Shown here: in pieces, positions 1 to 51,935 of the stretch
Layout: every line of letters begins with the position of its first letter
Position numbering within the stretch: the stretch's first letter is position 1
Translations under genes and position numbers: made by a program
The notes under the pieces: generated by a model
The model's database searches: none
What the model was told of the DNA's origin: nothing
What the model saw: the letters and a program-made list of their open reading frames with translations, nothing else
Assembly: GCA_023717565.1 (NCBI GenBank)
Contig: JAMQPI010000408.1
Location: 1 to 51,935, forward strand
Direction of reading: 5' to 3'
From: Pyrinomonadaceae bacterium
GTDB lineage: Bacteria; Acidobacteriota; Blastocatellia; Pyrinomonadales; Pyrinomonadaceae
DNA length: 51,935 bases

Positions 1-1079
1 ACATCGTAAACGTTCAAGACGCCGTTATCAGTGCAGATGTACACGTGGCTTCCGTACACAATAGGAGTCACAATGTGCGGCTTCGCTGGATTCTGCCAGG
101 CTATATGGGCGGTGGATATTTGGCCTTCGGAAGGCGTGATATCCCCACTGGCCCCGGCCCGCACCGCGTAGAAGAGTCTCCGCATGTGAGCACTGCCGCC
201 GCCAAGAAATAGTAGTCCCTGTGCTGCAATCGGCGTCGGGATCTTAACGTCCGCCCCATCGGCCAGCCGCCACAGTTCTTTTCCAGTCAACGGATCATAG
301 CCGCGATAATATTTCGTCCCGCTAGCGATCAACTCGGCGCGGGCCCCGCCTTCATAAATGACCGGGCTACTCCACGAAGTGTCTTCGTCGCGTGCAGCGC
401 GCCAGACCTGTTTGCCATCCCTTAGGTTAAAGGCTGCGATGAATGAGTCCTTCTGGCTGTCGCATTGCACGATAACCAGGTTGCGATAGATGACTGGGGA
501 ACTTGCGAATCCCCATTGAGCAGTGGGATCTGAAGTCCACCCGCCTACTAATGTGCCCAGACTCTGTTTCCATATCAGCTTTCCCCGCAAGTCGTAACAG
601 TACAAACCTTCAGAGCCGAAGAACGTTACCAGGTAGTTACCGTCGGTCGCCGGGGTGGAATTTGCATGACTGCCTTTGACGTGACGCTTAACCTGAGGAG
701 TTCCCACGTAGGCATCCTTCAACCAAATGACTTTGCCAGTGCTCTTGTCTAAACAGTAAACGCGCCAAATCTGCTTTGACGTGTCATCCGACGTTTCTGC
801 GGTCTGCGTCGGGCCGTGCACGAAAACCGTCTTAGAGTCGGTGCTTACGGCAGTTGTGATGAACACGCGGTCGCCCCACACCACGGGACTCGAATACCCG
901 ACTCCGGGTATTGCGGTTTTCCACAAGACGTTGACTGACTTCTCCGCGTCCCAGCTTGCGGGCGGGTTGGTTCCGTCGGCGACGCCCGAAGCATTCCTGC
1001 CTCGGAAGGATGGCCAATTTTGAGCGAAGCAGACGGCGGATAAGCAAAGAAGTAGCAGTAGGGCGCGCGTGTATCTCAT
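1..1079 (-). CDS. Secreted PQQ-like beta-propeller repeat protein (3' end cut by window)
   Basis: Reading the minus strand from ATG at 1079 gives an open frame of 359 codons that runs off the left edge. It starts with a short signal peptide (MRYTRALLLLLCLSAVCFAQ), followed by NWPSFRGRNASGVADG, a start typical of PQQ-like eight-bladed propeller proteins common in Acidobacteria and Planctomycetes. Blade motifs recur as hydrophobic strands followed by D-x-x-TGKxxW, for example CLDKSTGKVIW and DPLTGKELW. The fold is usually extracytoplasmic and is shared by quinoprotein dehydrogenases and BamB-like proteins. No cytochrome c motif is visible in the part present. The substrate cannot be told. The 22-bp gap to the next gene upstream on this strand suggests joint transcription. 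Confidence 0.85.
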   Translation of the reverse strand, partial: MRYTRALLLLLCLSAVCFAQNWPSFRGRNASGVADGTNPPASWDAEKSVNVLWKTAIPGVGYSSPVVWGDRVFITTAVSTDSKTVFVHGPTQTAETSDDTSKQIWRVYCLDKSTGKVIWLKDAYVGTPQVKRHVKGSHANSTPATDGNYLVTFFGSEGLYCYDLRGKLIWKQSLGTLVGGWTSDPTAQWGFASSPVIYRNLVIVQCDSQKDSFIAAFNLRDGKQVWRAARDEDTSWSSPVIYEGGARAELIASGTKYYRGYDPLTGKELWRLADGADVKIPTPIAAQGLLFLGGGSAHMRRLFYAVRAGASGDITPSEGQISTAHIAWQNPAKPHIVTPIVYGSHVYICTDNGVLNVYD

Positions 1080-1101
1080 GGTTTCTACCTATGCCGTGTG
1101 C

Positions 1102-2205
1102 TTATCCACCGGCAGCCGTTTTCGGTCTCTCAAATAATGTCGGGTCCAGCTTGCCGTTTACGGTGATCGATTCAACCTCGCGTGATAGAGGAGGCGACGG
1201 AGAACCGTTGATAGTGGCTGTTACTTTGAAAGGAAGGGTCAGGCCGTCAACCGCGCGGAAGTCCGAGTACGTCAGCGTGATGTTGCCAAACATATGGTTG
1301 GGTGCGCGGTCAGAGTAAGACAGAGTCAGGATGCGGCCGGTCGTAGGATCAATACCTAAGGTCATCAGAGCACCTTCGAGTTCGACCGCAACCTGCTCAA
1401 TCCCCGCTTCGCCCGGCCCGAAAACCGCGGCTTTGAAATCGGCACCCGTCCGGGCGCGCAAGAGTTCCAGGGGACTCCGCTTGAAGTTCCTTTCGACGTT
1501 CTTGCGTTGCTCCGGAATCATCGGGAAGGTTTGTTTTTGCGCAAGTATGAATGACTCGTTAGGCGCTACTACCGAGGAAAAGGCATTCGCTCCTGTCATC
1601 CGGTCGGAGCGATATCGATCCGGGAAGCCTCTGGTTACCACAATCTGGCCCGCGACCTCACCCTGAGCGTTTTTTGTGATCGCCTTCTCCTGGTAGCTAA
1701 CCAGGCCGTCCACCTTGGCCGCGCCGCCCATGGCCTCAACCGCCTTGGTGATCAGGTCCTGGCCTTTCTTTAATGCCTCGGCGGAGGGGGCAAACTTCGA
1801 GGCCGCAGGTTCGAGATAGCTTTCCGGTGATGACTTGAACGCTAACACGCAGGCATCGCTACCAAAAATATAGATGCGTTCTTTATAGACGGAGTAGAGA
1901 TCAGGATTGCCCGTGACGCCTCTGCCCATCCTTGCGCAACTCCCTTCGAGTTGGATCTCATATCGCGCAGGGTCCTTTTCGAAGATCGCTTTGTTCTCCT
2001 GACTTGCGAAAATATATTGGAAGCGGCCTCGAGTCACGGAGATAGCCATCTTCCCGCCCACTTCTTTACCGTTGATGAGTTCGACCGGATCGAGACCTTC
2101 AAGAGGTACTAAGGGGGATGCAGTTTGCCCTCTCACCCCAACCCCCAGGGAAATCAGCAGCAGCAAAACAGCGGCAAGGGCCGACAAACCGTCTTTCCAA
2201 ATCAT
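1102..2205 (-). CDS. Secreted protein with N-terminal YHS-like domain
   Basis: A 367-aa protein. I chose ATG at 2205 (MIWKDGLSAL) because AGGAAAGGAAGGA lies just upstream; a frame open further 5' has no such site. Residues 5-27 are a hydrophobic signal segment. Residues about 37-130 (DPVELINGKEVGGK, then YIFASQENKAIFEKDPARYE and YIFGSDACVLAFKSSPESYL) resemble YHS domains, which bind metals, though a clear Cys/His metal set is weak here. The C-terminal half (about 150-360) has the mixed beta-sheet look of outer-membrane lipoprotein-sorting (LolA-like) proteins, with ITLTYSDFRAVDGLTLPFK as the best motif. It lies 22 bp upstream of the propeller gene and probably forms an operon with it. Its role is unknown. 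Confidence 0.75.
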   Translation of the reverse strand: MIWKDGLSALAAVLLLLISLGVGVRGQTASPLVPLEGLDPVELINGKEVGGKMAISVTRGRFQYIFASQENKAIFEKDPARYEIQLEGSCARMGRGVTGNPDLYSVYKERIYIFGSDACVLAFKSSPESYLEPAASKFAPSAEALKKGQDLITKAVEAMGGAAKVDGLVSYQEKAITKNAQGEVAGQIVVTRGFPDRYRSDRMTGANAFSSVVAPNESFILAQKQTFPMIPEQRKNVERNFKRSPLELLRARTGADFKAAVFGPGEAGIEQVAVELEGALMTLGIDPTTGRILTLSYSDRAPNHMFGNITLTYSDFRAVDGLTLPFKVTATINGSPSPPLSREVESITVNGKLDPTLFERPKTAAGG

Positions 2206-2658
2206 GACATCCTTCCTTTCCTGGCGAAGCGTCAGTTTCAATAGGCTTGAGCAAGCCTTGCCGAGAATCAAGAGCATCATGTTAAGAGGACATCCTCAAT
2301 GAGTTGTCCTTACCTAACTGACTTTCGGGCTCGATCAAAAAGGGAAAATAGAACCTGGGTGTAGTCTAACCCTGCTGCTATTGAGAGCGAGGTTGTTTGG
2401 GGTGAAGTGAGCAGTTTCAGCTGCGAACGGTAGGAATTGGGGGACCGACATAGCGTACGAGGAACCTGAAATTCGGGCAGGCGGAAACGAAGCTGGTTAA
2501 CCGACGCCGCAAGTAGTCCTCCTGCACTTCGAATCCATGGGCGCGAGCATCATCGTTTTCGACCCCGAAAGCAGAGTTGTTTCCTTGACCCGTAGGGACG
2601 CGTTATAGTGACCGGCAAGATAGAAGACTATCAGGCTAGAAAACAGAGAGTTCACAAA
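2206..2658. other. Intergenic region, no gene seen
   Basis: A 453-bp spacer between two divergent transcription units. Frames open on either strand here are short and show no recognisable motif. A TATAGT box occurs at about 2606, but the TTGACC upstream of it is too close for a standard promoter, so I do not call one. Nothing else is supported. Confidence 0.5.
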
Positions 2659-3210
2659 ATGGCACATATCGATCTTCCTCCAGGGTTGCCGGGAATAACC
2701 GGGCTGCTCACCAGTTATCCTGAAACCGCAAAACACCTTCGAGGGTTCGCAGAGGCTCTGCTGCGCGGACCTTCCTCGCTAACCTCCGCGGAGCGCGAAC
2801 TGATTGCCACCTTTGTTTCGGCAGAGAATGAATGCGTTTTTTGCATGAACTCGCACGCTGCTATCGCGAGAAGTCTATTCGGGGCAGATCGTGATCTGGT
2901 CGACCACGCCATCGCTGATTTTCAACGAGCGGATCTCAGCGACAAGATGAAGGCGTTGCTGGTAATTGCCGGCAAGGTGCAGCAGGATGGCCGAGGAGTC
3001 ACGGAGGACGACGTCGCGGCTGCTCGCGCTGCCGGGGCGGATGACAAGGCGATTCACGATACCGTATTGACCGCCGCTGCCTTCTGTATGTTCAACCGGT
3101 ACGTTGACGGCTTGGGGACCTGGGCTCCCGAAGATGCCGCAGCGTATGAGCAAGCCGGGGCGTTGCGCGCTGAGAAGGGTTATTTGTATGTTGCCGGATG
3201 CGATGAATAA
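2659..3210 (+). CDS. AhpD-like / carboxymuconolactone decarboxylase family peroxidase-related enzyme
   Basis: A 183-aa protein, all-helical by composition. The ATG at 2659 (MAHIDLPPGLPGITGLL) fits the family N-terminus; an earlier in-frame start adds 17 residues without homology. The AhpD signature ENECVFCMNSH is complete: Cys59, Cys62 and His66 form the CxxC-x3-H thiol active site used to reduce peroxides or alkylhydroperoxidase partners. Members of this peroxidase-related group are usually stand-alone cytosolic thiol enzymes. The gene is isolated, with 219 bp to the next plus-strand gene, so no redox partner is suggested by context. Confidence 0.88.
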   Translation: MAHIDLPPGLPGITGLLTSYPETAKHLRGFAEALLRGPSSLTSAERELIATFVSAENECVFCMNSHAAIARSLFGADRDLVDHAIADFQRADLSDKMKALLVIAGKVQQDGRGVTEDDVAAARAAGADDKAIHDTVLTAAAFCMFNRYVDGLGTWAPEDAAAYEQAGALRAEKGYLYVAGCDE

Positions 3211-3429
3211 GCAGATTGTCCAACTGGCCCGTTCACGTGCAGACCACTCCTCTCCGGGCGATGCCGAGGCTTAGCAGTATCCGCCTACCGCCTAACATTT
3301 TGCTGGTTCGTCAAGCGCTGCGCCAGGCTCGCAGTTGTGGTTTCCGAACCTGTCCACAGAAGCACCCGAAGGCGCACAAGACGTTTACTATCGCTTGTTC
3401 AACCGTCGCTGACGAACGGAGTATTAAAG

Positions 3430-3975
3430 ATGGAAGATTTGAAGATCGTCGCTTCGCCGAGTTCGTCGTCGACTGACTTCGACTTTCTCGAGGGAAGGTG
3501 GAAGGTTCACAACCGCAAGCTGAACAGCAGACTGAACAACTGTTCTGACTGGACGGAGTTCGAAGCGCAGGCAGAATGCCGGAAGATATTGAATGGGTTC
3601 GGAAATGTCGACTCCTTTTTCACGACTGTGGATGGTCAACCGTTTGAAGGCATGTCGCTGCGGCTCTTCAATCCAAAAACGCGACTTTGGAGTATCTACT
3701 GGGCAAACAGCGACACGGTTATTCTGGACGTTCCGCAGGTCGGCTCGTTTGCTGACGGAATCGGCACGTTCTATGCGCGCGACACCTATGAAGGAAAAGC
3801 GATCGTGGTGCAGTTTCGCTGGGACGTCCGCGCCCCCCATAGTCCTGTTTGGTCTCAAGCTTTCTCTGCCGACAACGGTCGCACCTGGGAATGGAATTGG
3901 TATATGACACTTACACGCGAAGGCTGGATTCAAGACGCTCGCGCTCGAACCAGCCGTAAAGCGTCGGCAGAATAA
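3430..3975 (+). CDS. DUF1579-like hypothetical protein
   Basis: A 181-aa protein starting at ATG 3430 (MEDLKIVASPS), preceded by a weak CGGAG. The core FDFLEGRWKVHNRKL, the aromatic-rich LWSIYWANSDTVILD and the final TWEWNWYMTLTR are typical of small calycin-like beta-barrel proteins in the DUF1579 group. No catalytic motif or signal peptide is seen. Its 3' end overlaps the 3' end of the convergent efflux pump gene by 65 bp (3911-3975), so the last 21 codons and stop are read on both strands. Function unknown; the family assignment is by eye. Confidence 0.7.
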   Translation: MEDLKIVASPSSSSTDFDFLEGRWKVHNRKLNSRLNNCSDWTEFEAQAECRKILNGFGNVDSFFTTVDGQPFEGMSLRLFNPKTRLWSIYWANSDTVILDVPQVGSFADGIGTFYARDTYEGKAIVVQFRWDVRAPHSPVWSQAFSADNGRTWEWNWYMTLTREGWIQDARARTSRKASAE

Positions 3976-6900
3976 GCAACGTTAAGAGCGTCGATGTAAT
4001 GAGTCCTCCGATCACCACGGTAGCCAGTGGACGCTGGACTTCCGCGCCGGCCGAGGTAGCAAGCGCCATCGGAATAAAACCAAGGCTGGCGACCAGCGCT
4101 GTCATTAACACAGGTCTAAGCCTGGTCATCGCGCCGTCTTGCACAGCCTCCTTTACGGATTTGCCTTCCTGACGAAGTCGGTTGATATAGCTGACCATCA
4201 CCACGCCGTTCAGTACCGCGACGCCGAACAGCGCGATAAACCCGACCCCCGCGGAAATCGAAAACGGCATGCCGCGCAATGCTAGCGCCAGAACGCCACC
4301 AACAATCGCAAACGGTATCCCCGTATAAATCAAGATTGCTTGCTTCGCTGAATTGAAAGCTGTGAACAGTAAAATGAAGATCAGAAAGAGCGCTATCGGC
4401 ACAACGATCAACAGCCGGTTCGTGGCGCGCTCGAGATTCTCGAACCCGCCGCCCCATTTTAGGAAATAGCCGGGTGGCAACTTCACCTCTTGCTCCATTC
4501 GTCCTTTAGCTTCCTGGACAAAGCTCGCGACGTCGCGATCGCGGACGTTGGTCGAAACGACGATGCGGCGGCGCGTATCGTCGCGAGAAATTTGGGCGGC
4601 GCCTTCAACCAGCGAGACATCCGCCACCTCCGTAAGCGGCACACGCTGACCAGTCGAAGCGGTCAACATCAGGTCACGCACTGACTCCACGGTTTGGCTG
4701 GCGTTCTCGTTTAGTCGCAAGACCAGGTCGAAACGCTGTTCGCCCTCAAAAACCTCACCCGCCTTTTTTCCTGCAAAGATGGATTCGACCAGGTCATTTA
4801 CATCCTCGACATTCAGGCCGTAACGCGCAATTGCAGCTCGGTTGGCTTTGACTTGCAGTTGCGGCAAGCCCGTCGTCGTTTCGGCCTTCGTCTCAACCGC
4901 GCCGGGCACAGACGCGAGGACGCGCTCGATCTCTTCCCCTTTCCTGGCAAGAATATCAAGGTCGTCCCCAAACAACTTCACGGCAACATCACCACGAGTC
5001 CCGGCAATCAATTCGTTGACACGCATTTCGATTGGCTGCATAAATCCGAATGAGGCTGCATCCGGGACTTCGGCTTCAAGCTTTTTCGACATCGCCTCGA
5101 CGAGTTGCTCTTTCGTCCGTCCCGTTTTCCATTCCGCGGGCGGATGCAGCAGCACAAAGACATCGCATTGATTGATGCTCATCGAATCGTTGGCGACTGC
5201 CGGAGCACCGCACTTTGAAACAACCTGGCGAACTTCTGGAAAACTTTTTCCAACTTTTTCGACCTGGGTAGTCGTTTTCATAGCCTGACTCAGAGAGATG
5301 CTCGGCAAGAGTATGGTTTCAATCAAGATATCCCCTTCGTCGAGACGCGGAATAAACTCACCCCCAAGAAACGGAAATATCACCCCTGAAATCAAAACCA
5401 GACCGACCGCCGCTGCCAAGACGGGCGTACGAAACCGCATTACGAAAGCGAGCGCGGGTCGGTAAATCTGCTTTGACCACCGAATCAGAAAGCTTTCCTT
5501 TTCGGAAACATTGCCGCGCAAGATGAGTGAAAGCATGGCCGGGACGTAGGTCAACGACAGAATTAGTGAGCCGAGCAGGGCGAAAACAACCGTCAGAGCC
5601 ATCGGCACGAACATCTTTCCTTCGATGCCTCGCAAAGAAAGAATCGGCAAGTACACAATGCCGATGATGGCGACGGCAAAAACGACGGGACGCGCCACTT
5701 CGAGACACGCGTCCAGTATCGTTCGTTCTGGCGGATCGGTTGATTGACAATGCTGTGCATCGACCCGACGGCGAACTGCGTTTTCGACCATGACGACCGC
5801 TCCGTCAACAATCAACCCGAAATCGAGCGCACCCAGGCTCATCAGGTTTCCCGACACGTTGAACAGTCGCATCAATATCGCCGCGAATAGCATTGATAAA
5901 GGAATGACGGTCGCGACGAGCAACGAACCGCGCCAGTTCCCCAGGAGCAGAAGTAGCACGACGATCACCAGGATCGCGCCTTCTACGAGATTGGTGGTAA
6001 CGGTCGCAATAGTGCGTTTGACGAGCGCGGTGCGGTCATAGAAAGGTTCGATCTGCACACCGGGCGGGAGTGTTTTGCGAATCTCGGCGATGCGCTGGGT
6101 CACGCGTTCCGCGACCGCGCGCGAATTCTCGCCTTTGAGCATGATCGCCATTCCGGTAACGATCTCGCCTTCGCCGTCGGCTGAAACCGCACCTTGTCTG
6201 ATACCTTTGCCCTCGACGATTTCGCCTAAATCCTTAACGAAAACCGGCACACCTTCCTTCCCGGTCCTAACGACTATGTTGCCGATGTCTTCAGTGTTTT
6301 CAACGAGTCCCAAGCCGCGTAGTAAGTATTGCTCCGCGCCTTTCTCGATGTAGCCACCACCGACCGTTTCGTTATTGCGCGTGAGCGCTTCGTACACGTC
6401 GCGCAGAGTCAAACCATAGGACTGTAATTTCTCTAGAGAGACTCTGACTTCGTATTGCTTACCGAAACCGCCGTGGGCGTTGACTTCCGTAACACCGGGA
6501 ACCCCCATCAACTGCCGGCGAATGTTCCAATCATGGATAGTGCGCAGATCGGTAGCGCTGTATTTACTGCCGTCCACGGCTTTGACTTCATATTGGTAAA
6601 TCTCGCCCAGACCCGTCGCAATCGGACCCATTTCCGGGGCACCGATGTTTGATGGAATTTGTTCGCGAGCGGTCGCGAGCCGTTCCAGGACAAGCTGCCG
6701 GGCAAAATAGATATCGGTCGAATCCGAGAAGACGATCGTCACGTTCGAGATGCCGAACTTGGATACCGAGCGAATTTCCTCGACGTTTGGAAGACCGCTC
6801 ATCGCAACTTCGACTGGAAACGTAATTTGTCGTTCGATTTCTAGTGGAGCGAGTGAGGGCGCGCCCGTCAAAACCTGCACCTGAACGTTGGTTACATCGG

Positions 6901-7018
6901 GCACGGCATCAATCGGGAGATTAACCAGGCTGTAACCGCCCGCCACCGCCATTATTGCTACCATCAGAAGCACGATCAGCTTTTGAGACACTGAAAATCG
7001 AATTAGTGCATTAATCAT
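3911..7018 (-). CDS. CusA/CzcA-family heavy-metal efflux RND permease
   Basis: A 1035-aa inner-membrane proton/metal antiporter of the HME-RND group, full family length. The N-terminus (MINALIRFSVSQKLIVLLMVAIMAVAGGYSLVNL in part) is the first membrane helix, followed by the periplasmic porter domain with PIDAVPDVTNVQVQV. The proton-relay helix is visible around residues 398-413 (DFGLIVDGAVVMVEN). A second bundle of helices fills the last 170 residues. It would pump Cu, Zn, Co, Cd or similar ions through the adaptor and outer-membrane channel encoded immediately upstream, with only 18 bp between it and the adaptor gene. Metal specificity cannot be read with confidence, so I do not give a gene symbol. 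Confidence 0.95.
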   Translation of the reverse strand: MINALIRFSVSQKLIVLLMVAIMAVAGGYSLVNLPIDAVPDVTNVQVQVLTGAPSLAPLEIERQITFPVEVAMSGLPNVEEIRSVSKFGISNVTIVFSDSTDIYFARQLVLERLATAREQIPSNIGAPEMGPIATGLGEIYQYEVKAVDGSKYSATDLRTIHDWNIRRQLMGVPGVTEVNAHGGFGKQYEVRVSLEKLQSYGLTLRDVYEALTRNNETVGGGYIEKGAEQYLLRGLGLVENTEDIGNIVVRTGKEGVPVFVKDLGEIVEGKGIRQGAVSADGEGEIVTGMAIMLKGENSRAVAERVTQRIAEIRKTLPPGVQIEPFYDRTALVKRTIATVTTNLVEGAILVIVVLLLLLGNWRGSLLVATVIPLSMLFAAILMRLFNVSGNLMSLGALDFGLIVDGAVVMVENAVRRRVDAQHCQSTDPPERTILDACLEVARPVVFAVAIIGIVYLPILSLRGIEGKMFVPMALTVVFALLGSLILSLTYVPAMLSLILRGNVSEKESFLIRWSKQIYRPALAFVMRFRTPVLAAAVGLVLISGVIFPFLGGEFIPRLDEGDILIETILLPSISLSQAMKTTTQVEKVGKSFPEVRQVVSKCGAPAVANDSMSINQCDVFVLLHPPAEWKTGRTKEQLVEAMSKKLEAEVPDAASFGFMQPIEMRVNELIAGTRGDVAVKLFGDDLDILARKGEEIERVLASVPGAVETKAETTTGLPQLQVKANRAAIARYGLNVEDVNDLVESIFAGKKAGEVFEGEQRFDLVLRLNENASQTVESVRDLMLTASTGQRVPLTEVADVSLVEGAAQISRDDTRRRIVVSTNVRDRDVASFVQEAKGRMEQEVKLPPGYFLKWGGGFENLERATNRLLIVVPIALFLIFILLFTAFNSAKQAILIYTGIPFAIVGGVLALALRGMPFSISAGVGFIALFGVAVLNGVVMVSYINRLRQEGKSVKEAVQDGAMTRLRPVLMTALVASLGFIPMALATSAGAEVQRPLATVVIGGLITSTLLTLLILPTLYGWFERERLESSLRV

Positions 7019-7036
7019 TTATTTTCATTCCCGGAC

Positions 7037-8539
7037 TCAGTGTTCATCTCCCATCGAGGATTTCATCATCTGCGTCTTGAGCGTGAAGCTGCCTTTGGTT
7101 ACCACTCGTTCGTCACCCTGGAGTCCGCTAAGCACCCGTTGGTAGCCATCAGCGCCGGCGCCGAGTTCCACATCACGCACTTCAAAACTTCCTGGCTCTC
7201 CATGTCTGGGAATGAAAACCACGTTACGGTCACCGATACGCTGGACTGCTTCGGAGCGCACCATCAACTCCTCACCAGTGGTTGTGCCCGAACTCGCCTG
7301 AAAGCCAACCTCGACAAACATTCCGGACTTCAGCCGTTCCCCAGGATTGGCTAACTCAATGCGCACGCGTGCTGTTCTCGTCTCCTCGCTAAGTCGCGGG
7401 TCGATGTAATTCACACGACCGGCAATCACACTGGTGCCTAGGGTCGACGAGCGCACTTCCGCTGGCGCGCCGACTCGAATGGTTCCTATTTGCGCTTCCG
7501 GCACGTTCGCTATAATCCAAACAGACGAGATATTGGCGATAGTGAACAAAGCAGTGCCCGCCTGAATGCCTGCGCCCGAATTCACTGAACGTTCGACAAC
7601 TGTCCCTGAGGCTGGAGAGAGTAATGCGACTAATGAGGTGTCCTTGCTGTGATCATGGTGCTCACCTTCGGGCACGATCACGCCCAAAGCCCGGAGCTGG
7701 TCTCGGATATGTGAAACGTCGACCCGAGTGGTCTCGACGGCAGCACGTGCTTCCTGCAGTTCGCGGTTAAGCGAAATATTGCTTTGAAAGTCGTAGTCAG
7801 CTTTTGCAGTCTTGTAAGAAGCTTCAGCGGCAATGAGGTCTTTGCCAGCACCGGCCCCAAGTTCAATCAAACGTCGAGTGCGTTTGAGGGTTGCCTCGGC
7901 TTCGTCCAGCTTCGCCTTTGCAGATAGCACTGCGACGCGATTCTCAGAACGCTCCACTCGTTGCAGGTTACGCTCTGCAAGAGCCCTGGCTGTCTCTGCC
8001 TCATGGAGCTTGCCGTGCATCTCCGCAATCTCCGGACTGGAGATCATCGCTAACACTGATCCTGCGCGAACAACATCACCCAGCCCAACATAGACGCGCG
8101 CCACACGCCCAGACACGAGCGGTGTGGCCTGCTGAGTCTGCTGCTGATTCGTTTCGACCGTGCCTGTGACTCGAATCAATGCCACGGCCGGTCGCTGCGT
8201 TACGCCTTCAATCTCGATTGTGGTCGCCGCCAGAGCTTCAGGTGACAGCTTGACCTCGTCGCCGGCGTGTTCGTCTTCGTGACCAGCTTCAGCGACCTCA
8301 GTGTTTACTTTGACTTCGGTGGTTTTAGGATCGTAGCGTCTGAAAAGCACGAACGCTAAGACAGCGACGATGGCAAAGATCACTACCAGAGCAACAATCG
8401 CGATGTTGCGATTTCGGATCGAGCCGAAGCGGTAACGCTTCCCGCTCGCAACTTGGTAGACCGACCGCTCGCTGGGGAACATTTCTGTTTCTTTGAGGTC
8501 GCTCTCGCGTCCGCTATTTGTCTTAGATTGATCTGACAT
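7037..8539 (-). CDS. HlyD/CusB-type periplasmic adaptor of the metal efflux pump
   Basis: A 500-aa membrane fusion protein. I chose ATG 8539 (MSDQSKTNSGRE), which has GAGGAAG eight bases upstream; longer readings overlap the upstream gene. One membrane helix is at about 46-66 (IAIVALVVIFAIVAVLAFVLF). It is followed by an acidic/His stretch EAGHEDEHAGDE and later GEHHDHSKD, which suggest metal binding. A long coiled-coil hairpin rich in E, A, R and K spans about 185-290, and the beta-barrel and membrane-proximal domains complete the adaptor. The C-terminus MKSSMGDEH is also Met/His containing. It bridges the RND pump and the TolC-like channel; gaps to the two neighbours are 18 and 16 bp. Confidence 0.93.
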   Translation of the reverse strand: MSDQSKTNSGRESDLKETEMFPSERSVYQVASGKRYRFGSIRNRNIAIVALVVIFAIVAVLAFVLFRRYDPKTTEVKVNTEVAEAGHEDEHAGDEVKLSPEALAATTIEIEGVTQRPAVALIRVTGTVETNQQQTQQATPLVSGRVARVYVGLGDVVRAGSVLAMISSPEIAEMHGKLHEAETARALAERNLQRVERSENRVAVLSAKAKLDEAEATLKRTRRLIELGAGAGKDLIAAEASYKTAKADYDFQSNISLNRELQEARAAVETTRVDVSHIRDQLRALGVIVPEGEHHDHSKDTSLVALLSPASGTVVERSVNSGAGIQAGTALFTIANISSVWIIANVPEAQIGTIRVGAPAEVRSSTLGTSVIAGRVNYIDPRLSEETRTARVRIELANPGERLKSGMFVEVGFQASSGTTTGEELMVRSEAVQRIGDRNVVFIPRHGEPGSFEVRDVELGAGADGYQRVLSGLQGDERVVTKGSFTLKTQMMKSSMGDEH

Positions 8540-8555
8540 GATTGCTTCCTCGCTA

Positions 8556-9992
8556 CTAATTAACTGGCGTCCCGAGTGCCGCCTGAAGATCGGCCAAGGC
8601 ACGATATTGTTCTGACAGGGTCTCAGTAAAATCTCGCTGTGAATCCACCAGTCGGCGTTGCTCGTTAAGCAGATCAGTAATGCTGAACTGGCCCAGTTCG
8701 TAGGCCGCGCGGACGACACGGATGTTGTCGTTTGATCGGGCAATGACGCCCTGTTCAAAAGTCGCTACGGCTTCCCGTGTGGCCTCATATCGCGCGTACG
8801 CGCTCTCTACTTCCGAGCGCACTACCGTCTCAAGAAACTCACGTTTTGTTCTGGCCTGAGCGATAGCAGCGGCAGATTCCGCTTTTGCTCCCTGATTGCG
8901 ATTGAAAACTGGAATTCCGACTGAGACACCGAAAGTTAGGAGTCTGTCTTTTTCATTCCTTACTCCCACGGGTGTGTCTTGATAAGTTGAGCGATTGAGC
9001 GTGTAACGGGAGAACGCCGTCACATCTGGCGTGTAGTTGGCTTTCGCCAAACTGAGGCCGGCTTGCGCCACTTCCTCATTGAGCCGAGCACGTTTCAAGT
9101 CGGGTCGATGGCGTAAGGCAACGTCGATCGCTGCCTCAAGTGAAGCCGGTGGCGCCGGCAATGCGGGACTCAAAAGACTCTCGCGTAACCGCAATGGTTC
9201 AGCAGGTGCAATGCCAGCGAGATTCTTGAGCCGCAGCAGGGTCGCTTTGAGTCGCCCTTCGATAAGCGCACGCCGCGATCTCAGCCGGTCAACTTCCACG
9301 CGCAGCAGGTTCAGCTCAATTGGTGCGGTCTCGCCCTCGTTGACTCGCACTTGCACAAACCGGGTTGTCTGTAAATCGAGACTATTGAGCTTCTCGCTGG
9401 TTTCCAACTCGCGCAACGCAGCCAACGCCTCGACATAGACCGACCGCACCTCGCCGGCGAGCCGTCGCTCACGGTCCGCGATATCAGCCTCGACAGCTTC
9501 GAGTTCTGCTTGCGCGAGTTCAATTCGCCGCCGCCTCCTACCTCCCAACTCGATCGGCAGCGCTATTCCGACGCTGGTCTCGCCTTCCCCATTCGAACCC
9601 GTATAACTGCCGGTCGACTGCTCAAAATCAAGCGTAGGGTTTGGCCGCAAGCCTGCCTGTCGAAGACGCGCACGCGCACGTTCAATCTCAATGCGCGCGG
9701 CAGCAAAATCGCCGTTCGAGGCCAACGCTCGACGAATGAGATCGTTAGACGATGCGCCTTGCAGCGGATCGAAGTAACGTGACAACGTTGCGGAAGACTC
9801 ACCCGCTCCTGGTTCCAATCCATTCGGCCGCTTAGGTGCAATCTTTTCAGGGCTGTTTTCGCGAGCCGCGATAGCGCTCGCTATCTCGGAAGAACTCTGG
9901 GCCATGGCGCCAGAACACAAGCCCTGAATAATTGTGAATGCGACAAGCCAGCCGCTGGACAGGCGCGGCTGTTTCTTCAAAAACCACCTCAT
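8556..9992 (-). CDS. TolC/CusC-family outer-membrane efflux channel
   Basis: A 478-aa protein with two OEP-type helical repeats, the normal length for the family. ATG 9992 (MRWFLKKQPR) is preceded by GAGGAAAA. A signal peptide ends near SGAMAQS. The first repeat has RARARLRQAGLRPNPTLDFE, and the second has HRPDLKRARLNEEVAQAGLSLAKANYTPDVTAF, both standard for this family. It forms the outer-membrane exit of the tripartite metal pump made with the two genes immediately downstream on the minus strand. Confidence 0.94.
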   Translation of the reverse strand: MRWFLKKQPRLSSGWLVAFTIIQGLCSGAMAQSSSEIASAIAARENSPEKIAPKRPNGLEPGAGESSATLSRYFDPLQGASSNDLIRRALASNGDFAAARIEIERARARLRQAGLRPNPTLDFEQSTGSYTGSNGEGETSVGIALPIELGGRRRRRIELAQAELEAVEADIADRERRLAGEVRSVYVEALAALRELETSEKLNSLDLQTTRFVQVRVNEGETAPIELNLLRVEVDRLRSRRALIEGRLKATLLRLKNLAGIAPAEPLRLRESLLSPALPAPPASLEAAIDVALRHRPDLKRARLNEEVAQAGLSLAKANYTPDVTAFSRYTLNRSTYQDTPVGVRNEKDRLLTFGVSVGIPVFNRNQGAKAESAAAIAQARTKREFLETVVRSEVESAYARYEATREAVATFEQGVIARSNDNIRVVRAAYELGQFSITDLLNEQRRLVDSQRDFTETLSEQYRALADLQAALGTPVN

Positions 9993-10167
9993 TGCTTTTC
10001 CTCGAACCAATGCTCAGTTGCGCTGAGCATGAGCGCCGGTATCGGCCCTGCTACCGAGAGCAGGGCGATCGAATTGAAGGTTGAAGTCAGACCCGTTCGC
10101 ACAATGCACAACAAACAGCAGACTCCGGAGCGAGAGCTGCGAACGGACTAACGAGAAACTCGATTGA
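9993..10167. other. Spacer upstream of the efflux operon
   Basis: A 175-bp gap between the TolC-like gene and the small Cys-cluster gene upstream. I see no coding frame and no clear terminator, so the operon promoter could lie here or upstream at 10579-10700. Confidence 0.4.
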
Positions 10168-10578
10168 TTAGGCGAACCGAGGAGGGTGGTATGGTCTGTT
10201 TTGAGGTGCCGACGGAATAGAACTGCTTTGATGCCTAATATTCGTTGATCTTACTTCGGCGTTTCTGGGAGCAACGAATAACGCGCTGGGCATAACATGA
10301 GTGCAGCAGCAGAAGCAATCTTCATCTCGCGGCTGTGGATCGGAGCGCTCCTCATCTTTGGATTCGCTTGACACCGCAACCGCAACTGCTGACGAAGGCT
10401 CATTTCTGTTCTCACGCGACGAGAGTTCAAAAGCTTCAGTCAATCCCGCACGGAAAACTTCTTCACTACAAAGTTCGGGAAAAGCAAGGTCAACCCCGGC
10501 GTGAAGCAATAAGAGGATGGCACCGACTCGCAGGAGTCGTCCTTTCCGTAACTTGCCAATGTTCCAGTGTGACTTCAT
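10168..10578 (-). CDS. Small exported Cys-cluster protein at head of metal-efflux operon
   Basis: A 136-aa protein read from ATG 10578 (MKSHWNIGKLRKGR); no strong ribosome site is visible. One hydrophobic segment (VGAILLLLHAGVDLAF) after a basic N-terminus looks like a signal peptide or anchor. The distinctive motif is EDCFCCCTHVMPS, four Cys within five residues plus a His, flanked by low-complexity Ser/Pro/Arg sequence. Position at the head of a CusCBA-like operon suggests a periplasmic metal-binding or sensing role, which is an inference from context. It is transcribed away from the AraC-type regulator, with a 122-bp gap that may hold their control region. Confidence 0.6.
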   Translation of the reverse strand: MKSHWNIGKLRKGRLLRVGAILLLLHAGVDLAFPELCSEEVFRAGLTEAFELSSRENRNEPSSAVAVAVSSESKDEERSDPQPRDEDCFCCCTHVMPSALFVAPRNAEVRSTNIRHQSSSIPSAPQNRPYHPPRFA

Positions 10579-10700
10579 ATATGAGAAACTTGCATCTTGC
10601 TTGTAACACAGCCGTCGCTCAGTCGTCAAAATTGTGCCGTTGGGTGTACTCCATCTTTCGTCGCAGCCTCCCAGGCTTGGGAGTTAACCGAGAAACCGTA

Positions 10701-11513
10701 ATGAATGAAACCGGCGTTCGTTTTCGGGAATATCACGTGCAGCCGGCTCTGGCTCCCTTCGTCAAATGCATCTGGTCGCAGGAAAGCGACCAGCAGGTCT
10801 TTGACGCAAGTCGGGAAAGAATCCTGCCCGACAGTTGCGTCGAACTCGTGTTTCATTTTCGCGACCCATTTCGAACCCATTTTGCTGACGGTACTAACGA
10901 CCTGCAGCCTCACTGCTTTGTTGTAGGCCAAATGAAAAGATTCCTGGAGATTGTGCCTGAAGGTCGAATGGGCCTTATTGCGATTCGTTTCTATGCACGT
11001 TCTGCATATCTCTTCTTTCAAAGACCGCTCAGCGAAGTGGCGGCAGGGATCGTTGACCTTGAAGATATTTGGCAGGATCGCGCACATGAGTTGAGTGAGC
11101 GTATTGCTCTCGCCGGCAACATGGCGGCCCGTGTGCGGCTGATTGAGGAAACGCTGCTCGCGCTTCTGTCTCAGAACGGGCGTTATGACCGCACTGTTGA
11201 CCGGTGCCTGCAACTCCTGGAAACAAACTGCGGGCAGTTAAACGTCGCGCAGCTCGCCGCCGATCTGGGCGTTAGCAACCGACAACTCACGCGACGTTTC
11301 CAGCACGCCGTGGGATTAAGTCCCAAGGAATTCTCGCGTGTCAGCAGGTTCCTTCAAGCCCTTCGTTGTTTGAGCGGCCGTCAGCATTCCTCCTTGACTG
11401 AGGTCGCTCTGGCGTGCGGCTATTTCGATCAGGCTCACTTCAATCACGAGTTTCGCGAGATGGCCGGCATGACGCCCGGAGAACTCTTCACGTTTCCGAA
11501 CGTCGCCTTCTGA
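10701..11513 (+). CDS. AraC-family transcriptional regulator
   Basis: A 270-aa regulator from ATG 10701 (MNETGVRFREYHV). The N-terminal part (QPALAPFVKCIWSQES, ILPDSCVELVFHFRDPF) matches the ligand-sensing domain found in many AraC proteins (DUF6597-like). The C-terminal two helix-turn-helix units are clear: LNVAQLAADLGVSNRQLTRRF and SLTEVALACGYFDQAHFNHEF, followed by GMTPGEL. It is divergent from the metal-efflux operon and is the obvious candidate regulator of it, but AraC proteins of this type more often answer organic signals, so the link rests on position only. Confidence 0.88.
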   Translation: MNETGVRFREYHVQPALAPFVKCIWSQESDQQVFDASRERILPDSCVELVFHFRDPFRTHFADGTNDLQPHCFVVGQMKRFLEIVPEGRMGLIAIRFYARSAYLFFQRPLSEVAAGIVDLEDIWQDRAHELSERIALAGNMAARVRLIEETLLALLSQNGRYDRTVDRCLQLLETNCGQLNVAQLAADLGVSNRQLTRRFQHAVGLSPKEFSRVSRFLQALRCLSGRQHSSLTEVALACGYFDQAHFNHEFREMAGMTPGELFTFPNVAF

Positions 11514-11610
11514 CGGTGTCCGATTTTTACAAGCATTGGTCTGGATTTGGTCCTATCATCGCTGTCACAAGGCATGAAGGATTCGGAATGACACCTTGAC
11601 GGAGGCTCAT

Positions 11611-12201
11611 ATGTCAGCAGTCAGGTTAGGATTCGCCCAAGGTGCTCTCTTAATAGCAGTCTTTTTGGGCTTTGCGCTTGCCATGCCCAGTGCTGCTCAA
11701 ACTCAGCAACCCGGCCCGACCAAACAATCTGGCCAAACCGATCCCTTAAAACCGCTCCAGCTCTTCATCGGAAAATGGGAAGGCGATTCGCAAGGGCAAC
11801 CGGGGGTTGGAAAAATGGAACGCGAATATTCATTAGTGCTAAAGAACCGATTTATTCAAGTTTCAAACAAGGCACTCTATCCGCCGCAGGAGAAGAATCC
11901 CAAGGGTGAAGTTCATGAGGATTTGGGTTTCTTCGGTTATGATCGAGCCCTGAAGAAACTTAGCTTTCGCCAATTTCATGTTGAGGGCTTCGTCGTCCAA
12001 TACTCTTTGGACAGTGAGTCAGAGGATGGCCGCACCTTGGTCTTTAAGAGCACCACCATTGAAAACATTAGTTCCGGTTGGGTTGCGCGCGAAACGTACC
12101 GGTTTCTGAGCAATGACGAGTTTGTAGAAACATTCGCCTTAGCCGGACCAGGTAAAGAGTTCGAGACTTACTCTGAAACTCGCTTTCGAAGGGTGAAGTA
12201 G
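11611..12201 (+). CDS. Secreted DUF1579/heme-binding-barrel-like protein
   Basis: A 196-aa protein starting at ATG 11611, with ACGGAGG upstream; a start 15 bases earlier lacks such a site. A signal peptide ends near PSAAQTQ. The mature part begins KPLQLFIGKWEGDSQGQPG and holds KMEREYSLVLKNRFIQV and ETYSETRFRRVK, the pattern of small up-and-down beta-barrels related to DUF1579 and nitrobindin-like proteins. The heme-ligand His typical of nitrobindins is not evident. It follows the AraC gene by 97 bp in the same direction. Function unknown. Confidence 0.72.
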   Translation: MSAVRLGFAQGALLIAVFLGFALAMPSAAQTQQPGPTKQSGQTDPLKPLQLFIGKWEGDSQGQPGVGKMEREYSLVLKNRFIQVSNKALYPPQEKNPKGEVHEDLGFFGYDRALKKLSFRQFHVEGFVVQYSLDSESEDGRTLVFKSTTIENISSGWVARETYRFLSNDEFVETFALAGPGKEFETYSETRFRRVK

Positions 12202-12313
12202 ACGGGTAGCGTTTTCACGGTTCGGTATCAAGATCTGCGAGGATCTCTGGTCCCGAGTCTCCAGTCCACAGTCCGGTCATGACTCAAGAGCCAAGGAGAA
12301 ATTGAAACAGAGC
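12202..12313. other. Spacer between convergent genes
   Basis: A 112-bp region between convergent genes. Short repeats of the type CCAGTC/CACAGTCC occur, but no stem followed by a T-run, so no terminator is called. Confidence 0.3.
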
Positions 12314-12811
12314 TCACGTTAGCGTAAGTCGCTTAGCGGCTCTGTTCACTTCGCCGAGGCAGCACACTCCTGCCGGGTTGCGCACCTCGCACGCACATAA
12401 ACCCTCGCAAATCAGCCTTGAGATTCTCTCAGGAACGGTGGTCCTTCCTGTTCGGGACACCTCGTCGCGAATATGGCTCTCATCGAAACCGAAGCAGTAA
12501 CAGAGAGGGATCGGATCTCGGGTGGCTTTAACGCCTACCGTTACTCGCAAATCGTCGACAGTGAAACTATGCCCACTTTGCTCTTCGAAATAGACGACCG
12601 GACAATCCGCTTTTGAGCAGAAGCTATAGGTTCCGGACATTGCATGTTCCAGTAATTCAGGTTTTAGCATAAGCAGCACTGTCTTGACCGATACCGGCCG
12701 GCTTTGACCCAGGCACTTTCTGCAGCGCAAGGCTGAGATCTCATTTGCGAGCATCTCTTGACTCTCATCGTCGCCGGTGACGGATTCGTTAGCACAACAA
12801 TTCATAGTCAT
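12314..12811 (-). CDS. Stand-alone CopZ-type [2Fe-2S] metallochaperone domain
   Basis: A 165-aa Cys-rich protein, starting at ATG 12811 or two codons later at MNCC. Its order of motifs matches the N-terminal half of Archaeoglobus CopZ: LRCRKC near the start, YSFCSKADCPVVYF, SFTVDDLRVTVG, PLCYCFGF, and CACEVRNPAGVCCLGEV at the end. In that protein the domain binds a [2Fe-2S] cluster and zinc and reduces Cu(II). The C-terminal heavy-metal-associated domain is absent here, so this is the iron-sulfur module alone. It lies near the RND efflux operon, consistent with copper handling, but is on its own transcript with DUF5990 and the hydrolase gene upstream. Confidence 0.85.
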   Translation of the reverse strand: MTMNCCANESVTGDDESQEMLANEISALRCRKCLGQSRPVSVKTVLLMLKPELLEHAMSGTYSFCSKADCPVVYFEEQSGHSFTVDDLRVTVGVKATRDPIPLCYCFGFDESHIRDEVSRTGRTTVPERISRLICEGLCACEVRNPAGVCCLGEVNRAAKRLTLT

Positions 12812-12861
12812 TCAAGTAATTTCTTAATTGGCAACTAGCGTCCTGTCTTCATTCGAAGGCG

Positions 12862-13338
12862 CTATTTCAGTGTTTGGGCATTGATTGTCCATCCGCCTCC
12901 TAACAGCCGTACGGTCGCGCACGCTGGGCCACCATCACCGGCCTTTCCGGCGAACTTTGCTTCGAGGAGGCTGGAAGAATCAGCAAGTACGCGATCGACT
13001 AGATCCCAACCAATCTCCTTCAACCCGATCTTTGCTCGCCTGGTCCAGCATGAGGCTGCCTGGCCGGCTAAAGTCCCTGAATTCACATACACGAAACGTC
13101 CAACTCGTGGTCCTTGAACGAATGGACCGAGAAAGTTAGGCGACTCATCTTCTCGGGCTCCGACGCGCACGGAAAAGTCGAACGACAAATCGTTTCCGCT
13201 GGCCATGGCGGACGTTTCGAGTTCCGACTTCCCGCGCTGTAACGCGAACACAACGCCCGCAGGAGGATTGACGACGGTGATGCGGAGCGGTAAGTATGTT
13301 TCAGCTTTTGGCATAGATGTGTTTCGCGAACGCTTCAT
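12862..13338 (-). CDS. DUF5990 family protein
   Basis: A 158-aa protein. The sequence LPLRITVVNPPAGVVFALQRGKSE and the later DLSFDFSVRVG, NFLGPFVQGPRVGRFVYVNSGTLAGQ are the DUF5990 pattern, a small single-domain family of unknown function. Start is ATG 13338 (MKRSRNTSMPK) or the internal Met at 13314; neither has a clear ribosome site. It lies 25 bp from the nitrilase-type gene upstream and 50 bp from the metallochaperone gene downstream. Confidence 0.8.
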   Translation of the reverse strand: MKRSRNTSMPKAETYLPLRITVVNPPAGVVFALQRGKSELETSAMASGNDLSFDFSVRVGAREDESPNFLGPFVQGPRVGRFVYVNSGTLAGQAASCWTRRAKIGLKEIGWDLVDRVLADSSSLLEAKFAGKAGDGGPACATVRLLGGGWTINAQTLK

Positions 13339-13363
13339 TGCGCGAACTGGGTACTAGTTGTTG

Positions 13364-14251
13364 TCAGCGCGTAGCAGTCGAACGAACAAAGGGCGGCTCG
13401 ACCTTTTCATTCGTAAGAAGGTCGTAAAGACGCGGCCTGCGAAACGCATTGCCCCACGATTCACGCTCACGGTAGGAACGAATGCTGTCCAGGTCGAACG
13501 TTGCGACATACACGCCTTCCTCTTCTCCTGCCTCGACTAAGGTTGTGTCCCGCGATTCTCCATCGGGAATCGGGTGAACCACTGCATCAAACGCCACTGA
13601 ATGACCGTTATTCTGCGGCGCCGCGTAGTTGGTCATAGCTACGCCAACCATGTTCTCAAAAGCCCGCGCCTTGAATTGACCAATGCGAGGGTCGTCCAAG
13701 GTGCAGGCATTTGGAGTCAGAATTAGTTCAGCGCCTTGCAGCATCAACATTCGTGCGCTTTCCGGGAACTCACGGTCGTAACAAATCATGAAACCAATCT
13801 TTACTGGCCCTGCAGCGGTTTCCAATTCGGCAACTGGAAATCCATCGCCGGGCGTGAGCTCCGACTCTACGTCAAACTCGCAAGTGTGAACCTTGGCGTA
13901 AGTAAGAACGATCTCGCCGCGTCGATCTATCAAAGAAACGGAATTGCGTGGCGCACCTTCCCATTTCTCAAGGTAGCTAAGTGCAATTGCCATCTTCAAT
14001 TCCTTGGCGAGCCTTCGGAAGTGCTGGATGAAAAGATCATCCCTACCGATTGCTTGTGCTTGCCAGCGCTCACGGTCATTAGCTTTCTTTGGATCGTAGA
14101 AGGTCATACCGACGCTCCACATCTCCGGGAACAAAGCGATATCTGCTCCCATCGTCTGAGCGCGGCGACAAAAGACTTCGCCCTTATCGAGACTGTCGTC
14201 TCGCTTAAGACCACAACCCGTCATTTGCAACAGCGCGATATCGATTCCCAT
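13364..14251 (-). CDS. Carbon-nitrogen hydrolase (nitrilase superfamily)
   Basis: A 295-aa cytosolic amidase-type enzyme, full length for the family. The catalytic triad is visible: Glu43 in LFPEMWS, Lys120 in TYAKVH, and Cys157 in MICYDREFPES. The PNACTLDDPRIGQFKARAFEN segment follows as usual. The family hydrolyses C-N bonds of amides, N-carbamoyl compounds or nitriles; the exact substrate is not readable. The C-terminus ESWGNAFRRPRLYDLLT is conserved in one branch of these proteins. It is followed within 25 bp by the DUF5990 gene. Confidence 0.9.
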   Translation of the reverse strand: MGIDIALLQMTGCGLKRDDSLDKGEVFCRRAQTMGADIALFPEMWSVGMTFYDPKKANDRERWQAQAIGRDDLFIQHFRRLAKELKMAIALSYLEKWEGAPRNSVSLIDRRGEIVLTYAKVHTCEFDVESELTPGDGFPVAELETAAGPVKIGFMICYDREFPESARMLMLQGAELILTPNACTLDDPRIGQFKARAFENMVGVAMTNYAAPQNNGHSVAFDAVVHPIPDGESRDTTLVEAGEEEGVYVATFDLDSIRSYRERESWGNAFRRPRLYDLLTNEKVEPPFVRSTATR

Positions 14252-14468
14252 AGTTTTAAGACTCTTGAGTTGCTGGTATTGCGTTACGTTACCTCTCCGA
14301 TCATAAGTTCGGTCCGCTCCATCAAAATCACCTCACAGCTCGAAAGTTTAAACCCTGAAGCTAGGTCCAGAGTCAAGTGTAAGTATCGCTCTTGGTGTCT
14401 AAAATGCTGCAATAAGCGTCGGGGTCACTTGTTAAGGTGATTGGGGTGGCGCAGAATTCGTTACATGA

Positions 14469-14487
14469 CACTGGCGGAACGCCAGTG
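14469..14487. terminator. Perfect 8-bp hairpin downstream of hydroxylase gene
   Basis: CACTGGCG, a three-base GAA loop, then CGCCAGTG: a perfect inverted repeat 17 bases beyond the stop of the minus-strand hydroxylase gene. There is no T-run on either side, so it is a possible weak or factor-assisted terminator, or an RNA-stability hairpin. The rest of the 253-bp gap (14252-14504) holds nothing I can name. Confidence 0.4.
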
Positions 14488-14504
14488 AGTCACACCACAC
14501 GCGC

Positions 14505-15332
14505 TCAGCTCTGTGTATAGTTCGTGAAAGGCATTTTCAAAAGCCCTCTTAGCGTCTGCCTTTCCTTAACGTCAAAGCCATCTAGCCCATACCGAAGTTT
14601 CCGAAAGTCTAGTTCTCCAAGATACGTACGAAAACCTCTATCCCAAAATGAGAAGATGTTTGAATAGTTCGAGTCGGTTTCCCTCTGGTCTTGCGAATGA
14701 TGCACCTTGTGCATGTGTGGAGTAACAATCAACAGTCGTAATAAACGGTCAAGACTACGATTCATATTAATGTTGGCGTGTTCCATTTGCGCGTTCAAGC
14801 TCGACAAAATGAGATAGACGATGACAACCCACAGCGGAATACCGAAAACAAGGATGGCGGCTAACTGCCAAAGAATTCGCCAAAGAGTTTCACCCGGATG
14901 TTGGCGGAAAGTAGTTGTCACATCAACTGCACTTTCGGAATGATGTACTCGATGGAACTGCCATCCCAGCCACGACTTGTGAAGCATGACGTGCGCAAAG
15001 TAAGCGAACAGATCTAATCCGACGATACCTAAAAGGGCTCTGGACCACGGTGGAAGCGCCAACAAAGTGAACAGACCAACGCCATTATGAATAGTAAAGC
15101 CAGCCAGGTAAGCTGAGGCAAACGACAGGGCAAGGTTCGTCAGCACCAACATCACCGCGAGTGCAACATTCGGTATTGCATGTCGGACGCGACTGTGCTG
15201 ATAGCGATAAAGAGGAATGATGGTCTCCAGGAGCCATAGAAGACCGCATAACCCTACCAGCGCCAGCAATCGGGCGTGATCACTTAACACAATCTGCACG
15301 ATCTTTCCTCCAACCTTTGTGAGACACGACAA
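14505..15332 (-). CDS. Fatty acid hydroxylase / sterol desaturase superfamily protein
   Basis: A 275-aa integral membrane di-iron oxygenase. The start is TTG 15332 (MSCLTKVGG) with GAGGTCGC just upstream. At least four hydrophobic segments are present. The three His clusters of the family are clear: HVMLHK, HRVHHSE and, after a loop, HMHKVHHS, with an extra His in QMEHANIN. These bind the two irons that hydroxylate or desaturate a lipid substrate. It follows the permease gene by 46 bp on the same strand. Substrate unknown. Confidence 0.9.
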   Translation of the reverse strand: MSCLTKVGGKIVQIVLSDHARLLALVGLCGLLWLLETIIPLYRYQHSRVRHAIPNVALAVMLVLTNLALSFASAYLAGFTIHNGVGLFTLLALPPWSRALLGIVGLDLFAYFAHVMLHKSWLGWQFHRVHHSESAVDVTTTFRQHPGETLWRILWQLAAILVFGIPLWVVIVYLILSSLNAQMEHANINMNRSLDRLLRLLIVTPHMHKVHHSQDQRETDSNYSNIFSFWDRGFRTYLGELDFRKLRYGLDGFDVKERQTLRGLLKMPFTNYTQS

Positions 15333-15378
15333 GCGACCTCATTTTCCAATGCGCATCTGTTCCATTCGGCGGTTAACC

Positions 15379-17820
15379 TTATTCGTATCGCAGTGCCACC
15401 AAAGGATCGACTTTCGTTGCGCGGCGCGCGGGAAGAAAGCAAGCCAACAGCGCGACGAGGGTTAGAGCGATAGCCGAAACGATAAAAGTCACCAGATCGG
15501 TTGGCGCTACTGAAAACAATAGGCTGCTCATTAGACGTGTAAGCGCTATCGCACCAATAACCCCGATAGCTACCCCGATCGCTGTCAATTTCATTCCTTG
15601 GCCAATTATCAAACGCAGGATGTCGCGTGGGGTGGCGCCGAGGGCCAAGCGAATCCCAATCTCTCGCGTCCGCTGCGAAACGAGATAAGCGATCACCGCA
15701 TACAAGCCCGCCGCAGCCAGCAGCAACGCCGTTACCGCAAAGGCTGCCAACAACTCCAGATTGAATTTGCGCGCGGCCACCGAAGCAGCTAGAAACTGGC
15801 CCATCGGTTTGACTCCGGCTGTCGCCACATTCACATCTAGGTTATGCAACTCCTTACGCACGGATACATTCAGGGCCTCGGCGTCAACCCCGGTTCGCAC
15901 GACCAAACTCAGATTATTCGCCAGGAATGGCACGGCGGATTTTGGGGCCTGCGGAATTGGACCATACAGCGTCGGCGTAGATTCGTCGGTCAAACCCATA
16001 TGCTTGACGTCTTCGACGATGCCCACGACTTCGTAGTCCCTGGCAGGATTGCCATCACCCATGTCGATGAGCACATGTGTGCCTAACGGTTCCTGAGAGC
16101 CGAAGAATCGCCGCTGCAAAGCTTGATCGATGACGATGACACCCGGCGAGTGATCGCTGTCGCGATCGCTGAGGTCGCGTCCCCGTACGAGCGGGATTTT
16201 CATAGTTTGAAAATAGGCCGGGCCAACCCAGCGATGCTGCGCCGCTGGTACCTCAGTGACGTTGGCGGGAGGGTGGCCGGCAATCGTGAAGGTGGTGCGC
16301 GCAATCAGTCCACTCAGGGGCAACGCGCTGACGGCGCTAACCCCTTCTACTCCAGGCAATACAGCAATGCGCGACGATATCTTGTCATAGAAGAGCTTCA
16401 CAGATGCGCCGCTTGAGTAGCGCGCGGACGGTAAAGAGAGACGCACGGCCAGAACATTGCTGGCATCGAAGCCTGGACTTACCCCGCGCAACCGCGCGAA
16501 GCTTTTAAGCAGCAAGCCGGCTCCCACCAGCAACATTAGTGATAGCGCAATCTCAACCACCACCAACAAACTGCGAACCCGATTCCTGGTCACACTCGCA
16601 GCGTCACGCCCGCCTTCCTTCAGGTAGGAGTTGAGATTGCTCTTGGTGTGTTGAATGGCCGGAGCGAGGCCCAAAGCGAATCCTGCAAACAAGGTGAGCA
16701 GTAGCGAGAAGAGCAACACACGCCCGTCGATATTCACTGCCGCCGCGCGCGGGAAGTCGGCAGGACTCACCGCCAGCAATAGATCCTTGGCCCAGAAGGA
16801 CAGCAGCAGACCTAACCCACCGCCTAGCGTTGCGAGCAGCATGCTTTCAGTAATCAGTTGACGCATCAAGACCAGGCGCCTGGCGCCCAACGCCGCGCGA
16901 ATGGCCATCTCCTTGTGACGTGACGCCGCCCGGGCCAACTGAAAGCTCGCCAGATTCGCGCAGGCAATCAGCAACACCATTACCACCGCTGTGAGTATCA
17001 ACCACAGCCCCTCGCGATAACTGCCGACGACTTCATCCTGCAAGGCCAGTATGCGCGGCGGCGTCAGATTGGCATTGTTATCGGGATACAGATCACGCAG
17101 CCGATTACTAATCGCGGTGAGGTCGACCTGGGCCTGTGCCGGAGTAACGCCGGGTTTGAGCCTGGCTAATACGCGTAGAAAATTTGAGCCCCGCTCGGTC
17201 CGCCTCGGGTCCTGATCCATCCTTAACGGGATCATGATTTCAGTCTCGGCATTGGGAATGACAAAACGCGGCGGCAGAATTCCAATTACTGTGTAAGGGT
17301 CGCCGTTGAGCGTAAGGGTTTTGCCCAGCGCTTCGCTCGTGCCGCCGAAACGCCTTTGCCACAAGCTGTAGCTCAACATAACAACTCGCGCGCTGTTTGG
17401 ATTGTCATCTTCGGGCACTAACGCGCGCCCTGCGACCGCTTGGACGCCAAGCATCTGCAACGCGTTAGCCGAGATTCTCACTCCCAACAATCGTTCGGCT
17501 TCGCCCTGGCCGGTCAGGTTCGCGGCCCAAATGCCCAGTGGAGCAAGTTCCGCCAGCGTCTGGTTCTGATCGCGTGTGTCGATGAAATTGGGAATTGAGA
17601 AGAACGCTCGATTAACGTTTTTACGTGTCGACCAAATCCACACCAACTCATTTGGATCTTTGAAAGACAAAGGCTTCAATATCACTGCGTTCACGATACT
17701 GAAGATCGAGCTGTTAGCGGCGATGGCTAGCGCCAATACCAGCACCACGAGCAGAGTGAAACCCGGTCGTTTGCTTAGTCCACGAACAGAGTAACGAATG
17801 TCTGTGAGCAAGCCTTCCAT
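15379..17820 (-). CDS. ADOP-type FtsX-like permease (Acidobacterial duplicated orphan permease)
   Basis: An 813-aa protein with GGGAGGA upstream of ATG 17820. The start MEGLLTDIRYSVRGLSKRPGFTL in part is the family signature: an N-terminal MacB-like periplasmic core (about 20-250), an FtsX permease unit (about 265-400), then a second periplasmic core and a second FtsX unit ending in FLPARRATKVDPLVALRYE. There is no ATPase gene beside it, as usual for these orphan permeases. They are abundant in Acidobacteriota and are thought to act in export or envelope stress, but the cargo is unknown. It is strong evidence for the phylum. Confidence 0.93.
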   Translation of the reverse strand: MEGLLTDIRYSVRGLSKRPGFTLLVVLVLALAIAANSSIFSIVNAVILKPLSFKDPNELVWIWSTRKNVNRAFFSIPNFIDTRDQNQTLAELAPLGIWAANLTGQGEAERLLGVRISANALQMLGVQAVAGRALVPEDDNPNSARVVMLSYSLWQRRFGGTSEALGKTLTLNGDPYTVIGILPPRFVIPNAETEIMIPLRMDQDPRRTERGSNFLRVLARLKPGVTPAQAQVDLTAISNRLRDLYPDNNANLTPPRILALQDEVVGSYREGLWLILTAVVMVLLIACANLASFQLARAASRHKEMAIRAALGARRLVLMRQLITESMLLATLGGGLGLLLSFWAKDLLLAVSPADFPRAAAVNIDGRVLLFSLLLTLFAGFALGLAPAIQHTKSNLNSYLKEGGRDAASVTRNRVRSLLVVVEIALSLMLLVGAGLLLKSFARLRGVSPGFDASNVLAVRLSLPSARYSSGASVKLFYDKISSRIAVLPGVEGVSAVSALPLSGLIARTTFTIAGHPPANVTEVPAAQHRWVGPAYFQTMKIPLVRGRDLSDRDSDHSPGVIVIDQALQRRFFGSQEPLGTHVLIDMGDGNPARDYEVVGIVEDVKHMGLTDESTPTLYGPIPQAPKSAVPFLANNLSLVVRTGVDAEALNVSVRKELHNLDVNVATAGVKPMGQFLAASVAARKFNLELLAAFAVTALLLAAAGLYAVIAYLVSQRTREIGIRLALGATPRDILRLIIGQGMKLTAIGVAIGVIGAIALTRLMSSLLFSVAPTDLVTFIVSAIALTLVALLACFLPARRATKVDPLVALRYE

Positions 17821-17904
17821 GATCAGTATCCTCCCATATTGCGGTATGCCGTATCACTTTATTGAGGGTCTCTTCCATGCCAAAACACTACCCAAGACAT
17901 GGGA

Positions 17905-18900
17905 CTACTGGGCAAAACTTATCAGCGTGCCCGCACCTTTATTAACTGCCTTCTCGTACACCGCGGCGGCCGTCACAACATCCTGTAGGGCCATTCCGGT
18001 TGAATCGAAAATTATGATTTCGTTCGATGATGTGCGACCTGGCTTGATTCCGGCTATCACCTCACCCAGTTCACCGTAAACGTCGTCACGCGTGATAACG
18101 CCGGCGTCGAGGGCGTGGTGAAGCTCTCCGATCGTCGCGCCTTGTTCCAGCACGTCAACGACGAGCTTATTCCTACCAAGGAGTGCGGTTTCCAATTCCC
18201 GCTTGTCAGAATTGTCCGCCCCAACTGCAGCGATGAATGTTCCGGGCGAAACGAAGGCCTCCCTTAGGAAAGGCTGTGTCGATGGCGTGCAAGTAACGCA
18301 CACGTCGCTTTGCCTAACTGCAGTTTCAAGATCATCAACGACCTCTATGTTAATTCCGAACTCTTCCGCGAGGTCACTAGCAAACTTTTGTGCCTGTGAC
18401 TGATTGAGGTCGTAGGCCCATACCATTTCTATGGGACGAACTTTTGTAAGAGCCCGAAGCGAGATGCGTCCCTGGTTACCGCAACCGCAGATCGTCGCAG
18501 TCGTCGAATCTGGTCGAGCGAGATATTTCGCTGCGATTCCTGTCGCGGCGCCGGTCCGTTGAATCGTGATCTCGATTGAGTCCATCAGTGCCAGCGGGTA
18601 ACCATTCTCCGCATCCGACAGAACGACTACTCCTTGAATCGCAGGCAGCCCAAATCGCGTCACATTTGCCGGAAAGTTCGCATTTACTTTCGCCGCGAAG
18701 TAGGAACGGTTCAGTTCGAGTAGCCCAGCCTTAATATGAAAGCCGCCGTCTCGAGCATTGACTCCCAAAATACCGGGGGCTTGCGTCTTGCCCTCTCCAT
18801 AGAGCTTGAAAGCATGCTCAACTGCCGCCATACATTCTTCAATTGAAAGCAGGTCCGCAACATCATGACCAGTTAGCAACAGTGTTCCTTCAGGTTTCAT
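17905..18900 (-). CDS. Ornithine cyclodeaminase / mu-crystallin family protein
   Basis: A 331-aa NAD(P)-dependent protein of normal length. The Rossmann nucleotide motif TICGCGNQGRISLRAL is central, after the substrate-binding GGFHIKAGLL and YFAAKVNANFP. GADNSDKRELE and GELGEVIAGIKPGR are also family motifs. Members convert ornithine to proline, or act as alanine/arginine dehydrogenases or ketimine reductases; the sequence does not decide between them. It starts 12 bp after the dipeptidase E gene, so the pair is probably co-translated and may serve amino-acid or small-peptide catabolism. Confidence 0.9.
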   Translation of the reverse strand: MKPEGTLLLTGHDVADLLSIEECMAAVEHAFKLYGEGKTQAPGILGVNARDGGFHIKAGLLELNRSYFAAKVNANFPANVTRFGLPAIQGVVVLSDAENGYPLALMDSIEITIQRTGAATGIAAKYLARPDSTTATICGCGNQGRISLRALTKVRPIEMVWAYDLNQSQAQKFASDLAEEFGINIEVVDDLETAVRQSDVCVTCTPSTQPFLREAFVSPGTFIAAVGADNSDKRELETALLGRNKLVVDVLEQGATIGELHHALDAGVITRDDVYGELGEVIAGIKPGRTSSNEIIIFDSTGMALQDVVTAAAVYEKAVNKGAGTLISFAQ

Positions 18901-18912
18901 CGAGTCCGCTCT

Positions 18913-19632
18913 TTAGACGAATAAATGATCAAGCCTCTCTCCAGGCTTCGTTTCAACCGGGTCGAGTCCTTTACGGAATATTCGGGCGCCTGAAGATCCC
19001 TTCAGAGTGTGCGAACCACTTTCAACACGAACCATCGCGCCTTCCCGCAAGCCCGCGACAGGGGTGTCGTTCTCCTCAAGAAATTGAAGAATGCGCTCTT
19101 CCTGCGTTTCTCCCATATGCGTTGAGTTTGGATCGGGATCGAGAAAGTGCGGACTGATCTGAAAAGGAACCAGATCGAGAGCATCAAATGATGGCGGCTG
19201 AACGATTGGCATGTCCTTCGTGGTCTTGATTGTTGGACCTGCGACATTTGAGCCGGCGCTCGATCCGATGTATGGCATCCCTTCGGCTACTCGTCGCCGG
19301 ATCACCTGCAAAACATCCGTGTCGTAGAGCGCCTTGAGCAGTCGAAACGTGTTGCCACCGCCGATGAAAACTGCCTCTGCCTCATTGACCGCGCGTTTCG
19401 CATCGGTAACTGTGTGGATCGAGTCCAGATCGTATCCCATCTTTCGGAAACGTTCGGCGGCCGTAGAGGTGTACGCATCGCGGTCAAAGAGGGCGAAAGG
19501 AATGAAGAGAATACCCTTAATGCTTCCTAAGAAGCTCCGAATCTCTCCTTCGGCATGATCGAGGTATCCGCTGCCGTAAAGCGTTGAGTTACTAATTAGC
19601 AGAACTCGTTTATGCTCGCTTGCACTGTTCAT
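18913..19632 (-). CDS. pepE: Dipeptidase E (peptidase S51, aspartyl dipeptidase)
   Basis: A 239-aa cytosolic serine dipeptidase with GGAG before ATG 19632. The GxSxG-like nucleophile is Ser125 in YIGSSAGSN; Asp140 (TTKDMP) and His162 (ISPHFLDPD) sit at exactly the spacing of the Salmonella PepE triad (Ser120, Asp135, His157). The FIGGGNTFRLLKAL motif near residue 90 is also typical. The enzyme cleaves dipeptides with N-terminal Asp. It lies 23 bp after the MFS gene and 12 bp before the cyclodeaminase gene. Confidence 0.92.
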   Translation of the reverse strand: MNSASEHKRVLLISNSTLYGSGYLDHAEGEIRSFLGSIKGILFIPFALFDRDAYTSTAAERFRKMGYDLDSIHTVTDAKRAVNEAEAVFIGGGNTFRLLKALYDTDVLQVIRRRVAEGMPYIGSSAGSNVAGPTIKTTKDMPIVQPPSFDALDLVPFQISPHFLDPDPNSTHMGETQEERILQFLEENDTPVAGLREGAMVRVESGSHTLKGSSGARIFRKGLDPVETKPGERLDHLFV

Positions 19633-19655
19633 GCTGTTCTCCGTTCCTGAACTTC

Positions 19656-20870
19656 CTAGCTGACGTACCGTTCCTCAACAGTCATGGCGAAGACCACTGT
19701 TCCAATCAGTCCGATGATGCCCGCCGTGACGAAAGGTACCTGCGGCGCAACTTTCCACAACAGTCCGCCGACCGCTGCTGCCGGTGTGGTCGACAGACTG
19801 CGTATAAGGTAATAAAGCCCAACTGACCTTGCGCGGATGTTGTCCTCGGCAAAGTCCACGATCATCGCTTTGCGGGAGGGCTCACCAATCTCACGTAAAC
19901 CGCCAATTACAAAGGCGACAACCAGGAGAGTGAAGTTTGAAGCGACGATTATCGCCACCGGAAATAGAGCGAAACTCAAAAAGGTCATAACGATAAACGG
20001 CTTGCGTCCTATGCGATCAGCGATCTTACCTGCGGGAAGGTACACGAGAATTGAAGTGATCATCTGGATCGCGATTAGCGTTGCGTACCAGGCCACGCTC
20101 AATCGGTGAACGTTGGTGACGTACAGAATCGTCAGCACGCCAGTCATGCCTTCGCAGGTTCTGATGATGATGTCGGATATCAGTAGACGCTTCAGCGCGC
20201 CATGAAACGACCGCCAGACCCCTTGAATGTTCGTTGCCCTGGCCGCGCTAATAGTGACGTTGATCTTCAGTACCAGTAAGATCGTGATTACCGCCAATGC
20301 GAGTGTAATCAGGAGTCCAATACGAACACCCCTCACGATGCCCACCGAGGCTATTAAGACTCCGCCAATGATTGGCGCGATCACGATTGGCAGACGTTTT
20401 AGAATCGACTGGAGTGTGAAGCCCATTCCACGTCGTTCGCGTGGCAGAGAATCGCCAATGATCGCAAAGATTGCCGGTGACGCCATGCTTTGCCACGCCA
20501 TCACCAGCGCGAGGGCCACAAACAAGAATGGCCAGGAAGGGCTGATGAGGTAGACGAGATAGCCGAGAGAAGCCAGCGTGATGAAGATCAGAAACGCTCT
20601 GCGTCGGCCCAGATGATCGGCAACAAAACCGCCGGGATACTGATAGATAGCATCGAAGAAATCTTCCATCGTGCCGAAGAGACCGATGACTGGAGTCGTC
20701 GCGCCCAGTACTTCAAGATACTTGGGTACAAATTTCTTCCAGAGCTCTTCGCCAAATCCGAGCAGGAAGATCGCAGCCGAGGCAATCGCAACATTTCGTT
20801 CAAGACCGAGGTAGTCCGCCACCCTCGCACGCCAACTCGCCGATCGAATGGTCAGAATCGCCTGGTTCAT
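19656..20870 (-). CDS. MFS transporter, translationally coupled to chrA
   Basis: A 404-aa protein with about 12 membrane segments. The MFS loop motif after helix 2 is GGFVADHLGRRRAFLIF, and the mirrored one in the second half is AGKIADRIGRKPFIVM. The start ATG (20868-20870) overlaps the TGA stop (20867-20869) of the chrA downstream frame as ATGA, a strong sign of translational coupling. MFS genes are known partners in chromate resistance clusters, though the transported molecule is not established here. The dipeptidase gene follows after 23 bp. Confidence 0.88.
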   Translation of the reverse strand: MNQAILTIRSASWRARVADYLGLERNVAIASAAIFLLGFGEELWKKFVPKYLEVLGATTPVIGLFGTMEDFFDAIYQYPGGFVADHLGRRRAFLIFITLASLGYLVYLISPSWPFLFVALALVMAWQSMASPAIFAIIGDSLPRERRGMGFTLQSILKRLPIVIAPIIGGVLIASVGIVRGVRIGLLITLALAVITILLVLKINVTISAARATNIQGVWRSFHGALKRLLISDIIIRTCEGMTGVLTILYVTNVHRLSVAWYATLIAIQMITSILVYLPAGKIADRIGRKPFIVMTFLSFALFPVAIIVASNFTLLVVAFVIGGLREIGEPSRKAMIVDFAEDNIRARSVGLYYLIRSLSTTPAAAVGGLLWKVAPQVPFVTAGIIGLIGTVVFAMTVEERYVS

Positions 20871-21043
20871 TGCCGTGCTAGGAGTTCTCGCGTACCCGCG
20901 TACAACATGCCGCAGACCATGGCTCCAAGCGCCACTTTAGCCACATCAAGCCTCAATACAACAATAAGGAAGAAAGCGACCAGAGCTATCGTGATGGTTG
21001 GCAGATCCCTCAGGGCCGCAGGAATCAGCTCAAGCGAAACGAC
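20867..21043 (-). pseudogene. chrA: Displaced C-terminal frame of chrA (58 codons)
   Basis: On the minus strand the frame VVSLELIPAALRDLP followed by TIALVAFFLIVVLRLDVAK and GAMVCGMLYAGTRELLARQ continues the ChrA sequence exactly where the main frame ends in RRFA and stop. Removing one base (G at 21044 on the plus strand) joins GLII to VVSLELIP and gives a 396-aa protein, the normal length for a two-domain ChrA. The stop of this frame overlaps the MFS start. So the intact operon form is easily reconstructed. This is either a real inactivating or conditional frameshift or a sequencing error. Confidence 0.8.
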
Positions 21044-22058
21044 GAATGATCAGGCCAACCACAGCGGCACTTGCGCCGGCGAGAAAGGCTTGGATCCACC
21101 GATTGTGCTGCACCAGCTCAATATATGGAGCGCCGCTTAGAACGAATACGAACGAAGGCAGAAAGACGAAGAACGTCGCAATGATGGCTCCCCTCAATCC
21201 ACCCGCGAGAAAACCTGTGAAGGTGGTAAAGAGCATGAACGGCCCCGGCGTAGCCACGCTTAGAGCCACGCCATCCAGCAATTGGCTGCTGGTTAACCAG
21301 TGATGCTGCTGAACTGCACCACGTTCCAGGAACACGATTGACGCGTATGCGCCTCCAAAACTGAACAGGCCGGTCTTGAAGAACAACCACGCCATTTGAA
21401 ACCAGCGGGAGTCGACAAACGGCCACACGATCAGAGCGCCGATCATCGTTGGGAGTGTCGCCCGTGTGCGCGAGATGGTGGGCCAGCCTTCAGCGATCAA
21501 TAAGTTGATGAGACCGGCTAGAAGCAGGATTAAGAGAAAGTTGAAGCCCGCGAAGCGCATTCCTACAAACGCGACGATAAGCAACGCCGCGAGAAAGAAG
21601 TTGCGGATCGATGCTCGACCAAGTTTGAGAATGCCTGCCGCGATGATGCCGAGCACCGCGGGCTTCAAAACGTAGAGCACATTGTTTACTTTCGGGAGGC
21701 TGCCGTAAGCTACATATAGCCAGCTCAAGACGATCATCACTACTGCGCCAGGAATAATAAATGTCAGACCAGCGAGCATACCGCCCAGAAGTTTGCGCTT
21801 TAAGTAACCAACGTAGATGGCCAATTGCAGCGCTTCGGGACCGGGGAGCATGTGGCAGAAAGCCATAATCTTCACGAACCGATCTTCCGACAGCCAGTGA
21901 CGGCGTTCAACCATGTGGTTGTACATCATCGTGATCTGCGCAACAGGACCGCCAACGTTGATGAAGCCCAGCATCAGAAAGTAGAGGAACACTTCTCTCC
22001 AGGGAGGCATCTGATCGCTGTCGCGGATTGCGGTTTGTTCGCTTTTTGCTTCCGGCAT
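21030..22058 (-). CDS. chrA: Chromate transporter ChrA, frameshifted near its C-terminus
   Basis: As read, 342 aa: two homologous CHR domains, the first with LGFINVGGPVAQITMMY and GPEALQLAIYVGYLKR, the second with GLFSFGGAYASIVFLER and SVATPGPFMLFTTFTGFLAG. ChrA expels chromate from the cytoplasm. The last two membrane helices are missing from this frame because of one extra base at 21044; the lost part is intact in the next frame down to 20867. The start ATG 22058 is preceded by AAGG. It lies 32 bp after chrB, forming chrB-chrA-MFS. Confidence 0.9.
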   Translation of the reverse strand: MPEAKSEQTAIRDSDQMPPWREVFLYFLMLGFINVGGPVAQITMMYNHMVERRHWLSEDRFVKIMAFCHMLPGPEALQLAIYVGYLKRKLLGGMLAGLTFIIPGAVVMIVLSWLYVAYGSLPKVNNVLYVLKPAVLGIIAAGILKLGRASIRNFFLAALLIVAFVGMRFAGFNFLLILLLAGLINLLIAEGWPTISRTRATLPTMIGALIVWPFVDSRWFQMAWLFFKTGLFSFGGAYASIVFLERGAVQQHHWLTSSQLLDGVALSVATPGPFMLFTTFTGFLAGGLRGAIIATFFVFLPSFVFVLSGAPYIELVQHNRWIQAFLAGASAAVVGLIIRRFA

Positions 22059-22090
22059 TCAGTACCTTAGCTTTGGTGGCATTCCTCGTC

Positions 22091-23152
22091 CTATTTGGTT
22101 TTAGAGCGCCTTCTTTTTCGTGTCTTCGCCTCGCTCTTTTTCTCTGACGCCTGGCTCAGCAATGCATAAAGCCCATCAAAGACAACGCTGGTTTGTTGCA
22201 GCAGCTTGCGATCGTCTCTCAATACTTTGCTTAACCCATCAATGATTGCATTTAGACCGACCGCCTCCAGCCGGTGAAACTTTTCGTCTTTCAAGTCGAT
22301 GTCGTGAACGATCTCACCGATCTCGCGGAGACCTTTACTCTCAGCCAAACCGAATTGCTTCAGCATAGTCTCGAAGGTGCAGTCTTCTCCGTGATGAGTA
22401 AACTTGGCTCCGAAAGTATCGAAAGGAATCGCTCCTTCGACCGTTTCTCCTTCACCAACGAAGTAGAAGCGCGGACGCTTGTCGATGAACTGTTTGATTA
22501 GCCAGGCAGAAGCCAGTCTGTCGATGTGCAGGTTGCGCCGTGTCACCCAGCGCTGACCCTGGTACTTTGCAACGGCGAGAGTTCCGCCTTTAGTCTGTGA
22601 AAGAGAAGCTTTCTCTGCAGGACCTTGAGCGGAGCGAAGGACTTTCTGGCATCGTTCAAAAGCACTGAACGCGACGTTTCGGCCGTCGGCGTTAAAGAAA
22701 TCGTTGGCAGCAACGCGCTCAAGTTCACTGTGCAACTTGTCGATCTCACCCTCATGAGAAGATAGACGGCCTGCGGATAGATGCTTGCCACGAGATTGTT
22801 CCCGAATTGCCCCCGTCAAGCCGTCGAATTCCGCAGAGAGAGCCGCGAACTCCTCATCACGCGCCTTACGAAAGGCAGCAATTATCTCTTCGTCTGTCGT
22901 GCCTTCAACGGAATCCGCGCGGAAAACCGCAGCCTCACCGCCCGTCGATTCGATCTCCTGCTTCAACCACTGAAAATCTTCATGCGCTTTTTCACTCGCT
23001 GGCAAAACGTAGACGGAATTCTTGATTGCGACAGCGCCGAGTTTCTGTAACTTGCGCCAAGTGCGTACTCGCAAATTAGTAGGCTTCGGCGGCAGCTGAT
23101 GGATAAGCAGAATCCACTGCTGCGCTACAGTCGTGCTTGCTTTCGTTGTCAT
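22091..23152 (-). CDS. chrB: Chromate resistance protein ChrB
   Basis: A 353-aa cytosolic protein. The N-terminal domain begins QQWILLIHQLPPKPTNLRVRTWRKLQKLGAV in part and has KNSVYVLP; the C-terminal domain holds GQRWVTRRNLHIDRLASAWLI, FIDKRPRFYFV and HHGEDCTFETMLKQFGL, with EIVHDIDLKDEKF, all typical of ChrB. In studied systems ChrB acts as a chromate-responsive regulator of the chr operon. A Lys/Arg-rich tail ends the protein. It is the first gene of the chrB-chrA-MFS unit and has a palindromic promoter upstream. Confidence 0.93.
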   Translation of the reverse strand: MTTKASTTVAQQWILLIHQLPPKPTNLRVRTWRKLQKLGAVAIKNSVYVLPASEKAHEDFQWLKQEIESTGGEAAVFRADSVEGTTDEEIIAAFRKARDEEFAALSAEFDGLTGAIREQSRGKHLSAGRLSSHEGEIDKLHSELERVAANDFFNADGRNVAFSAFERCQKVLRSAQGPAEKASLSQTKGGTLAVAKYQGQRWVTRRNLHIDRLASAWLIKQFIDKRPRFYFVGEGETVEGAIPFDTFGAKFTHHGEDCTFETMLKQFGLAESKGLREIGEIVHDIDLKDEKFHRLEAVGLNAIIDGLSKVLRDDRKLLQQTSVVFDGLYALLSQASEKKSEAKTRKRRRSKTK

Positions 23153-23181
23153 AATAACACCTTCAAAGTAACAGGTGGCGT

Positions 23182-23211
23182 ATTGTAACGAGTGTTACCA
23201 GATTATTGCAA
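23182..23211 (-). promoter_or_regulatory. Putative chrB promoter overlapping a palindromic operator
   Basis: On the minus strand TTGCAA (23206-23211) and TACAAT (23182-23187) are 18 bases apart, a good sigma-70-type match. An inverted repeat, GTAAC-GAGT-GTTAC (23185-23198), covers the -10 box and spacer, and a further GTAAC half-site lies at 23168-23172. This is where a repressor such as ChrB would sit. The ribosome site GAAGGTG follows before the ATG at 23152. The call is by pattern only. Confidence 0.5.
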
Positions 23212-23521
23212 GGGCTGCGAGTTCCCAGTGTAGAGCGCGGAGAAATTCCCTTTGGATCAATGTAGGAGAATCCGTGGACTGCGCGTTATATGACGGGGTG
23301 CAAGTTGGGGGTAAGACGGAGGCGGGGACGTGTTGATACGAAACCAGACGAAGCGATAGCTTGACGACCGCTAGACCAGTAAGTACTGGTTCGTAGTCGC
23401 CAATGTACACGGGGTTGGGTTACCGCACGTGCGACAGAAAGGTCGAACTCCGTGCATGACTGCCAGGTTACGCTACATTTTCTAATTTAAGGGGTGCCAC
23501 AAACATGAGTCTGGGCATGAT
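23212..23521. other. Intergenic region with one perfect palindrome
   Basis: A 310-bp region without a supported gene. It holds the inverted repeat ACCAGTA-AG-TACTGGT at 23375-23390, a possible protein-binding site rather than a terminator because no T-run follows. A short minus-strand frame across 23195-23410 lacks any recognisable feature. Confidence 0.4.
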
Positions 23522-23923
23522 TTATTTCTTATTCTTCTCGTCCGGGATCATCGGCTCCCATAGCTCGACCTTGTTCTTGTCCGGATCCATGATATGTGCA
23601 AATTTTCCGTTTTCGTGCGATTCCGGCCCCGACACGATCTCGACGCCGTTCTGCTTTAGCTGATCGAGCAATTCGTCCAAATTATCAACTCGGTAGTTGA
23701 TCATAAAGGCAGACTCGCTAGGGCTAAACCATTTGGTGTCGTTGTCTGCTGCGCTCCATACCGTGAGGCCGTTGTCCTCGGCCTTATCGTCAGGCCACCT
23801 CAATATCGCACCGCCCCAACTCTCAAGATCGAGGCCGAGATTCTTCTGATACCACGACGCCAGCTCGGAGCCCTTGTTCCGACTTTTAAAAAATATCCCG
23901 CCAATTCCTGTTACCTTAGCCAT
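23522..23923 (-). CDS. VOC (glyoxalase/bleomycin-resistance) family protein
   Basis: A 133-aa single-copy vicinal-oxygen-chelate protein with AGGAGGAAAG before ATG 23923. It begins MAKVTGIGGIFFKSRNKGSE and has WYQKNLGLDLESWGGAI; metal-ligand candidates include His and Glu in GKFAHIMDPDKNKVELWEP near the end. It lies 39 bp downstream of the AraC-GyrI regulator and is probably expressed with it. The substrate cannot be named. Confidence 0.9.
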   Translation of the reverse strand: MAKVTGIGGIFFKSRNKGSELASWYQKNLGLDLESWGGAILRWPDDKAEDNGLTVWSAADNDTKWFSPSESAFMINYRVDNLDELLDQLKQNGVEIVSGPESHENGKFAHIMDPDKNKVELWEPMIPDEKNKK

Positions 23924-23962
23924 GCACTTTCCTCCTGTTAATATCCCATATCACTTTCTCTG

Positions 23963-24865
23963 TTATAGAGGTACTACCGGCACCGCGCAGTCTATGTCAT
24001 ATTCTTCCCACCCCATTTCGGCTGGTTGTCGCCGATATATTTCCATACCGGGAAGATTTGCGGGTTGATAACGACTACGCGGGAGCCAATAGCGAAAAAG
24101 ATACTGAATGACCTTGTTCTCATGACTGAAGTCGCCAACACATCGGATCGCCGCTACACGGCAAGCCGGAAAATCCGTAACGTCCACGTCGCCATCACCC
24201 TTCCAATCCGCCGGCACTTTTACGCACCAATCGAAACGACACAATTGGAGCGGAGTGACATCAGGGTTGTCCTGCGACATGCCGTAGAGCGAGACATTGT
24301 CAAGACTGCCGCCCTTCTGGCGATACCATTCGATCAAGCGGTAGTAAGCATTCTTTATCCGACTAAATGAACGGTATGAATCGTGTACCCGTATATACGC
24401 CAATCTCTGTTTCGGCAGGGAGCGAATCTTCACCTCAAACCCGTAGCTCTCCAAGTCTTCTAAAGTATATCGAGGAAATTCATCTCTGAATTGACCATTC
24501 TTGCTATTTTCCAAAGGGCTCTTTCTGTCCCACTGCCGAGCACTGACGCCAAAGTGCTTTCTGAACGCGCGCGAGAAAACCGAGACGGAACTAAACCCAA
24601 CTTCAAGGGCGGCGGCAGTGATCGAAAGTCTCGGAACCGTTCGCAGTAAATTTGCCGCGCGCTCCAGCCGCATACGCACCACCATATCGTTGACAGTTTC
24701 TTCCGTAATCGATTTGAAAACTCGGTGAAAGTGAAATTTCGAAAAGCACCCCACCCGCGAGAGCGTGCTTAACGATAAATCACCATCCAAGTTTTGACGA
24801 ACATGGCTTATAACGGTATTGATACGTCGGGTATATACGTCATTTTGTGCAGTATTTGATGTCAT
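23963..24865 (-). CDS. AraC-family regulator with GyrI-like ligand domain
   Basis: A 300-aa regulator from ATG 24865 (MTSNTAQNDVYTRRIN), chosen because the family fold starts here; the frame is open 66 codons further but that part is unlike any domain I know. The N-terminal AraC HTH pair is seen in DLSLSTLSRVGCFSKFHFHRVF and SITAAALEVGFSSVSVFSRAF, followed by FGVSARQW. Residues about 140-300 are a GyrI-like effector domain (YGFEVKIRSLPKQRLAYIR, WCVKVPADW, WLPRSRYQ), as in SbmC/Rob-like proteins that bind small molecules. It probably controls the VOC gene 39 bp downstream. Confidence 0.88.
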   Translation of the reverse strand: MTSNTAQNDVYTRRINTVISHVRQNLDGDLSLSTLSRVGCFSKFHFHRVFKSITEETVNDMVVRMRLERAANLLRTVPRLSITAAALEVGFSSVSVFSRAFRKHFGVSARQWDRKSPLENSKNGQFRDEFPRYTLEDLESYGFEVKIRSLPKQRLAYIRVHDSYRSFSRIKNAYYRLIEWYRQKGGSLDNVSLYGMSQDNPDVTPLQLCRFDWCVKVPADWKGDGDVDVTDFPACRVAAIRCVGDFSHENKVIQYLFRYWLPRSRYQPANLPGMEIYRRQPAEMGWEEYDIDCAVPVVPL

Positions 24866-25028
24866 GGTTGCTAGTCGCGCGTCCGTATTGCTACGGAATA
24901 CGTGTCGGGAGAGAAGACCATTCTTCGCACCGGCGCTCCGATGTCTTCGGCGGTCGTTATTTCCGTTCCGTTCTGAAGGTCCCAGGCCTTTACCGCCGGT
25001 TGAGGACATCGAGCTGGAAAGAAGATCT

Positions 25029-26888
25029 TTAAGGCAGGCGGCGCAAAACGAATGAGCCCGCACCGCCCCCGCCCCAGATTGGCTTGGGTAAGTCAGGATA
25101 GTCGCGCGGCATGACGACGGTTATGTACCTCGCAAGGGACAATTCGGTAATAGGATCGGGTGGATTATAACCATCCTGGTCGCGCCAGTGTTTTAGTACG
25201 TGATGAGTAAATACCCCGTGGCTCAATTTGACCATCTCTCGCGCCAAGGCATTACCGGCACAAGCTCCCAGCACCAACCTACCGCGCACACCGGCGAAGA
25301 TTTGCTGAGTTACATTTTGTAAACGGTCTCTGACATTTACGACTTGCTTGATATTGGCGGCAAATCCAGCGTGACAACAATCCAGGAGTAACAATGAGTT
25401 GGGCACTTTCACCCGCGCCATCAAGGTATAAACCAGGTTCTCCATCTCAAGACCGCTTAAGGCGGGCGCGCTCGGATCCGTATCGTAAAGTATCAGATAT
25501 GCGGTCTCATTATTTCCGGGGTCGATCTGACCGTGCCCGGAGAAATGAAAGACAAAGCAACTCTCAGGATGCGGATCAGCCAAGGTGGCCTGATGTAAAG
25601 CTTTGAAAGCATCTTTGATTGAGCTGTACGTCGCATCTTTACCGGTTATTTTGGTGACGCTAAAACCTGATTTCATCAGCAGCGCTTCCATATCGAGAAC
25701 GTCCTGTTCAGCATAGCTCAACGGGTTCAAGATATAATCACCCTTCTCCTGATGCTGGTATATGTTGACGCCCACCAGAAGGGCCAGCCGTTTCTCCGGC
25801 GCGTTTGGGTCTACCTTCATCGGACCCGGCGCAAGTTGACGATCTCTCTGAGGAGCTGTTCCTTTATCCTGCTGACTGAGCTCTGGCGCTGGAAGTTCGT
25901 CTACGAGGCCGTGCTGTTTGATGAAATCGCTAAAACCCTCGCCGGCCAATTGCGGGGGCGGGCCTTCCAGAACATACCCGCGTGTAATGAGAGCTTTAAG
26001 TCCCTGTTCAGCCGGGGCCTTTCCGTGTGCCAGGTCATAAAGCACCTGCTTCTCCGGGTCGCTGCTGTGATCCCAGACATATTGATGTTGTGGGCTTGCC
26101 CTTTTGGCGAAAGAGAGACGTAACTGATTAGTGTCGAGGTGTCCTCCATTTGTTTCGCGCAAATCCCAGGCGAGGCTACAGCACAACTGGAGAAAATACG
26201 TGTGGGTCCCCGCCAGAGAGATGATTGCAGTCGCTTCGGCGTCGCTGAAGCGGCTGCCTGGCAGATTTTTTACCAGTTCCTCAGCCTCGCGTTGATTGAG
26301 CGGCTGGAGGCGCTCCTGGAAAAAAAAGTTGAAAAAGGGAGAGCCGAGGACATCCGAATGCGCGATTTTATTGAGCGGGGCAACCGATGCGACGACGAAC
26401 CCCAGAGGGTATCTCATAGCCAAGGAACGCAGATTCTCGAAAAAGGGCATATCAAATTCCGAGGCGCGCGCCACCAGATCGAACTCGTCAATCAGCAAAA
26501 TCAAACGTTTCCCAGATTTTTTCAGCTTGATGAGAAACTTATAGAAGCCGGTGTAATCTAATGGCGGGTCATCCGTCACAAGTTCACCGGCTTCAACGAG
26601 AGATAGTGTAAGCATCCGGTAGAAGCCTGCGGGACTCTGCGGATTTAGGCTTAGCATATCAATACTGGCAACGACGAGGTCCGGCGTGGCAGCGGCCTCG
26701 CTTTCAAGATATCTCAGCAGAGAAGTTTTCCCGAATCGCCTTTCGCCAAGAACAGAGATGGAATCAGGCAGCGGGTCGACCCTGGTTATATTCCGGAGGA
26801 TTCTGTTGGCCAGCGCGCCATGTGGACCGAGTCTCTCATTGAAATAGAAACGGGACTTGACCGGATTGAGGGTGTAAGGATTAGACAT
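25029..26888 (-). CDS. ATPase-caspase fusion protein (619 aa)
   Basis: N-terminal P-loop ATPase: Walker A GERRFGKT at residues 48-55, Walker B-like LILLIDEFD near 130, and THTYFLQLCC, a motif of STAND-like or archaeal-type ATPases. A linker rich in Pro and Gln (about 330-370) leads to a C-terminal caspase-like peptidase C14 domain beginning RLALLVGVNIYQ. Its dyad is intact: His452 in FHFSGHGQ and Cys505 in LLLDCCHAGF. ATG 26888 has GGAGGT upstream; the long gene upstream ends at 26881, so the two overlap by 8 bases and are probably translationally coupled. The likely role is an NTP-switched protease effector; this is inferred from architecture. Confidence 0.9.
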   Translation of the reverse strand: MSNPYTLNPVKSRFYFNERLGPHGALANRILRNITRVDPLPDSISVLGERRFGKTSLLRYLESEAAATPDLVVASIDMLSLNPQSPAGFYRMLTLSLVEAGELVTDDPPLDYTGFYKFLIKLKKSGKRLILLIDEFDLVARASEFDMPFFENLRSLAMRYPLGFVVASVAPLNKIAHSDVLGSPFFNFFFQERLQPLNQREAEELVKNLPGSRFSDAEATAIISLAGTHTYFLQLCCSLAWDLRETNGGHLDTNQLRLSFAKRASPQHQYVWDHSSDPEKQVLYDLAHGKAPAEQGLKALITRGYVLEGPPPQLAGEGFSDFIKQHGLVDELPAPELSQQDKGTAPQRDRQLAPGPMKVDPNAPEKRLALLVGVNIYQHQEKGDYILNPLSYAEQDVLDMEALLMKSGFSVTKITGKDATYSSIKDAFKALHQATLADPHPESCFVFHFSGHGQIDPGNNETAYLILYDTDPSAPALSGLEMENLVYTLMARVKVPNSLLLLDCCHAGFAANIKQVVNVRDRLQNVTQQIFAGVRGRLVLGACAGNALAREMVKLSHGVFTHHVLKHWRDQDGYNPPDPITELSLARYITVVMPRDYPDLPKPIWGGGGAGSFVLRRLP

Positions 26889-29800
26889 CAGTGTGACCTC
26901 CGCCGTTGGTGGGTGTCGAGTGCTCGTCATTGTATTTTATGGCCGTCGCGAGACTGTCGTACCGCTTTTGCACAAGCCATCTTTGAAAGAGAGGAACAAC
27001 AAACGTGAGCCTCGTTTGATCGTCTTGTTGGATGATGCCACGCTCCGTCAAGCGCTTGACCACCTTGCCAATAGTTAAACTGATTTTGGCCGCAGCGAGT
27101 TGTTCTGAGATTGACGCTAATGAGACATGGGTGGTCGGCTTATCCTCGCTTGCCATGATCGCAAGCACGAGTCTTTCATCGGAGCTGCAATCCGTTTCCG
27201 TCCAGGGATAACCGATATTCTGCTCTCCACTTTCCAGGGCCCGTTTGACGGCTTCTTCAACGTAAGTAATTGTCATCTCATTTAAGCCGGACTCGTTACG
27301 GACATCCAGGAGTGTCTTGCACACGAGCTGTGTGAAGTAGGGGTGACACCCGGCGACTCTCACGATCTCATCGACCGCCAATGATTCGATTGTGTACCAG
27401 GGCTTGACCGGCTCGGTGATGAGCTCGCGCGTATCTTTCTCCGGCAGTTTACCGATTGTAATCGGCACAGCGAGATTGAAGAAGACAGAGTAATACTCAC
27501 CTGTCAGCTCAAGTAGTTTGTAGGTTCCGGCGATGAGAAAGAGCACCGAAGCGTGCTGCATCAAATGCCTGAAGAAATCAAGCACATGGTCATTCAGTTT
27601 CTTGTCATCAATGAGCGTTTTGATGCGGTCGAACTCATCAAGCATCAGAAGGAGGCGCCGATTGCCGAGTCTCTCCGTGATGGGTTTGAGAAACTTGAAT
27701 TTGAAGGTATTTCTCGGAGACTCATCGAAATCGGAGCCGGTTAACTGGGGAACTTGCACATCGACCTCCAGCAAATCCGCTCCCATATTAAGAGCAATGC
27801 CAGAGAAGAACTCGCTCTCATCTTTGCTGCCAGTCAGGCCCTGGACGTCGATATATACAGGGAGGTAAGTGCTTTGCGTGTCCTTTTTCAGGAGGGCAGC
27901 CAGGCGTAAGAGAACCGAAGTCTTGCCAGTCCGGCGTTGTCCCCGGAGCAAGAGAATATTTTGCCCGGCGGCCGGCGCCAGATTGTCTTGAATAATTTTC
28001 AAGACGTCGCCCCGGCCAACAAATAAATTATCGCTAGTCACCGGCAGGCCCGTCACATACGGATTGCTGGCTCTGACGAATTCGGTCTTCTGGACGGGCA
28101 GCGGCGCGAGGTCGCCGAGACAGACGAAAGCTCCCCAATAATAGGGGGAGGGGAATTTTTGCCGGATCGCCGATTGCGCCTGCTGTAAGGCTCGCGACTG
28201 ACTCTTCCCTTCTGCGATGCGCCGATAAAATTCCTGCATCAATTCGGCGGTTTGCTCGTCCGGCACTTGCCACAGATTCATGACAAGCATCTTTGCTCCG
28301 GCGAGGAGAAAAGCTCGCTGCAAGCTAACAACACTCTCGTTAGTAACTCTCTCCCCGTAACCCGTCTGGCAGGCCGAGAGTGTCACTAACTCGGTGCCTG
28401 AGAGGTCCAGGTTCAGAATCTCTTCCGCGGTCAAGAGGCCGTCCTCAGCGACCGAGGGCGGATCCCCGCCACGCAGCCAGGTATTGGCGCCAGCCAGAGC
28501 AATACCTGACTGTCGCAGAGTATGCTCTGCCCCTTGACTGCGCAGGCGGGCCAACCCATCACCACCGGGCCCGCCAATGGTCCCGAAGTCCAGAGAAGTG
28601 TGGTTGATTTCTCTGGGGCGATCCGCGAGGAAAAATCCATGCGCAGCGACGTGCAAGATACGTGGAGAGCGGAAAGCCTTGAGACTCTTTTTCAGTGCCT
28701 TATCGCCGAGCCACGGGCGGACTTGTAGAATCGAGGCGACAAGCTCTCCCTCAACGCGTGTGCCTGGCAATCGAACGAAAGTGGAAAGGCCCTCCATTCC
28801 GTGCCCTGAACGTCTCACCTTTTTCTTGGTCGACGTCGCCAGATCATAGTCCGGGTCAGCGATGATGAGTGTCTCGGTGGGTACACTTGTCGGGAGGATT
28901 TCAAAACGCAGCGCGTCACGGCCAGTATGAAGATAGCTGAAATGATATTTATCGATCAGGTATCCTTCGTTGAGGGGCAGCGCAGCGAATGACAAGTTGA
29001 CGAGGTTACTAGCAGGAGCCAGCAACAGATATGTTTGATCCTCGAGTAAAGGGACTAAGGGATCGAAAACTGCTGTCCGAAGATCATTAGCATGTTCGCC
29101 GGCAGATAGTGAGGCCGATCCTGATTCCGGTATGAGACCCCCGCCGGCCGTTGGGGGATCATTTGAAGTATTTGAGATAGACGCCCTAAACGCGTTGACC
29201 AGTTTGTCAATCGGCTCAGCCTCTCCCAAATCAACCAACTGCACCTTGTCGGGTTCTCTGGCCGGAAGAACAAAGGCCAGATAGCGCGGAGACTTCCAGC
29301 TCGGCTCCCCCAGAGCATGGTTCGCTTGAAAGTTGTACACGTTGAGCCTTACGAATTCGACCAATACAGACTTTTCAGGCAAAGCATGGGCTACGCTTCG
29401 GCGTTCCACACTCCGGAGTCGACGGGATAACTTGATTTCGGGAATTTCGTGTGCCAATTCACCTTCAAGCCGTTCTTTCTGGGTGTTCCAATCATTCAAA
29501 AGTTGTTGCTGGGCGATCAGCCCCCCCGGAGTTTGCAAAATCTTCTGGGCGATCTGTGTGCGCAAGCTGATGAGGTCTCTCAGCTTCACATCCAACCCGG
29601 GATAACGATCAATCAAGGTCAACTCACGCTGGGCGGCCAGAGCTTCTACCATGATGGCCTTGCGCCGTAGGACTAGATCGAAGATTTCGCGAATCGCCGC
29701 CGCCGATCCTTTAAAGTATTGGAGGACCAGCGAGAGAAACATATTGAAATTGTCTTCAATGGCCGTGATGTACATCTTCCGCTGGCGCTCTGAGCCGATG

Positions 29801-32800
29801 GAAAAAATCAGCTCGATCATCGAATCTTCGATGCCCAGGGCTCGTTGCGCCAACTCCATTGCATCTTTTTCGCGTCCGGTGGCAGCAAGGACGACGGCGA
29901 GACTGTTGAGCGTCTGGACAAAGGCGGGGTGTTCCTCTCCAAGACTGATACGTTGAATCTGGTACGCTTGACGGTAGAGAGGCTCGGCGGCGGCATAATC
30001 TCCCATTCTGCGATGGGCCCTGGCCAAATCACAGAAGCTGACAGCCACTTCAGGATTATCCGAACCTAAGACCGTCCGGCGGATTTTCAATGCCTGCTCG
30101 TAGAGCGATTGAGCGGCGGCGTGCTTCGAGGTTTCAAGATAGAGTTCCGCGAGATTGCTGAGGGTGCGGGCGGTGTCCAAATGGTCTGGAGTCAGAACCT
30201 TGCGTTGGATATCGAGTGCCTGCTGGTACAAACGTTCCGCCTCATCATAACGCCCCAACACGTGTTGCAGCTTGGCCATGTTTAGCAGCGTGGCGGCATA
30301 ATCAGGATGAGAATCTCCCAGCACGCTGCGGATCTTTAGGGCATCCGAGTAGAGGGAATTGGCTTCCGAATACTTTCCCAATTCGGTGTACAACTCGGCA
30401 AGATTGTTCAGGCTTTCGCCGTAGCTCGGATGTGTTGGCCCAAGCGAACGACTTTTGATCTCGAGCGCTTGTTTGTAGAGGGTCTCGGCTTCGGTGTAAC
30501 GGCCGATCGCCCGGTACAGTTCGGCCAAATTATTGATGGTTTGTGCAAAATCGGGATGGTTCGTCTTCTGCGAGGTTCGCAAAATACTCATCGCCTCTGC
30601 GAACAAAGGCAATGCGACATCATAATCGCCGATGTCTTTGTATAGGAGGCCCAGATTGTTCAGCTTGCTGGGTAGGGCCGGGCTGTTCTCACTCATGGCG
30701 GTGCGAATAATTTTGAGTGAGTGTTTAAGGAGATCCTCAGCATCATCGTATCTGCCCATCAAGCGATAGAGCTCCCCAAGGTTACCGGTGACTGCGGCAA
30801 AGTCCGGGTGACTCTCGCCGGAAAGGTCTTTCACCACGTCTCTTGCCTGTATGAGAAGTTCTTCGGCCTTAAGGAAATCGCCTCTCGCTTCGTACAGCAA
30901 AGCCAGGTTATTCAAAGTGATGGAATAGTCACGTTTATTGCTTCCTTGTGAAAAGCGGACGCGGTGAATCTCCAATGCCTGTTGATATAGCGCCTCAGCT
31001 TCACCATACCTCGCTGTCTCACGATACAGTTCAGCGAGGTTATTGAGACTTTCGGCATATTCCGGTTTATCTTCTTCTCCTAAAGCGCGGTGGATATCCA
31101 ACGACTGCAAGTAAAGCGGCTCAGCCGCCTCATATCTGGCAACCTGTTTGAAAAGCGTCGCGACGGTGTTCAAGTTGGAAGCGAAGGCGGTCGTGTGCTC
31201 GCCTACATGTTGACGAATCAAGTCACGGGCCTGCGTGGCGATCTCTATCGCCTTCTCATAGTTGCCCTCCAGAAAAAGTTTTACGATCTGAACATCCAGC
31301 TCTTCAATCTGCTCTTCAGGTGACTTCTGTGCCTGGATCCGGACTTCGATTTGCGCTGTCGTCCATTCCACGCTTTGGGCAGCAAGAAGTGCCTGATCCA
31401 GCGTCTCTGCATCCTGTGGATTCACCGCAAGTAGTTCTTCAAGGGGGTTAGCCGATCCTCGTCCAATGCCTCGGGTTCGGATCGAAGGTTGGTCTATTGG
31501 GGGAAGCTCCAGCCAGCGAAAGCTGGTGACTGCAATCGTGGCGAAGGCCTTGATGACGTCAGTACCTTGCTGGAATCCAGACGGCAGCGCTACTTGCAAC
31601 GGCATTGTCAACGCGTTCTGCTCGCCGGGTTCAAGGAGCGCGTGGTCAACATCCGCGTTTGGATGAACCTCTGAAATCGCCCAGTCGGGCTGTAGATCAA
31701 GCAAAGAAACGGCAAGAGTTCGCTGCGAAGTGTTGCACACGCGAAGCATAACGCGGTCACCGACATTAAAAGTCAGGGGACTACCAGAGTTAAGGGGCAT
31801 CTGGGGAATAGGGTGGCTCCCCGGTTCGTAATCCGGCGGCAATCTGTTCAGTTCGATCAGTATTTTGCCCGCCAAAGGTGACAGTACATTGTTGTTTTCA
31901 AACATCAGGACGTTGCGATACTTAGAAAGGTGGATCAGACGCTGGACCAGACGCGCCGGAGCAGCGTGATCGTCAGTTCGCAACGCAGGGCGTAGATTGG
32001 GGATTAGGTTTCCGGCAGGATCCCAGATCTCATACTCACTATCAGGGTTGACCGCGACCTGATAATCGGCATAATCATCAGCAACCAGATTGATGAGTCT
32101 ACTGTTCTCCTGCTTCAGAGCTTCTGCTATTTGATTGAGCGCGCTGTCCTGATCAATCGACGGCGTCAAGGGATTCTCACTTTGGCGCACGAGACGCACC
32201 CGCAAACTCAGGCGGAGGAGAGCTTCCGGATCAAGATGTACTGCTCGCGCACCCGGTTCAACCGTTTTACTCCAATTAGACATCAATGACAGCTTGGCCC
32301 ATGATTCGGTTGGGCCAACCTTTTCAATTTCGGCGAGGACAAGGGATTTATCCGTTTGACCCAGGTCGGGTTGTCCCGGTGGGTAGATGATAAGTCTTGA
32401 ACCCGGTCTGATGTCTCGGTCTTGCCCGGCTTTGATCAACACTCGCTGACTCTGAGTGTCGACCTGAAGTACCTCGAAAGGTAGCAATTCTTCCTGCTGA
32501 CCGAAAAACACCGTCCGGTCAAACTCCCCCTCCAATTGTGCCGTCTGCTGGACGAATTGGCTGTGAATCTTGGCAACGATTCGGTTGTGCAATTGTCTGA
32601 ACGTTAAGTCAGGCGTGCTCCTTCGTAGTGAATCGAGAAGCCAGTAGGTCAGCACACCGTTTCTCTCCTGACCGTTGAAAGCGTACTCGTAAGCTGATTC
32701 GGAGGAATGACAGGCGGCGAGCAGGACATGACCTTTCCACTCGGGAAACCATCCACTTCCGCCGTAGTCGCGACCTGTCTGGGGGAAGGCGCTATCCGGC

Positions 32801-33417
32801 CATGATTGAATAAGCTCCTCGCGTGCTGCTACCAAACTATCGGTCGAGGCCCTTGTTGTATCAACGGTGGGAATGCATCTGACTGCTGCACCTCCCATGC
32901 CTCTGGTTAATACACCTGAGTAGCAGGTATCTAACACCAGTGTCACGATCAATCCTTTAGCAACCATCCTCTTGATTAGGAACAACAGTTCGACATCGCG
33001 CAGATAACGCCCCGGCAATTTGCCGATGTCGGCCGGAACGAGCGAGTTGTCAAGTCCGTCCCGCCCCTTGATTTCAGGAAACATGGTCGAGGCGCGTCGA
33101 CCGGGGCCGGAATAATGGATATAGACCTGATCGCCAGGCTGGGCCACATCGGTCAGTTTTTTGAAGGCGGCGACCATGTTCTCGTAGGTGGGCCAGTCTT
33201 CTTGGGACTCAACGGAACTCGCAGCACTACTTGGAGCTGTTAGTTTCAAGATGTGCTCGCTCTTGCGCCCCCAACGTTTTTTTAGAACCTCTTCAAGTTG
33301 GAGCACATCACGGACGCAGCCGCTGAGGTCTGGGTAGTAACTGCCATCGGGCAATTTGTTCGGCGTGTAACGGTCAATACCGATTAGTAGGGCATACAAA
33401 TTGGGGTTTATGATCAT
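26881..33417 (-). CDS. Giant fusion: caspase-like / 12 TPR / CHAT protease / ATPase (2178 aa)
   Basis: Domains in order: caspase-like peptidase C14 (residues about 5-330), in which Cys165 (LDTCYSG) is kept but the catalytic His is Pro105 (HYSGPG); a DUF4384-like beta domain (about 500-660, LLDLQPDWAISEVHP); 12 kinesin-light-chain-type TPRs (about 700-1200, unit like GRYTEAETLYKQALEI); a helical linker; a CHAT protease (about 1390-1770) with intact dyad His1593 (LHVAAHGFF) and Cys1683 (LSACQTGYG); and a C-terminal ATPase with Walker A GQRRTGKTS near 1825, LLLMLDEFD, the GCHPYFTQLVC motif and a winged-helix end. The TPRs are likely a sensor or scaffold, the ATPase a switch and CHAT the active protease. 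It overlaps the next gene by 8 bases. Its N-terminal 650 residues are paralogous to the divergent gene at 34129. Confidence 0.9.
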   Translation of the reverse strand: MIINPNLYALLIGIDRYTPNKLPDGSYYPDLSGCVRDVLQLEEVLKKRWGRKSEHILKLTAPSSAASSVESQEDWPTYENMVAAFKKLTDVAQPGDQVYIHYSGPGRRASTMFPEIKGRDGLDNSLVPADIGKLPGRYLRDVELLFLIKRMVAKGLIVTLVLDTCYSGVLTRGMGGAAVRCIPTVDTTRASTDSLVAAREELIQSWPDSAFPQTGRDYGGSGWFPEWKGHVLLAACHSSESAYEYAFNGQERNGVLTYWLLDSLRRSTPDLTFRQLHNRIVAKIHSQFVQQTAQLEGEFDRTVFFGQQEELLPFEVLQVDTQSQRVLIKAGQDRDIRPGSRLIIYPPGQPDLGQTDKSLVLAEIEKVGPTESWAKLSLMSNWSKTVEPGARAVHLDPEALLRLSLRVRLVRQSENPLTPSIDQDSALNQIAEALKQENSRLINLVADDYADYQVAVNPDSEYEIWDPAGNLIPNLRPALRTDDHAAPARLVQRLIHLSKYRNVLMFENNNVLSPLAGKILIELNRLPPDYEPGSHPIPQMPLNSGSPLTFNVGDRVMLRVCNTSQRTLAVSLLDLQPDWAISEVHPNADVDHALLEPGEQNALTMPLQVALPSGFQQGTDVIKAFATIAVTSFRWLELPPIDQPSIRTRGIGRGSANPLEELLAVNPQDAETLDQALLAAQSVEWTTAQIEVRIQAQKSPEEQIEELDVQIVKLFLEGNYEKAIEIATQARDLIRQHVGEHTTAFASNLNTVATLFKQVARYEAAEPLYLQSLDIHRALGEEDKPEYAESLNNLAELYRETARYGEAEALYQQALEIHRVRFSQGSNKRDYSITLNNLALLYEARGDFLKAEELLIQARDVVKDLSGESHPDFAAVTGNLGELYRLMGRYDDAEDLLKHSLKIIRTAMSENSPALPSKLNNLGLLYKDIGDYDVALPLFAEAMSILRTSQKTNHPDFAQTINNLAELYRAIGRYTEAETLYKQALEIKSRSLGPTHPSYGESLNNLAELYTELGKYSEANSLYSDALKIRSVLGDSHPDYAATLLNMAKLQHVLGRYDEAERLYQQALDIQRKVLTPDHLDTARTLSNLAELYLETSKHAAAQSLYEQALKIRRTVLGSDNPEVAVSFCDLARAHRRMGDYAAAEPLYRQAYQIQRISLGEEHPAFVQTLNSLAVVLAATGREKDAMELAQRALGIEDSMIELIFSIGSERQRKMYITAIEDNFNMFLSLVLQYFKGSAAAIREIFDLVLRRKAIMVEALAAQRELTLIDRYPGLDVKLRDLISLRTQIAQKILQTPGGLIAQQQLLNDWNTQKERLEGELAHEIPEIKLSRRLRSVERRSVAHALPEKSVLVEFVRLNVYNFQANHALGEPSWKSPRYLAFVLPAREPDKVQLVDLGEAEPIDKLVNAFRASISNTSNDPPTAGGGLIPESGSASLSAGEHANDLRTAVFDPLVPLLEDQTYLLLAPASNLVNLSFAALPLNEGYLIDKYHFSYLHTGRDALRFEILPTSVPTETLIIADPDYDLATSTKKKVRRSGHGMEGLSTFVRLPGTRVEGELVASILQVRPWLGDKALKKSLKAFRSPRILHVAAHGFFLADRPREINHTSLDFGTIGGPGGDGLARLRSQGAEHTLRQSGIALAGANTWLRGGDPPSVAEDGLLTAEEILNLDLSGTELVTLSACQTGYGERVTNESVVSLQRAFLLAGAKMLVMNLWQVPDEQTAELMQEFYRRIAEGKSQSRALQQAQSAIRQKFPSPYYWGAFVCLGDLAPLPVQKTEFVRASNPYVTGLPVTSDNLFVGRGDVLKIIQDNLAPAAGQNILLLRGQRRTGKTSVLLRLAALLKKDTQSTYLPVYIDVQGLTGSKDESEFFSGIALNMGADLLEVDVQVPQLTGSDFDESPRNTFKFKFLKPITERLGNRRLLLMLDEFDRIKTLIDDKKLNDHVLDFFRHLMQHASVLFLIAGTYKLLELTGEYYSVFFNLAVPITIGKLPEKDTRELITEPVKPWYTIESLAVDEIVRVAGCHPYFTQLVCKTLLDVRNESGLNEMTITYVEEAVKRALESGEQNIGYPWTETDCSSDERLVLAIMASEDKPTTHVSLASISEQLAAAKISLTIGKVVKRLTERGIIQQDDQTRLTFVVPLFQRWLVQKRYDSLATAIKYNDEHSTPTNGGGHTDV

Positions 33418-34128
33418 TGGCTCAATCAGCTTTCTTCACCGCTTACGGACACACAAATTTGCATCCATCGGGTCTTAAGAGTAGGTGAAGGATCAGAGCA
33501 TTCATTGCAAAGACTATCAAAGTGTTTATTGCCCGTGCGCCAGAAGGTAACAGCAGCTATGGGAAAGGAACGAAACCGTGAAATAGAATGCCGAGGGTGG
33601 TAGCCAGCAGGTGCGAGTAAGGGCCTGTTCCTTTGCGCAAAACATAAGTCCCACGCTGCAATATGTCAATAGTTGTTCAACCTTGAAGTTCAATCCCTCA
33701 CCGGACGTCTCAGCCTGATTATCAGCTTACGAGATCTTTCAGAGTGGTACTGAAAAGGAGGAAGGCAGCCACGTTTCATAGCCATGAAATTACGTCCGAC
33801 TTGAGGTTTACACGTCTAGTGCTAGCGTCCAAAACAACCATTGACATTAGGTCTTCACAGTATTACTGTTCGGCTCGCCTAAAAGCTCATTCTCTCTAGG
33901 CTGTCGGACCTTTGTTCGCCTCATCAAACTCTTGGAATTCCTTACTGAGGCGACTTTGTCGAGCAGCCGTAAAAAGGTGTTCCGTGCTTGAGTCCAGAGA
34001 CTAACCCTTGTAGCACTGAATCTTTTTATTTGTAGAGTATGCGCCTGCGCCAAAAGAGTATCCCTTGATCCTTTTTCCCGAAAGCCGTTTTCCAAATTTC
34101 AACTAACGCCCGTGTCGAGGAGACAACG
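33418..34128. other. Divergent control region between the two protease operons
   Basis: A 711-bp non-coding region from which both arms of the protease cluster are transcribed outward. A perfect TTGACA occurs at 33841-33846 on the plus strand, but no good -10 box at the right distance, so it is not called a promoter. GAGGAGACAACG before ATG 34129 is the ribosome site of the plus-strand gene. No repeat or RNA structure stands out. A minus-strand frame at 33847-34095 shows no recognisable protein. Confidence 0.45.
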
Positions 34129-37100
34129 ATGGCCGACACCAACTCCAAACTCTACGCGTTATTGATTGGCATCGACCGCTACATGCCGAACACATTGCCC
34201 GATGGCGGTTACTACCCAGACCTCGGCGGCTGCGTCCGCGATATCACGCATGTCGAGCAGATGCTCCGCAACACGCTCGGCTTACCTGACGATCGCATCT
34301 TCAAGCTCACCGCGCCCGTAACCAAAGGTGAGACCACCCAGGAGCCGGAAGATCAGCGGCCGTCGTACGAGAATATGGTGGCGGCATTTAAGAAGTTGAC
34401 CTCCAGGGCAGGCCCAGGTGATCAGGTCTACATCCATTATTCCGGCCATGGCGGACGCACGCCGACCCTGTTCCCCAAGCTTAAAGGAGCCAATGGGCTC
34501 GACGAGTCGCTCGTTCCGACAGACATCGGCGACAAGGGTACGCGCTATCTGCGCGATGTTGAAATGTCGCATTTGCTCAAGGCCATGAGCGACAAAGGGC
34601 TGCTCGTGACAATGGTGCTTGACAGCTGCCACTCCGGCGGAGCCACCAGAGGCCTGGGCGGAGGAGCGGTCAGAGGCATATCCAGCGTAGACACCACCGA
34701 GCGGCCCGCCGATAGTTTGGTAGCAACCAACGAGGAGTTATCACAAACCTGGCTCGGCGTTACATCCGGCAAAACCCGCAGCGTCAATGCCGCGAGTGGA
34801 TGGCTGCCTCAGATGAAAGGATATGTTCTGCTCGCCGCCTGCCGCTCTAATGAGTTGGCCAATGAGTATGCCTTCGACGGCAAGGAAAGAAACGGAGCGC
34901 TCACCTACTGGTTACTTGACGCCCTTAAGCAGAACGGTTCAGGCCTAACCTATCGCATGCTTTATAACCGGATCGTGGCGAAGGTTCATGCCAAGTTCGT
35001 GGAACAGACGCCGCAACTCGAAGGCGAAGGCAATCGTGAAATCTTCGGCAGCGATCAGATGAAATCCCAATATGCGGTAAATATACTGAAGGTTGATCCG
35101 CAAAAGAAACGGCTGTTGCTAAACACGGGACGGACGCAGGGGATCAGCAAAGGAACTCAATTTGCCGTATATCCGGCGGGCGCCGATTTCAACAATACCG
35201 AGAAGCGGCTGGCGGTGGTTGAGCTGGAGGATCCTACGGAGACCGAGACATGGGCCAACATCGTACAGCAGTTACGCGAAGGCGAAATCCAGGAGGGTGC
35301 GCAGGCCTTATTGTTGGGAGTCGGAATTCGCATGCGGGGCAGAATCCGGTTAGTGCGCCAGGATACGCTGCCGGCTGCTGTGGATCAGGAGTCGCCGCTG
35401 CAACGCTTGCAAGATGAGCTCAACGAGAACGGGGCGGCAAATGAAAACAAGTGGGTGCGACTCGTCGCCAAAGATGAGGAGGCGGATTTGCAGGTGGCGA
35501 TCAATGCCCACGGCGAATATGAAATCTGGGACGCGGACGGAAAAGCCGTCCCCAACTTGCGTCCAGCTCTGCAGGGCGCCGATAAAAATAATGCAGCCAG
35601 GGTATTGCGGAGGCTGATCCACCTAACCAAGTATCGGAATGTGAGATTGATCGACAACCCGGATCCGAACTCCACACTGGCGCGAAAATTGATCATTGAA
35701 TTGGGGACGAGAAATCCGCCGGCGAACGGTGAGGAAGGTATTGGCACCTTCGGAGAAACGTTTGGTCTGCGGTCAAGACCACTCTCGATTGGTGAAGTGG
35801 TGTGCTTGCGCGTCAAGAATCTGTCGAATAAAGCTGTTAACGTTACCGTACTCGATCTACAACCCGACTGGGGCATCTCGCAAGTACATCCTCCACCTAA
35901 TCCCGAAACCGGGGAGGCAAAGGACTACGAGCTTCTTGAGCCGGGTGACGAGAATGCGCTCCTCATTCCGCTTAGAACTGATCTCCCGGAGGGATATCAG
36001 CAAGGGACGGACGTAATTAAGGCCATCGCGGCCGTCGAAGGCACAAGTTTTCGTTGGCTGGAACTCCAGTCCCTCGATCAGCCATCTTCAACCAAGGGAA
36101 TCACCAGGGGGCCAGCCAACCCGCTTGAAGAGTTGATGAAAGCATTCGCCTCAGACCAGCTTACGCGGCAGGTCGTCAACCTTACCGCTCCGAAGGTCAA
36201 GAGCTGGGGTACGGCTGAAGTGGAGGTGCGCGTCCGCCGTCCAACCATTGCGCATGTCCACGATCCGAGCATTTCTTTACTGCAATCCGCTTTCGACGAA
36301 GTGATCGCTAAAACGGATGGGGAAACAAAAACGAGAAGCGTCGGCGGTCGAGAAGAGTTAATTAGACGCCCAGAACTAAGCGATCCAATAATCAGCGAAA
36401 TTACGCAGTACTGCCTGGCAGTGGCAAACGGGGACATCTCGCCTGATGATTTGCCCTCACTCGATCAGGACAACAAACTAACTCCAGGACAATCGCGGGC
36501 ACTGGGGGAGGCTCAGGAGCGTGGGGCGGTTGACCAGGTGAAATACTGCGCGAGCATGGCCGTCGGGATGGCCAAAAACCTGTGGGCGGCGAAGTTCCGC
36601 GGTGATACAACGCTATACAATCAATACCAGGCCGCATTAACGAAACCTTTCGGCGATTGTGATACCAAGTACAGGGACGCCCTGATCCAATATGCCAAAT
36701 TCCTAGCCAATAAAGGCGAGATTCCCTACATCAAGTGGAAGCTACAAAGCGATTTCGTGATTGATGATAAAGAAAAGCTGCCGGCAAATGCCGTGATTGG
36801 AATTGTCGCCGATTGGGGTACAGGTGAGCCGGAGGCGGTAGAGGTTCTAAGGCAGGTCAAGAGTCATAACCCGCAAGTCGTAATGCATCTCGGCGATATT
36901 TACTACGCCGGAACCGAGCATGAGGTTGAGAACTACTTTTACCAGCCGTGGAAGCGTGTCCTCGAACTCGATACATCGAAGATTTTGTCTCTGGTGCTCC
37001 CCGGCAACCACGATCTGTACGCTGGTGGAAAGCCATTCTATGACTTGCTGGAGAGGCTTGGCCAGGGGGCGAGTTTCTTCTGTCTGAGAAATGAGCACTG

Positions 37101-37614
37101 GCAATTGATCGGTCTGGACACTGCGCTTAACGATAGACTCGCAGGCCAGCCAACTGCTCTTGACCCAACCGAAGCCGAGTGGCTGATCGACAAGATTGAG
37201 AATGCGGGGAAGAGGCGCACTATACTGCTCTCTCATCATCAGTTGTTTTCGACCAATGAGCAGTTCGACGGCAAGAGTTACAACCAAAACCTCTACGATC
37301 AGCTCTCTGCCATTCTGCCGAAAGTTGACATGTGGTTGTGGGGACACGAGCACGACCTCGTTCTCTTTGATGAGTATAAAGGTCTGAAGCGCGGGCGATG
37401 CATCGGCGGTTCGGCCTTCCCTGTCGGCAATTTCGAGATGCCGACAACGCATGTCAACCCAGACGTTCCCTTCAACCAAGACGTGGCATTAAGCAAGGGT
37501 TCGGCTTTTTACCAGCACTGCTACGTAATGATCAAACTCGACGGTCCCAGTGCGAAGATCTCCTATTACGAAGACCTCGACGGCGGAAGGGTGGTGTACA
37601 CGGAGAACCTTTAG
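34129..37614 (+). CDS. Caspase / metallophosphoesterase fusion protein (1161 aa)
   Basis: The N-terminal peptidase C14 domain (about 5-310) has an intact dyad, His107 in HYSGHGGR and Cys167 in LDSCHSGG. It is followed by a DUF4384-like beta domain (about 530-665, LDLQPDWGISQVHP) and, after a helical stretch (about 700-885), a calcineurin-like phosphoesterase (about 888-1161). All metal-binding motifs are present: Asp895 (ADWGTG), Asp923 (GDIYY), Asn960/His961 (GNHD), His1036/1037 (SHHQ) and His1073/His1075 (GHEHD). Residues 1-665 are paralogous to the giant fusion on the other strand. The C-terminal enzyme could hydrolyse a nucleotide, cyclic nucleotide or nucleic acid; the substrate is not readable. 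It starts the plus-strand arm, 80 bp before the WD40-caspase gene. Confidence 0.9.
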   Translation: MADTNSKLYALLIGIDRYMPNTLPDGGYYPDLGGCVRDITHVEQMLRNTLGLPDDRIFKLTAPVTKGETTQEPEDQRPSYENMVAAFKKLTSRAGPGDQVYIHYSGHGGRTPTLFPKLKGANGLDESLVPTDIGDKGTRYLRDVEMSHLLKAMSDKGLLVTMVLDSCHSGGATRGLGGGAVRGISSVDTTERPADSLVATNEELSQTWLGVTSGKTRSVNAASGWLPQMKGYVLLAACRSNELANEYAFDGKERNGALTYWLLDALKQNGSGLTYRMLYNRIVAKVHAKFVEQTPQLEGEGNREIFGSDQMKSQYAVNILKVDPQKKRLLLNTGRTQGISKGTQFAVYPAGADFNNTEKRLAVVELEDPTETETWANIVQQLREGEIQEGAQALLLGVGIRMRGRIRLVRQDTLPAAVDQESPLQRLQDELNENGAANENKWVRLVAKDEEADLQVAINAHGEYEIWDADGKAVPNLRPALQGADKNNAARVLRRLIHLTKYRNVRLIDNPDPNSTLARKLIIELGTRNPPANGEEGIGTFGETFGLRSRPLSIGEVVCLRVKNLSNKAVNVTVLDLQPDWGISQVHPPPNPETGEAKDYELLEPGDENALLIPLRTDLPEGYQQGTDVIKAIAAVEGTSFRWLELQSLDQPSSTKGITRGPANPLEELMKAFASDQLTRQVVNLTAPKVKSWGTAEVEVRVRRPTIAHVHDPSISLLQSAFDEVIAKTDGETKTRSVGGREELIRRPELSDPIISEITQYCLAVANGDISPDDLPSLDQDNKLTPGQSRALGEAQERGAVDQVKYCASMAVGMAKNLWAAKFRGDTTLYNQYQAALTKPFGDCDTKYRDALIQYAKFLANKGEIPYIKWKLQSDFVIDDKEKLPANAVIGIVADWGTGEPEAVEVLRQVKSHNPQVVMHLGDIYYAGTEHEVENYFYQPWKRVLELDTSKILSLVLPGNHDLYAGGKPFYDLLERLGQGASFFCLRNEHWQLIGLDTALNDRLAGQPTALDPTEAEWLIDKIENAGKRRTILLSHHQLFSTNEQFDGKSYNQNLYDQLSAILPKVDMWLWGHEHDLVLFDEYKGLKRGRCIGGSAFPVGNFEMPTTHVNPDVPFNQDVALSKGSAFYQHCYVMIKLDGPSAKISYYEDLDGGRVVYTENL

Positions 37615-37694
37615 CGTTTGGAGTCTATTTCATAGTTGTTCACGAAAACCACTAGCGCTTAATACCAAATCCAGGCTACGAGGTTAAGGTCCTA

Positions 37695-40600
37695 ATGATC
37701 ATCTCACCGAGGCCAAGGAATCGTCTCAAGCTGGGGCGATGTGAGTCGTTCGAGCAAGCTCTATGGCGCAGCGACGATCGCCCTCACGTCATAGTTGATG
37801 CCCGTGCTCGCCCACACCGGTGCGCGGACGTGGCGTGGAGCCCTGACGATCGAATGATCGCAGCGGCGACGACAGGCGGCGTGAAAGTCTGGACGCTTGG
37901 CCCGACCGCCGAGATGCGTACCTTCCTAGTGGAAGGTTCCGGGGCAACGTTAAGTGCGTTTAGTGGGGATGGCCGGTTGCTGGCCTCCGCCTCGGGGGAG
38001 GGGCGATTGGCGGTCTGGGAACTCGCCTCCGGTCGACGTCTCTGGTCTGTCCTCGCGCATTCGAAAGGCTTCGCCAGTCTCAAGTTTAATCCTGCGAGCG
38101 ACGCCGTCATTTCTGTCGGGCTCGATGGCGCGGTGAAGATTTGGAGCGTCTCCCCTGGGAAGCTCTTGCGCGCGGTTCCGGTTCCAAAGCTGTCTGTCGA
38201 CGGGTGCGCCGTCAGCGCTGACGGGCGACTCGTCGCCCTCGGCGGCGACGGCGGTGTCACTCTCCTGGATACGCGTAGGGGCGCGCAACGGCGGGGAGAT
38301 ATACCGGGCGATGTCTGGGTAAACAGCGCAGTCTTTGCCGCGGAGGGAGCAATCCTCGCCACCGGCGGATCCGACGGCGTTGTGCGCCTCTGGAGTACCG
38401 GAACCGCAAAGCTCTTGCGAAAAATCTCCCGCCCGTTCGGTCAATCGGTGCCAGGAAAACGCGGCCGGTCGATACTGCGGCGGTCCGCGGACGGCCGTCC
38501 CAGCGCGGGCGAGGCAGGTCGCTCCGGTCCTGACCTGGTACTGTCCCTCGCCTTTGGATGCGATGATTCACTACTTGCTGGAGGAACGGTGGGTGGCGGC
38601 GTGGCGGTGTGGAAAGCCAAATCCGGGTCTCTACTTCATTTCACCAATGCGCACACGTATTACGTGACTGGGGTCGCGTTCAGCCACGATGGGAGCATGC
38701 TGGCCACGTCTGGAGGGCTCGATCGGATCGTTAAGATCTGGGACGTCGGCCGCAAGCTTGAGGAGTTGGTGACGCTCATCGCGCTTGGCGACGATCAATG
38801 GGCGGCGGTGACGCCCGATGATCGCTTCGATGCGTCGAGCGGAGGTCTCGAGTACATTCACTGGGCGTTCGGCACACGAGCGCCGGTACCTGTGAAGCAG
38901 GTGCCTGAGCAGCCGCCCGATCCCACCATCTTGCCATCAGTCGGTCAGAGGCGAGCGCGCGGACGCACACGCACACGCACACCGCGAACGAGTTTGACTT
39001 CGTTCCCAAAGCAACCCGAACCACCAGTCTCTTCGGAGGAGGGATCGCGGAAACCGGTACTGACCGTCCGGACGCGACCGTCACATCGACTGCGAAGTGT
39101 CGCGTGGAATGAGGACAGCACTATTCTCGCGGGTGGCACCGAAGATGGAAACATCGATATCTGGGATCGCGCGACCGGTCGAGAGCTGCGCACCTTGCGC
39201 GGCCACGACGACACGATCACCTCCCTCATCTTTGCCGGACCAGACATTTTAGCCAGCGGCGCGAGGGATAGCACAGTGCGGCTCTGGAACATAAGAACCG
39301 GCGAGCTGCTTCACACATTCCTCGTCGGGTTGCCGGATACCGGAGTCTCGATCGCATCCGCGGTGGCGGACGGACTCCTGATATGCGCAAGTTACGAAGG
39401 CACGATCCGATGGCTGCACCTAGGGCAACGGACATGCGTGAACACGGCGCGAATACTCTTCGAAGAAGACGGCATGACGTCGCTCCTCAGCGAACTGGTC
39501 ATAGTCAGTCCGGACGGTCGGATGGCTATCCGTCCATACGATCGCTACACGGTTGCAGCTTTCGATCTGCCGGCGCAAAAGCTGCGATACGAGTTCCACT
39601 CGGACGATACGCCTGGCGGGATCGCCTTCGACAAGAATGGCAAACGGTTTGCCGTGGGCGGTGCCACCACCCGACAAATGATCATCCTGGGAGGCCGACA
39701 AGGAAAGGGGGCCGCGGAACATCCACTCGAGACCTACGCCGTCGATGTGCGACGGACCGAAGACGGAACCCGAGTCCAGTCGCATCTGGGCCATCACCGC
39801 AACGTCGTCGCCCTTGCGTTCAGACCCGACGGCGCCTCACTCGCGACGGGAGCCTGGGAGGGCACGGTTCGAGTCTGGGGAAAAAACACCAGGAAGGAAC
39901 AACAGCGACTGGAAACCCGTTTCGACGCGGTGCCGGCCGTGGCTTACAACCGGGACGGGTCGTTGCTGGCTACGGGAGAAGCAAGGGGTCACTTCGACGG
40001 CCGGATCAGCGTGTGGGACACGGCGTCCGGGAAGCGGGTGCAGACTTTCGAACGCCACATTGGTGATGTCCATCCAGTTCGGTTCAGTCCCGATGGGACA
40101 CTGCTGGCCGCGGCCGGTGAAGATGGGATCCTGCGCTTGTGGCGCCTGAGACTCCGAACGCCGCCGACACTCATCAAAGGCCACACTGGACGGATCTTCT
40201 CACTCGCATTCTCTCCCGATGGTCAATACATCGCCACCGCCAGTTGGGACGGCACCAGCCGGCTGTGGCGTACCGATACCGGCGAGCTTGTGTGGATGCT
40301 CGATTCTCGGGCGACGGTGAGGGTTTGGTCGGTGGCGTTTAATCCAGATGGGCTGAGTCTAGCCACGGGATGCGACGACGGCAGCGTGAGGGTTTGGGAC
40401 ATCGCTACCGGTGAGCAGTTGCGGACGATGGAAGGGGGACCGCCTGCTCACGATGAGGCAGTCTTTGGCTTGGCGTTTTCTCCTGATGGCGAGTTGCTCG
40501 CGACCGGGGCCATGGATCATCGCATCGTGCTCTGGGACATCAGCACCGGCAAAGCCCGAAGAGTGATTGCCCACGATGCATGGGTCTCTAGCCTGGACTT

Positions 40601-42722
40601 CAACAACGACGGGACAATACTCGCGGCCGGCGATCTCGATCAGGAGATCTGTCTCTGGGACTTGGAAACGCGCAAGGCACGCCGGCGTTTGAGCGGGCAC
40701 GCCAAGCCGGGGCACATCGAGAAGGGGACGTCCGTGCGGTTCAGCCGCGACGGCACTCTGCTGGCGAGCGGAGGCACCGACGGGACCTTAAGGTTGTGGG
40801 ACCCGGCCGCGGGCAAGCAGCTCGCGGTGGTTCATGGTCATTCGGGACCGGTCGCGTCGGTGGACCTCAACGCCACCAATACGCTCCTCGCCGCCGGTAG
40901 CAATGACGCCAGCGCTAGCATCTGGGACCTTCGGGATCCCATGGCACCAGCGAAGATCTGTAACCTCTATTCGTTTCCGGACGGCACCTGGGCGGTGGTC
41001 GACGCCCGCGGCCGTTTCGATGCCGCCAACGGCGGCGACATCCCGTGGTTGCACTGGGTCGTCGGTCTGGAAACCGTCGCTTTGAGCCAGTTGAAGGAGC
41101 GGTATTACGAGCCCAATCTCCTTCCGAAGCTGATGGGCGCCGACGCGGAGCCACTGCGCGACGTGCCGTCGCTGCAAGAGGTGGAGCTTCATCCTGACGT
41201 CGAGCTGCTCGCGGTGGAGTCGGGCGGCAAGCGGGCGCGTATCCGGCTAACCAACCGCGGCGGTGGAATCGGACGCGTAGTCGTTTCGATCAACGGCAAG
41301 GAGGCCAACGCCGACGCGCGCGGCGAGGATCCGGATGTGCTCGCGCCGGAGCTGGAGATGTCCATCGACGTCGCAAAGCACCCATTCCTGAAGCCGGGGA
41401 AGAACGTCTGCGAAGTACGGGCGTACAACGCGGCGGGCTATCTAGTAGGACGACAGCTTAGGTGGGTGTGTCCTGGTCCCCGAAAGTCGACTGAGGCGCC
41501 CAGGCTCTGGGGCGTGGTCGCCGGGGTTTCGGACTATCAGGGAGACAAGCTGGATCTGCGTTTCGCCGCCAAGGACGCAGCCGACTTCGCGGCCGCAGTG
41601 CGAGTCGGAGCGGCGAGGCTGTTCGGGGCCGACCGAGTCCACCTGCGATTGTTGGTGGCGCCCCACCGCCCGTCCGCTACTGAAAGTGATCAGTCCGTCG
41701 CCCCTGGCCGGAGCGCCAACAGCGAGGAACAATGGCCCACGCGCCAGAATCTCCTGCGGGCGTTCGAAGAGGCGCGAGCGGCAAAGTCCGCCGATGTTCT
41801 CATCGTGTATTTGGCTGGCCACGGCGTCAATCAGGGAGGCCAGGACGGCGATTACTATTATCTTACAGCGGACGCGCGAACCGGGGACCTAGCCGATCCC
41901 GCCGTCCGCCAGCAGACCGCCATTTCGAGCCGCGAGCTAACGGAATGGATTCGCCTGATACCCGCGCTCAAGCAGGCTGTGATCCTGGACACGTGCGCCG
42001 CGGGGCGTTTCGTCGAAACGCTGAGTGAGCACCGAACCATCCCTAGCAGCCAGGCACGTGCGCTGGAGCGCCTGACGGATCGGATGGGTACCTACATCCT
42101 GGCTGGGTCAGCCGCTGACGCCGTCAGTTACGAATCGAGCCGTTACGGGCAAGGCCTCCTGACGTACAGCGTGCTGTTCGGCATGCGCGGTGCCGCGCTT
42201 CGCGATGAGGAATTCGTGGATATCGCGAGGCTCTTCGAGCATGCAGCAGACTATGTCCCGCAGCTCGCGACCGATCTCGGCGGCATTCAGCGCCCGCTCA
42301 TCGCGTCGCCCGCGGGAGGAAGCAGCTTCGACATCGGATGGCTGGAGCGAACCGATCGCGAGCGGATTCCACTGGCCATCATCCGACCGCTGGTGCTGGG
42401 CGTCCAGCTCGAGGAGGAAACCACGTGGAAGGACAGCCTCGAGGTAACGAGAGCAGTGAACGCGATCTTGCGGGAAGAGTCGGCCCGTCCTGAGGCCTCG
42501 GTCATCTTCATCGACGCGCGGGAGCACCCCGACGCCTACCAGCTTCGCGGGCGCTACCGGATCGAGGGTGACCGCGTGACAATGGCGCTAAAGCTCTTTT
42601 GGCGCGAAGAGATGGTTTCCAGCTTCGAACAGTCGGGGCGCCGGTCAGGCGTTGACGCGCTCGCACGCGAGCTGGCTACGCATACAATCGGCCTGGTGGT
42701 CGAGCAGTTTAACCAAGAGTGA
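37695..42722 (+). CDS. WD40 (about 21 blades) / caspase protein (1675 aa)
   Basis: By eye there are 7 WD40 blades in residues about 30-360 and 14 more in about 455-1090, enough for three seven-bladed propellers. Each block is followed by a similar linker: WAAVTPDDRFDASSGG with IHWAFG near 366-390 and WAVVDARGRFDAANGG with LHWVVG near 1095-1120. An Ig-like beta domain (about 1165-1260) leads to a caspase-like peptidase with intact dyad His1376 (YLAGHGVN) and Cys1434 (LDTCAAGRF). The last 120 residues resemble TolB/FlgO-type nucleoside-binding domains. The protein is probably cytosolic, with a sensing WD40 scaffold and protease effector. GC use is visibly higher than in the adjoining protease genes (41 of 60 bases in one hand-counted line). 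The 80-bp gap to the preceding gene suggests an operon. Confidence 0.9.
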   Translation: MIISPRPRNRLKLGRCESFEQALWRSDDRPHVIVDARARPHRCADVAWSPDDRMIAAATTGGVKVWTLGPTAEMRTFLVEGSGATLSAFSGDGRLLASASGEGRLAVWELASGRRLWSVLAHSKGFASLKFNPASDAVISVGLDGAVKIWSVSPGKLLRAVPVPKLSVDGCAVSADGRLVALGGDGGVTLLDTRRGAQRRGDIPGDVWVNSAVFAAEGAILATGGSDGVVRLWSTGTAKLLRKISRPFGQSVPGKRGRSILRRSADGRPSAGEAGRSGPDLVLSLAFGCDDSLLAGGTVGGGVAVWKAKSGSLLHFTNAHTYYVTGVAFSHDGSMLATSGGLDRIVKIWDVGRKLEELVTLIALGDDQWAAVTPDDRFDASSGGLEYIHWAFGTRAPVPVKQVPEQPPDPTILPSVGQRRARGRTRTRTPRTSLTSFPKQPEPPVSSEEGSRKPVLTVRTRPSHRLRSVAWNEDSTILAGGTEDGNIDIWDRATGRELRTLRGHDDTITSLIFAGPDILASGARDSTVRLWNIRTGELLHTFLVGLPDTGVSIASAVADGLLICASYEGTIRWLHLGQRTCVNTARILFEEDGMTSLLSELVIVSPDGRMAIRPYDRYTVAAFDLPAQKLRYEFHSDDTPGGIAFDKNGKRFAVGGATTRQMIILGGRQGKGAAEHPLETYAVDVRRTEDGTRVQSHLGHHRNVVALAFRPDGASLATGAWEGTVRVWGKNTRKEQQRLETRFDAVPAVAYNRDGSLLATGEARGHFDGRISVWDTASGKRVQTFERHIGDVHPVRFSPDGTLLAAAGEDGILRLWRLRLRTPPTLIKGHTGRIFSLAFSPDGQYIATASWDGTSRLWRTDTGELVWMLDSRATVRVWSVAFNPDGLSLATGCDDGSVRVWDIATGEQLRTMEGGPPAHDEAVFGLAFSPDGELLATGAMDHRIVLWDISTGKARRVIAHDAWVSSLDFNNDGTILAAGDLDQEICLWDLETRKARRRLSGHAKPGHIEKGTSVRFSRDGTLLASGGTDGTLRLWDPAAGKQLAVVHGHSGPVASVDLNATNTLLAAGSNDASASIWDLRDPMAPAKICNLYSFPDGTWAVVDARGRFDAANGGDIPWLHWVVGLETVALSQLKERYYEPNLLPKLMGADAEPLRDVPSLQEVELHPDVELLAVESGGKRARIRLTNRGGGIGRVVVSINGKEANADARGEDPDVLAPELEMSIDVAKHPFLKPGKNVCEVRAYNAAGYLVGRQLRWVCPGPRKSTEAPRLWGVVAGVSDYQGDKLDLRFAAKDAADFAAAVRVGAARLFGADRVHLRLLVAPHRPSATESDQSVAPGRSANSEEQWPTRQNLLRAFEEARAAKSADVLIVYLAGHGVNQGGQDGDYYYLTADARTGDLADPAVRQQTAISSRELTEWIRLIPALKQAVILDTCAAGRFVETLSEHRTIPSSQARALERLTDRMGTYILAGSAADAVSYESSRYGQGLLTYSVLFGMRGAALRDEEFVDIARLFEHAADYVPQLATDLGGIQRPLIASPAGGSSFDIGWLERTDRERIPLAIIRPLVLGVQLEEETTWKDSLEVTRAVNAILREESARPEASVIFIDAREHPDAYQLRGRYRIEGDRVTMALKLFWREEMVSSFEQSGRRSGVDALARELATHTIGLVVEQFNQE

Positions 42723-42830
42723 TGTTGATTTCTGGAATTCGGTTATAGATGTCAGGCGTTCAATCTTTGAACGCCTACCGCAATGAGGTAGTGCTCTCCT
42801 CGAATTGTCCGCCTAAGTTATTGATTTGAT

Positions 42831-42890
42831 TGGTAGGCGCGTGGGGATTTGAACCCCAGACCCCTACCGTGTCAAAGGTAGCGCTCTAGG
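42831..42890 (-). tRNA. Pseudo-tRNA: 3' part of a tRNA-Val(GAC)-like gene
   Basis: On the minus strand the 3' half of a tRNA is clear: AGAGC of the D arm, an anticodon arm CTACC...GGTAG with GAC in the loop, a good T arm (TGGGG-TTCAAAT-CCCCA), and CGCGCCT with an encoded ACCA end. The anticodon loop has 8 bases instead of 7, and the sequence where the 5' acceptor strand should be (AAAAGAG) does not pair with CGCGCCT. So the 5' half is missing. This is the usual footprint left at an integration site in a tRNA gene, not a working tRNA. Confidence 0.6.
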
Positions 42891-42944
42891 TCTGGGTAAC
42901 TCTTTTCAAATCAACAAGCACTAATTTTGCTCAATAAAATTCGC

Positions 42945-43012
42945 ACTGCACTTACTGCATCCACTGCTTCAACTGCTCGTTCGGCACATTTTTGTGTGCC
43001 AAACTGTGTGCC
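42945..43012. repeat. Short direct repeats beside the tRNA remnant
   Basis: ACTGC occurs four times at exact 9-bp spacing (42945, 42954, 42963, 42972), and TGTGTGCC occurs twice, 12 bp apart (42993 and 43005). Together with the GGCACA just before them these resemble arm-type integrase sites or short iterons. They sit 55-120 bp from the tRNA 3' fragment. The remainder of 42723-43258 has no supported gene. Confidence 0.4.
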
Positions 43013-43258
43013 CACTTTTTATCACATGTCTTTGCTCCATGACGAAGAGAATTTTCTTCGTACCACGGTGGTTCGTTGAATCTCCGTGTCCTATATATAT
43101 ATAGCTCAAGTCCAACACTCTCTAGTGTTCCGATCACGCCGCCGACGACTGTCAGTGTCAGGGGCGTAGTTTGCCGAGAGTGACTGACATAATGACCGAC
43201 GAGCCCTGCGTCGCCACGCGGTTTCCTCCCGATCAATGCGAAGACGCTGGCGTGTATG

Positions 43259-44431
43259 TCACTTCGCGTCGCCTGGTTGCTCTTCGCCGATGCCAAGACC
43301 TTGACGGTCTGCGACTGATGCGTCGTGCTTTTCGTCCACATCTTTGAAGGACCTTTCAACCGTGCTTTGCAATCGTTCCTTCCAGTGTCGCAGCGCTGCA
43401 TGGCGCGCGGCGGGTAGAACTTCCAGGAGGCTGTTGATCAGAGCATTCATGCGCCGCATCACCTGCACACTGCTGGCACCGCAATAGCGAATTTCGTCGA
43501 GGGCCAGGCGCAGAAAATCCTCCCACGTCGGGAAGGGCACGATCAGCCGGAGCGCGCCCTGGTCATCAAGATATTTCCCGATGTCGAGTTGGCGGTGACC
43601 TAACCGGATCAGCAGGTCCTCGATCTGGTCGAGTGCCTGAACTGCAGTAGTAGGATCGTTGATGGCGGGCGAGAGCGCCTTGATGGCGATGTCCACCACC
43701 AACCGGATGGCGTATTTGGGGTCCTGCTCGAACGTGCGTTCATCGCCGATCTCAAAGGCGCTTTTCAGCCGGTGCTCATCCAGCGGCTGGCGCGCGAGGT
43801 ACACACGCACCAACGGCGACATTTCCAGAATCGTGCTTCCCACCGCTGCCGTCACCTCGATAACGGCGCCGGCTTCCGTGGCCAGGCTCAACAACTCCTC
43901 CACGCGCACCGCCTGTATGACCCGCGGCCGACCAAAGTGGGTCAGCGTTTGTGTGGGCAGCAATTCATCAAGTTTCACGGAATCCGTGGACGACAGGTTC
44001 GGAACGGATTTCGTGGAGGGATACAGTTCCTCAATGGCCTTCCGTCCATGGTTGCCGGTGAAAATCAAGATACGGTTGATCTGTAGCATCCCGAGCCGCT
44101 CAATCAGAGCGATAAACATTCCGATACTGGCCACGAGCAACCCAAACACCAGCCAGGCACTGAGGAAAGGGACTCTGCCCGAAGCGCTCCGGTCCACCCA
44201 CGCCAGCATCACGAGCGCATACAGAAACGTCGCGCTGAACACACCCAAGGCTTGAGACACCACCGGGTCGCGTGACACCCAAAGCACCAACCGCGGCGAG
44301 TAAGCGGTGGCGCTGAATTGGACCATGACGAACGCCAGCGAAAACACGATGCCGGTCAAGGCAATCATGCCCGAGGAGATGGAGGAAAAAATACAGTTTA
44401 GAGTGATTGGGACATCGCCGGGAACTGTCAA
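43259..44431 (-). CDS. DUF2254 membrane protein, probably 5'-truncated
   Basis: A 390-aa frame with a TTG start (MTVPGDVPITLN) and no good ribosome site. Membrane segments include SSGMIALTGIVFSLAFVMVQF, LGVFSATFLYALVMLAWV and FLSAWLVFGLLVASIGMFIAL. YSPRLVLWVSRDPV and later DIAIKALSPAINDPTTAVQALD are DUF2254 hallmarks. Family members are usually longer and begin with one or two more membrane helices; here those are missing, and an integrase fragment starts just beyond on the other strand. The gene may have been cut by an insertion and is possibly not functional. Function of the family is unknown. Confidence 0.78.
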   Translation of the reverse strand: MTVPGDVPITLNCIFSSISSGMIALTGIVFSLAFVMVQFSATAYSPRLVLWVSRDPVVSQALGVFSATFLYALVMLAWVDRSASGRVPFLSAWLVFGLLVASIGMFIALIERLGMLQINRILIFTGNHGRKAIEELYPSTKSVPNLSSTDSVKLDELLPTQTLTHFGRPRVIQAVRVEELLSLATEAGAVIEVTAAVGSTILEMSPLVRVYLARQPLDEHRLKSAFEIGDERTFEQDPKYAIRLVVDIAIKALSPAINDPTTAVQALDQIEDLLIRLGHRQLDIGKYLDDQGALRLIVPFPTWEDFLRLALDEIRYCGASSVQVMRRMNALINSLLEVLPAARHAALRHWKERLQSTVERSFKDVDEKHDASVADRQGLGIGEEQPGDAK

Positions 44432-44441
44432 TTCTGACAGT
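44424..44441. repeat. Inverted repeat at the DUF2254/integrase junction
   Basis: ACTGTCA-ATTC-TGACAGT, a perfect 7-bp inverted repeat lying between the DUF2254 start and the integrase fragment. It could be an operator of the integrase gene or an end of the inserted segment. Confidence 0.4.
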
Positions 44442-44463
44442 GCACGGATTAAGGAGAACAGCT

Positions 44464-44715
44464 ATGAGCGTCCAATATCAACATGGCTATCTGCGGCGTA
44501 GGAATCGTAAGAACGGCAATTCGGGCTGGGAAATCATGTGGCGGGACCAAGACCCATCAGGTACACGCCTGCATCGCACCACGGTAATTGGAACTGCCGA
44601 GCAGTATTCAACTGCAGAACTAGCGCGAGAGGTCGCCCGTGGTTTGCGAATGCAGATCAACGAAGCTCGAAATCGTCAGCCCGAACAATCGATATTCATT
44701 GATGACTTCTATTAA
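44464..44715 (+). pseudogene. Tyrosine integrase N-terminal fragment (83 codons)
   Basis: ATG 44464 has a good AAGGAG before it. The protein starts MSVQYQHGYLRRRNRKNGNSG and continues WEIMWRDQDPSGTRLHRTTVIGTAEQYSTAELAREV in part, a pattern of the arm-DNA-binding N-terminus of phage-type tyrosine recombinases common in Acidobacteria (GxLRRR, W.xxWRExD, R...V.IG..EQYPT). A TAA ends the frame after 83 codons; the core-binding and catalytic domains (R...HxxR...Y) are absent and cannot be found downstream. So this is a remnant. Family recognition is by eye. Confidence 0.65.
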
Positions 44716-44791
44716 GCTAGAAGTTTGAAACCGCATCAGATGACGGGCCTCGAAATAGCAGCTAAGTGAAGTTAGTCCGCAACGGCGAGAG

Positions 44792-47251
44792 CTAGTCCGT
44801 CCCCGCATCCCTCTTGGAATCGCTGGACGTGTAAAGCGCGCGCGCGTCCCAGTGGAACACCCCACCTCGTCTGAGCTTCAACTCGCGCGTCACTGCGCCG
44901 TAGCGCAGCTTGCAGGGATTGCCGGCGAGCGAGCGCACGTCCGCGGAGACGAGCCTGCCTGCTTCCCATTTGACATCAACCTCGAAACCGCCCCGTGCGC
45001 GCAAACCCCTCACGCTGCCCGTCGGCCACGCGCGGGGCAGTGCCGGTAGCAGTTCGATCTCACCGGCGTGACTTTGCAGGAGCATTTCGGCGATGCCGGA
45101 CGCGCCGCCGAAATTGCCGTCAATCTGGAACGGCGGGTGCGCGTCGAACATGTTCGGGTAGGTGCGCTCCGGACTCAGCAGCAACTTGATGACATTGTAC
45201 GTGCGCTCGGCGTCCTGCAACCGCGCCCACAGGTTGATCCGCCACGCGATGGCCCAGCCCGTGGCCTTGTCGCCGCGCACCTCCAGAGATTTGCGCGCAG
45301 CGGCAGCTAATTCCGGCGTGGCGCGCAACGTTATCTGCGCGCTCGGGTAAAGCCCGTAGAGGTGTGAGACGTGGCGATGGTCTAACGAAGGCGCTTGCAT
45401 GTCCCAATCTTCGAGCCACTCCTGAAGTTGTCCGGCCTTACCGATCTGATTCGGCGCGAGCCGCGCGCGCGCCTTCGCCAGTTGGCCGCGCAACTCCCTG
45501 TCCAGGCCGAGAACCTCGGCGGCGCGGATGGTATTGGTGAAGAGGTCGCGGACGATTTGCGAGTCCATCGTCGGCCCGGCGACGATACTGGTGCCGAACG
45601 GGTGCCGGTTCTCCGGCGAGAGCGACGGCGAGGTCACGAGCCACTTGTGCTTCGGCTCCTCGACGAGCGTGTCGAGGAAAAAGAGAGAGGCGCCCTTCAT
45701 GGCCGGGTAGACCCGCGCCAGAAACTCCCGCTCACCGCCGAACTCGTAGTGCTCCCACAGGTGCAGGCATAGCCAGGCGCCGCCTGTCGGCCACATCCCG
45801 TATTGCGGCCCGTCTATCGGCGCGGTCGCGCGCCACAGATCGGTGTTATGGTGCGCCACCCAGCCGCGCGCGCCGTAATGCACGCGGGCCGTGCGCGCTC
45901 CAGTCTCGGCGATCTCGGAGATCATCCGAACGAGCGGTTCGGTAAGTTCGGAGAGGTTGGTCGGCTCCGCCAGCCAGTAGTTCATCTCGGTGTTGATGTT
46001 GATGGTGTACTTGCTGCCCCACGGCGGACTCATCTCCTGGTTCCATAGGCCCTGGAGGTTGGCGGGCTGAGTGCCGGGGCGCGAGCTTCCGATAAGCAGG
46101 TAGCGACCGAACTGGAAATAGAGTGCGGCGAGCTGCGAGTCGTCGGACGAGGCGAAGTTTCTGATGCGCTCGTCGGTGGGGAACCTTGCAGCGCCGGTCG
46201 AGCCGAGGTCTAATTTCACGCGGCGGAAGAGTCGCTGGTGCTCGGCGACGTGGGCGCGGCGCAACGCGTCGAACGGCTTCTTCAACGCGGCCGCGATAGT
46301 TGCCTTCGCCAACGCCTCGGGGTCACCACTCACGTCCTTGTAACTCTTGTAGCTCGTGGCGGCGGTGACGAGAAGCGTGGCCGCGTCGGCCCCGCGTACC
46401 GAAACCGATTTCTTCTCCAGGCTCGTCTCCCCGCCCTCGGCTACGACGCGGACGCGCGCCTGAAACCTGAGCGCGCCGGGGACGCCCTGTGCAGCGCTGT
46501 TCGTGCCGCGCAGGACGAGCGTCGCCGGCCACTCGGCCTCGACCGTTGCCTGCTGCGGCGTCTTCATTTCAGTGGTGAAAGAGATCTGCCCCGGCCTGTC
46601 GGCGACGAGGCGCACGACGATTGTCTGATCCACCGCGCTGGAGAAGACTTCGCGCGTGAAGCGGACCCCGTTCGCCGTGTAGCCGACGCTCGCGACGGCC
46701 GTGTCGAGGTTTAGATCGCGGCGGTAGTCGGCGACCGTCTGCACTTCGGGGAACGTCAGTATGAGATCGCCGACCGACTGATACTGCATCTGCCTGAGCG
46801 GCCTCGCCATCATCTTCTCGCCGACGAGCTTGTGCGCCTCCGCGTACTTGCCCTCGAAGATCAGGCGGCGTGCTTCGGGCAGCGCGGCCAAGGCTGCGGG
46901 GTTATTCGGGTCGTAGGGGCCGCCCGCCCACAACGTGTCCTCGTTCAGTTGCAGGCGCTCGCTGGTGATGCCGCCGAAGACCATCGCGCCGAGCCGCCCG
47001 TTGCCCACAGCCAGCGCCTCGACCCACTCCTTAGCCGGGCGGCGATACCACAGGCTCAGAGGCTCCTCCGGCGGCGGCGCCTCGCCAGTAAACTCGCCGC
47101 CGTAGCCGTCGAAGGTGCTGCCCTCCTGGGACGGTTGCTGCGCCCCAGCCGTGAAGAAACCAGGCCCTGAAGCCCCTATCCCTACGCACACCGCCAACAG
47201 CGCCGCGAGCACGGCGGAATTTCTCCACCTACCGTTTGCCATCGTAGTCAT
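44792..47251 (-). CDS. Glycoside hydrolase family 95 (alpha-fucosidase-type), secreted
   Basis: An 819-aa enzyme. ATG 47251 ([12 protein letters not shown]) is preceded by TAGGAGAAAG. The signal peptide ends near [10 protein letters not shown]. The N-terminal domain starts [24 protein letters not shown] in part, the GH95 signature, and the (alpha/alpha)6 barrel follows. Residues proposed for inverting catalysis in GH95 can be matched by eye: Asn418 and Asn420 (NINTEMNYW), Glu547 (SLSPENRH) and Asp680 (WARLQDAE). It removes fucose or galactose ends from glycans outside the cytoplasm. The gene is very GC-rich (44 of 60 bases in one hand-counted line) between mobile-element remnants, so it may have been acquired. 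Confidence 0.93.
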
Positions 47252-47689
47252 CTTTCTCCTACCGTCGCCGCTTTTATCGTTCCACATCCAGCTTACCCCA
47301 AGGCTCGCGGCATACTCGATGAAGTTGCACGGGAGCTTTCGCGCCACCTGAGCCGGCCCTTCCTCCGACGAGATGTTCTCGACGAGGTCGAGCGTGGACG
47401 ATGCGGCCCTCGCCCGCGGGGATCCGCCCACCGCCGTGCCCAACCGCATCGGGAAACTGTGCCAGGCTCCGACGACCAAGCTCCTCGCCCTCCAGCGCGA
47501 GGCTTCCGACTTGGCGCACTTCACTCGCCTCCAGACTCCTCTCACAGCGAGTGAAGACTTAAGCCTGATGGTGGTGAGCAACTCTACAGTGCGCCACTCA
47601 AGCCACACTAACCTAGCGTGTTAACTACTGCCGAAAGACTGGCGGAAGAGAGACTAAACAACGGCATCCGAGTTTCACTTAGCTTCTTC

Positions 47690-47985
47690 TCATCGCTCCA
47701 GAACACAGGCTCAATTCCCAACTGATACATTGACTGAATGACTACACAGATATTGTGCAAAGCACCTTACACAGGCCTTCATTGACTTGCGCTATCTCAG
47801 TCTTAACAATCGAGCTCCGAATTTCTCTTTGATCATCGAGAACGTAGTTTCAACATTACTGCGTTTGTGTCAATGCTCCTTGAACCACGCCTCATTGTAA
47901 GCGTAAAAATGGTACATTCGGGTCCAGAGCCACGGACCTTGTTACCCGCGTCATACTCAGCCTCACAATATTTCGTTTCCTGGCG
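47690..47985 (-). pseudogene. Decayed transposase 3' end (IS remnant)
   Basis: The minus strand reads MYHFYAYNEAWFKEH, then a stop where a Tyr codon is expected, then HKRSNVETTFSMIKEKFGARL, and after a frameshift KTEIAQVNEGLCKVLC and VIQSMYQLGIEPVFW in other frames. This is the C-terminal end of a DDE transposase of an IS family common in soil and water bacteria, broken by at least one stop and two frameshifts. No upstream DDE part or terminal repeats were found. The rest of 47252-48230 holds nothing supported. Confidence 0.75.
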
Positions 47986-48230
47986 TGTTTCGCCGTCGAG
48001 TTATTTGGGAGCTGTGCGGGTCGCCGCGCTTAGGGTTGCGGGAAAATCTTTCGAGTGAAGCCTGTGAGAGTAACTCAGCCGAACCCATCTGCGGCTCTGA
48101 GTTGACGCCGAAAATACACATACGCGTCAACGCGCAAGTCAATCAATGGCGTTCCTGGGTTACTATGGGGATTGGAAGTGGCTCAGATCAAATTACGATT
48201 TGGGCGTTAGACATTTACGGAGAAAGACAC

Positions 48231-48713
48231 ATGCCTCTAAACGAACTTGCGTCCCAGTATCTTAACGTGTTCCAAAACAACGGTGTATTCGACGGTGGGT
48301 TGTCTTTCCAAACTAAACTTAATAAGTCCAATCTCGATTTTTCCATTGAAAGCTTGGATCGAGTCGACGATTTATTGGACCAGGTTAGGGTTCGGGTTAA
48401 ACCCCAGTTCGATCAGTTCTTGAGCCTCCATTCGAATCAAAACTTTCTGTATTTGCTCTGTTTTTACGTGGGTCAGTGTGTCGCGGTTAATTCAAAACAG
48501 CAAATCGTCTGGTTGGATTACAGCGAAATGAGCGAAACCTTTCCGGAATACAAAGCGATGTATCCAGAGTGTTTCGCAACTTCGGTAACGTGCCTCTTTG
48601 AGAAAACCGGCTTCTTTATTCCGCTTTCCTCAATTCAGGAGCGTCTCTTTGATGACCCTCCGGGAAAGAGTGTGGCGTTTAGTGCCAGCGGTTTTCTTCA
48701 TGAGCGCACTTAA
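48231..48713 (+). CDS. AT-rich orphan protein, unknown
   Basis: A 160-aa protein. I chose ATG 48231 (MPLNELASQYLNVF) because of GGAGAAAG upstream; an in-frame ATG at 48165 has no ribosome site. It looks soluble, with aromatic-rich segments LLYLLCFYVG-like (NFLYLLCFYVGQCVAVN) and QQIVWLDYSEMSETFPEY; no known motif is recognised. The gene is strikingly AT-rich (20 of 60 GC in one hand-counted line) next to a very GC-rich GH95 gene, and it lies beside a decayed transposase, so recent transfer is likely. An immunity- or defence-type role is possible by context but not supported by sequence. Confidence 0.6.
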   Translation: MPLNELASQYLNVFQNNGVFDGGLSFQTKLNKSNLDFSIESLDRVDDLLDQVRVRVKPQFDQFLSLHSNQNFLYLLCFYVGQCVAVNSKQQIVWLDYSEMSETFPEYKAMYPECFATSVTCLFEKTGFFIPLSSIQERLFDDPPGKSVAFSASGFLHERT

Positions 48714-48977
48714 CAAACCCTAATCAGCGCGTCGAGTCGGATCGCTACGTCGCGCACGCCACCGCCTGTACTCGCGGTCAGAGTCCAAGCGGACTGAACT
48801 CTGGGTTGGTTCGTGGAAAGGTGCGTGGTTGTCTCGAGCGGTCGTGCCCGTCTCGTTATGCTCGGCGAATACTCCAGGTAAGATCGTTCGTGTGTTTGTG
48901 AGCGTGATGTTTCTTGACGTGGTGGTAAACGCAGTATCAACCATCAAGTCGAAGCACTTCCCCGCTGAGCGAGAGAT
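48714..48977. other. Spacer after orphan gene
   Basis: A 264-bp region between convergent genes. Minus-strand frames of about 75 codons are open in two registers, but they show no family motif and no ribosome site, so I call no gene. No terminator hairpin with T-run was seen. Confidence 0.35.
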
Positions 48978-51503
48978 CTATCGTTGAGTAATATTACCGC
49001 GCAGTTCAATCTCTTTGGACGAACGGCCCACCTGTACTGTGTATTCGCCGGGAGCAACGCGCCACTGTTTCGTCGTGATGTCGTAGTAGCTGAACGCACG
49101 GCTTTCCAACACTACTGCGACACGCTTTGTTTGGCCCGGGCGCAAATCAACTTTAGCGAACCCTTTCAACTCCTTCGCCGGACGCGGCACGGGCGCCTGA
49201 GTTCCGCCGACGTAAATTTGTGCGACATCCGCTCCAGCGCGACTGCCTGTGTTCTGCACGTCGAAAGATACTTCGCACCGAGAATCAGGCAGTGGCTTCA
49301 CATTCAGGTTGTCATATTTGAAAGTTGTGTAGGATAGTCCGTAGCCAAACGGGAAGAGAGGAGCGGTGTTGTTTCGTTCATATCCGCGATAGCCGACGAA
49401 CACACCCTCTTTGTAAACGACGCGGTTCGTGCCTGGTTGTGGGTAGTAGCTTTCAAAAACGGGATTGTCTTCCCACCGCCGCTCAAAAGTAATGGGAAGT
49501 CGGCCCGAGGGATTCGCATCACCGAACAGGACTTGCGCCAACGCCGTGCCGCCCTCTTGTCCCGGATACCAAGCCTGGATTAAAGCAGGCACAGGTTCGA
49601 GCCAGCTATTCATGTCTACACTGCCGCCTGACGTCAACACTACTATTGTGTTCTTGTTTGCCTTGGTCATCTCTTGAACCAACTCGTCCTGTCCAGGTGG
49701 AAGCCGGAACGTTCGGTCCCCGCCTTCGCTCTCGGTTTCCGGATCAAAGCCCGTTGCTACAACGACAATGTCAACTTTCGCCGCCAGCGATCTAGCGTCG
49801 CCATCAACAATGGTGCCCTGCCTCACGATGCCCATTCGCAGTCGTGTGCCGCCAAAAGAGCGCGTGCGATACTGCTCCAGAACAATCTTGTGCGGACCAC
49901 TCGTGAGCGAAAGAGTTGCGTTGTTAACCAACGCAGTCGTCCGGCTCCACCCGTCAATCAACATTTTGTCATCCACGTAAACTCGAAGGCCGCCGCGATC
50001 CCCGGGGGCCTGCACAAAAACATCGAACGTTCCAGCCCTGTCAGCGGTGTAGTAACCCGTCCAGCGGGCGGAATAGCCCTGTCCGGGGGCACTGAAACTT
50101 CCCACCGGAAAGCCGCCGCCGAAGTTTAGATTTCGGTCGACGCGCGTGGAAGCGGGCGGCCCCGACAAGTCCAGGTTATTAAAGACTTCCACTTTTAGAC
50201 CTGGCTGACCGTTGCTATCTGCAGTAGAGAATCTGGTAGCCTCCGCAAGGTCACTAAGCGGAAGCACGCCGCGGTTGTAATAGACTTGGGTTGCGGGACC
50301 GAGCTCATTAGCTAACCCTTCCATAAAGCTGACTGCTGCAAAAGGCTGTACCCGGGCGCTACCACCACCGACCGGCACCGCAGGGTACGCGTTCGGTCCG
50401 ATAACTGCGATGGATTTAACCTTGCCCCGATTTAGTGGGAGGAGGTCGCGTTCATTTTTAAGTAAGACGAGGCTCTCCCTGGCTGCATCGAGCGCGACCT
50501 GGCGACCCTGGGGATTGAAACGAGGTATAGACAGGTCTGTCTGGTCGCGTTCCAGCCAGCCGAAGCGCGCCGCCACCCGTAGAATGCGGCGAACTTTCTC
50601 ATCAATCGTGGCGACGGAAACCTTTCCCTGCTGAATTGCTGGCAGCAGAACTTCACGGTTCATGTGCGCGCCCGATGGCATTTCCAAATCGAGTCCGGCA
50701 TTTGCGGCTGCCACGCCGTCGTAAGTGGCCGACCAATCGGACATCATCAACCCGTCAAAGCCCCAATCCTTCCTCACCACGTCATTGAGCAGGAAGCCGT
50801 TCTGCGACGCGTGCAAACCGTTAACCAGGTTATAGGACTCCATGATGGCCCCGACTCTCGCCTCCTTCACGGCGGCCTCGAACACCGGCAGATAGATCTC
50901 GCGTAAAGTTCGCTCGTCGATGACCGAGTCGGTGTTATGTCGATCAAACTCGGAGTTATTGCCCGCCAGATGTTTGACCGTGGCACTCACACCCTGGCCC
51001 TGCACGCCATTGATGTAGCCCACCGCGATCCGCGAAGCGAGAAACGGATCCTCACCAAAGTATTCAAAATTTCGCCCATTCATGGGCGCCCGGTAAATAT
51101 TCACGGCAGGCGCGAGCAGGTAATGAACGCCCTTGGCGCGCGCGTCTCGGCCCAACTCAACGCCGACCCGTTCGGCGAGCGCCGGATTCCAGCTCGCGGC
51201 CAGCCCTATCCCACCGGCCATAGCAGTGGCTGGTCCAAAGTTGCGCACGCCGATTGGCCCATCCGCCATTTTTAGCCGTGGGAAATTCAACCGGGGAATG
51301 TCGCGGACAAAGAAGCCATCGATCCCGCCGAGCAAGTCGATCTTTTCTTCGAGAGTCATTTGGCTGATGATTGAAACGACGGTCCGCTCAACCTCCTCCG
51401 ATGATATTGGCTTAGAAGCCGGCGCTAACGACTGGGCCGGAGCTCGGTGGAGTGCTATTGCGAGGAGTGACAGAATCAAAACGATTGAACAGTTTTTTCT
51501 CAT
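48978..51503 (-). CDS. Secreted GH3 beta-glucosidase with PA14 insert
   Basis: An 841-aa enzyme from ATG 51503 (MRKNCSIVLILSLLA) with a signal peptide ending near RAPAQS. The GH3 (alpha/beta)8 domain has KMADGPIGVR, GRNFEYFGEDPFL and KHLAGNNSEFDRH; the nucleophile is Asp256 in LMMSDWSATYD. The second domain starts ARESLVLLKNERDLLPL and is interrupted by a PA14 domain (about 430-560, FDVFVQAPGDRGGLRVYVDD), which often controls substrate access. The acid/base Glu lies in ETESEGGDRTF (Glu591 or Glu593). A fibronectin-III-like domain ends the protein (VSFDVQNTGSRAGADVAQIY). It releases glucose or similar sugars from beta-linked oligosaccharides in the periplasm or outside the cell. Confidence 0.94.
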   Translation of the reverse strand: MRKNCSIVLILSLLAIALHRAPAQSLAPASKPISSEEVERTVVSIISQMTLEEKIDLLGGIDGFFVRDIPRLNFPRLKMADGPIGVRNFGPATAMAGGIGLAASWNPALAERVGVELGRDARAKGVHYLLAPAVNIYRAPMNGRNFEYFGEDPFLASRIAVGYINGVQGQGVSATVKHLAGNNSEFDRHNTDSVIDERTLREIYLPVFEAAVKEARVGAIMESYNLVNGLHASQNGFLLNDVVRKDWGFDGLMMSDWSATYDGVAAANAGLDLEMPSGAHMNREVLLPAIQQGKVSVATIDEKVRRILRVAARFGWLERDQTDLSIPRFNPQGRQVALDAARESLVLLKNERDLLPLNRGKVKSIAVIGPNAYPAVPVGGGSARVQPFAAVSFMEGLANELGPATQVYYNRGVLPLSDLAEATRFSTADSNGQPGLKVEVFNNLDLSGPPASTRVDRNLNFGGGFPVGSFSAPGQGYSARWTGYYTADRAGTFDVFVQAPGDRGGLRVYVDDKMLIDGWSRTTALVNNATLSLTSGPHKIVLEQYRTRSFGGTRLRMGIVRQGTIVDGDARSLAAKVDIVVVATGFDPETESEGGDRTFRLPPGQDELVQEMTKANKNTIVVLTSGGSVDMNSWLEPVPALIQAWYPGQEGGTALAQVLFGDANPSGRLPITFERRWEDNPVFESYYPQPGTNRVVYKEGVFVGYRGYERNNTAPLFPFGYGLSYTTFKYDNLNVKPLPDSRCEVSFDVQNTGSRAGADVAQIYVGGTQAPVPRPAKELKGFAKVDLRPGQTKRVAVVLESRAFSYYDITTKQWRVAPGEYTVQVGRSSKEIELRGNITQR

Positions 51504-51705
51504 TGGACTCGTACCTTTCTGCGAAGCAGCGTTTTTCCCCTCTGTTTCATGTTGCGACGCGGAACTGAACCTACCTCGGAAACATCGCATACAAGAAACC
51601 ACGCGGCAGTAAGAGTGAACAACTTCCCAAAATTCAAGGCGGTAAAGCTTATGACCCGATGCCAATTCGCGCGAATGCCAAACGGTGAAAGAGTTTTGAT
51701 CGAAA

Positions 51706-51738
51706 TGGTTGGCGTAGGCATTTGAACCCCAGGCACCT
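51706..51738 (-). repeat. Degenerate tRNA-3'-end-like sequence
   Basis: The plus-strand stretch TGGTTGGCGTAGGCATTTG followed by AACCCCAGGCACCT lines up with the pseudo-tRNA 3' end at 42831-42865, sharing TGGT.GGCG and the 13-base ATTTGAACCCCAG in the same orientation, with two bases missing. The T stem no longer pairs, so this is not a tRNA gene. It may be the second copy of an integration-site repeat, or a chance match to the conserved T-arm core. Confidence 0.35.
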
Positions 51739-51745
51739 ATTGCAG

Positions 51746-51935
51746 TCACTTTCGCTGCGGATATTTATCCAGCCCCTTCTTAGTAAGCCACGTGGACATC
51801 AAGTCCGCGACTTGTAGGTTGTTCAAATCCGAGAAGGGGAAATGCGTGTTGCCCTTAATGCCGACTTCGGGCAAATGGACAACCGTGACATCGCCGCCAC
51901 GCTTGTTCACCGCGTCCCGCCATTTCCGCGCCATC
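51746..51935 (-). CDS. Alpha/beta hydrolase C-terminus (5' part beyond window)
   Basis: The last 62 codons of a protein whose start lies right of the window. VTVVHLPEVGIKGNTHFPFSDLNN in part and QVADLMSTWLTKKGLDKYPQ are the end of a secreted alpha/beta-hydrolase (esterase-like) family, and the His in GNTHFPF is the likely catalytic His. The nucleophile and acid are outside the window. It is upstream of the GH3 gene on the same strand, with 242 bp between. Confidence 0.75.
   Translation of the reverse strand, partial: MARKWRDAVNKRGGDVTVVHLPEVGIKGNTHFPFSDLNNLQVADLMSTWLTKKGLDKYPQRK

What the first reader, a model, noticed from the sequence alone, without database searches (positions are those of the whole stretch)
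25029..42722. Four-gene cluster of clan CD protease proteins with ATPase, TPR, CHAT, phosphoesterase and WD40 modules
Two divergent arms encode ATPase-caspase, caspase-like/TPR/CHAT/ATPase, caspase/metallophosphoesterase and WD40/caspase proteins. Five protease domains, two NTPases and two large repeat scaffolds in 17.7 kb is far beyond a normal housekeeping locus. Caspase, CHAT, STAND-like ATPase and WD40/TPR combinations are known building blocks of NTP-dependent bacterial conflict systems and of TPR-CHAT effectors. I do not know this exact four-protein set as a named system. Proposed logic: repeats sense a trigger, ATPases switch, caspases and CHAT cut, and the phosphoesterase destroys or resets a nucleotide signal.
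Basis: partly seen in the sequence, partly recalled or inferred. Interest (0 to 1): 0.88.

Follow-up and report, generated by a model that had tools for sequence, protein, structure and literature searches.

The report
Caspase-phosphoesterase fusion with paired ATPase switches
A bacterium carries a cluster of four large proteins in which caspase-like proteases are joined to ATP-driven switches and to a phosphate-cutting enzyme, and relatives show that parts of this wiring recur, so it is probably an infection-triggered alarm or self-destruct device rather than housekeeping.

Summary
The four genes are real: five clan CD domains (four C14, one CHAT), two NTPases, TPR and WD40 scaffolds, one phosphoesterase. 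The exact set was not found elsewhere, but parts recur. (1) P0003 fuses an active metacaspase to a purple-acid-phosphatase-like enzyme; three more genomes, probably all Acidobacteriota, carry this fusion, each with CHAT and nSTAND1 NTPase genes downstream. (2) P0002->P0001 resembles the predicted two-gene nSTAND2 operon of Kaur 2021: an nSTAND2-type gene adjoins the P0002-type NTPase gene in 17 of 29 other loci; the partner ends in a kinase in 3 of 5 scanned, here in a caspase. (3) P0002's caspase lost its catalytic histidine and is a paralogue of P0003's active one. (4) The full-length phosphoesterase module on four plasmids closes a TIR-caspase operon each time. Best reading: an NTP-gated protease conflict system. 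Whether the phosphoesterase erases a signal or is a protease-released effector is open. Nothing was tested at the bench. New variant of a known kind.

The parts
25029..26930 (-). P0001: nSTAND2-type NTPase (about 25896-26801) followed by C14 caspase (about 25176-25793), His and Cys intact; possible start Met15 at 26888
   Evidence: nSTAND2 47.0 bits, cut-off 24; C14 57.9 bits; Walker A/B, FSGHG, LLDCC
26881..33417 (-). P0002: pseudo-caspase (about 32488-33417), beta-rich tail (about 31318-32487), TPR (about 29818-31200), CHAT protease (about 28111-29091), C-terminal NTPase (about 26923-28035)
33100..33114 (-). YSGPG (residues 102-106): catalytic His of P0002's caspase replaced by Pro
33418..34128 (.). 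711-bp shared intergenic region between the divergent arms; one sigma-70-like match, no more than shuffles give
34129..37614 (+). P0003: active metacaspase-fold C14 (about 34129-35043), beta-rich tail (about 35044-36243), phosphoesterase module with purple-acid-phosphatase-like motifs (about 36244-37611)
37003..37020 (+). GNHD metal-binding motif of the phosphoesterase (role recalled)
37695..42722 (+). P0004: WD40 propellers followed by C-terminal C14 caspase (41517-42308), dyad intact (LAGHG, ILDTC); higher G+C than the other three genes

Best explanation
An NTP-gated proteolytic conflict (abortive-infection type) system built of two coupled arms. Arm A (P0002, P0001) is a paired-NTPase switch: the TPRs of P0002 read a trigger, the two STAND-type NTPases co-assemble, and assembly brings together the CHAT protease of P0002 and the caspase of P0001. 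Arm B (P0003, P0004) is the output: P0003's active caspase is docked to, or held by, its dead paralogue at P0002's N-terminus, is released or activated by proximity when arm A assembles, and works together with its fused purple-acid-phosphatase-like phosphoesterase; P0004 is a WD40-scaffolded second caspase. The phosphoesterase most likely acts on a nucleotide, either ending an ADP-ribose-type signal or, once cut free, destroying a nucleotide or nucleic acid. Shown by sequence and neighbourhood: architectures, residue states, paralogy, the recurrent NTPase pair, the conserved fusion with its CHAT and NTPase company, and the plasmid TIR-caspase-phosphoesterase operon. Inferred: trigger, assembly, docking by the pseudo-caspase, order of cleavage, substrate of the phosphoesterase, and antiviral role.
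For: Fusion conserved: L076 53.6% over 1164 aligned positions, G499 59% full length, G469 split by contig ends. In these three the fusion is followed on the same strand by CHAT(-SIR2) and nSTAND1 NTPase genes, in G469 with an alpha/beta-hydrolase between; in L076 a WD40-caspase comes next; G499 has a divergent TPR-CHAT gene, like the window. NTPase pair: 30 of 396 phylum genomes, own included, hold a P0002-type NTPase at E<=1e-30; in 17 of 29 loci beyond the window and L124 an nSTAND2-type gene lies next to it on the same strand, with a Ser/Thr kinase at the caspase's position in 3 of 5 partners scanned. A published prediction describes a two-gene nSTAND2 operon. Pseudo-caspase: His to Pro in P0002 and L124, both fused to this NTPase type; 61 of 64 family members keep His and Cys. 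Tree: (P0002,(P0003,L076)), support 100/97 and 100/95. C14 clustering: 34 further C14 ORFs in 858 kb around 57 family genes, about 1.2 expected at the mean and 2.4 at the highest density of 15 such genomes. Plasmids: four of four records with the full-length phosphoesterase module have TIR and caspase genes just upstream.
Against: The exact gene set was found once. All fusion loci are probably from one class. Among 20 neighbouring ORFs scanned with Pfam none is a mobile-element or known defence gene; PADLOC, run on the four proteins only, gives generic caspase, TPR, PrimPol and HEAT-ARM matches. Standalone relatives of the phosphoesterase in G345 and G404 sit with GMC oxidoreductases, cytochromes or a subtilase, not with caspases; two more (L202, L203) have neighbours without a match to my probes. 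P0004 differs in G+C. The window cluster has neither the SIR2 nor the TIR of its relatives; the own genome has only a CHAT-part match to the CHAT-SIR2 protein, on another contig. Both window NTPases look active, whereas in the published pair one is eroded. Twelve of 29 NTPase loci have no partner in view, some at contig ends.
Confidence: 0.55

Rival explanations
1. Signal eraser: the phosphoesterase hydrolyses the nucleotide signal that activates the caspase, so P0003 is a self-limiting caspase with its off-switch attached, as in a TIR-caspase pathway.
For: The same phosphoesterase module (31-34% identity) closes TIR-caspase operons on the four plasmids that hold it full length; in the one copy scanned the TIR genes match ThsB profiles and a small gene between caspase and phosphoesterase weakly matches RyR; a phage RyR-domain enzyme is reported to cleave cyclic ADP-ribose signals (abstract and passages of PMC13232231); type IV Thoeris TIR signalling activates a caspase-like protease (passage of PMC12847820).
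Against: No TIR or SIR2 gene in the window cluster; the RyR match is below the Pfam cut-off (16.8 bits against 27.4, E 0.0082) and was tested in one of four copies; substrate unknown.
Confidence: 0.3
2. Protease-gated effector: the caspase cuts at the junction and frees or opens the phosphoesterase, which then destroys nucleotides or nucleic acid, as caspase-activated pro-nucleases do in Canu.
For: Canu loci pair a caspase (Ig-like fold) with a pro-nuclease that it activates (abstract and passages of PMC12799240); here the two are fused, and the junction reads VRR in all four fusions, basic residues being the known preference of orthocaspases (abstract of PMC6426788); a phage metallophosphoesterase-like protein is reported to disrupt genomic DNA (abstract of PMC12287305).
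Against: The enzyme classes differ (MBL in Canu, PAP-like here); no gating loop shown; the phosphoesterase model was unusable (pLDDT 40.1); Pro follows the basic pair in three of four fusions, which disfavours cutting right there (recalled).
Confidence: 0.3
3. Not one system: arm A (P0002-P0001) and arm B (P0003, with or without P0004) are separate devices that happen to abut, in a genome region that collects clan CD proteases.
For: In the neighbourhoods read, arm A's NTPase pair and arm B's fusion each occur without the other; C14 genes cluster generally; P0004 has a different G+C.
Against: The arms share a paralogous 700-aa region, one copy dead; P0002's copy is sister to the fusion clade; G499 shows a similar divergent CHAT-versus-fusion layout.
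Confidence: 0.3
4. Non-defence stress or developmental signalling: a proteolytic regulator of envelope or nutrient stress rather than an anti-invader device.
For: Ordinary neighbours; kinases occupy the caspase position in relatives; in L126 the C14-tail gene lies near a CHAT gene and next to a protein that I read by eye as anti-sigma-like (sequence, no family search).
Against: Patchy distribution, plasmid-borne relatives, and TIR, SIR2 or STAND company.
Confidence: 0.2

Closest known systems
Predicted two-gene nSTAND2 operon (Kaur et al. 2021, PMC8195603, section 15 read)
   Same: Two adjacent genes each with a STAND-type NTPase; one fused to swappable effector modules
   Different: Both window NTPases keep their Walker motifs; effectors are caspase and CHAT instead of GT4 or HEPN; Pfam nSTAND2 did not match P0002 at 1e-3
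Type IV Thoeris (Rousset et al. 2025; the paper itself not seen, passages in PMC12847820 and PMC13373217)
   Same: Caspase-like protease; relatives of the phosphoesterase lie in TIR-caspase operons
   Different: No TIR gene in the window cluster; here the caspase is fused to the phosphoesterase and set beside NTPases
Canu (Tuck et al. 2025, PMC12799240, abstract and passages read)
   Same: Caspase paired with a second hydrolase; TPR and Ig-like folds in the loci
   Different: PAP-like phosphoesterase fused in cis instead of a separate MBL nuclease; NTPase switches present
Metacaspase-NACHT-WD40 and other multidomain prokaryotic caspases (PMC3501461, PMC8283722, passages read)
   Same: Caspase with STAND, WD40 or TPR modules; the P0003 N-terminal family is common in cyanobacteria and often next to C14-STAND-WD40 genes
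   Different: Neither main text holds 'phosphoesterase' or 'metallophos'
Pseudo-orthocaspases (PMC6426788, passages read)
   Same: C14 domain without the His-Cys dyad
   Different: [quoted passage not shown] P0002 has Pro and keeps Cys, fused to TPR-CHAT-NTPase
Caspase-8 with the pseudo-caspase c-FLIP (recalled; 3h11 appears as a fold match only)
   Same: Active caspase with a dead paralogue
   Different: Bacterial; no interaction shown

Membership tests
Peptidase C14 (P0001, P0003, P0004) | C14 profile above cut-off and His/Cys dyad | tested here: met
   for the profile (P0004 37.3 bits, cut-off 21.4), for the dyads
Peptidase C14, active (P0002 N-terminus) | catalytic His | tested here: not met
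   SGPG
CHAT protease (P0002) | PF12770 above cut-off, His and Cys | tested here: met
   210.8 bits; VAAHG and SACQTG
Purple-acid-phosphatase-like metallophosphoesterase (P0003) | PF00149 above cut-off, solved relatives found are PAPs | tested here: met
Purple-acid-phosphatase-like metallophosphoesterase (P0003) | metal-ligand motifs (D-W-G, GDxxY, GNH, SHH, GHxH; their assignment to metals is recalled) | tested here: met
   present in P0003; ligand roles not tested
Purple-acid-phosphatase-like metallophosphoesterase (P0003) | phosphoesterase activity | not testable with these tools
   needs purified protein
Kaur 2021 nSTAND2 two-gene operon | two adjacent genes with STAND-type NTPases, nSTAND2 in at least one | tested here: met
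   (P0001 nSTAND2)
Kaur 2021 nSTAND2 two-gene operon | NTP-binding motifs of one partner eroded | tested here: not met
   Walker motifs intact in both window proteins; eroded in L124
Kaur 2021 nSTAND2 two-gene operon | both NTPases of the nSTAND2 family | tested here: inconclusive
   P0002 has no Pfam nSTAND2 match at 1e-3; the P0002-type protein of L157 matches it weakly (E 0.00042, below cut-off)
Type IV Thoeris | TIR gene in the operon | tested here: not met
   no TIR family in Pfam scans of 25 window ORFs
Type IV Thoeris | caspase-like protease activated by N7-cADPR | not testable with these tools
   needs assay
Canu | MBL-fold pro-nuclease next to the caspase | tested here: not met
   no MBL family in Pfam scans of 25 window ORFs
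Craspase-type TPR-CHAT | partner type III-E effector and CRISPR array (recalled) | tested here: not met
   no such family among 25 window ORFs; no array-like repeat in 24500-43400
CATRA systems | CATRA domains with caspase and TPR | not tested
   named; the defining paper was not seen

The most novel reading that the evidence does not exclude
A new branch of caspase immunity: caspase and PAP-like phosphoesterase form one functional unit (fused in Acidobacteriota, neighbouring genes in plasmid TIR-caspase operons), in which proteolysis and nucleotide hydrolysis are coupled; in the window this unit is governed by a paired-NTPase switch through a dead caspase paralogue that acts as its receptor, a bacterial counterpart of c-FLIP-like control.
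Probability: 0.3. Interest if true: 0.78.

Novelty: new variant of a known kind. Interest (0 to 1): 0.6.

Why it matters
It links two strands of bacterial immunity, STAND-type NTPase switches and TIR-caspase nucleotide signalling, through a shared caspase-phosphoesterase unit. If the phosphoesterase ends an ADP-ribose-type signal, it would be a host-encoded off-switch for caspase immunity; if it is protease-released, it adds a hydrolase class to caspase-activated effectors. The active/dead caspase paralogue pair in one locus makes pseudo-caspase control directly testable in bacteria.

Tried and rejected
Housekeeping locus: rejected, distribution patchy. Known system by catalogue: PADLOC on the four proteins gave generic caspase (P0001-P0003), TPR and PrimPol (P0002) and HEAT-ARM (P0004) matches. 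Insertion-site test: a GH95 relative is in 5 of 16 genus genomes, own included; in the three whose surroundings I fetched the neighbours other than GH95 do not match the window's, apart from one weak TPR-type match, so no empty site could be read. Phosphoesterase fold: model unusable (pLDDT 40.1), not searched. Tail 306-705 of P0003: beta-rich in a good model (pLDDT 82.4); Foldseek also aligned MALT1 caspase-Ig chains, but the tail was not searched alone, so its fold is left open; VIA-align 2 rows mostly cover the caspase. A basic loop insertion near the phosphoesterase active site as a caspase cut site: dropped, a similar insertion is in a copy beside GMC oxidoreductase. Promoter scan of the intergenic region: no excess over shuffles. 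Notion that the phosphoesterase family is always linked to caspases: wrong. No phage record beyond one uncultured phage with a weak caspase-part match. Ten literature searches listed no paper on a caspase-phosphoesterase fusion; the library lacks most subscription papers, so this is not proof of absence.

Rows dropped or not read; 8 of the 65 loci (L105-L112: split, partial or weak) were left out; the 57 kept are mostly cyanobacteria and not independent, ORFs were found with phmmer probes while densities come from a Pfam profile, and downstream counts ask for the same strand while upstream counts do not; 17 plasmid records; I read the surroundings of the three full caspase-unit records and of the four full phosphoesterase records, not of the five partial caspase (H8-H12) and five partial phosphoesterase records (H13-H17); surroundings of the phosphoesterase-only matches in G003, G005, G024, G028 and G044 were not read (that of G032 was, as L202). 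One search scored at most two candidates per genome; 7 loci read, 6 of the 6 other genomes with matches plus G029; 29 loci; 5 first-gene and 5 partner proteins were given to Pfam; in 3 of the 17 pairs (L161, L162, L168) the partner comes first, L160 and L168 have ORFs between, and L185's partner scores weakly; L124's two NTPases are both closest to P0002's. P0004 relatives: 4 loci read, 2 with further C14 genes.

Full report
Observation. The window is one whole contig of a 6.9-Mb genome assembly of 735 contigs. The phylum is inferred to be Acidobacteriota: a genome placed in the same family (G029) holds a protein identical to that of a record titled Acidobacteria bacterium 13_1_20CM_3_53_8, on a contig of the same length. 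Twenty neighbouring ORFs scanned are ordinary: RND efflux, chromate transport, a mu-crystallin-type enzyme, GH95, GH3 and the like.

Anatomy. P0003 and P0002 face each other across 711 bp and share a 700-residue N-terminal unit, C14 plus a beta-rich tail, 51% identical. P0003 keeps the catalytic His107 and Cys167; P0002 has Pro for His and keeps Cys. Of 64 aligned members of this unit 61 keep both residues; the exceptions are P0002, L124 and L092. A model of P0003 residues 1-710 (mean pLDDT 82.4) has a metacaspase fold in about its first 310 residues (Z 26.8 to Arabidopsis metacaspase 9, 264 residues aligned, rmsd 3.3). About 455 C-terminal residues of P0003 form a phosphoesterase whose solved relatives found by profile are purple acid phosphatases (best E 3.6e-7), with the metal-binding motifs present.

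Arm B in relatives. With P0003 as query the caspase unit is in 1 of 58 sampled relatives besides the own genome. Of 395 phylum genomes besides the own one, 4 match the caspase unit and 2 the phosphoesterase at E<=1e-40, with at most two candidates scored per genome. Of 144 relatives of the L076 genome 7 match. Caspase-phosphoesterase fusions are known to me from four genomes: the window, L076 (G429), G499 and G469, the last split over two contig ends. In the three outside the window the fusion is followed on the same strand by a CHAT protein (with SIR2 by Pfam in two; in G469 only by my probe) and an nSTAND1 NTPase; in G469 an alpha/beta-hydrolase lies between. The gene after these varies: WD40-caspase in L076, an unassigned 670-aa protein in G499, FHA-ABC in G469. 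G499 has a divergent TPR-CHAT gene, a layout like P0002 against P0003; in G469 the divergent ORF is unassigned, and in L076 a long opposite-strand ORF without a match to my probes lies upstream. So CHAT and a STAND-class NTPase are near the fusion in 4 of 4, a WD40-caspase in 2 of 4.

The unit outside this phylum. A scan of genome contigs gave 65 loci, mostly Cyanobacteria; also Chloroflexota, a KSB1 and a Syntrophaceae MAG, one Myxococcota, one archaeal MAG, two Acidobacteriota records and four weak hits in other groups. Apart from the L076 fusion most are proteins of about 640-770 aa and nine are of 810-1029 aa. Around 57 of them 34 other C14 ORFs lie in 858 kb, against 1.2 expected from the mean density in 15 of these genomes and 2.4 from the highest. 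A gene within 700 bp downstream on the same strand carries C14, STAND or CHAT in 21 of 55; one within 700 bp upstream in 4 of 44. In four loci of this phylum further clan CD relatives appear: CHAT and C25-like (L122, L123; in L123 C25 is below cut-off), CHAT and C11 (L125), CHAT (L126). Three cyanobacterial plasmids carry the full unit.

Arm A in relatives. A profile of the C-terminal NTPase of P0002 matched 30 of 396 phylum genomes, own included, at E<=1e-30. In 17 of 29 further loci a gene with a P0001-type NTPase lies next to it on the same strand; 12 show none, some because the contig ends. N-terminal modules of the first gene vary in the five scanned: propeller with Ig-like domains, HEAT repeats, N6-methylase with a weak specificity-domain match, and two with nothing but the NTPase; the partner ends in a Ser/Thr kinase in 3 of 5 scanned. 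P0001 has a caspase in that place. Kaur et al. 2021 predicted a mobile two-gene operon with a STAND NTPase (nSTAND2) in both genes, one eroded and fused most often to GT4 or HEPN (section 15 read). The window pair works like this but fails the erosion feature, so I call it a relative, not a member. L124 is a second case of a dead caspase plus tail fused to this NTPase type, His to Pro and Cys lost, with an adjacent NTPase gene. The tree puts P0002 as sister to P0003 plus L076, and L124 far off on a long branch, so the two losses look independent, with the caution that long branches bring.

Link to nucleotide signalling. The full-length phosphoesterase module lies on four alphaproteobacterial plasmids, in each behind TIR (two genes in three records, one in Agrobacterium), caspase and a protein of about 95 aa (the small gene is unannotated in the Agrobacterium record but an ORF is there). 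Only the Rhodopseudomonas copy was scanned: its TIR genes match ThsB profiles, and its small protein weakly matches RyR (E 0.0082, below cut-off). The caspases keep both catalytic residues in all four. RyR-domain phage proteins are reported to degrade or sequester cyclic ADP-ribose signals (abstract and passages of PMC13232231). This makes an ADP-ribose-type signal the best candidate substrate, without proof. Against a fixed link, two standalone relatives lie with GMC oxidoreductases, and with cytochromes or a subtilase.

Mechanism. My reading is a protease switch gated by paired NTPases (arm A), whose output is a caspase-phosphoesterase (arm B), with a dead caspase as docking or holding partner. 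The steps beyond architecture, residues and neighbourhood are inference. Precedents: the caspase-activated pro-nuclease of Canu (abstract and passages) for a protease-hydrolase pair, and type IV Thoeris for TIR-caspase (passages).

Verdict. Observation confirmed; interpretation partly supported; new variant of a known kind. Interest 0.6.

Noticed in passing
L013 7788-11353; L014 8308-11329; L015 7815-11368; L187 5800-9383: Operon TIR(-TIR)-caspase-small protein-phosphoesterase on four alphaproteobacterial plasmids; looks like a Thoeris-IV-type system with two extra genes, the small one perhaps RyR-like.
   Followed up: partly
L157 6118-12280, L158 5589-11386, L168 3630-9051: Paired NTPase genes whose nSTAND2 partner ends in a Ser/Thr kinase; the kinase part of L157 matches PADLOC PD-T4-6 models (E 1e-88).
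   Followed up: partly
L165 5614-11348: N6-methylase with a weak specificity-domain match fused to a P0002-type NTPase, next to a second NTPase gene.
   Followed up: no
L120 6316-11716; L121 3209-12705: Standalone relatives of the phosphoesterase beside GMC oxidoreductase genes, with a subtilase (L120) or RoxA-like cytochrome (L121).
   Followed up: no
L123 6088-12037: C14-tail gene in one run with an HSP70 gene and a weak C25-like gene.
   Followed up: no
G000:C670 5496-13255: Own genome has another contig with a CHAT match and a C14 match about 6 kb apart, perhaps a second clan CD cluster.
   Followed up: no
window 37695-47608: P0004, the DUF2254 gene and the GH95 gene have G+C 0.58-0.66, against mostly 0.48-0.57 to the left; a possible junction between P0003 and P0004.
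   Followed up: partly
L205 250-5830; L206 2-7605: P0004-type WD40-caspases in relatives sit with two further C14 genes each in two of four loci read.
   Followed up: partly

What the first reader, a model, noticed from the sequence alone, without database searches (positions are those of the whole stretch)
34129..37614. Caspase fused to a complete calcineurin-like phosphoesterase
All five metal-binding motifs of the phosphoesterase and the caspase dyad are intact in one chain. A protease joined to a phosphoesterase suggests cleavage releases or activates the second enzyme, or that it turns over a nucleotide messenger controlling the neighbouring ATPases.
Basis: partly seen in the sequence, partly recalled or inferred. 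Interest (0 to 1): 0.7.

Follow-up and report, generated by a model that had tools for sequence, protein, structure and literature searches.

The report
Bacterial caspase fused to acid phosphatase
A soil-type bacterium (Acidobacteriota) makes one protein that joins a cell-death-type protease to a phosphatase related to the mammalian enzyme TRAP, and relatives of this phosphatase are repeatedly found beside or fused to proteases, suggesting a protease-controlled phosphatase, possibly in bacterial immunity.

Summary
Window 34129-37614(+) encodes 1161 aa with an intact metacaspase-type domain (H107/C167) and an intact two-metal phosphoesterase in one frame. Three corrections sharpen it. (1) The C-terminal enzyme belongs in the purple acid phosphatase (PAP; TRAP/ACP5) group: all seven PAP ligands, including the Tyr, are conserved, and the model matches pig PAP at Z 25.9. 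(2) Residues about 705-885 are not a linker but the helical cap of a ~450-aa stand-alone PAP family. (3) The fusion occurs in two more Acidobacteriota (a third is truncated). The same PAP family follows an S8 subtilase in 18 loci, and TIR-TIR-caspase-RyR-like genes (type IV Thoeris-like) in Alphaproteobacteria; one origin for both caspase pairings is rejected (p 2e-9). The 17-kb island carries four caspase genes, one a divergent sister whose catalytic His is Pro: a pseudo-caspase on TPR-CHAT-STAND. Best reading: a caspase-gated phosphatase effector in a STAND/CHAT conflict island, activated by proteolysis as TRAP is by cysteine proteases. The pairing is shown; cleavage, activation, substrate and immune role are inferred. 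It is a new variant of the protease-activated-effector theme (Canu, Hachiman, AVAST). A nucleotide messenger acting on the neighbouring ATPases is unsupported.

The parts
34129..37614 (+). caspase-PAP fusion protein, 1161 aa, cytoplasmic by sequence (no signal peptide or TM segment seen)
34129..35058 (+). metacaspase-type (C14) domain, residues 1-310; H107 (34447-34449), C167 (34627-34629)
   Evidence: Pfam PF00656; PDB metacaspases by sequence; plant metacaspase 9 Z 26.7 and bacterial GSU0716 Z 25.1
35059..36228 (+). middle module, residues 311-700: beta-rich, FlgT-C-like plus Ig/MSP-like, shared with the neighbouring paralogue and with stand-alone caspase proteins
   Evidence: 49% identity to neighbour over the first 703 residues; weak FlgT and MSP fold hits; weak DUF4384/FlgT_C in relatives; PADLOC 'caspase' model spans 7-673
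36229..36240 (+). RVRR at residues 701-704, at the module boundary, kept in all three complete fusions; candidate metacaspase cut site (inferred)
36241..36783 (+). helical cap of the phosphatase, residues about 705-885, with the family's N-terminal motif (HDPSISLLQSAFDEV)
   Evidence: conserved in stand-alone relatives; model pLDDT mostly above 80
36784..37611 (+). PAP/TRAP-like phosphoesterase catalytic domain, residues 886-1161; ligands D895, D923, Y926, N960, H1036, H1073, H1075
37123..37170 (+). loop at residues 999-1014, in the position of the TRAP repression loop; R1003 (37135-37137) present in all four caspase-clade sequences
   Evidence: alignment; position in the TRAP alignment
26881..33417 (-). 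divergent paralogue, 2178 aa: pseudo-caspase (catalytic His replaced by Pro105, Cys165 kept) + same middle module + TPR + CHAT + STAND-type ATPase; possible sensor partner
25029..26930 (-). nSTAND2/AAA ATPase fused to an intact C-terminal caspase, 633 aa; overlaps the end of the preceding gene
37695..42722 (+). WD40-repeat protein with an intact C-terminal caspase, 1675 aa, 80 bp downstream on the same strand; a WD40-caspase gene also follows in L077

Best explanation
The protein is a caspase-gated phosphatase effector. The N-terminal metacaspase-type protease and its Ig/FlgT-like middle module are a constant unit that carries different effectors in different proteins. Here the effector is a cytoplasmic purple-acid-phosphatase-like enzyme taken from a stand-alone family. 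In the resting state the phosphatase is held low in activity. A trigger is sensed by the STAND/CHAT/TPR/WD40 proteins of the island, plausibly through heterotypic contact between the active caspase-middle module and the matching pseudo-caspase-middle module of the divergent 2178-aa protein. The caspase then turns on and cuts in cis or trans, at the RVRR junction and/or the TRAP-type loop near R1003. This frees or unmasks the phosphatase, which hydrolyses essential phosphorylated metabolites or nucleotides and arrests the cell. Shown: architecture, intact catalytic residues, predicted PAP fold, repeated pairing with proteases, the pseudo-caspase sister. Inferred: resting inhibition, sensing, cutting, activation, substrate, immune role.
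For: Intact dyad and seven metal ligands. PAP/TRAP is the only PDB family reached by the family profile (E 1e-13) and the top fold (Z 25.9). TRAP is made as a low-activity form activated by excision of a loop by cysteine proteases (PMC7081696). The phosphatase family is repeatedly paired with a protease: fused caspase in L076 and L077 as well as here; S8 subtilase 18-46 bp upstream in 18 loci; TIR-TIR-caspase-RyR-like-PAP operons. Tree: caspase-fused clade 100/100, grouping with S8-associated Acidobacteriota at 92/85; a single clade of all caspase-linked members rejected, p 2.4e-9. The basic loop residue R1003 is in 4 of 4 fused-clade proteins but 2 of 15 S8-paired rows and none of the six typical TIR-operon rows. 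The caspase-middle unit also carries DUF7379 alpha/beta-hydrolase or TPR-CHAT-STAND partners. Three of the island's four caspases are intact and the divergent one has lost the His. Published precedent: caspase-activated pro-nuclease Canu and protease-activated nucleases in Hachiman/AVAST (PMC12799240).
Against: No cut site, cleavage or activation has been shown. R1003 and RVRR are shared by only a few related sequences, so they could be plain ancestry. In the window RVRR is followed by Pro, a poor P1' residue. Many relatives of the phosphatase (Burkholderia, Granulosicoccaceae, Paenibacillaceae) have no recognised protease beside them. The S8-paired loci carry GMC oxidoreductase, alpha/beta-hydrolase and RoxA-like cytochrome genes, which look metabolic rather than immune. 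No PADLOC model other than generic 'caspase' matches the fusion. No phage or prophage signs were examined in the window.
Confidence: 0.42

Rival explanations
1. The phosphatase is a regulator, not an effector: it destroys a nucleotide-type immune signal (such as an ADP-ribose-derived messenger) and so resets or tunes the caspase to which it is tethered.
For: In Alphaproteobacteria the same family follows TIR, TIR, caspase and an RyR-like gene; TIR enzymes of type IV Thoeris make N7-cADPR that activates a caspase-like protease (reported in PMC12847820) and phage RyR-domain proteins bind or cut cADPR signals (PMC13232231). The fold also matches ADPRibase-Mn (Z 20.0) and SMPDL3A (Z about 19). The other fusion-clade loci have a CHAT-SIR2-type gene next door.
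Against: No TIR_2 gene in the window's genome (89% complete) or in two of the three other fusion-clade genomes. The TIR-caspase-small loci sampled without regard to the phosphatase all lack it. PAP/TRAP is a closer match than ADPRibase-Mn in both sequence and fold.
Confidence: 0.2
2. Two parallel effectors on one scaffold: protease and phosphatase both act after the same trigger, and the fusion only ensures equal dosage and common recruitment; there is no cutting of one by the other.
For: The middle module alone could be the common switch; it is shared with the pseudo-caspase sister and carries unrelated C-terminal partners. The cap helices next to the junction are folded rather than exposed.
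Against: It does not by itself explain why the stand-alone phosphatase is placed next to an unrelated protease fold (S8) in other loci.
Confidence: 0.23
3. A housekeeping or developmental phosphatase (phosphate scavenging, lipid or metabolite turnover) whose fusion to a caspase is regulatory or incidental, with no role in conflict.
For: Related genes lie with GMC oxidoreductase, alpha/beta-hydrolase and RoxA-like cytochrome genes or with a pyridine-nucleotide oxidoreductase. The window's remaining genes outside 25-43 kb look like ordinary transport and metabolism.
Against: The island has four caspase genes with STAND, CHAT, TPR and WD40 modules within 17.7 kb, the composition described for bacterial conflict systems (PMC8195603). 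Fusion-clade loci L076, L077 and L079 share CHAT-SIR2-type and nSTAND1 genes.
Confidence: 0.15

Closest known systems
[quoted passage not shown]
   Same: Same predicted fold (Z 25.9 over 259 residues), same seven metal ligands including Tyr, loop at the same place as the protease-excised repression loop
   Different: No signal peptide seen, extra helical cap, fused to its own caspase, only about 17-19% identity; purple Fe centre and acid optimum untested
Canu (caspase-nuclease) and the protease-activated nucleases of Hachiman/AVAST (PMC12799240)
   Same: Protease paired with a second hydrolase, recurrently acquired; caspase family protease; Ig-like domain reported in CanA
   Different: Here the second enzyme is a PAP-fold phosphatase, not an MBL nuclease, and is on the same chain; no activation shown
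Type IV Thoeris (TIR + caspase-like protease, N7-cADPR)
   Same: Relatives of the phosphatase sit directly downstream of TIR-caspase-RyR-like genes
   Different: No TIR gene in the window or detected in its genome; different caspase branch (with the middle module); the phosphatase is absent from the other such loci sampled
EACC1/EACC2 caspase systems with a constant module and variable domain (PMC8195603)
   Same: Constant caspase-containing part with swapped C-terminal partners, STAND NTPases nearby
   Different: NCBIfam EACC1-type caspase model scores 24 bits against a cut-off of 140; middle module is not shown to be EACC1 or EACC2
Calcineurin-like phosphoesterase effectors fused to TRADD-N or STAND-FGS proteins (PMC8195603)
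   Same: Phosphoesterase as predicted effector in bacterial conflict systems
   Different: Not described as the PAP-like capped family nor as fused to a caspase in the passages read

Membership tests
Purple acid phosphatase (TRAP-like) | Seven metal ligands in motifs GDXG, GDXXY, GNH, XXH, GHXH | tested here: met
   D895, D923, Y926, N960, H1036, H1073, H1075; invariant or nearly so in 42 relatives
Purple acid phosphatase (TRAP-like) | PAP catalytic fold | tested here: met
   Model pLDDT 91; top eight fold matches are mammalian PAPs, Z 24.7-25.9
Purple acid phosphatase (TRAP-like) | Fe(III)-M(II) centre, purple colour, acid phosphatase activity | not testable with these tools
   needs purified protein
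Metacaspase (C14) | His-Cys dyad in SGHG / DSCHSG context and caspase fold | tested here: met
   H107, C167; metacaspase 9 Z 26.7, GSU0716 Z 25.1
Metacaspase (C14) | Cleavage after Arg/Lys, often Ca2+-dependent | not testable with these tools
   DSC motif is present, activity unknown
Canu caspase-nuclease system | Metallo-beta-lactamase-fold pro-nuclease as the partner | tested here: not met
   C-terminal enzyme is PAP-fold; none of the four island proteins scanned gave an MBL hit
Type IV Thoeris | TIR gene beside the caspase gene | tested here: not met
   No TIR in the neighbouring proteins; TIR_2 not found in the genome assembly
EACC1 caspase system | EACC1-associated caspase subfamily (NF047832 at or above 140 bits) | tested here: not met
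   24.4 bits
EACC2 caspase system | EACC2 alpha+beta domain preceding the caspase | tested here: not met
   Caspase begins at residue about 7, nothing precedes it

The most novel reading that the evidence does not exclude
Bacteria use a recurrent protease-phosphatase proenzyme pair: a cytoplasmic TRAP-like phosphatase activated by a co-encoded or fused caspase (or subtilase), acquired independently by STAND/CHAT islands and by TIR-caspase systems, with a pseudo-caspase partner controlling activation as c-FLIP does for caspase-8.
Probability: 0.3. Interest if true: 0.82.

Novelty: new variant of a known kind. Interest (0 to 1): 0.6.

Why it matters
The protease-activated effectors described in the papers read here are nucleases (Canu, Hachiman, AVAST). 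A phosphatase as the gated second enzyme would extend the theme to a new chemistry and give a bacterial counterpart of the cysteine-protease activation of TRAP. The active/pseudo-caspase pair encoded back to back would make pseudo-caspase control testable in a simple system, and the TIR-caspase-RyR-like-phosphatase plasmid operon gives a ready test case in cultured strains.

Tried and rejected
Mixed alignments of fusion, caspase-only and phosphatase-only rows (A2, A4) misplaced the partial rows, so domains were aligned and folded separately and no full-length model with domain arrangement was made. No match in phage records. Rfam gave nothing. Promoter and terminator scans were at or near chance. 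TIR genes in the window's genome: none, so a Thoeris assignment was dropped. ADPRibase-Mn as the closest family was considered and set aside: PAPs score higher. A literature search for caspase + metallophosphoesterase + TIR + phage defense found nothing; the main type IV Thoeris paper (Rousset 2025) did not come up in the held library and Burroughs 2015 is not held, so I cannot say whether they already note the phosphatase gene. A fold search with the middle module alone was not done, so its fold is only suggested.
Full report
OBSERVATION. The ORF is real and exact: 34129-37614 (+), 1161 aa, ATG to stop, no interruption. Pfam finds Peptidase_C14 at 9-299 (E 6.8e-21) and Metallophos at 890-1076 (E 3.8e-15). 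The dyad H107/C167 sits in HYSGHG and DSCHSG, and the phosphoesterase motifs are all present: ADWGTG, HLGDIYY, GNHD, LLSHHQ, GHEH. A joining error is very unlikely because the same fusion exists in two other Acidobacteriota genomes, L076 (SZAS-13, 1203 aa as called) and L077 (CP_BM_RX_R9_16, 1106 aa), both with all motifs intact. A fourth sequence, L079, starts inside the gene at a contig end. The window's genome itself is placed in Acidobacteriota: its 'same phylum' genome G305 holds a 97,454-base contig, the length of the record that genome contigs names 'Acidobacteria bacterium isolate SZAS-4', with 100% identical neighbouring proteins.

ANATOMY, C-TERMINAL PART. Residues from about 705 on match, over their whole length, stand-alone proteins of about 450 aa that begin with the same motif (RDPxLSLWQSAxDEV; window HDPSISLLQSAFDEV). 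The model of 701-1161 (42 rows) has mean pLDDT 91, and the cap is folded helices. A profile of the family reaches only mammalian purple acid phosphatases in the PDB (E 1e-13). Foldseek and VIA-align give PAPs first (Z 25.9, rmsd 2.9 over 259 residues to 7ov2; plant PAP and GpdQ about 23; ADPRibase-Mn 2nxf 20.0; SMPDL3A about 19). The seven PAP ligands, including the Tyr of GDXXY, are D895, D923, Y926, N960, H1036, H1073 and H1075; all are invariant or nearly invariant in A6. The enzyme is therefore best described as a cytoplasmic (no signal seen) PAP/TRAP-like phosphatase, not just 'calcineurin-like'.

ANATOMY, N-TERMINAL PART. Residues 1-310 model as a metacaspase (metacaspase 9 Z 26.7; bacterial GSU0716 Z 25.1). 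Residues 311-700 are beta-rich, with weak fold hits to FlgT and to an MSP/Ig-like domain and weak DUF4384/FlgT_C hits in relatives. The PADLOC 'caspase' model runs across 7-673, so the caspase-middle unit is a known kind of protein. It occurs alone in Acidobacteriota and in cyanobacterial plasmids at up to 46% identity. It also occurs fused to other partners: DUF7379 alpha/beta-hydrolase in L053-L055, STAND in L060, and TPR-CHAT-STAND in the window neighbour.

THE ISLAND. Within 25029-42722 there are four caspase genes. The divergent 2178-aa neighbour shares 49% identity over the first 703 residues, but its catalytic His is Pro (HYSGPG, Pro105) while Cys165 is kept; its CHAT domain keeps His and Cys motifs. 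L060 shows the same HYSGPG change, has no recognisable catalytic Cys motif, and is fused to STAND. The nSTAND2-caspase (25029-26930) and the WD40-caspase (37695-42722) are intact. The fusion gene has its own upstream region of 711 bp, and the WD40-caspase gene follows after 80 bp. In L076, L077 and L079 the fusion-clade gene is followed by CHAT-SIR2-type and nSTAND1 genes; L077 then has a WD40-caspase gene as the window does. The window lacks the CHAT-SIR2 and nSTAND1 genes beside the fusion.

THE PROTEASE PAIRING. Of 84,980 species genomes scanned, 490 stretches encode relatives and the best 80 were read. An S8 subtilase gene lies 18-46 bp upstream on the same strand in 18 loci, across deep divergences and including one Acidimicrobiia genome, often with GMC oxidoreductase, alpha/beta-hydrolase and RoxA-like cytochrome genes. 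On alphaproteobacterial plasmids and chromosomes, and in two IMG/VR contigs, the phosphatase follows TIR, caspase and mostly a 90-100-aa gene with a weak RyR-domain match (E 0.0025, below cut-off). The TIR-caspase-small core also occurs without the phosphatase: 52 plasmid records carry the caspase, 11 carry a phosphatase relative, and all five further caspase loci examined lack it. In a tree of 47 sequences the caspase-fused clade has 100/100 support and groups with S8-paired Acidobacteriota (92/85); the TIR-caspase clade is separate (100/100, apart from the long-branched L075). A single clade of ten caspase-linked members (L075 left out) is rejected (p-AU 2.4e-9), and so is a single clade of the S8-paired ones (p-AU 1.2e-4). 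Caspase pairing therefore most likely arose at least twice, and in Acidobacteriota the fused caspase may have replaced the S8 partner (inference).

MECHANISM. TRAP is made as a low-activity form whose loop of about 20 residues is excised by cysteine proteases, giving high activity (PMC7081696). The equivalent stretch here is residues 999-1014. R1003 is in all four fused-clade sequences, in 2 of 15 S8-paired rows, and in none of the six typical TIR-operon rows. A second candidate is RVRR at 701-704, kept in the three complete fusions. Metacaspases prefer Arg/Lys at P1 (established knowledge of the family). This makes proteolytic gating the leading model, as in Canu and in Hachiman/AVAST nucleases (PMC12799240). 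The sequences sharing these residues are few and related, the P1' residue in the window is Pro, and nothing here shows that a cut occurs. The pseudo-caspase sister suggests control by a heterodimer, by analogy with c-FLIP; this is inference only.

WHAT IS NOT SUPPORTED. A nucleotide messenger acting on the ATPases: no TIR_2 gene was found in the 89%-complete genome, nor in two of the three other fusion-clade genomes, and the substrate is unknown. It remains a rival because of the TIR/RyR context elsewhere and of PAP relatives that act on nucleotides.

VERDICT. I score interest 0.6: an intact, recurrent protease-phosphatase pairing with a pseudo-caspase sister is unusual and directly testable, but it fits an existing theme and function is untested.

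Noticed in passing
L070 7791-11356 (NC_009475.1 18224-21789); also L071, L072, L073, L075, L116, L140, L156, L162: Operon TIR-TIR-caspase-small RyR-like-PAP phosphatase (some members lack one part or have it rearranged) on alphaproteobacterial plasmids, chromosomes and viral contigs; looks like type IV Thoeris with an added phosphatase.
   Followed up: partly
window 26881-33417 (-), codon 33103-33105: Catalytic His of the caspase replaced by Pro while the Cys is kept: a pseudo-caspase fused to TPR-CHAT-STAND, back to back with the active sister. L060 carries the same HYSGPG change and no catalytic Cys motif.
   Followed up: partly
L081-L102, L143 (for example L100 6405-12412): Conserved Acidobacteriota locus of S8 subtilase + PAP-like phosphatase with GMC oxidoreductase, alpha/beta-hydrolase, an unnamed ~200-aa domain and RoxA-like cytochrome; function unknown.
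   Followed up: partly
L053, L054, L055: The same caspase-middle unit fused to a DUF7379 alpha/beta-hydrolase-like domain, a possible lipase-type effector.
   Followed up: no
L112, L114, L120, L122, L130 and others: In Granulosicoccaceae the phosphatase gene abuts or overlaps a gene of about 463 aa; the one scanned (L114) is a pyridine-nucleotide-disulphide oxidoreductase.
   Followed up: no
window 25029-26930 (-) and 26881-33417 (-): The nSTAND2-caspase ORF as called overlaps the end of the 2178-aa gene by 50 bp, suggesting translational coupling of the two.
   Followed up: no
L140 4673-7771: A caspase fused to a DEAD/DEAH helicase directly upstream of the TIR-TIR-caspase-phosphatase operon in Afipia birgiae.
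   Followed up: no
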